From a virus, in the IMG/VR virus record IMGVR_UViG_3300000229_000003, positions 771-27,196 of that record: a stretch of DNA of 26,426 nucleotides; one strand, 5' to 3'. Both the position numbers and the translations under genes were made by a program. This document shows positions 1 to 26,426 of the stretch, piece by piece (position 1 is the first letter of the stretch; every line of letters starts with the position of its first letter). The notes beneath the pieces were generated by a model that was not told the DNA's origin, ran no database searches, and worked only from the letters and a program-made list of their open reading frames with translations.

Positions 1-3
1 TGC

Positions 4-192
4 ATGAGGGCATCCGCTTTTCACGATGCCCTGTGTAGAATGATAGTACAAGGTTTGCTGCCTGCATCCGTCAGACCGGCGGCGGACAAGCTATATTATG
101 AGTTGTGCAGGGAAGACGGCATGAGTTGGATGCAGGCCAAAGTTCGATATGCTGGCCTGCGATTGTATGGAATAACTACGAATATAGGATAG
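4..192 (+). CDS. Small hypothetical protein, possibly cut by the window edge
   Basis: I do not recognise this 62-residue protein. It opens at an ATG four bases into the window. The frame is still open at base 1, so the true start may lie upstream. The protein is basic and mostly helical in appearance. It ends in the motif VRYAGLRLYGI, a Tyr/Arg-rich tail that is partly echoed in the 27-codon reading frame at 2754-2837. The stop codon overlaps the leader of the ParB-like gene by position only: the next gene starts at a TTG five bases downstream, so the two look like one transcription unit. Codon use is GC-richer than in the virion genes further right. Its role is unknown. Confidence 0.5.
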   Translation: MRASAFHDALCRMIVQGLLPASVRPAADKLYYELCREDGMSWMQAKVRYAGLRLYGITTNIG

Positions 193-196
193 CATT

Positions 197-547
197 TTGA
201 GAATACCCAAGTGGCGCGATTATAAAGAGCAAAATTGCATGGTCGGACGTCATGTTTGGAGCGTTGCCAGGCTCATTGAGTTGTCCAAAGGGTTGCCGGT
301 CATGGATGTTCCGCTGAATCACTTGGATTTGTGGCATACCTATGAAAAACTGTCGATGCGGGAGATGGTAATGCATATGATCGCCATTAATGATGCGGAC
401 CTCACCAAACCGATAATCATGGATGAAGACGGCTCCATCATGGACGGCAGGCACAGGATCATGAAGGCGATGGTTACCGGGCAGGATGCTGTCTTGGCGG
501 TGAGATTCGACGAAAATCCAGCGCCGTGCAGCGTGAAGGAAGATTGA
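197..547 (+). CDS. ParB-like nuclease-domain protein
   Basis: This 116-residue protein carries the core of the ParB/sulfiredoxin-like fold. Residues 72-87 read PIIMDEDGSIMDGRHR, and the DGRHR at 83-87 is the signature nucleotide-binding and nuclease motif of the family. Before it lies a helical LSMRE...HMIAINDADL stretch, as in small phage ParB-like proteins. The DNA-binding helix-turn-helix domain of true partition proteins is absent, so chromosome or plasmid segregation is unlikely. Small phage relatives of this kind are of unsettled function (nuclease, CTP- or ATP-dependent enzyme, or DNA-modification helper). The TTG start at 197 follows an AGGAT ribosome-binding site. The stop codon overlaps the ATG of a 15-codon micro-ORF. 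The fold assignment rests on the motif; the function is inferred. Confidence 0.75.
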   Translation: MRIPKWRDYKEQNCMVGRHVWSVARLIELSKGLPVMDVPLNHLDLWHTYEKLSMREMVMHMIAINDADLTKPIIMDEDGSIMDGRHRIMKAMVTGQDAVLAVRFDENPAPCSVKED

Positions 548-594
548 TGATGGAAACGCGCCGGTGGTTTTTGGTAGGATGGCCTTGCAAATGA
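547..594 (+). CDS. 15-codon micro-ORF linking two genes
   Basis: A tiny frame (MMETRRWFLVGWPCK) starts at ATG 547, which overlaps the TGA of the ParB-like gene. It ends at TGA 592-594, which overlaps the ATG at 591 of the zinc-ribbon gene. Having both ends in start/stop overlaps is the usual geometry of translational coupling. It may be a coupling leader or a chance frame; the peptide itself matches nothing I know. Confidence 0.25.
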   Translation: MMETRRWFLVGWPCK

Positions 595-770
595 CTGAGA
601 CAATCCACTACGAGATGGTAAGGTGTCCTATATGTAAACAAAAATGGCTTGATACGATGGATAATGCCCAGTGCATTCGAGTGCATGGGTGCTGCCTGCG
701 CTGTCGTTATCAGCCGTCCTGTGTGACGGTAGAGCATGAGATTGAACCGGGGCTTGGCACGGGGGAATGA
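591..770 (+). CDS. Small zinc-ribbon protein
   Basis: This protein of about 59 residues has two Cys pairs, CPIC near residues 12-15 and CLRC near 34-37, spaced as in a zinc ribbon. The fold is therefore likely, but the target (nucleic acid or protein) cannot be told. I prefer ATG 591 because AGGA lies 11 bases upstream and because the preceding micro-ORF stops in an ATGA overlap there. The frame is open back to a GTG at 564 and an ATG at 579, which are alternative starts. It ends three bases before the endolysin ATG, so it probably belongs to the same operon. Confidence 0.5.
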   Translation: MTETIHYEMVRCPICKQKWLDTMDNAQCIRVHGCCLRCRYQPSCVTVEHEIEPGLGTGE

Positions 771-773
771 GAT

Positions 774-1118
774 ATGGCTGAATCACTATCGCAAAAGCAA
801 TTCCGATTCTTGAAGATGGAATCAAAACTTCTCGCCAAGGCTACTGATATAGCTGAACGAGAAGGCATCTATGTAACCGGTGGAGACGCTTTTCGTGATC
901 CGCGTCTTCATGGTGCGATGGGCGTGAAGATGGGATATGGCGCTGCCAATTCTTGCCATAAATTGAAGCTGGCCAGAGACCTGAACTTTGTTGAAGGGAA
1001 AGGTTATCGGAATGAATTCCACGTCGAGTTACATGATTATTGGGATTCTATCGGTGGAGCCGAAAGAATAGTTGGAGACATGAACCACTATAGCATCGAA
1101 CATCAGGGGCATAGATAA
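774..1118 (+). CDS. Endolysin, M15-type (VanY/L-Ala-D-Glu-like) peptidase
   Basis: This is a cell-wall peptidase of the phage M15-like metallopeptidase group, which cut peptide bonds in the peptidoglycan stem peptide to release progeny. In its 114 residues it keeps the family layout: GGDAFRDPRLHGAMG (residues 36-50), then GYGAANSCHKLKLARDLN (54-71) and a C-terminal NHYSIEHQG (104-112). His62 and Asp69 are the expected zinc ligands, and His105 or His110 would supply the third. There is no signal peptide or separate wall-binding domain, which is usual for single-domain endolysins of phages of Gram-negative hosts. The ATG at 774 follows a GGGGGA ribosome-binding site. No recognisable holin or spanin lies beside it. 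Confidence 0.85.
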   Translation: MAESLSQKQFRFLKMESKLLAKATDIAEREGIYVTGGDAFRDPRLHGAMGVKMGYGAANSCHKLKLARDLNFVEGKGYRNEFHVELHDYWDSIGGAERIVGDMNHYSIEHQGHR

Positions 1119-1160
1119 ATGGTTTTTGCGTTGACGATGGTGTTGTGGGTGTTTTCGTGA
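1119..1160 (+). CDS. 13-residue hydrophobic micro-ORF after the endolysin
   Basis: An ATG directly follows the endolysin stop (TAA ATG) and opens a frame encoding MVFALTMVLWVFS. The peptide is almost entirely hydrophobic and could form a very short membrane segment. It lies where a holin or spanin is often found, but it is shorter than any such protein I know. It may be a remnant or a chance frame. Confidence 0.15.
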   Translation: MVFALTMVLWVFS

Positions 1161-1188
1161 GAATACTATTAATTAAAGGAGAAATATA

Positions 1189-2343
1189 GTGCTATTTGAT
1201 GATATTTTTGGGAGTCCCTTTGGCAATAGGTGTAACGCGGGTGGTGCCGCATGGGTAAGACCTTCCGACTGGCTTCCTATGCCAAATACTCCGACCAATA
1301 CAGTTAATATGCTGGCAAGGATAGAAGACTCTCTTGATTCTACTTTTGCCTCCGTAACCGTATCAGGCACAGGTAGTTTTTATGTTGACTGGGGCGATGG
1401 ATTAGGTGAGCAGACATACGCATCGGGGGTGAACGCTGTTAAGGCGTATGTATATGCGACTGCGCTCACGAATCCTCAAGATGCGACCCTCGGATTCAAG
1501 CAAGCAATGGTGAAGGTCAGGGGAACTGAGATAACTTCGTTCCGGCTGAGTATTATTCCCTCAGCTATCAGTTCTTGGGTCATGTTTGTCCAGCCATATC
1601 TTGATGTTCATGTCAACCTGCCAAGTTGCACGAATCTACAGAGTTATACGGCCAACTGCCAGTGCCGAAAGATAGAGCGCTGGGTGATTCTGGCGTGCGG
1701 GAATATTGTTGATATGTCCAACATGTTTTTCGGCAACACTTCTTGTCAGTCATACACGTTTCCTGCTGGATTTGGGGCCGTTTGTATAAATATGTCCCTT
1801 ATGTTTTACAGCAACTATTCTTGTCAGTCATACATGTTTCCTGAGGGTTTTGGGGCCGTTGCTACGAATATGTCCGGTATGTTTAACAACAACAATTCTT
1901 GTCAGTCATATACACTTCCTACTGGATTTGGTGCAGTTGCTACGAATATGTCCAGTATGTTTTACAGCAACAATTCTTGTCAGTCATACACGTTTCCTGC
2001 TGGTTTTGGTACCGTTTGTACGAATATGTCCATTATGTTTGCCTACAACACTTCTTGTCAGTCATATATGTTTCCTGCTGGTTTTGGTGCAGCTGTAACG
2101 ACCGTCGGGGACATCGGGCCGATCAGTCAGCGCATTACCACGAAGATTCGGGGCCTTGCTTATGCCCAAACCTTCTCAATAGCTAACAGCAACTTACAGC
2201 ATAATGAGCTTGTAGAGGTGTTCAATGCCCTGCCTACAGTAACGGCCAAAACACTGACAATCACGGGCAATCCTGGTGTGCCTGCTTTGATTCCGGCGGA
2301 TGACGCAATCGCAACAGCTAAGGGCTGGACTTTAGTTAAATAA
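1189..2343 (+). CDS. Fibre-like protein with DUF285/BspA-type repeats
   Basis: This 384-residue protein is probably a tail fibre or receptor-binding protein. Residues about 55-95 form a small beta-sandwich with the signature GSFYVDWGDG. Residues 176-305 are five tandem 26-residue repeats of the pattern MSxMFxxNxSCQSYxFPxGFGAVxTN, which resembles the DUF285 (BspA-like leucine-rich) repeat. A C-terminal segment follows with LQHNELVEVFNALPT and ITGNPGVPALI, which is common at the end of such phage proteins. The GTG at 1189 is set seven bases after AAAGGAG. The repeats differ mainly at residues around MSx and MFxxNx, so those positions look like the exposed, variable face. A surface or adhesin role is inferred from the family; the repeats are seen directly. 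Confidence 0.7.
   Translation: MLFDDIFGSPFGNRCNAGGAAWVRPSDWLPMPNTPTNTVNMLARIEDSLDSTFASVTVSGTGSFYVDWGDGLGEQTYASGVNAVKAYVYATALTNPQDATLGFKQAMVKVRGTEITSFRLSIIPSAISSWVMFVQPYLDVHVNLPSCTNLQSYTANCQCRKIERWVILACGNIVDMSNMFFGNTSCQSYTFPAGFGAVCINMSLMFYSNYSCQSYMFPEGFGAVATNMSGMFNNNNSCQSYTLPTGFGAVATNMSSMFYSNNSCQSYTFPAGFGTVCTNMSIMFAYNTSCQSYMFPAGFGAAVTTVGDIGPISQRITTKIRGLAYAQTFSIANSNLQHNELVEVFNALPTVTAKTLTITGNPGVPALIPADDAIATAKGWTLVK
1714..2103 (+). repeat. Five tandem 78-bp coding repeats
   Basis: Five units of exactly 78 bp (26 codons) start at 1714, 1792, 1870, 1948 and 2026. All share the core TCTTGTCAGTCATA and a GGnTTTGG block. They are similar at the DNA level, not only in protein, so gain or loss of units by recombination or slippage is possible. 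Confidence 0.9.
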
Positions 2344-2358
2344 TTCAAGGAGACTGAA

Positions 2359-2757
2359 ATGTTCTACAAAATTGATAACGAACAAATTATGTCGGCAACG
2401 GGTATATCTGCCCCTTCATTCTCACTCACTGAGGAGAATCACGCCGAACATACGTACCCTGTGGATGGCTGGTATTGGTATGCTACTGCTGCTGATGCGC
2501 TGGCAGGACTAAGCGTTGTGGCTGGATCAGTAACCGCACTCCAGGGGATGCTGGCGATTAACGCATCGGGGATGGGGGGCGCATTTGTATCTTGGCGTAA
2601 TACTCTTGACCCCGTTGACGCTTTTGAGGTTATTGCTTTCCTCGATAAAGCTGAACACTGGCAACGGAACAATCCGATACTCTTGGCCGCTACCGTTGCG
2701 CTTGGCTTGTCTGAGGCGCAGGTGGACGATTTGTTTGTCTTGGCCGCCACGCTGTGA
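2359..2757 (+). CDS. Hypothetical protein, possible fibre-associated factor
   Basis: I do not recognise this 132-residue protein. It has a Tyr/Trp-rich N-terminal third (GWYWYATAADALAGL, near residues 37-51) and a helical C-terminal part with alternating Leu, Ala and acidic residues (SEAQVDDLFVLAATL). The start is firm: AAGGAG lies seven bases before the ATG. It follows the fibre-like gene by 15 bases and shares its GC-richer codon use. A chaperone or a second fibre component would fit that place, but nothing in the sequence proves it. The stop overlaps a GTG that opens a 27-codon frame. Confidence 0.7.
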   Translation: MFYKIDNEQIMSATGISAPSFSLTEENHAEHTYPVDGWYWYATAADALAGLSVVAGSVTALQGMLAINASGMGGAFVSWRNTLDPVDAFEVIAFLDKAEHWQRNNPILLAATVALGLSEAQVDDLFVLAATL

Positions 2758-2837
2758 ATTACCTTGCCTACAAGGGGATGCGGTTGTACGGCTTAATTAT
2801 ATATTTTGCAATCGGAGAATTAACATGCCAGTATTAG
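2754..2837 (+). CDS. Possible 27-codon ORF or gene remnant at a composition boundary
   Basis: A GTG overlapping the previous stop (GTGA) opens a 27-codon frame that runs into the next gene. It contains YKGMRLYGLI, which resembles YAGLRLYGIT at the end of the first protein in the window. It could be a coupled small peptide or the leftover tail of a homologous gene. The evidence is weak. Confidence 0.15.
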   Translation: MNYLAYKGMRLYGLIIYFAIGELTCQY

Positions 2838-3115
2838 AAGAGTTTAACACAACAAGTGCTGTAACCCGTGATTATGATTTTATACCTGAAAATAGAACTT
2901 TTACACTTCAAGCTACGGGGTTAACTGGGGCTAACACTCTTGATATTTATATTCAGAATGCCACTGGCACTGAACAATTATACATAGATGGGGCTAAAGT
3001 GCAACTTACTTCTACCCATATGGCTACCCCCATCCATGGACCTTTTAAATTTAAAATTGTTAAGACTGGGGCTGATGCTTTGAGAGTTGAGTTGTACGAG
3101 TCTAAATATCTGTAG
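2825..3115 (+). CDS. Small beta-rich hypothetical protein
   Basis: This 96-residue protein is not recognised by name. It is made almost wholly of alternating polar and hydrophobic stretches typical of a beta-sandwich (TFTLQATGL, TLDIYIQNATG, GPFKFKIVKTG). It has no Cys and no membrane segment. The ATG follows GGAG with good spacing. It ends six bases before the large terminase. It is the first gene with the AT-richer codon use of the virion block. A small virion accessory or decoration protein is plausible; a small terminase is not supported, because I see neither a helix-turn-helix nor a long central helix. Confidence 0.65.
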   Translation: MPVLEEFNTTSAVTRDYDFIPENRTFTLQATGLTGANTLDIYIQNATGTEQLYIDGAKVQLTSTHMATPIHGPFKFKIVKTGADALRVELYESKYL

Positions 3116-3121
3116 GTAAAT

Positions 3122-4660
3122 ATGGCACTGGATATTGAATCTAAAGAAGAACTTCAGGATTTATTAGCACACTGCGTAGTGGATATTAAGTTTACCTGTA
3201 AGTTATTATTTCCTGATATCTTCTATGCTCCTTTCTCTACATTGCACCAGCAAGTCTTTGACTTGATTAATTCAGGGCATACTAAGATTGCCATAGCGGC
3301 CCCTCGCGGTATTGGTAAGACTTCTGTGGCTCGTACTGTGGCGATGCGTAGTATTTTATTCAGGCTGCAAAAGTTCATAGTATACATTAGCAATAGTGCC
3401 ACCAGTGCTGAAATGCAAACTGAGAATATAAAGAGAGATCTTATCTCAAATTCTCAGATTAGAAAGCTCTTTGGGAATATTAAAGATGTTATTGATAAAG
3501 ATGCGGGGATTGATGAATCCTTCTCGAAAGCTAGTTGGACTGCATTCGGTGATACATTCATCTTACCGAGGGGTTCAGGCCAACAGGTTCGTGGGTTAAA
3601 CTGGGCTAATCATCGTCCTGAACTTGTCATTATAGATGATTTAGAAAATAAGGATGAAATCCGCAGTGATGAGAATAGAAAAAAGTTAAAAGATTGGTTT
3701 TGGTCTGATTTGATGAAGACTGAGGATAGATACTCGAAAGGGTGTATATTTATTTATATAGACACCATCAAGCATGAAGATTCTCTTCTTGTGGATTTGA
3801 TAGGATCCCCTGAGTGGGCATCTATTCAACTATCCATTTGTGACGATAATTATAAGTCATATGATCCTAACTACATGACCGATGAGGAGATTCTGGCCGA
3901 GGTTGCAGAGCATAGGCGTCTTGGGACATTAGACGCATTCTACATGGAGCGTATGAATGTACCTATATCTAAAGAAGATGCAGTTTTTAAGCAGGAATAT
4001 TTTAAGTATTTCGAGGATCAGGGGGATCATATACTTGTAGATGGTGAGAGGGTTAGTACCAGGAATCTTCTTCATGTTACTATCACGGATCCGGCCCGTA
4101 CTGTTAAATTACAAAGTGCAGATTCTGCAGTGTTGACTGTGGCAGTAGATAGAACTTCTAAGCGTATTTTTATTAGAGATATAGTGGCGGCGAAATTCTA
4201 TCCTGACCAACTCTACGCTGAGATGTTTCGTCAGGTGCAATTGTACTCATCTTTTATCTTAGGATACGAAGTAACAGGCCTCAGTCAGTTCATCATTCAG
4301 CCTGTAGAGAATGAGTGTAGGGTTAGGGGAATTCATCCGCTGATTATGGAACTTCCACCTAAAGGTAGGAAGGAGGATAGAGTAGCCTCTTTAGCACCAA
4401 GTTACCGTCTTGGGTATATGTACCATAATCCTAATAACTGTGGTAAGTTAGAGGGGCAGCTTCTGGGATTTCCACGATCTAAGTTGTGGGATGTTATGGA
4501 TGCTTTCTCCTATATAACCTATATCATGGATAAACATGCAGTGTATTTTGACCCGTCTGATGGGGAATCTGTTAATGCTACAAGTGAAGATGAGTATGAT
4601 GAGTTAGATAATGAAGCAATGATGAGTGTTGAAGATATGGGCTTTACTGTAATTGGGTAA
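3122..4660 (+). CDS. terL: Terminase large subunit
   Basis: This is the packaging motor: an ATPase that drives DNA through the portal, plus a nuclease that cuts genome ends. Of 512 residues, the ATPase half shows a Walker A at 60-67 (APRGIGKT) and a Walker B at 168-175 (LVIIDDLE, with the acidic pair and catalytic Glu). The nuclease half starts near residue 315. It has the acidic residues expected of the RNase H-like fold, likely Asp323 (in TITDPA), Glu383 and Asp460 (in VMDAFSYI). The length is normal for the family. The ATG has only a weak AGG ribosome-binding site, and the gene follows its neighbour closely. No small terminase gene was recognised upstream. Confidence 0.92.
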   Translation: MALDIESKEELQDLLAHCVVDIKFTCKLLFPDIFYAPFSTLHQQVFDLINSGHTKIAIAAPRGIGKTSVARTVAMRSILFRLQKFIVYISNSATSAEMQTENIKRDLISNSQIRKLFGNIKDVIDKDAGIDESFSKASWTAFGDTFILPRGSGQQVRGLNWANHRPELVIIDDLENKDEIRSDENRKKLKDWFWSDLMKTEDRYSKGCIFIYIDTIKHEDSLLVDLIGSPEWASIQLSICDDNYKSYDPNYMTDEEILAEVAEHRRLGTLDAFYMERMNVPISKEDAVFKQEYFKYFEDQGDHILVDGERVSTRNLLHVTITDPARTVKLQSADSAVLTVAVDRTSKRIFIRDIVAAKFYPDQLYAEMFRQVQLYSSFILGYEVTGLSQFIIQPVENECRVRGIHPLIMELPPKGRKEDRVASLAPSYRLGYMYHNPNNCGKLEGQLLGFPRSKLWDVMDAFSYITYIMDKHAVYFDPSDGESVNATSEDEYDELDNEAMMSVEDMGFTVIG

Positions 4661-4662
4661 TG

Positions 4663-4685
4663 CTATATTACAAAATGTAACATAG
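4663..4685 (+). repeat. 23-bp palindrome, copy 1, on the portal ribosome-binding site
   Basis: The left arm is CTATATTACA, the centre AAA and the right arm TGTAACATAG. Nine of ten arm pairs match, with one A/C mismatch. The last two bases of the right arm (AG) are the first two of the AGGA ribosome-binding site for the portal gene at 4694. Near-identical copies lie at 9690, 16613 and 20464. Confidence 0.9.
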
Positions 4686-4693
4686 GAATCAAA

Positions 4694-6646
4694 ATGCCAG
4701 CAATAATAACAGGAGACAGTTCTTCAGGGGGGTTTGATCCTCAAAAGGACTTAGGGTATGAATACCCAGATAATCTTGATCTACGCCCAAATTCATCTCT
4801 CCACACTAAATTGAAGGATATGATTTATAGGCGCGCTCAAGAGTCGGCCAATACTATGTCAACCCGTCATAAAGTGTGGAGAGAGATTGATCACACTCTT
4901 ACTGCCTACATATCTTCTGATGACAAAGAGAGGATGCTCAAGGATGCGGATTCTAGGAAGCCTATCAGCATTGTATTCCCTTATTCATACACAGTTCTTG
5001 AAACTCTTCTCTCATACTACTGTGCTGCATTCCTTCAAGATCCCATCTTTCGATATGAAGGCACTGGACCTGATGATGTGATTGGGGCCATCTTACTTGA
5101 AAAGGTGATAGCTCTCCAATGTACCAAGAGTAAAGTAGGACTTAATCTTCACACCCAGGCTAGGGATGCATTTGCTTATGGCTTTGGCGCTGCCACACCT
5201 ACATGGAGGGTGGAGACTGGGACTAAGTATGAGACTATTGATCGTGGGGGGTTTTTAGGATTTGGCTCTAAGCCAGAGAAGGTTGAGAGGGAGATCATCA
5301 CTTATGAGGGTAATGCTCTTGATAATATAGACCCTTACCTATACTTACCAGACCCTAATGTCCCCATACATGACCCTCAGGCTGGAGAATACATAGGATG
5401 GGTATCACCTACTAATTACATGGCCTTATTGGCTGATGAGAAGACTTCTGATAATATCTTTAATGTGAAGTATCTCAAAGGTCTTACCAATAGAACGACT
5501 TCTATCTATAACGTGGATAACTCGGGTCGTGGAAGTAAGAGTGGTCTAAGAGGGCGAAATACACCAATTTCTGGGTTGACATCAGGCCTTGATGTTATTA
5601 AAATGTTTATAAAGCTGGTGCCTAAGGATTATAGCCTATCCCTTAGTGAGTATCCTGAGATATGGTACTTTGAACTGGCCTCTGATGCTGTGATCATCCA
5701 AGCAAGGAAGGCTAATCTGAGCCATAATAAATTCCCCACCGTGGTGATTGCCCCAGATTTTGATGGCTATTCTATGTCCCCCGTCTCAAGGATTGAGATG
5801 CTAAATGGGATGCAAGGAGTGTTAGATTTCATGTTCAACAGTCATGTGGCTAATGTAAGGAAGGCCATTCATGATATGATAATATACGACCCTTATCAAG
5901 TGAATAGTGAAGACTTGAAGAATCCATCAGCTGGAAAACTCATCAGACTCCGCCGCCCTGCATGGGGTCGTGGGGTTAAAGATGTTGCTCAACAACTTAT
6001 GGTTAATGACGTAACCAGGGGGAATGTGTCTGATTCCACTTGGATAGTTCAGTGGATGGACCGTATTAGTGGGGCTGATTCTGCTATGCAAGGTGCCCAG
6101 AGGCAAGGTGGCCCTGATCGACTTACATCTACAGAATTCCAAGGTACCATGTCAGGTGGGATTAATAGAATGGATAGGATTGCTAAAATCGTCGGGTTAC
6201 AGGGGATGCAAGATATTGGCACATTCTTCGCTCACCACAATAACCAGATGATGCAGGGTGAAGCGTATATTAAGTTAGCAGGGGAGTGGCAAGAAGTGTT
6301 GATGGCTGAGTATGGTGTGGCTGGAGATGGTAGGGGTAGAAAGCGAGTAACCCCTAAAGATCTTGACATTAATTATAATGTAATAGTTAGGGACGGCTCA
6401 GTACCTGGAGGTAACTACTCCTCCTCTTGGTTACAATTATTCCAGGTACTGGGTTCGAACCCTGAACTTGCTCAGAAGTTTGATGTAGTTAGGATTTTCT
6501 CACATATTGCCCGTAACTTGGGGGCTAAAAATGTTAATGACTTTGTAAGGACTGGTGGTAATATTAGCCCTAAAAGTATGCCTAATGAACAAGTCATGAA
6601 TGAAATGCAAGCAGGGAATTTAGTTCCGATGGGGGCTCAAGCATGA
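4694..6646 (+). CDS. Portal protein
   Basis: This 650-residue protein forms the dodecameric ring at the head vertex through which DNA is packaged and ejected. It comes directly after the large terminase and has the size and layout of portals from short-tailed and SU10-type phages. There is a helical N-terminal wing (KVWREIDHTLTAYIS near 57-71, then PYSYTVLETLL). A central part is rich in beta structure. A long-helix region near 455-520 has RISGADSAMQGA, then RLTSTEFQGTMSGG and a run of Arg, Met and Gln, which is typical of the portal stem and clip. The start is set by AGGA seven bases upstream, inside the edge of the 23-bp palindrome. Its stop overlaps the next start as ATGA. Confidence 0.88.
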   Translation: MPAIITGDSSSGGFDPQKDLGYEYPDNLDLRPNSSLHTKLKDMIYRRAQESANTMSTRHKVWREIDHTLTAYISSDDKERMLKDADSRKPISIVFPYSYTVLETLLSYYCAAFLQDPIFRYEGTGPDDVIGAILLEKVIALQCTKSKVGLNLHTQARDAFAYGFGAATPTWRVETGTKYETIDRGGFLGFGSKPEKVEREIITYEGNALDNIDPYLYLPDPNVPIHDPQAGEYIGWVSPTNYMALLADEKTSDNIFNVKYLKGLTNRTTSIYNVDNSGRGSKSGLRGRNTPISGLTSGLDVIKMFIKLVPKDYSLSLSEYPEIWYFELASDAVIIQARKANLSHNKFPTVVIAPDFDGYSMSPVSRIEMLNGMQGVLDFMFNSHVANVRKAIHDMIIYDPYQVNSEDLKNPSAGKLIRLRRPAWGRGVKDVAQQLMVNDVTRGNVSDSTWIVQWMDRISGADSAMQGAQRQGGPDRLTSTEFQGTMSGGINRMDRIAKIVGLQGMQDIGTFFAHHNNQMMQGEAYIKLAGEWQEVLMAEYGVAGDGRGRKRVTPKDLDINYNVIVRDGSVPGGNYSSSWLQLFQVLGSNPELAQKFDVVRIFSHIARNLGAKNVNDFVRTGGNISPKSMPNEQVMNEMQAGNLVPMGAQA

Positions 6647-6936
6647 GGAATAAAGATGTGTTGGAGAATCTAATCTACAAACATTGTGATTATTCCCCTA
6701 AAAGTTCGATTTCTAATTTGGAGAACTTTCTTGAAAGTTCTATATATAGGGATTTCTTGGAAGAGATGACTGTACGGATTGATGATATGAAACAATCTTA
6801 CGAGATTGGTGATAGTAAGAAGTATTTGGAAACCCGTGGGGCCTTAGCTGCTATGAGACTCGTTTCTGGCATTTTTGAAGACCTTTACGAAAACGCTAAA
6901 TCAGATTCAGAATTGGAGATTAAAGATGGAGAATGA
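6643..6936 (+). CDS. Small helical hypothetical protein coupled to portal
   Basis: This 97-residue protein, charged and helix-rich, starts in an ATGA overlap with the portal stop. It has no ribosome-binding site of its own, so it probably depends on ribosomes finishing portal. Heptad-like spacing in FLEEMTVRIDDMKQSYEIG suggests a short coiled coil. It also overlaps the start of the scaffold-like gene by 11 bases. A tight portal-X-scaffold order is common in phages, where X is often an accessory assembly protein, but I cannot name the family. Confidence 0.7.
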   Translation: MRNKDVLENLIYKHCDYSPKSSISNLENFLESSIYRDFLEEMTVRIDDMKQSYEIGDSKKYLETRGALAAMRLVSGIFEDLYENAKSDSELEIKDGE

Positions 6937-7747
6937 ATCTACTGACAGGGGTGTAGATGCCGCGGCCACTAGCACTCTTGTGGATGAGATTAATGAGTTG
7001 ATGGATTCCCCCTTAGAGGGGGAAGTAGGACCTTCTACTAATGATGACCTTACAGGTGAAGCTCCCTCTGGGGATGGCGTGACTGATGGGGAAATTGCTG
7101 TGGAGGGAGATGTGGGTAAGGTGTCTGAGATTGGGAGTGCGGATACTAAATTACCTGACCAGGTTCTGCAAGATGCTCAAGTCCCTAATGAGCTTGATAC
7201 TCTTAAAGCCCAGATAGAATCCCTCAAAGGGTTGGTGACACAGTTGGCATCTCCTAAAGAGGGGGCTAGGAAATCTCCTGAACTATCTTTAAACTTAGAT
7301 GATCTCATCAGCGGTGTTGACTTTGATGATATTATGGAGAGTAAAGAAAAGTTTATGGAGTTCATCAAGCAGGCCTTTCAAATCTCGACACAATCAACTA
7401 CTGGATATGTCCAGAATTTTGTGCCGGATGTAGTAACTCGCCATGTGAGTATGCAGGAGGTTAGAGAGAATTTCTACAGTGCTAATACTGACCTTAATGC
7501 TGTACGACCTTATGTGGCAATGGTAGCAAGTAATGTGGCTCAGGCTAACCCTGAATGGGGAGTTGCTGAAGTGTTAGTGAAAGCGGCTGAAGTCGCTCGA
7601 GAGTCACTTGGTATATCTAAGACACAACCTTCTGTTGATAAATCTAAAGGTAAACCTCCAGTGCTTCCAGGGGCTAGAGGGGTTCGCCAAGCAACTTCAC
7701 AGAAGAGTGACTTACAACAAGAAATTGATGAACTTTTGGAGGGTTAA
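6926..7747 (+). CDS. Putative capsid scaffolding protein
   Basis: This protein of 273 residues lies between portal and capsid, the usual place of a scaffold, which templates the shell and then leaves it. The first 100 residues are very acidic and rich in Gly, Ser, Asp and Glu. Next comes a helical LDTLKAQIESLKGLVTQLA (a coiled-coil candidate), then a central helical domain. A basic, Pro/Lys-rich linker (near 235-255) leads to a short C-terminal helix ending LQQEIDELLEG. A charged, largely disordered protein with a helical C-terminus is what scaffolds look like. I chose ATG 6926 because GGAG lies nine bases before it; the frame is open upstream to 6875 but overlaps the previous gene there. No protease domain is seen. 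Confidence 0.65.
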   Translation: MENESTDRGVDAAATSTLVDEINELMDSPLEGEVGPSTNDDLTGEAPSGDGVTDGEIAVEGDVGKVSEIGSADTKLPDQVLQDAQVPNELDTLKAQIESLKGLVTQLASPKEGARKSPELSLNLDDLISGVDFDDIMESKEKFMEFIKQAFQISTQSTTGYVQNFVPDVVTRHVSMQEVRENFYSANTDLNAVRPYVAMVASNVAQANPEWGVAEVLVKAAEVARESLGISKTQPSVDKSKGKPPVLPGARGVRQATSQKSDLQQEIDELLEG

Positions 7748-7749
7748 AA

Positions 7750-8055
7750 ATGAAAGAAGGTATGGCTATAGATGGAATGCTTACTGGGGTTCCTGTATTT
7801 GAGGCTATTAAGTTGGTAGGTAAAACTGTGGCAGCAACTACAGCTGGAACTACTAATGCAATTAGAGTATTTATGTATGATAATGATGGTTATATTATAC
7901 ACTCTACAGGTCTTGAAGTTCCTGCAGATGCAACTGCAGGATACGCCAAAGGTGCTTTGCACATAGATACTAATGTAACAGCTGGCACGTCAGGTCTTTA
8001 TGTTAATGTAGGAACTGCTGCAGCTGCTAATTTTGATCTTGTAACTGATGCTTAA
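7750..8055 (+). CDS. Head decoration-like protein, copy A
   Basis: This small protein of 101 residues carries a C-terminal block, GYAKGALHIDTNVTAGTSG then LYVNVGTAAAANFDL. The pattern YAKGxxxIDTxxxxGTxGLY is seen in many phage proteins encoded beside the major capsid gene, often annotated as head fibre or decoration proteins. The N-terminal half is beta-rich, without Cys or membrane segments. A strong GGAGGG site lies before the ATG. The gene is followed 14 bases later by a diverged copy of itself. A role on the outer capsid surface is inferred from family habit and position. Confidence 0.65.
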   Translation: MKEGMAIDGMLTGVPVFEAIKLVGKTVAATTAGTTNAIRVFMYDNDGYIIHSTGLEVPADATAGYAKGALHIDTNVTAGTSGLYVNVGTAAAANFDLVTDA

Positions 8056-8069
8056 TTTGGAGGGTTGTT

Positions 8070-8339
8070 ATGGCTTTATTTGGTAAGTTGTTCAATAGTA
8101 AGCTCCCTTGTATAACTATAGATGGAACTACAGTTGCAACTGGAGTTACGGCGCTTTTGAAAGATGGAAATGGTAAGGTGTTGTTAGCCACTGGGACTAC
8201 TGTGCCTGCTAATGGCACAACTAAGTATGCTAAAGGGTGCCTCTTCATCGATACTGATGTTGTTACTGGCACTACAGGACTTTATTGTAATAAGGGTACG
8301 GCAGCATCTGCTGCTTTTACTGCTGTTACTCAAGCTTAA
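8070..8339 (+). CDS. Head decoration-like protein, copy B
   Basis: This 89-residue paralogue of the preceding protein is clearly related across its C-terminal half: VPANGTTKYAKGCLFIDTD and then TGTTGLYCNKGTAASAAF. The N-terminal part is shorter and different, so only the C-terminal module is shared with confidence. It has GGAGGG seven bases upstream and lies directly before the capsid gene. It may decorate the same shell at a different site or form hetero-oligomers with copy A; this is inference. Confidence 0.65.
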   Translation: MALFGKLFNSKLPCITIDGTTVATGVTALLKDGNGKVLLATGTTVPANGTTKYAKGCLFIDTDVVTGTTGLYCNKGTAASAAFTAVTQA

Positions 8340-8363
8340 TTAATTTTGTAAGGAGATAAGATT

Positions 8364-9653
8364 ATGCCTTTTATGGGAATGCGTGGAACTGGTGACTGGG
8401 TAGCTGATCAACGACCTAAGTCTTGGCGGGAGATGATTCTTTATCGTTATCCCAATGGCACTGCACCTCTTACTGCAATTATGAGTAAGATAGGATCTGA
8501 GAGGGTTCCTGACTCTGAGTTTTATTGGTGGACTAAGTCTCTTCCAACTCAGCGGGCCGCAGTTACTGGAGTTTATACTGACTCAACTCTTGTGACTGCT
8601 TATACTACCAACACTGGAGTTGGCTCAACAGTGTATGTAAAAATGAGTGCTGCCGCTGTAGCACACTTTAGGGTTGGGCATCAAGTCCTGCTCCGTGATG
8701 CATCTGATCCGACTGTAGATGTTAATGCCAAAGTGACAAGTGCTGTAGTTAATGGCGTCTCATCTTATATTGCTTGCTTGCTTCTTGAGGCTGATGATAA
8801 TTCTACTACACATGATTTGAGTGATTGTGATACTGCTCTTATTATCGGTAATATTAATAGTGAAGGTGCAGCTATGCCTGACGCTATTGCATATGATCCT
8901 ACCAAATGGTATAACTATACTCAGATCTTCCGGACCCCTCTGGAAATAACACGTACTGCGATGAAGACTAAACTCCGTACTGGTGATCAGTATAAAGAGG
9001 CCAAGCGTGAGTGCCTTGAACTTCACTCCATTGAGATGGAGAAGGCTCTTATGTTCAGTATCGCGTCTGAGCGCACTGGGACGAATGGCAAGCCTGAGCG
9101 TACTACTATGGGCCTCATTCCTGCCATCAAGGCAGGTGGGTTAGTAAATGACTTTAGCCTTAATGCTAGTTCAGACTTCTCTGGCTACACATGGCTTCAG
9201 GCTGGTGAGTATTGGCTTGACACTTATCTTGAGCAAATCTTCCGTTACGGGTCAAGGGAGAAGTTGTGCTTTGCTGGGTCAGGAGCACTGTTGGCTATCA
9301 ATCGGTTGATTAAGGCAGGTGGAAATTTTGACTACAAAGCTGAGACTACCAGCTATGGTCTACAGGTCAGTAAGTGGGTCACTGCATTCGGTACAATCAA
9401 CGTGATGACTCATCCACTGTTCTCCTATGAAGTTACCACTCGTAATGCTATGGCTATCTTTGAGCCTAAAGATCTTAAGTTCATGTATATTGATGATACT
9501 ATGTATAAGTCTGACGATCAGATGACCAAAGGTGGGTGGACCAATAGGGATGGTCTTAAGGAAGAGTATCTCACTGAGGCTGGCCTTGAGTACCATCATC
9601 CTGATGGATGGGGATGGTTGACTGGGGTTGGGGTAGATAATAATATAACTTAA
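8364..9653 (+). CDS. Major capsid protein, SU10/DUF5309-like
   Basis: This 429-residue protein has the features of the SU10-type major capsid family (DUF5309, HK97 fold). The N-terminal segment reads WREMILYRYPNGTAPLTAIM and is followed by FYWWTKSLPTQ. A beta-rich insert lies near 85-165. The core includes YNYTQIFRTPLEITRTAMKT, ELHSIEMEKALMFS and later VMTHPLFSYE. The place after scaffold-like and decoration-like genes fits. An excellent AAGGAG lies before the ATG. A GC-rich hairpin starts ten bases after the stop, which suits a highly expressed gene that needs its own transcript end. The family call comes from memory of the sequence pattern, not a search. Confidence 0.82.
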   Translation: MPFMGMRGTGDWVADQRPKSWREMILYRYPNGTAPLTAIMSKIGSERVPDSEFYWWTKSLPTQRAAVTGVYTDSTLVTAYTTNTGVGSTVYVKMSAAAVAHFRVGHQVLLRDASDPTVDVNAKVTSAVVNGVSSYIACLLLEADDNSTTHDLSDCDTALIIGNINSEGAAMPDAIAYDPTKWYNYTQIFRTPLEITRTAMKTKLRTGDQYKEAKRECLELHSIEMEKALMFSIASERTGTNGKPERTTMGLIPAIKAGGLVNDFSLNASSDFSGYTWLQAGEYWLDTYLEQIFRYGSREKLCFAGSGALLAINRLIKAGGNFDYKAETTSYGLQVSKWVTAFGTINVMTHPLFSYEVTTRNAMAIFEPKDLKFMYIDDTMYKSDDQMTKGGWTNRDGLKEEYLTEAGLEYHHPDGWGWLTGVGVDNNIT

Positions 9654-9662
9654 TAAATATTA

Positions 9663-9690
9663 GGGGTGGGGTCAGTAATGGCCCCATTCC
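9663..9690 (+). terminator. Hairpin after the major capsid gene
   Basis: The arms GGGGTGGGGTC and GGCCCCATTCC pair over 11 bp (three are G-U pairs) around a six-base loop, AGTAAT. It lies ten bases after the capsid stop. No run of T follows, so it may act as a weak terminator, an RNA-end stabiliser or a processing point. Its last base is also the first base of the 23-bp palindrome. Confidence 0.55.
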
Positions 9691-9712
9691 TATATTACAA
9701 AATGTAACATAG
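9690..9712 (+). repeat. 23-bp palindrome, copy 2
   Basis: It is identical to copy 1 over the 23 bases, and here one more flanking pair (C at 9689, G at 9713) extends it to 25. The right arm again runs into the ribosome-binding site (AGGAGG, 9711-9716) of the next gene. Confidence 0.9.
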
Positions 9713-9722
9713 GAGGGAGATG

Positions 9723-9947
9723 ATGGCTAAAGAAGGTACTACCGCACATAATATGCTTTATGATAGTATTAATTCAGATGTTAATGCTCAAAAGTTAGCA
9801 GGTAGGATGGCTGTAAAAGAGATAGCCACTAAAGGTACAGCCTTTCCTGAAATAAAAAATTCTGCCCGTAGAAAAGCTGCAGATGATAGATTAATAGATA
9901 CATCTATACAAGGAATTAAAAAGGCTATAGATTTATCTAATAAATAA
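9723..9947 (+). CDS. Small basic hypothetical protein
   Basis: This protein of about 74 residues is rich in Lys, Arg, Ala and Asp, with no Cys, Trp or membrane segment. Helical stretches include NAQKLAGRMAVKEIATKG and ARRKAADDRLIDTS. I place the start at ATG 9723, six bases after AGGAGG; ATG 9720 is also in frame but is too close to it. It stands alone between the capsid hairpin plus palindrome and the adaptor gene, so it may be independently controlled. I do not recognise the family. A small internal or head-completion protein would fit its place. Confidence 0.65.
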   Translation: MAKEGTTAHNMLYDSINSDVNAQKLAGRMAVKEIATKGTAFPEIKNSARRKAADDRLIDTSIQGIKKAIDLSNK

Positions 9948-9964
9948 CTTACTTAGGGTTAACC

Positions 9965-10714
9965 ATGAACTTACTCCAAATTCGCACACAATTCATCAAG
10001 ATATCTGGGCGCTACGATCTGGTTAATCCCTCTACTTTTGCTGACGATGGGGCTGACTTCTACATCCAGCAAGGGCAAAGGTCACTGGAGAGGCGTCTGA
10101 ATATTAATCCTACAGTGGCTAAGTATTATACTGACTTATCAATTGGCCAGTATAAAGTCACTGTACAAAATTGTAGGGCCATTCAAGAAGTGTGGGTTAT
10201 GAATTCTACATCCCGTACTGAGGTTGCCAAAATTGGAGATTATGATCTTAGAGCAATCCATCAGAGGTTTGTGGCTAATATGTATTCTACACCCTTATCT
10301 ACAATGTCGCAGGGAAGGCCTACCCACTACTACCCCACTAATCTCCGACGTTCACCAGAGACTGAGGATGGCACAGGGGATTCATCCACTCTATCCTCAT
10401 ACCTAGACACATCCTACCCGTCTGACCCTGCAGCGTCAGGGATAATCTTACTCCCCCGCACGGATGAGGCCTACGGGATTGAGATCAAGGGACTCTTCTA
10501 CAGTCCCACCCTATATGTAGACACCTCCACTAATGTGTGGGCATCTGAGTATCCCACTCTATTGATATGGGCCGCTCTGCGAGAGCTTGAGATTATGTTC
10601 CGAGGTAGTAAGACTGCATCTTCATGGGAAGCTCTGATTGAGGGTGAGCTTATAAATGTCGAAAAGGATGCAATTGAGCAAGAAGTTAACAGTATTGATA
10701 AGATGGAGGGTTAG
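9965..10714 (+). CDS. Head-tail adaptor, SU10-adaptor-like
   Basis: This 249-residue protein matches the general pattern of the adaptor that binds beneath the portal ring in SU10-like phages. The N-terminal helix LLQIRTQFIKISGRYDLV is followed by ADFYIQQGQRSLERRLN, then beta strands (YYTDLSIGQYKVTVQNCRAIQEVWV). A C-terminal part with WASEYPTLLIWAALRELEIMF is a typical helix of these proteins. Position three genes after the capsid and before the stopper-like gene agrees. The ATG has only a modest AGGG site. It ends directly against the next ATG (TAG then ATG). The family name is from pattern memory; a generic connector is the fallback. Confidence 0.7.
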   Translation: MNLLQIRTQFIKISGRYDLVNPSTFADDGADFYIQQGQRSLERRLNINPTVAKYYTDLSIGQYKVTVQNCRAIQEVWVMNSTSRTEVAKIGDYDLRAIHQRFVANMYSTPLSTMSQGRPTHYYPTNLRRSPETEDGTGDSSTLSSYLDTSYPSDPAASGIILLPRTDEAYGIEIKGLFYSPTLYVDTSTNVWASEYPTLLIWAALRELEIMFRGSKTASSWEALIEGELINVEKDAIEQEVNSIDKMEG

Positions 10715-11071
10715 ATGATTACTCAGGAAGTTGAAGATAGAATTGTACTAAAGGTGATTGAGAGAATTTTAACCTTAATGCCTGAGGTAGTAGGAAATCT
10801 CATGGCTAATCATGCCAGTAATGCTAAAATTAAAGATGACTTTTATAGTAAGCATCCAAAGTTTAAAGATCACACTGATGTAGTACGAGAAGTTGTGGCT
10901 AAGATAGAAGGTGCTAAGTTAGGTCAAAACTATGAAGACATTTTAAATGGCGCCATTCCAGAAATTGAAAGTCAGATCAAATTAAAAACTACACTTAACA
11001 CTCAGGATGTTCTTCCTAAGAGTGAAGTCCCCAGAGTTCTATCCGAAGGTAGCCCATTTGGAGAATTATAA
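10715..11071 (+). CDS. Conserved-looking small neck-region protein
   Basis: This 118-residue helical protein has a central motif HPKFKDHTDVVREVVAKIEG (near residues 46-65), which I have the impression of seeing in similar positions beside phage adaptor genes. No catalytic motif or membrane segment is visible. GGAGGG lies before the ATG, and the stop overlaps the next start as TAATG, so it is translated together with the stopper-like gene. A neck or assembly role is inferred from context only. Confidence 0.65.
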   Translation: MITQEVEDRIVLKVIERILTLMPEVVGNLMANHASNAKIKDDFYSKHPKFKDHTDVVREVVAKIEGAKLGQNYEDILNGAIPEIESQIKLKTTLNTQDVLPKSEVPRVLSEGSPFGEL

Positions 11072-11571
11072 TGCCTCTTGAACTTACTAAAGATGGAATT
11101 TTCTCTATGCCCATAAAGCCTGAGATTTTATCTAAAGGTCTTCGTAGGAGTAAATCTAATTACCTTAATAGTGATGGGTTGATAGAGTGTGCAGGGGCTG
11201 TAGGTAAAGAAGGGGTACTTCAAAGGTTAGAGGAGTTAGTAAAAACTTTTGACTTAACTTCCACATTCCCATATCCTCAGATTTTCATCGAGCCTTATAT
11301 TATTTTAGTATGCACTGCCACTCATATATATGAGTATGATGGGAGTAATTTAATACTTAAGATATCCACTGCATTTGTAGGGTCTACTTGGAATTTAATA
11401 ACTGTAGAAGATTTTGTGTATATGAGTAATGGGGATATTACTGTAGTGCGAGATCCTATATCAAACATATTTAGCATTACAAGTGAGCATCCTACTGCTA
11501 TGGCAATATGTAATTATAACGGGCAAATTATTATAGGGGCCCCCAATGCTGGGTATAATTTAGGAGATTAA
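11071..11571 (+). CDS. Stopper/nozzle-like protein, N-terminal half (apparently truncated)
   Basis: These 166 residues look like the first blades of the beta-propeller-like neck protein of short-tailed phages. The opening is basic (PIKPEILSKGLRRSKSNYLN), then come GAVGKEGVLQRLEEL, PYPQIFIEPYIILVCTATH, IYEYDGSNLILKIS, WNLITVEDFVYMSNGD and finally ICNYNGQIIIGAPNAG. In such proteins, as I recall them, the chain continues for several hundred residues after the NGQxxxGAP strand. Here it ends seven residues after GAP, and the last codons (YNLGD) are made from the ribosome-binding site of the next gene. The likely continuation is the gene at 14093. GGAG lies before the ATG. Either a natural short form or one half of a split protein is possible. 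Confidence 0.6.
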   Translation: MPLELTKDGIFSMPIKPEILSKGLRRSKSNYLNSDGLIECAGAVGKEGVLQRLEELVKTFDLTSTFPYPQIFIEPYIILVCTATHIYEYDGSNLILKISTAFVGSTWNLITVEDFVYMSNGDITVVRDPISNIFSITSEHPTAMAICNYNGQIIIGAPNAGYNLGD

Positions 11572-11572
11572 A

Positions 11573-12031
11573 ATGGCTAATCAGTTATCTAATAGTGCAA
11601 AGACAATGTTATGGAAGGGGCAGATTAATGCTGCAACTGATACGTTTAAGATGGTTTTAATGGATTTAGGATTTACATTTGATAAAGATAATCATAAAAA
11701 GTACACAGATATAAGTACTTTTGAATTACCTACAGGTAATGGATATACTGCTGGAGGGGTGACATTAATTCTTAACGCTATCACTACGGATAATGTAGAA
11801 GATAGGTGTGAAGTTACCTTTCAAAATGCTCAATGGACGGCCAGCGGTGGGTCTCTAGCCGTGGTAGGAGCTATTATTTATAATGACTCTACAAACTCTA
11901 GTTCTGGAGATGACTACACTGATGCCGTTATATGCTGGTTAGATGCTAATGGGGTACAGACCGTGGCTGATGGTGCTGCGCTGACTGTATCTAATATTAT
12001 GCTAACTGGTGAAGATATATCTATTAGTTAA
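11573..12031 (+). CDS. Phage structural protein, beta-rich
   Basis: This 152-residue protein has a pattern familiar from small phage virion proteins: ISTFELPTGNGYTAGGVTL, then VTFQNAQWTASGGSLAVVGAIIY and ADGAALTVSNI. It is mostly beta strand. It begins two bases after the truncated stopper-like gene, whose last codons serve as its TAGGAG site. It is the first gene of a four-gene group (11573-14082) ahead of the second stopper-like half. It is probably a fibre-associated or tail surface protein; the exact role is unknown. Confidence 0.65.
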   Translation: MANQLSNSAKTMLWKGQINAATDTFKMVLMDLGFTFDKDNHKKYTDISTFELPTGNGYTAGGVTLILNAITTDNVEDRCEVTFQNAQWTASGGSLAVVGAIIYNDSTNSSSGDDYTDAVICWLDANGVQTVADGAALTVSNIMLTGEDISIS

Positions 12032-12043
12032 TCGGAGATTATC

Positions 12044-13219
12044 ATGGATATATTGAAGAATAAGAATTTTGCATTTTCTACTCTAAATGCTAATATCCTT
12101 ATAGGCGGATTATCAGCTATTACGTTTACAGGCGAGGGGGTTAGATTTCCTTCTACTGGATATTTCATGGCTGTAATTTGGGGTAGTGCGTATGCAGCTC
12201 CTAGTTTAGATCCTACTAGGGAAATTGTTAAGGCAACCTTTACCACTGGGGATACCTTTGCTATAACTCGTGCTCAGGAAGGGACTGTTGCTAAGGCTTG
12301 GCCTGTAGGTAGTAATATCGCATTAGTTATAACTGCTGGGAAGTTAGATGAGTTGGAGGTTACTACCCAAGGTCAATTGCATGGATTTGCTGCAGGGACT
12401 GGTACTAATACTTACTCCGCTATATTAGGTCCAGCAGTTACTTCCTACGTGCATGGGGCTATGTATAATATTAAGTTTGCCAATGCCTCTACTGGGGTTT
12501 GCACTTTAGGGCTTAATGCTGTGGGTGTTAAGAAGCTTTACAAATATTCTTCGGGAGTTATATCTCAAGCTACCACTGGGGATATAACAGCTGGGATGTA
12601 CAGCTCTGTATTCTATGACAGCTCATTAGATTCTGCTAATGGTGGCTTTATTTTAGTTACATCTAAAATAGCATTTCCGGTAGAATTTGCCAGTACAACA
12701 GCCTTACTATTCCCTCAAGCATCAGCCCCAACTGGGTGGACTATTGATAGTAGTTGGAGCACTCCAAGAAGTCTAGTGCTGGGTAATGCTTATGGGAGTG
12801 GCGGTAGTGATTCAGCAGTTAGTTTTACTACAGGGATAACAGTGGGAGATCATGCTGTTCACACACATTCTATTAGTGGGCATTTACATACTGGCCCAAG
12901 TCATTCCCATGGGACAAGTATAGGATATGCTGATCTTCCGGCGCATACACACAGTTTTTATTCTTTAATTTACCCTACATCCAGTTATGGATTGTCCTCA
13001 GAAGAGATATATGGGGGTGCTAAAAATGGGTCCAGCACAACCGGATCCACTGGTACTGGTGCAGGCCACTCTCATGGAAATACTGGTGCGGAAGGTACTG
13101 GGAATACAAGTTCTACATCTGCCACTAATTCAGGTTCAGGTGGGTCTACTACTCATACTGTTGGGCAGAGTACATACTCCCCTAGATATGTTACATTAAT
13201 TAGAGCTACTAAAAATTAA
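12044..13219 (+). CDS. Tail fibre protein with His-rich collar-like tip
   Basis: This is a 391-residue fibre. The N-terminal domain (about 1-115) has DPTREIVKATFTTGDTFAIT and RAQEGTVAKAWPVGSNI, a module common at the base of phage fibres. The middle is beta-rich. The last 130 residues are Gly/Ser/Thr-rich with HxH pairs (HAVHTHSISGHLHTGPSHSH, AHTHSF, GHSHG). Such pairs bind metal along the shaft of T4-like fibre tips. It ends with SPRYVTLIRATKN, typical of the tail-collar fold. CGGAG precedes the ATG. It is a second host-recognition candidate besides the repeat protein at 1189, so the phage may carry two adhesin types. Confidence 0.82.
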   Translation: MDILKNKNFAFSTLNANILIGGLSAITFTGEGVRFPSTGYFMAVIWGSAYAAPSLDPTREIVKATFTTGDTFAITRAQEGTVAKAWPVGSNIALVITAGKLDELEVTTQGQLHGFAAGTGTNTYSAILGPAVTSYVHGAMYNIKFANASTGVCTLGLNAVGVKKLYKYSSGVISQATTGDITAGMYSSVFYDSSLDSANGGFILVTSKIAFPVEFASTTALLFPQASAPTGWTIDSSWSTPRSLVLGNAYGSGGSDSAVSFTTGITVGDHAVHTHSISGHLHTGPSHSHGTSIGYADLPAHTHSFYSLIYPTSSYGLSSEEIYGGAKNGSSTTGSTGTGAGHSHGNTGAEGTGNTSSTSATNSGSGGSTTHTVGQSTYSPRYVTLIRATKN

Positions 13220-13229
13220 AGGTGAAATT

Positions 13230-13745
13230 ATGGGACTTAAAGGGTTTATTCAGAAGGATTATTATTCTAAAATCAGCAGGGTAATAGTTGATATAGATAT
13301 GGGGGAGATTAGTTTTGAGCTTAGAACTTTTAACCACAAAGGTGGGAATGAAGTAATTAATCCTATGGAGTTTAAGATTATTAGGGCTATAGAAGTTAAG
13401 AAGTATTTAGATACTCTCCCTACTAATACCCTAACTCCTCCAACATATCCAGAATTATGCACTGCTAGAGAGGCTTTAGTACCTATGTGGCCAGATGGGA
13501 CACTTCAGCCAGAGATTAATGAGTACAACAATGTTCTAATAGCCTACAATGAAGCTCTGGATACTTACAATGCATCTATAGTAGCTGCAGATGCAGCTAA
13601 AGATGCTAAGGCTGAAACTGATAATGATTATGAGAAATATTTTTCACATAGGAAATTATTCACTACCAGCAATATATTGGCATGTGCATATACTTACCTC
13701 AAAACCAGAGATAGTTTTGTAGGAGTTAACGATGCCGAAGATTAA
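13230..13745 (+). CDS. Hypothetical protein downstream of the fibre
   Basis: This 171-residue protein starts with a beta-rich part (KISRVIVDIDMGEISFELRT) and continues with a long helical stretch rich in Ala, Asn and Tyr (NEYNNVLIAYNEALDTYNAS, AADAAKDAKAETD). The second half may form a coiled coil. AAGGTGA lies seven bases before the ATG, and the stop overlaps the next gene by 14 bases. Position directly after the fibre suggests a fibre chaperone or a connector, but no family is recognised. Confidence 0.6.
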   Translation: MGLKGFIQKDYYSKISRVIVDIDMGEISFELRTFNHKGGNEVINPMEFKIIRAIEVKKYLDTLPTNTLTPPTYPELCTAREALVPMWPDGTLQPEINEYNNVLIAYNEALDTYNASIVAADAAKDAKAETDNDYEKYFSHRKLFTTSNILACAYTYLKTRDSFVGVNDAED

Positions 13746-14082
13746 ACCTCCTTGTATTAGAAATCTGGCTCGCTTCTCAGATGGGTGTCCTAAGATGGGG
13801 TGGGATGGAGAGGAAGGTTGTCCTGCATGGGTTGAACTTACTTATAAAGCAGACGATCCATCTAAACCTGACGTTATTGTTAAAGCGTGTATGGATTTAG
13901 TAATTTTTGATCTAAAATTCAAATCTTTGAAACTCCTTGAGGGTAATCAACTTGCTACGGAGGGTCTTAGGAATGGGCTGTGTGAGAGTGTTAATGGTAA
14001 GGTGGAACCTAAACCTGATCCTGCCATAACTCACCTACTCCATCTGATGACCCAGTCTCATAATACTTTATTAAGTTCTTAA
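13732..14082 (+). CDS. Small Cys-rich hypothetical protein
   Basis: This 116-residue protein has Cys at residues 8, 19, 29 and 53 in its first half (CIRNLARFSDGCPKMGWDG, then EGCPAW and VKACMDL). The spacing suggests a metal-binding site or disulfide clusters. The remainder is helical. It has no ribosome-binding site of its own and starts inside the previous gene, so it probably depends on translational coupling. It is the last gene of the group that separates the two stopper-like halves. I do not know the family. Confidence 0.6.
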   Translation: MPKIKPPCIRNLARFSDGCPKMGWDGEEGCPAWVELTYKADDPSKPDVIVKACMDLVIFDLKFKSLKLLEGNQLATEGLRNGLCESVNGKVEPKPDPAITHLLHLMTQSHNTLLSS

Positions 14083-14092
14083 GAGGTCTATC

Positions 14093-15310
14093 ATGCTTGG
14101 GAATATAATTCTTGGGAGTGGCATTTATGGAGACAAACTCCTGGGCATATATACTGTTGAAGTATCAGCTAATATTAATAACAGTAAGATAGGAGTCTTA
14201 TATAGATGTCATGGGGTGTTCAGCTCATTCCATACAACTCTGCGAATTCCTGATCTTGACACTTATATAGACTTAGCAAATATAGATTACATACCTAGGA
14301 TGGGTTTAGGTGTGTATGGTAACTTTGATGAATTCGGGACAACCCTACTTACACGTTTAGCTCTTGGGGCATATTCTAAATTTATCAATCCTGAAATAGT
14401 TGCTAGAGGGTATGTAAGGCTATTATTAGATATTGGTGCAATCTTTCACCTATCCCACCCTTATAGTAACTGGATTGCGTGGAGTAATATAGGGGAGTTA
14501 AATTTTAATATAGATTCCTCCAATGTAGCAGGTAAAATGCCTATTGGGTTTAAAGGATTTATCTATGCTATTGAGCAATTAGGAGATAGTAAATTAATCT
14601 TTGTATATGGAGATAGTGGGATTGCTGTTATAACTCCTCAAGATCTTTTTTACAAGAAAGGGTTGGTATCTAAGGTAGGTATCAAGGGGAATGGGGCGGT
14701 GGTTAATACTGGAGAGTCTCACTATTTTATAAACACTGTGGGGGAACTCTATAGGGTTAGTGGGGATGGGAAGATTGTTAAGTTAGGGTATAGAGAATTC
14801 CTATCTCAGATGCCCCTACCTTACATGTCCTACGATGATGTTAATAGTTTAGTCTACATATGTGATGGAACTTTAGGGTATGTGTATTCAGAGGATAGTG
14901 AAAGCTTAGGCACTGGCCCTGTGAATATTACAGGGGTTAAGTGGCAGGATGATAATATGTGGGTAGGGGCTTCTAATACGATTGCGCATCCCGCCTTTAG
15001 CATAGTCACAGACATATATGATATGGGGACTAGGAAGGGTAAGACAATATCAGGCCTGGCTCTAACAGTTAGTGATCCTACAGGCCTTAATGCTGCCATT
15101 GATTTTAGACTTTCGTCTAAAGATCCTTTTACATCTACCCCAACTTTAGGTGTAGGACCCGATGGGAATGTCAAACTTCCATGCTATGGAGTGGAATTTA
15201 GATTTAGAATAGGTGGCACTACTGTGGCTGAAGATCTTAAGATAGAGTCTATTATAGTCAAAGGGCGAATACATGACTATATGTATTTAGATACTGATCA
15301 CATTAATTAG
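14093..15310 (+). CDS. Stopper/nozzle-like protein, C-terminal part
   Basis: This 405-residue protein shows the strand pattern of the later blades of a beta-propeller-like neck protein. NWIAWSNIGELNF is followed by MPIGFKGFIYAIEQLGDSKL, FVYGDSGIAVITP, GNGAVVNTGESHYFINTVG, ELYRVSGDGKIVKLGYREFL and LVYICDGTLGYVYSED. The C-terminal beta domain has IVTDIYDMGTRKGKTISGLA. The N-terminal 110 residues (LGSGIYGDKLLGIYTVEVSA, then repeated LGVYG/LGAYS strands) are less clear. It has its own GAGG site, so it is expressed separately from 11071-11571. It probably forms the tail opening or plug. Its relation to that gene is argued in the findings. Confidence 0.65.
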   Translation: MLGNIILGSGIYGDKLLGIYTVEVSANINNSKIGVLYRCHGVFSSFHTTLRIPDLDTYIDLANIDYIPRMGLGVYGNFDEFGTTLLTRLALGAYSKFINPEIVARGYVRLLLDIGAIFHLSHPYSNWIAWSNIGELNFNIDSSNVAGKMPIGFKGFIYAIEQLGDSKLIFVYGDSGIAVITPQDLFYKKGLVSKVGIKGNGAVVNTGESHYFINTVGELYRVSGDGKIVKLGYREFLSQMPLPYMSYDDVNSLVYICDGTLGYVYSEDSESLGTGPVNITGVKWQDDNMWVGASNTIAHPAFSIVTDIYDMGTRKGKTISGLALTVSDPTGLNAAIDFRLSSKDPFTSTPTLGVGPDGNVKLPCYGVEFRFRIGGTTVAEDLKIESIIVKGRIHDYMYLDTDHIN

Positions 15311-15318
15311 GGGGTAAG

Positions 15319-15771
15319 ATGGTAATAAAACTTCAGCCTGTACAGATTCCACCCTACTGGGAGAGTATTAAGTTAGCGGCCATTAAGGCTAATGAGGTCA
15401 GAGATGAGAATGTCCAAGAGTATTCCATTAGACTTCTTTTAAATCTATTAAACAGTAACTTACAATGCTTAGTCAGCGTTGACCATGATAAGAACATCCA
15501 GAAGATTACCATTATAGGGATCTACTATGATGAAATTCTTAAAGAAAAATTCATGAGTATTGAGAGTATCTATGGATTCCAAAAGATGGCCCATGAAGAG
15601 TGGCTTAAGGAGTCTAAGATTTTATATAGATATGCCCAAGATGAGAAATGTACCAGCGTCAGAATGTGTACTAATAATTCTATAATAGTGGAACTCGCTA
15701 ATAGATACGGTATGGCTGAGGTTAGTAGAAATTACACTATAAATTTAAAGGGGGTAGATTATGGGGGGTAG
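15319..15771 (+). CDS. GNAT-like hypothetical protein
   Basis: This 150-residue protein has an alpha/beta pattern like a degenerate acetyltransferase fold: LVSVDHDKNIQKITIIGIYY, a central helix EEWLKESKILYRYAQDEKC, then SVRMCTNNSIIVELANRYGM and a final strand. The glycine-rich acetyl-CoA loop (Q/RxxGxG/A) is not seen, so enzymatic activity is doubtful. Proteins of this shape occur next to stopper genes in other phages, as I recall. GGGGG lies just before the ATG, and the stop overlaps the next start by 11 bases. The assignment is tentative. Confidence 0.5.
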   Translation: MVIKLQPVQIPPYWESIKLAAIKANEVRDENVQEYSIRLLLNLLNSNLQCLVSVDHDKNIQKITIIGIYYDEILKEKFMSIESIYGFQKMAHEEWLKESKILYRYAQDEKCTSVRMCTNNSIIVELANRYGMAEVSRNYTINLKGVDYGG

Positions 15772-16609
15772 TAGTGGCGGTGGGAGCACTTCAAGTACTA
15801 ATATAAGATACGCATCTTATATAGAATCTCAGCATCAGACATTTTTAAGCATTGTGGCTGGTTATAGGGATAGCCTTATAGGAGATTCCCCCTTTAGTAA
15901 CTTTGTAGATATAGATACAGACGCAGGATTTTTAGGTGTGGGGGTAACTATAAAATCTTACTCAAGTCTGTTTAAGAATTTTAATGATTTTATGGTAGAC
16001 GTAGTCCCACAAACACTGTATGATACTATATTCTCTAAAGTCATGGCTTCACCAGTGATTAAGGAAGCTGTAGTAGCTGAAGGAAAGTTGCTTAGTGAGG
16101 ATGTTAACACGGAGGCCTACCCAAGATTGATGGCCGGAGCCAGAGATCTTAATGCTGTGATGAGTAGTACATTTATTATAGCTAAGAGTAATATAGAGAG
16201 TCAGCGACTAAGGCTACTTTCTAAATATAGTACTAACCTTAAATATTCCATGCTGCCAATTAGTAGTGATATATGGAAGACATCATTAGAATGGAATAGA
16301 CAGATAGTAAATACGCATATTCAAAGTATTCAATTATACTATGATATGCATAAAACTAATAGTGAGTATAATTATACCACGCGTACTAAGAATGCTATGT
16401 GGCCTTTCACGGTGATTGATCAAGAAAGGGCAGCTCTTGGAGCTTTACAAGCAGCTCAGAGTAGTGAGAGTATACAAGGTGGGGGTCCCAGTACAGGTGC
16501 TAAGGTAGTGGGTGGCGCTATGGCTGGTGCTGCTGGAGGCTACATGGCAGCTGGCCCTTATGGGGCAGTAGTTGGTGGAGTATTAGGTGGAATTGCAGGA
16601 CTTCTTTAA
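15761..16609 (+). CDS. Internal virion (ejection) protein with C-terminal glycine zipper
   Basis: This 282-residue protein begins with a Gly/Ser-rich tip, then a helical body (SQRLRLLSKYSTNLKYSML, SLEWNRQIVNTHIQSIQLYY). It ends in a membrane-inserting glycine zipper near residues 248-282 (GGAMAGAAGGYMAAGPYGAV, then VVGGVLGGIAGLL). Short-tailed phages carry such proteins in the capsid and eject them to form a channel through the cell envelope. Its position at the head of the ejection-protein run fits. It overlaps the previous gene by 11 bases, with GGGGG just upstream. It is followed by palindrome copy 3, which leads the next gene. Confidence 0.72.
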   Translation: MGGSSGGGSTSSTNIRYASYIESQHQTFLSIVAGYRDSLIGDSPFSNFVDIDTDAGFLGVGVTIKSYSSLFKNFNDFMVDVVPQTLYDTIFSKVMASPVIKEAVVAEGKLLSEDVNTEAYPRLMAGARDLNAVMSSTFIIAKSNIESQRLRLLSKYSTNLKYSMLPISSDIWKTSLEWNRQIVNTHIQSIQLYYDMHKTNSEYNYTTRTKNAMWPFTVIDQERAALGALQAAQSSESIQGGGPSTGAKVVGGAMAGAAGGYMAAGPYGAVVGGVLGGIAGLL

Positions 16610-16612
16610 TTG

Positions 16613-16635
16613 CTTTATTACAAAATGTAACATAG
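16613..16635 (+). repeat. 23-bp palindrome, copy 3
   Basis: The right arm and centre are identical to copies 1 and 2; the left arm reads CTTTATTACA, one base different. The AGGAG ribosome-binding site (16634-16638) of the gene at 16645 again starts at the last two bases of the right arm. Confidence 0.9.
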
Positions 16636-16644
16636 GAGAATGAT

Positions 16645-17079
16645 ATGACTACAGGTGGAACTGGTGGAACTGATTGGGGATTTTTTGGGGGTACAGGTGC
16701 GGATGGTAACTTTAAGGCAAACCCTGAGTTTCTTAGGATGTTAGCCAGTATGGGAAGTAATATTGCGCAAGGTAAGAGTGGTGGTGAGGCTATAGGGGAT
16801 GCTACTATGGAAGCCCTCAAGATGAGAGCATTGCAAGGGAATAATCCTCAAACAATTAAGCCAACCCCTAAGGGCCAAGCTGGGCCTGATAGTATTACCA
16901 CTAAAGAGACTGCTGATGGGATTACTCAAACTATCCAGACACCATCTAAGACGAATTTAAATACTTATGGTACATCAGTACCTCCCGAGTCTATGAGTAC
17001 AGCTTCCATGGGGGGAGTGTCTGAACAGCCCCCTTTTTGGGAAGCCTTTCTGGGGCAGAGCAACAATCCCCAAATGTAG
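16645..17079 (+). CDS. Internal virion protein, N-terminal frame (possible frameshift partner)
   Basis: This 144-residue protein is rich in Gly, Thr, Ser, Pro and Gln, mostly disordered, with one helix (PEFLRMLASMGSNIAQG, near 28-44) and GGEAIGDATMEALKMRALQG. It ends PPFWEAFLGQSNNPQM. The next gene has no clear start of its own and lies in the -1 frame, open from 17025. A C CCT TTT heptamer at 17031-17037 is in the correct register for a -1 slip, and a GGGGAG purine run ends 14 bases before it. The slip would give a fused product of 438 residues. Whether both forms exist is not known. Confidence 0.7.
   Translation: MTTGGTGGTDWGFFGGTGADGNFKANPEFLRMLASMGSNIAQGKSGGEAIGDATMEALKMRALQGNNPQTIKPTPKGQAGPDSITTKETADGITQTIQTPSKTNLNTYGTSVPPESMSTASMGGVSEQPPFWEAFLGQSNNPQM
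17031..17037 (+). promoter_or_regulatory. Candidate -1 ribosomal frameshift site
   Basis: The heptamer reads C CCT TTT in the frame of the upstream gene, an exact X XXY YYZ pattern. A Shine-Dalgarno-like GGGGAG (ending 17016) precedes it, and a short 5-bp hairpin, TGGGG/CCCCA (17051-17072), follows. Slippage joins the gene at 16645 to the frame ending at 17960. Five C then five T also make this a spot for sequencing indels. Confidence 0.5.
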
Positions 17080-17960
17080 GGAGTGGTGTAGATAGTTCTA
17101 ATCTTGTTAGGCAAGTCTTAGGGAATATGGATCTTCGAGGTCTAAGTCCAGAAGATGTATATAAACTGATGCATGGTGGATTGCAGAATAAGCAATTAGA
17201 GAACGTTAACCAATACTACAAGGGCCAACAAGATCAGAGTAATGCGGAGCTTAAGCAAAAAGCCGATCAGGCTATTCAGGAGAATAAGCTCAAAGGATCT
17301 GAGGAGTTTAGGAAGTGGGTTGATCTTAAACTGCAAGCTGGTGAGATTAAGCCTGGAGCTCCAATCCAAGTTGGAGATGTATGGAAGCAGCCTTATCATG
17401 ACAAGTATGGGAACCTAGTTAAGTTTGAGGAAATGGGGCCTGCACCTACCAAAGATTTCAAAGCCCAGAATAAAGAACTTCTTAAAGATGCTCAGGGGAA
17501 TCCCTACTGGGCAGGTCCAGGAGACCCTGTTAAGTCAGGGTCTGTACCTATAGCCAGTAAGGATAATGAGTACTCTATCACTGATCAGTATACTCTCAGT
17601 GTTTTAAAATCTGGCGTGGAGAGTGGGGTAGATGCTAAGGGTGATGATATTGATGAGGTCACTAGAGATAATAACATGACTTTGGTCAACGCCAATGATG
17701 CGCACGATCAGTATATTAAGATTCCTGGGAAGCCTATTCCTGGAGGTGGCTTTGGTGGTTGGGTTGATAAGGATGTTCCAGCTCAGTATATTAAGATCCC
17801 TAAACAGGTTTCCAAGATTATGAACCTTCCTGATGATAAGGTCGTATATTATGATGAGAAAACAGGAAAGGTTCTAACCGTTGGGGCGATCAAGCAGCTG
17901 GCCAAAGACAAGGGATACACACCAGAGGAATTTCTCAAGATTGCCGGAATTGCTAAGTGA
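17037..17960 (+). CDS. Ejection-region protein, -1 frame continuation
   Basis: The frame is open from 17025. The only in-frame starts are a TTG at 17037 with no ribosome-binding site and an ATG at 17127 with AGGG only three bases away. This makes translation by frameshift from the previous gene plausible. The protein is charged and helical at first (SSNLVRQVLGNMDL, LSPEDVYKLMHGGLQNKQLE, then a Gln/Lys-rich stretch likely to be coiled coil). Further on is a beta-rich half with APIQVGDVWKQPYHDKYGN and VYYDEKTGKVLTVGAIKQLA. It ends in YTPEEFLKIAGIAK. No enzymatic motif is seen. It lies between two ejection-type proteins and likely joins the same internal complex. It overlaps the GTG upstream of the giant gene. 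Confidence 0.65.
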   Translation: MGSLSGAEQQSPNVGSGVDSSNLVRQVLGNMDLRGLSPEDVYKLMHGGLQNKQLENVNQYYKGQQDQSNAELKQKADQAIQENKLKGSEEFRKWVDLKLQAGEIKPGAPIQVGDVWKQPYHDKYGNLVKFEEMGPAPTKDFKAQNKELLKDAQGNPYWAGPGDPVKSGSVPIASKDNEYSITDQYTLSVLKSGVESGVDAKGDDIDEVTRDNNMTLVNANDAHDQYIKIPGKPIPGGGFGGWVDKDVPAQYIKIPKQVSKIMNLPDDKVVYYDEKTGKVLTVGAIKQLAKDKGYTPEEFLKIAGIAK

Positions 17961-17968
17961 GGTTAAAG

Positions 17969-20900
17969 ATGCAAAGTATATTTGACATTCCATCTAAGGG
18001 GCAGCCTCTACAATATGGAGGAGAGGATTTTGATAATATTATTAATGATATTAGTAATGCTCAAGGTGTCGACCCTAAACTTATCCGTGCTATAGTACAA
18101 ACTGAGAGTTCTTTTAATCCTAATGCCACTAATCCTGAGAGTAGCGCCAGTGGGTTGATGCAACTGGTGAAGGAAACTGCCAGTGATATGGGGGTTAAGA
18201 ATGTTTTTGACCCTAGGGAGAATATCACTGGAGGGGTCAAGTACTTCAAGCAGCAGTTGGACACTGCGGGAGGGGATGTAGATAAGGCTCTCGCTATGTA
18301 TAATCAAGGGCCAGGTGGAGATCTTAGTAAGGCTCAAGATTATGTGGGTAAGGTGAGAAGTATATATGGGGGACAGCCCACTGCGCAGCCTCAGGATATT
18401 GATATGAGCAGCCTTATAGATACGTATGGGCAGAGTCCATATCCAGAGGGTAAAGTTTATGAGAAGCCTCCCTTATTATTGACGCAACTTATAGACCCTG
18501 CTAAGAAAGGGTTCTCAGATGCAGCATCTACCCCGCTTCCAGATACTACTGGCAAACTACCATTTGGATTTGAGAATACTGGCGGCCCTATTGCACGTTG
18601 GAGTAAGGATGTGCTCTATGGATTGGGTGAGTTCGGGATGCAGTTAGGGGCAAGTATAATTGGATTACCAGCTGCGGCCATTGGAGGGACTGCTAAGGCT
18701 ATTACGAGTGGGCCGGAGGCAGGGGGAGAGACCTTCAATCAGATAGCTCATGCTGCTATAGGGGATTCTCAGACTACTACAGCTAAAGTCCTCATGCGGC
18801 CTTTTGAGGTAGTGTTTGGAGGAATATTAAACACTGGAGCTGAATATATTAAGGCTTCTTACCCAAATGCTACTCCAGAAGAGTTAGATCATAAGATCAA
18901 AGCCACCCAGTTCTTCATGAATGTGGCGATGATAGCTCCGATGTTTAAAGGGGCGTTTAAAGGTAGTAGGGGGATTGATCCTAATAACCCCGCTAAGGCT
19001 CTGGCTTCTCAGGAGATCACAGCTGAGGGAGCGGCTAAGGCTAAGGCTCAGATATTGAGTGACCCTAATGTAGCTCCAGAGGTGAAGGTTGAAGTTGAGG
19101 GGATAGATGTAGGGGTACTTAATGAGATTAAAGATAGGGCTGCTAAGAAGGTTGCCAGTGATAGGGTTAAGGATGCGCCCATCCCAGAGGCTAAATTTGC
19201 GGGAAATCAAAGTATAGTTGAAGGCCTCCTCATTGAGGCTGAGTTAAGAGACGATGCTAATGGTAAAGGTAGTATACGTAAAGCTGCCAAGATAGTTGCA
19301 GACCTTGAACAAGATGCCGGATTAGTTGATTTTAACCCTATTAAAGGTATCAGGGTTAAGGGTACTACAGGTAAACTTATTGTTAAGTTAGTTGCTGAAA
19401 GGGATGCTGCAAATGCTAAGGAGGCACTTCCAGATAATGGGATGTTTGCCCCACCGTTAGGAGTTAAGGGTGAAGCTCCAGCTAAAACGTTTACTGATAT
19501 TTCTATTGACACTGACAAGGGCCCTTTAGATCTTAGAATATCCAGAAACCCTGATGGTAGCATTATTATAATTGATAGTACAGGGGCTGTTATTGAGTTA
19601 AAACCTGGGGCGTTAGTAGATCAGAGTACACTGTTTGAGAATGGTAAGAAAGTCTCAGACTTAACAGATGCTGAACTTGCCGCATATCAATTTGAGCCTA
19701 TACTTTCTGATGCTGCGTACTATAAAGTTAAGGGTGAAGAGCCTCCTAAATCTATTGAAGATATCCCCCCTAAAGGTGAAGCCTCTTCAGAAGTACCAGT
19801 TGTAGAGTCTCAACCTGTGGGTGGAACTCCCATTGAAGAAGCTAATGCCCCAGTTATTAGTGAATTCAATGATATTAAGATGGCCAAGGGTGAGGGGTAT
19901 ACTTTCCCCACTAAGAAGACTTTCCCCACTTTAGAAGCTGCTCAGGCTAAGGCCACTGAAATGGGTGACGGGCATGAGGTAATTAAGGTTGGGGAGAAGT
20001 ATAGGGTTGCTAAATATATAGATGAGCCTGTGGTTGCTGAGTTTAAATCAGTAGCTGAAGCTAACGCTGCGGGGTTCGATGTAATGAGTGAGATTCCAGA
20101 AAGACGCCTTAAGTATTATGAAGTAGGGGAGGGTGGTACTGAGCCTATTAAGATAGGGGATAAATATTATAGGACTGTTGAATTTGCTGAGATGCCAGAG
20201 ACCTTTGAGGTAATGGCTGAGGAGCCTACTTCTAAGAGGGTAGAGACATGGGAAGATGATGTTAGTCCAGCTGAGTGGGCAGCGTTGGAGGCGGAAGTAG
20301 GAAAGGCCACGTTAGATGAGATCAAGGCGCAGGATAGAATTAAGGCCTTAAGTGGTGAGCTTGAAGTTGAGGCTAAAGCTGCGGAGGAGATTGGAGTTAA
20401 GGCTCCTGCTGATCCCGCCCGCGTGGCACAACTTCAGAAAGCGTATAAGGAGTGGCAGGATTCCTATGTTACAAAATGTAATATAGCACAGACTCCCAAG
20501 AAAGATGCCCCTCCTAAAACCCCAATCACTAAAGAAGCCCTTGCCCTTGCCAAGGATGACTTCAAATCTTTCGAGTCCGAGCAGGCCGCCACTGATTGGA
20601 TGATGGCTAATGATACTTATGGGAAGTTAGTAGAAAATCCTGAGACTGGTCGGTGGAGTATAGCTAATGCTGAGAAGTTCAAGAATTTGGACGAGTTAGA
20701 TATGTTCGATGAAGGGGTGGAGCAGCTAACAGGACGTTCGGAATCCTTGTTAGATGGGGATGCCTACCCAGATATGGATATGAGTGATACAGGGGTTAGG
20801 GATTTATTTGACATATTTAATAATGAGAGAGGGAGTGTTAGTACTGATGTTGCAAGTGGGCCTCTTAAGCATATAATTGATAAGTTCGGTGATAGAGTAG

Positions 20901-23857
20901 TTGAACTTGGAGGTGTTCCTGATGCTATAGTGGGTATCAGAAAATCGCTTACAGCTATGAGGGCGAGAAATACCGAGTCAAGTAGATTAAATTCTGTAAT
21001 TAAAGATGCTACAGAAAAAGCAGAACGTTATGATACTGGATATAGTGCTGATGAAGTAATGCAATCTTTGTTAGGAGTATTCTCAGATCACACTGCTAAA
21101 GAAAAGCCTGTTACTAGTAAAGATATAGAGATATTAAATGGGTATAAAAAGGGATCTTATGAAGAAGCTATTAAATTAAGTAATAGTGATCTTACCCCTA
21201 AAGATGTAGGTAGAATGGAATATACTCCAGACCAAATTGTTAAAACTTTAAACTGGCCTGATGAAGATGGACTTAGTAAAGCTAATAAACATAAGGTTGA
21301 AGAGTTAAAGGGGCATTCAAAGTATATACCCTTACTTGGCCGCAAGTTAGTATTGGACATTGTAGATCCCTATACTAAAGATACACTCTACAATAAGGGA
21401 GATGTAGTTAGTAGAGATATGCTGTATGATCTTTATAATAGGGCTATAAAACCTAACACAGTTAAAGTTGCTGTTGGAGATAAAGTTGTTATTGATATAG
21501 GTAGTAGACTTAAGTATAATCCTCTAGGTAATGAACGGGGATCGGCTGACTTAACTCCCCTCCGCGGTGTAGTCGACATGGTGGAGAGTACACTTAGGGC
21601 CGCTGAGAAGATGGGTAAATCTATCGATGAATACTTAGCCCACATAGGTGCTGATGAAGCTGCGGCTATGGCATTTAAGTCTGCTATGGCACGCGTCCCT
21701 CAGATGAAACAAGAGTTGATGGATAAGGATCCAGTGACAACTTCCATATTAACTCCTGAGGGTAAGGTGGTTGCGCAGACTATAGTCAAGAATGCGAATA
21801 AAGAAGTAATCGCAGTCGGGCCTCCAATTACTGAAGCTCTTGCTAATAGGGCTATGTCTGCCAATCGTGACATGCAGTGGGGAAGTGATGTTGTGCGGAA
21901 AGATTCCACCACTGGGAAGATTTTAGTTGAGCATACATCTAATGGATTTGAGAAGGCTATGCAAGCTACGGAGGTTAAGATTAATTCCTTCAGATCAGCA
22001 GGTCTATCAGATCTTTATAGTATGTGGAGGGAAGCTAAAAGTGCGGCTCATAGGGAGACTGTGGAGGTTAAAGCTTGGATTGACAACCTTGAGAGCCAAA
22101 TAGCTCCAGAGCGCCGAAGGGATTTTGCCATAGCAGCATATGCAAATATGAAGAGTGTGAAAGAGGCTTTTGATATAATGGGTATTACAGAAATTCCCAC
22201 TCTAACCCCTAAGGAGCGTATGGTATTAGAGCAACTTTTAGAATATACTCGTAAGTTTAGGGATAGATCTAATTATATCCGTACTCACACAGGGCAGAAA
22301 GCCATTCCTAAACTTTTAGACATGGATGGGAAAGAGAATTATCTCCCATTGGTGAGGGACTTGAATGTCCTCCGTGATATGGGCCTGGCTGAGGGTCTCA
22401 CTATCTCGGATGCTAAGAAGTTAGGGGAACTTAGTAAAAAATTCAACGGGATGTTTAATCCTAATTCTAAGAAGAGGCATGTGTCAGATATACCAATTGA
22501 GCTAGACCCCTTCCAAGCATTGAGGCGCCACGCAGAGTATGGGTTAGAGGAGATTCACATTAGTCCTGTGGCTGCACTGGCTAAGGATTTGGCTAATCTT
22601 AATTTACCAAGAATTGATGGTGGGAAGGGAAAGATTTCCTTAGTCGATTGGAACCCCTACCTGAGTAGAATGCTAAGTAGGTGGAGTGATCAGATAGTTG
22701 GTAAGGATATAGTGGCTACGGCGCTGGCTAATGCTAATCCATTCTTCGCATGGGGTAAGAATAGGCTTACTAAGAATTTAGTGGTGGCTACGATTGGTTG
22801 GTCGGTGAGGACAATACTAGTTCAGCCTACGTCTTACATGATTGGCATACCTACTATGTTAGATTTAAGAAGCGCAGGGTATGGGATATTTAAGTTGATG
22901 AGTGAGAGACCTTTTGGTAAGTCTAATGCCCGTCAGACTTCTTCTATACTTAGCATTCGTGAGGCGGATTATAACTTTAAGGAATTATCTGACTACATTC
23001 AGCAGGGTAAGATGAGTGGGACGATTGGATATGCAGCGCAGAAAAGTTTAAAACAAATGAAATGGGTTGATAGTATTATGGCTGAGGCTGGGTGGAATGC
23101 TGCCAGGTATTATGGGGAGAAGAGACTTAAACTCCAGGGTAAAGAGTTGTATAGATTTGCTGATGATGTCGTAGAGAGAACTCAAGGAATGGGAATTAAA
23201 GGGGCAGTTAGTGATATTCAAAGTAGTGCGGCTACCAAGTGGCTAACATTACTTCAGACTTTCGCCATAGCAGACTTTAATCTTATTGCCCGAGACGTGT
23301 TAGGGATTAAGAATCCAGAAGCAAATCAGGGGAAGACTATTATTAGGGTGGCTAAGTATGCCGCTGCTACTATCTTAGCAGGGCAATTCTATAAGATGAT
23401 TGGGTTAGACAATGTAGTTCCTGATCCAATCGGCGCTTATCAGCAGGCCAAGGAGGAAAGTAAGGGTGACCTTCGTGCTGTAGGGGCCGCCGCGGGGGAA
23501 TTGTTAGAAAAGATCCCAATCATTGGGGGAAGTGCTAAGTATAGCTCAAGTCTTTTTGGCATAGCTGGAGAATGGGCAAAGACTTTACCTGACGCAGGGG
23601 AGGGATTTGCAGCATCCTTAGACTGGGGTAAGTTAACAGATAAGCAGAAATCTTATAATATAAGACTTATAGCAAGGGCAGTGGGGCTGACTGCTGGGAT
23701 TCCTATGACCAACCAGATATTGAAGAGTATAAACTCCGCTTATAAGGGCGGGAATCCTTATCAAATAATACTGGGAGTCTACGATGAGGAGAAAAAGAAG
23801 AAGGAAGGTCTTAGGCCTGAAATCCCAAGACCCCCTCGTCCACCTAAGCCCTTCTAA
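17969..23857 (+). CDS. Giant ejection protein with lytic transglycosylase domain
   Basis: This 1962-residue internal virion protein probably enters the cell ahead of the DNA. Residues about 20-140 are a soluble lytic transglycosylase domain, with the catalytic Glu46 in AIVQTESSFNP, then SASGLMQLVKETA, NITGGVKYFKQQL and ALAMYNQGPG. It would open peptidoglycan locally. A hydrophobic segment near 218-245 (LGASIIGLPAAAIGGTAKAI) may cross a membrane. Residues about 630-900 hold three short F-x-S/T-x-E-x-A modules with linkers. The C-terminal 500 residues are mostly helical, with hydrophobic helices near 1604-1640 and 1790-1815, and resemble other giant phage internal proteins. ATG 17969 is chosen because of GAGG upstream; GTG 17957 overlaps the previous stop. 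A copy of the 23-bp palindrome lies in frame at codons 832-839. Confidence 0.85.
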   Translation: MQSIFDIPSKGQPLQYGGEDFDNIINDISNAQGVDPKLIRAIVQTESSFNPNATNPESSASGLMQLVKETASDMGVKNVFDPRENITGGVKYFKQQLDTAGGDVDKALAMYNQGPGGDLSKAQDYVGKVRSIYGGQPTAQPQDIDMSSLIDTYGQSPYPEGKVYEKPPLLLTQLIDPAKKGFSDAASTPLPDTTGKLPFGFENTGGPIARWSKDVLYGLGEFGMQLGASIIGLPAAAIGGTAKAITSGPEAGGETFNQIAHAAIGDSQTTTAKVLMRPFEVVFGGILNTGAEYIKASYPNATPEELDHKIKATQFFMNVAMIAPMFKGAFKGSRGIDPNNPAKALASQEITAEGAAKAKAQILSDPNVAPEVKVEVEGIDVGVLNEIKDRAAKKVASDRVKDAPIPEAKFAGNQSIVEGLLIEAELRDDANGKGSIRKAAKIVADLEQDAGLVDFNPIKGIRVKGTTGKLIVKLVAERDAANAKEALPDNGMFAPPLGVKGEAPAKTFTDISIDTDKGPLDLRISRNPDGSIIIIDSTGAVIELKPGALVDQSTLFENGKKVSDLTDAELAAYQFEPILSDAAYYKVKGEEPPKSIEDIPPKGEASSEVPVVESQPVGGTPIEEANAPVISEFNDIKMAKGEGYTFPTKKTFPTLEAAQAKATEMGDGHEVIKVGEKYRVAKYIDEPVVAEFKSVAEANAAGFDVMSEIPERRLKYYEVGEGGTEPIKIGDKYYRTVEFAEMPETFEVMAEEPTSKRVETWEDDVSPAEWAALEAEVGKATLDEIKAQDRIKALSGELEVEAKAAEEIGVKAPADPARVAQLQKAYKEWQDSYVTKCNIAQTPKKDAPPKTPITKEALALAKDDFKSFESEQAATDWMMANDTYGKLVENPETGRWSIANAEKFKNLDELDMFDEGVEQLTGRSESLLDGDAYPDMDMSDTGVRDLFDIFNNERGSVSTDVASGPLKHIIDKFGDRVVELGGVPDAIVGIRKSLTAMRARNTESSRLNSVIKDATEKAERYDTGYSADEVMQSLLGVFSDHTAKEKPVTSKDIEILNGYKKGSYEEAIKLSNSDLTPKDVGRMEYTPDQIVKTLNWPDEDGLSKANKHKVEELKGHSKYIPLLGRKLVLDIVDPYTKDTLYNKGDVVSRDMLYDLYNRAIKPNTVKVAVGDKVVIDIGSRLKYNPLGNERGSADLTPLRGVVDMVESTLRAAEKMGKSIDEYLAHIGADEAAAMAFKSAMARVPQMKQELMDKDPVTTSILTPEGKVVAQTIVKNANKEVIAVGPPITEALANRAMSANRDMQWGSDVVRKDSTTGKILVEHTSNGFEKAMQATEVKINSFRSAGLSDLYSMWREAKSAAHRETVEVKAWIDNLESQIAPERRRDFAIAAYANMKSVKEAFDIMGITEIPTLTPKERMVLEQLLEYTRKFRDRSNYIRTHTGQKAIPKLLDMDGKENYLPLVRDLNVLRDMGLAEGLTISDAKKLGELSKKFNGMFNPNSKKRHVSDIPIELDPFQALRRHAEYGLEEIHISPVAALAKDLANLNLPRIDGGKGKISLVDWNPYLSRMLSRWSDQIVGKDIVATALANANPFFAWGKNRLTKNLVVATIGWSVRTILVQPTSYMIGIPTMLDLRSAGYGIFKLMSERPFGKSNARQTSSILSIREADYNFKELSDYIQQGKMSGTIGYAAQKSLKQMKWVDSIMAEAGWNAARYYGEKRLKLQGKELYRFADDVVERTQGMGIKGAVSDIQSSAATKWLTLLQTFAIADFNLIARDVLGIKNPEANQGKTIIRVAKYAAATILAGQFYKMIGLDNVVPDPIGAYQQAKEESKGDLRAVGAAAGELLEKIPIIGGSAKYSSSLFGIAGEWAKTLPDAGEGFAASLDWGKLTDKQKSYNIRLIARAVGLTAGIPMTNQILKSINSAYKGGNPYQIILGVYDEEKKKKEGLRPEIPRPPRPPKPF
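20464..20486 (+). repeat. 23-bp palindrome, copy 4, inside the giant gene
   Basis: The left arm is CTATGTTACA, the centre AAA and the right arm TGTAATATAG. It is read in frame as YVTKCNIA within a Lys/Pro-rich linker. Here the arms pair fully as RNA (one G-U pair). The GGAG that follows the other copies is replaced by CACA, so no ribosome-binding site is left. Confidence 0.88.
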
Positions 23858-24164
23858 TTAGGGAGTGTAAGAATACTTCTCGCTCTTCCAACCCTGAGGT
23901 CACCTTGTAAATTTCATGGGATAACTTAATACAATCCCTGACGAAATCCAAGGTGGCCTCTTCTGTTTTAAGGCCCATACTGTTTTTAAATTTAGCCACT
24001 TCCATCTCCCATTCGATGTGGTTAGGGAGATCTTCATCTATGGCCATATCCCTCTCGATGTAGAAGTAACATACCCCATCTTTACGATCTAAGATATCCT
24101 CCATATTAGTGGCGTGAGGTTTAGTGCAGCATAAGAGATGGAGGAGTTCTTGAAGTTCTCTCAT
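23844..24164 (-). CDS. Small hypothetical protein, last gene of the leftward operon
   Basis: This 106-residue protein, acidic and helical, carries a Cys pair (HLLCCTKPHATN near residues 9-20) and an EVAKFKNSMGLKTEEATLDF helix. No family is recognised. It starts in an ATGA overlap with the stop of the DUF3987-like gene, so it is translated by coupling. Its stop overlaps the stop of the giant rightward gene by 14 bases, leaving no room for a separate terminator between the two converging transcription units. A role in replication is suggested only by its operon. Confidence 0.65.
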   Translation of the reverse strand: MRELQELLHLLCCTKPHATNMEDILDRKDGVCYFYIERDMAIDEDLPNHIEWEMEVAKFKNSMGLKTEEATLDFVRDCIKLSHEIYKVTSGLEEREVFLHSLIRRA

Positions 24165-25360
24165 TTTGTGTCTCCTAACTTGTGGTACTTTAAGATGGTA
24201 TCAGTAGCAGTTTCTATTCTATGAACCCATCCCATGTTTTCAAGAGTCTGAATTATAAGTTGGAGAACTCTGGCATCTGCGTCGTTGTAGAATTTACGTT
24301 GGAGCTCTCTTATGGTGATTTCACCTTGGAGGCCAATCTCTTGCATTACCTTACTAAGAACTTCAGCATGGGGAGATTTTCCAATTCCACTAAAGGTTGA
24401 AGGCATACGTTTTTCAGTAGACTCCATAATAGCTATGGAGCGTGCCAGATCTTGCCTATCCAGGATCATTGAGTCACTACGAGAGGCACTGCATATCATG
24501 GATAGTTTCATTACATGCACTGGGCGCCGTTCACAGTAGGGGGCAAGGCGTGGATCATCAAATACTGGGGTGGCATCTGCAGCGGTGTACCAGTCTTTCC
24601 ACAATTCTATGAAACTCTTAGTTGGTTTGAACTGCCCTTTCATTAAGTGGATCTGTTCTAAGTCGTAGTATAGATCTTCACCTAAAGCTTCTTCAGCTGG
24701 GGTGAGGAAAGGGATTGGGCAACTCTTGTATTTCTGATCTTCAAATACAAAGATAATTCGAGAAGTAAGCCCACCACCAATGGCGTCCATACTAAGGCAT
24801 GAGCGTAGGAGGTCTGGGGTAGTGGCCCCAATTAGATTGACCCACACCCCGATGATGTCATCACTGCCTTGGTGTTTAGTGCGATAAGTCCAAGTACCTT
24901 CTGGCCCTTGACCACAATCGAACCAATCGGTTAAGTCCATCATTAGTTGTTGCTGGTTGTAGCCGAGGAAGACTACCAGTTCAGGGGCATATACTGTAAG
25001 TGATGAGTGGAAGGATATAGCTCCGGTGCTATCGTCCATGAGGGTTTCTTGGGAATTCATAATCTCTCGAACAAGGGCTTCACGGGTGGTAGATTCAGCG
25101 GCCATCTTGACTCCAAGTCTGGAGAGGAGGTTACGGCCAAATACCATAGCAGTACCCTTCCTTACTTTCCCTGGAGGACCCACTAACACTACGTACATAT
25201 TAGGGTAAAAGCGCAGATGGCCCCAATTTACTACGCACTTCCTCTGTAGAGCTGCTGCTACAGTTGATACAGCAGTCCACACATGGAAAAGTTTAGGTGG
25301 CTCGGAATTCTCAGTGTAGGTGAGATAAGACTCCAGCCAGTCGTTTAACTTGCGGGGCAT
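24161..25360 (-). CDS. DUF3987-like replication ATPase
   Basis: This 399-residue protein fits the DUF3987 group of P-loop proteins found in phage and plasmid replication modules. KLFHVWTAVSTVAAALQRK (near 23-41) is followed by FYPNMYVVLVGPPGKVRKGT (51-70), TTREALVREI, LTVYAPELVVFLGY, a WTYRTK strand and WVNLIGATTPDLLRSCL with GGGLTSRIIFVFE. The P-loop is unusual: GPPGKVRKGT puts Lys before Gly-Thr instead of the usual GKT/GKS. A C-terminal winged-helix-like part (ITIRELQRKFYNDADARVLQ) could bind DNA. It overlaps the RepA-like gene by one base (TAATG), so the pair is co-expressed. A helicase-primase helper role is likely but not proven. Confidence 0.72.
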   Translation of the reverse strand: MPRKLNDWLESYLTYTENSEPPKLFHVWTAVSTVAAALQRKCVVNWGHLRFYPNMYVVLVGPPGKVRKGTAMVFGRNLLSRLGVKMAAESTTREALVREIMNSQETLMDDSTGAISFHSSLTVYAPELVVFLGYNQQQLMMDLTDWFDCGQGPEGTWTYRTKHQGSDDIIGVWVNLIGATTPDLLRSCLSMDAIGGGLTSRIIFVFEDQKYKSCPIPFLTPAEEALGEDLYYDLEQIHLMKGQFKPTKSFIELWKDWYTAADATPVFDDPRLAPYCERRPVHVMKLSMICSASRSDSMILDRQDLARSIAIMESTEKRMPSTFSGIGKSPHAEVLSKVMQEIGLQGEITIRELQRKFYNDADARVLQLIIQTLENMGWVHRIETATDTILKYHKLGDTK

Positions 25361-26277
25361 TATAACTCACCTTCCCATTCAATGTTAAGTTTAGACGCTG
25401 CCCAATCTAAGGCTCTCCCACATTCAACTGGAGTTGCGAAGTTATCCTTAAGGAGTTGTCTGGTAGCTTTCTTAGACATCCCCTCTTTAAGACCTTTAAC
25501 AGCTATAGATCTAAACTTATCTGCTTTAGACTCGGTAGGTCTGATAGTATACTCGTCAAGCTCTAAGAATTGTACGTCAACTATTCCTTCATCAGTTATT
25601 TTAAATGTTAAAGGTTTTGATTTTGCAGTAAGATTGAATTTAGTCTGAGTTATAATTCTACCATTTGGCCTGTTGTTTTTATCAAAGTCCATTGTCATTA
25701 CAGATCGGGATAGGTCTGTAATGGCTCCAGATCCTGAGATAGAATCTAAAGTTATACTTCCATCATCCCCAGTTTGCTTCTTCTTATTATGTGCTAAGAG
25801 GAGAATTCCAGTATCGCACCCTACAGAGATTTTAGAAAGCTCTGCATAGAATTGTGCTACATGATCACGGCGATTAGAGTCGAATGTTTTAGATAGAGAT
25901 GTAAAGGAGTCTATGATTACTAGATCTGGCGAGTATTCTCTAACAAGATCATACATTTCTACAATAGTCTCAGGGCTGGTAGTGGTAGGAAGATCATCTT
26001 CTGTGTTAAGTACGAATTGAATTTTGTCTAAATGCTCCATATTCCATTTAGAGGCTCTATCCTTGTGGTGGAAGCCTACTCTTTCAGCATCAAAGAAGAT
26101 TACCTTCTTACCTTGACCCGCTAGGAAGTTAGCTAGCCATAGGGCGAATCCTGTTTTACCCACCCCTCCACGAGACGCCAATACGGATACACAACTACGG
26201 GGAATAAGAGGTTCCCATATCCATTCTAAAGGCTTAATAGCTTTCATTACCGTTACTCCGTCGCTTAAGTAATACAT
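25360..26277 (-). CDS. RepA-like/AAA_25 hexameric helicase ATPase
   Basis: This 305-residue RecA-fold ATPase is of the RepA/AAA_25 type, a replicative helicase or a helicase-like recombination factor. Residues 35-42 form the Walker A (SRGGVGKT). FFDAER follows near 61-66, and 119-123 is the Walker B (LVIID). Residues 158-166 are ILLLAHNKK with the conserved His163 of the motif-3 strand. The C-terminal 60 residues look like a winged helix (MSKKATRQLLKDNFATPVEC). It is the first gene of the leftward operon, with AGGA eight bases before the ATG. The zinc finger of a primase is absent. Together with the DUF3987-like partner it probably forms the phage replication engine. Confidence 0.8.
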   Translation of the reverse strand: MYYLSDGVTVMKAIKPLEWIWEPLIPRSCVSVLASRGGVGKTGFALWLANFLAGQGKKVIFFDAERVGFHHKDRASKWNMEHLDKIQFVLNTEDDLPTTTSPETIVEMYDLVREYSPDLVIIDSFTSLSKTFDSNRRDHVAQFYAELSKISVGCDTGILLLAHNKKKQTGDDGSITLDSISGSGAITDLSRSVMTMDFDKNNRPNGRIITQTKFNLTAKSKPLTFKITDEGIVDVQFLELDEYTIRPTESKADKFRSIAVKGLKEGMSKKATRQLLKDNFATPVECGRALDWAASKLNIEWEGEL

Positions 26278-26296
26278 TATTAGATTCCTGGTTGAT

Positions 26297-26314
26297 TTAA
26301 TGTTAATGTTAATG
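26297..26314 (+). repeat. Three TTAATG direct repeats
   Basis: TTAATG occurs three times in perfect tandem, followed by a partial unit (TTG). It lies between the long palindrome and the start of the RepA-like gene. It could be a set of short iterons or simply slippage-prone sequence. Confidence 0.6.
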
Positions 26315-26321
26315 TTGTAAT

Positions 26322-26365
26322 TGATAAAATGTATAATTTGTTATAACATATTATACAAATTATCA
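26322..26365. repeat. 44-bp imperfect palindrome
   Basis: The 22-base arms pair at 19 positions. The inner 28 bp (26330-26357) are nearly perfect: the arm TGTATAATTTGTTA meets TAACATATTATACA with one mismatch. It covers the likely promoter of the leftward operon. An operator for a dimeric repressor or an origin cruciform would both fit. Confidence 0.75.
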
Positions 26366-26426
26366 TAACATACAATTTAAATCAACATATTAAAATGCAC
26401 ATTTAAATCCTCTGACAAATACAGTT

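Follow-up and report, generated by a model that had tools for sequence, protein, structure and literature searches.

Evenly spaced palindromes in a group of related phages and their probable recognition by a ParB-CTPase/methyltransferase fusion protein

The palindromes of the window and their counterparts in related phages

The stretch of DNA analyzed here (26,426 nucleotides, referred to as the window) accounts for the greater part of a virus record of 27.2 kb in IMG/VR (IMGVR_UViG_3300000229_000003). It encodes a portal and capsid of the SU10 type, a large terminase, and a giant SLT protein, and its minus strand carries two genes of DNA metabolism. It also contains several copies of a palindrome, which raises the question of what recognizes these copies and which function they serve. 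The original prediction had located copies at positions 4663, 9690, 16613, and 20464, all of which we recovered; the count expected at up to 3 mismatches is 0.00, and none were obtained in 100 shuffles. The copies at 4663 and 9690 are identical, and those at 16613 and 20464 differ by one and two mismatches, respectively. The reverse complement of site 4, TGCTATATTACATTTTGTAACATAGGAATCC, matches the copy upstream of the portal gene, flanks included. The sites and the gene that carries site 4 are listed in Table 1.

Table 1. Palindromic sites of the window and the gene harboring site 4
Feature	Position	Strand	Length	Sequence	Location or comment
Site 1	4662..4686	+	25 bp	GCTATATTACAAAATGTAACATAGG	Gap between the stop of the large terminase gene (4660) and the portal start (4694)
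Site 2	9689..9713	+	25 bp	CCTATATTACAAAATGTAACATAGG	Gap separating the major capsid gene from the 75-aa ORF 9720-9947
Site 3	16612..16636	+	25 bp	GCTTTATTACAAAATGTAACATAGG	Gap between ORF 15761-16609 and ORF 16645-17079 (144 aa)
Site 4	20463..20487	-	25 bp		Within the giant SLT/ejection-protein ORF 17957-23857; inverted with respect to sites 1 to 3
Giant internal/ejection protein gene (SLT domain)	17957..23857	+	1966 aa		Carries site 4

The four palindromes are members of a larger set of DNA sites that recur at even intervals throughout the genome. Among 62 related contigs that we retrieved by means of the portal protein, many carry a diverged palindrome just ahead of the start of the portal gene, and a matrix scan of the related contigs revealed that the palindrome recurs on both strands. 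Each of the long full records possesses its own version of the 25-bp palindrome, present in 4 to 24 copies, compared with 0 copies when the sequences were reversed as a control. Such versions include GCTATGTTACATAATGTAACATAGC, GCTATGTCCCAAATTGGGACATAGC (Desulfofustis phage record OP947158), and AGATCGTTTAATAATTAAACGATCT. The architecture is thus constant across lineages and the sequence differs between them, and de novo detection in the early-region loci described below likewise returned this layout, over 23 bp, in many sequence versions. The conserved length of the site is 25 bp, and the flanks suggest up to 29 bp, although the flanking positions carry almost no information, and no promoter motif was found in them.

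Of the 269 sites of 19 long genomes, with gene coordinates from a simple custom gene caller, 198 were found in co-directional gaps, 18 in divergent gaps, 8 in convergent gaps, and 41 at intragenic positions; short intergenic gaps are the usual location. About half of the intragenic sites of the relatives fall in the giant ejection-protein gene, where they are kept in many genomes. The peptide encoded there varies between phages (SYVTK, SVQKM, PDRLKIER, and others), and it is therefore the DNA that is conserved and not the peptide. In all of the 18 genomes analyzed for spacing, the sites were distributed more evenly than in a random choice of intergenic gaps (CV of 0.39 to 0.67 versus 0.81 to 1.06), with p<=0.05 in 16 genomes; close pairs were merged in the data and in the null alike, and since the 18 genomes are related, no weight is placed on a combined p-value. 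The largest gap between sites was 4.5 to 9.4 kb. Scattering of copies at random with respect to genes, which had been named beforehand as an outcome that would contradict a common control, was not observed; the copies are also not bound to particular genes.

A further element of the original prediction was a special register of the copies relative to ribosome-binding sites. In the window, the final AG of the right arm does continue into the Shine-Dalgarno sequence of the downstream gene at sites 1 to 3 (the portal gene at 4694 and the ORFs at 9720 and 16645), and this part of the claim stands. Across the phage family, however, the register is not special: the Shine-Dalgarno lengths before genes with and without a site in the relatives were 4.34 and 4.27, respectively, which is no difference, and the flanks are nearly information-free.

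The ParB-CTPase/methyltransferase fusion and its recognition helix

More than 200 early-region loci were compiled in three polymerase-based scans. They contain two conserved early proteins that are candidate readers of the sites, namely, an RHH-like protein of 71 to 87 amino acids, for which neither a Pfam nor a PHROG match was obtained, and a fusion of ParB_N, ParB-type HTH, and N6/N4 methyltransferase domains of 430 to 450 amino acids. CTPase boxes II and III are present in 76 of 76 fusions. Methyltransferase motif IV is found in 71 of them; the remaining five have an altered motif IV (DFPY, DSPY, DPDF, or DPDW) and keep the sites. A PDB profile search with the fusion retrieved Noc (2.5e-20), Spo0J (6e-16), an N4 methyltransferase (1.6e-18), and CcrM (1.7e-15). 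Its AlphaFold model (pLDDT 85.8) matched CcrM, Noc, and ParB-CDP in Foldseek, and the VIA-align list was filled with methyltransferases and gave no information on the ParB half. The combination known from the ParB and Noc systems is hence present: a palindromic site in multiple copies and, alongside it, a protein whose fold is that of ParB-CTPase, with boxes II and III. The window fragment does not include the fusion gene, which occurs on a contig (L005/G014) whose portal is identical; from this contig we infer that the window phage encodes it.

Three records (L272, L322, and L366), few in number and possibly incomplete, lack the fusion over their whole length and have no site family. Fusion loci with no or a weak site family also occur (e.g., L167, L180, L283, L332, L333, and L339), and G009, which has the fusion, contained a weak family of 5 copies versus a null maximum of 4 in a relaxed search. 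In the more distant phages Mel-JY34, ctMlz233, and VS-ABTNL-3, which encode homologues of the fusion, no site family was found. A scan of bacterial genomes yielded MAG-binned contigs only.

The link between the sites and the fusion was assessed by co-variation in 76 non-redundant genomes. Whole-protein Mantel tests did not discriminate between proteins. Among ca. 1,000 windows of 30 amino acids from five proteins, the HTH of the fusion was the best predictor of site similarity after the polymerase distance was removed (r = 0.39), a value that none of 393 polymerase windows reached (highest, 0.285). The signal resides at the start of a GxSX helix, whose ungapped profile comparison with Noc gives an unambiguous alignment (score of 13.1, next best of -0.7). 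In this alignment, the fourth residue of the helix corresponds to R173 of Caulobacter ParB, which contacts base 1 of parS and for which the replacement R173Q switches G to A; R173/Q158 is the specificity residue known from experiments (PMC7383237).

Several associations at the R173-equivalent position are strong. (i) H goes with G (11/15 versus 1/61; phi of 0.78), an association that involves 7 parsimony changes and that was equaled by 0 of 2,642 control traits, i.e., residue traits with a comparable number of changes on the tree. (ii) D, N, or G goes with an outer base ..AA (phi of 0.94), which 0 of 3,306 control traits equaled. (iii) K goes with ..CG. The position was initially chosen after inspection of the helix, and a full scan of 15,392 residue-by-base tests, covering all columns of the five proteins and all positions of the site, ranked it first without this choice: the top two tests paired it with the base 7 bp from the dyad (mutual information Z of 8.0) and with the base 6 bp from it (Z of 7.3). 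Base 1 of parS lies, judging by the parS sequence, 6.5 bp from the dyad. The next residues along the helix pair with bases nearer the dyad. Some columns of the RPA-like neighbor score too, with Z values up to 6.0. Co-variation thus places specificity at the same HTH residue as in ParB and Noc, and it is very probable, judging from these sequence comparisons, that the ParB-CTPase/HTH/methyltransferase fusion reads the sites. This co-evolution of site and helix extends over dozens of lineages, which cover many specificities and provide a naturally occurring collection of switches in ParB specificity.

Alternative readers and origins of the sites

The RHH-like protein is encoded beside the fusion and could read the sites in the manner of the Arc and Mnt repressors of P22. 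It is encoded in most site-bearing genomes, 8 of the 9 genomes examined first have a site ahead of its gene, and the size of the operator would suit an RHH tetramer. Nevertheless, its presence and that of the sites are dissociated in both directions: G020 (16 sites), L344, and L367 keep the sites in its absence, and L272 retains it together with other neighbors and has no sites, which are present in relatives that are ca. 72 per cent identical. Furthermore, its presumed DNA-contacting strand is near-invariant though the sites differ, so that the sites follow neither the presence of this protein nor its strand residues, and its best co-variation was r = 0.12. This double dissociation and the missing co-variation led us to reject the RHH-like protein, whose role as reader we consider very improbable. 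Even less credit can be given to an RNA hairpin at ribosome-binding sites, whether it serves as an operator of translation or as a site of processing. The palindromic nature of the sites and the overlap of the right arm with the Shine-Dalgarno sequence in the three intergenic window copies had made this reading attractive, and the original prediction had offered it, or a start-site element, as an explanation. Selection on a hairpin would tolerate G.U and avoid A.C pairs, but arm mismatches on the sense strand were A.C in 127 and G.U in 39 cases in a first count and A.C in 210 and G.U in 97 cases in the 19 long genomes. This is the reverse of RNA-hairpin selection and therefore argues against it, as do the inverted copies within genes, the copies in divergent and convergent gaps, the equal Shine-Dalgarno strength with and without a site, and the co-variation of the sites with a DNA-binding helix. 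The mobile palindrome that had also been put forward fares equally poorly. Many copies, in intergenic gaps as well as in frame within a gene, are what a REP- or RPE-like repeat spreading through insertion would leave, but the spacing is even, related phages have sites at homologous locations, and each lineage has its own sequence, changed in all copies and tracking the helix of one protein; such an origin is extremely unlikely. Of the views expressed in the original prediction, that of one function common to all copies is upheld, and a DNA-binding protein was rightly named among the possible explanations.

Possible role of the sites and comparison with known systems

We consider it likely that the palindromes are parS/NBS-like nucleation sites for the phage fusion protein. 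A fusion dimer would bind the palindromes, and CTP would close the bound dimer into a sliding clamp, as with ParB and Noc. Loading of clamps at the sites, proposed by analogy, appears somewhat favored. ParB and Noc load at their own sites and then slide (PMC8429893), and for this reason clamps loaded every 2 to 5 kb may transport the methyltransferase over the full length of the phage genome. Coverage of the genome is also indicated by the even spacing and by the site inside the one gene that is too long to skip. The purpose of such a genome-wide modification would most likely be protection against host restriction. That delivery of methylation is the main purpose of the sites is a tentative proposal, and we are similarly hesitant about its mechanistic form, in which a CTP-driven clamp with a methyltransferase would modify an integrase-free phage genome by sliding from ca. 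10 to 20 landing sites and not by free diffusion. The evidence for the fusion as the reader is good; its role at the sites may consist of the spread of methylation, gene silencing, or DNA organization. The site set suggests a clamp-based way of modifying or organizing a phage genome.

The main rival to methylation delivery is silencing of the KorB type. The same protein would then use the sites as operators that silence or time transcription, as do KorB/OB and the L5 stoperators, and the methyltransferase would be secondary. Most sites are located within transcribed operons, in gaps whose flanking genes run in the same direction, some are paired within divergent control regions, the five fusions with altered methyltransferase motifs retain sites, and KorB, a ParB-family clamp, silences at long range (PMC11790492). 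The spacing tracks distance, however, and not operons or promoters, the flanks are devoid of a promoter motif, and sites in the middle of a gene of 5 to 6 kb are ill-suited to the control of transcription starts. In addition, an integrase (PF00589) and an HTH_3 repressor were each found in 0 of 18 genomes, a test that covers these two types only, and a ParA ATPase was found in 0 of 18 genomes above the AAA_31 cutoff. Lysogenic repression and ParABS partition are therefore disfavored, and use of the sites mainly as operators is unlikely, if clearly more plausible than the alternatives of the preceding section.

The proposed nucleation sites can be compared with several known systems. (i) Noc/NBS of Bacillus and ParB/parS share the ParB-CTPase fold and HTH, nucleation sites that are palindromic and dispersed over the chromosome (PMC7383237, PMC8429893), and specificity at the residue aligned with R173/Q158, in the phage case by co-variation. 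In contrast, the system described here is phage-borne and fused to a DNA methyltransferase, and its sites are evenly spaced in a genome of 40 to 50 kb and measure 25 bp instead of 14 to 16 bp, so that we propose a parS/NBS-like variant and not a canonical parS or NBS. With a site of 25 bp, or perhaps 29 bp, contacts to the outer arms are left without explanation by a nucleation site. (ii) KorB/OB of plasmid RK2 is likewise a ParB-family clamp with operator sites on its own replicon and slides from distal sites (PMC11790492), but KorB is not fused to a methyltransferase and silences promoters together with KorA. (iii) The stoperators of cluster A mycobacteriophages (L5 Rep) and SPBRE/MrpR of SPbeta are dispersed phage repeats, each set with one phage protein (PMC6550527, PMC10516654). 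They are repressor sites of temperate phages, and the protein considered here is ParB-like, in phages in which PF00589 and HTH_3 gave 0/18 each; a stoperator/repressor system was rejected for this lack of integrase and HTH_3 repressor. Stoperators are also asymmetric, with one orientation relative to transcription, whereas the present sites are palindromic and include inverted copies, although the sense-strand bias of A.C over G.U exists. (iv) The phage ParB-CTPase::N6_N4 methyltransferase fusions surveyed recently have the same two domains and, according to the part of the survey considered here, are enriched in phages; that part gives neither DNA sites nor a tested function for them (PMC12704722), and we found no report on their target sites in the open PMC literature. 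A co-evolving, genome-wide site set, as proposed here, distinguishes our case from what that part describes. It provides these fusions, lately catalogued as common in phages, with a candidate DNA target and makes their function testable with short synthetic DNA.

Altered fusions and the RHH-like family

Catalytic motif IV is altered in the ParB-methyltransferase fusions of Desulfofustis phage OP947158 (W01) and of the related phage loci L252, L341, L183, and L355, the forms found being DFPY, DSPY, DPDF, and DPDW. Palindromic sites are still present in these phages, and the altered fusions are possibly inactive enzymes in which the DNA-binding role has been preserved. The rival candidate reader of the sites, a conserved family of small ribbon-helix-helix (RHH)-like proteins of 71 to 87 amino acids (one from L083 and its homologues), had no match in Pfam or PHROG. 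In most of these phages, its gene lies between the RPA-like and ParB-methyltransferase genes, frequently directly downstream of a palindromic site.

Coordinates of the features described
Sequence	Position	Feature
Window	1189-2343	ORF with repeats
Window	1712-2101	78-bp tandem repeats
Window	7750-8055	Small ORF
Window	8070-8339	Small ORF
Window	25360-26277	AAA_25 gene
Window	26322-26365	TGATAAAATGTATAATTTGTTATAACATATTATACAAATTATCA
W01	95 and 44411	TTCTATGTGGAGAACCACATAGAA
W01	10342-11634	Fusion gene
L083	3671-3913	RHH-like gene

Other palindromes, mosaicism, and repeats

The 44-bp AT-rich palindrome immediately upstream of the AAA_25/DnaB-like gene (minus strand) is a separate element outside the 25-bp site family. 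The palindrome within the 127-bp terminal repeat of W01 also differs from the site palindrome. In the window, the AAA_25 gene adjoins DUF3987, whereas G014, a contig with an identical portal, lacks it at the corresponding place and has the polymerase directly beside DUF3987; the two phages are very closely related in other respects, and this difference is mosaic. The 78-bp repeats encode the repeated peptide motif NMSxMFxxNxSCQSYxFPxGFG, and the product putatively resembles a surface repeat protein. The two neighbouring small ORFs that precede the capsid gene (repeat family D18; 79% over 33 nt) look like tandem duplicates of one another, and the same cluster is present in relatives.

Host labels

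Public MAGs that contain contigs of this phage family (L373, L374, L375, and L378; 46 to 50 kb) bear the labels Nanohaloarchaea, Clostridia, WOR-3, and an unclassified bacterium; the binning of these contigs is therefore probably wrong and the host labels are untrustworthy.
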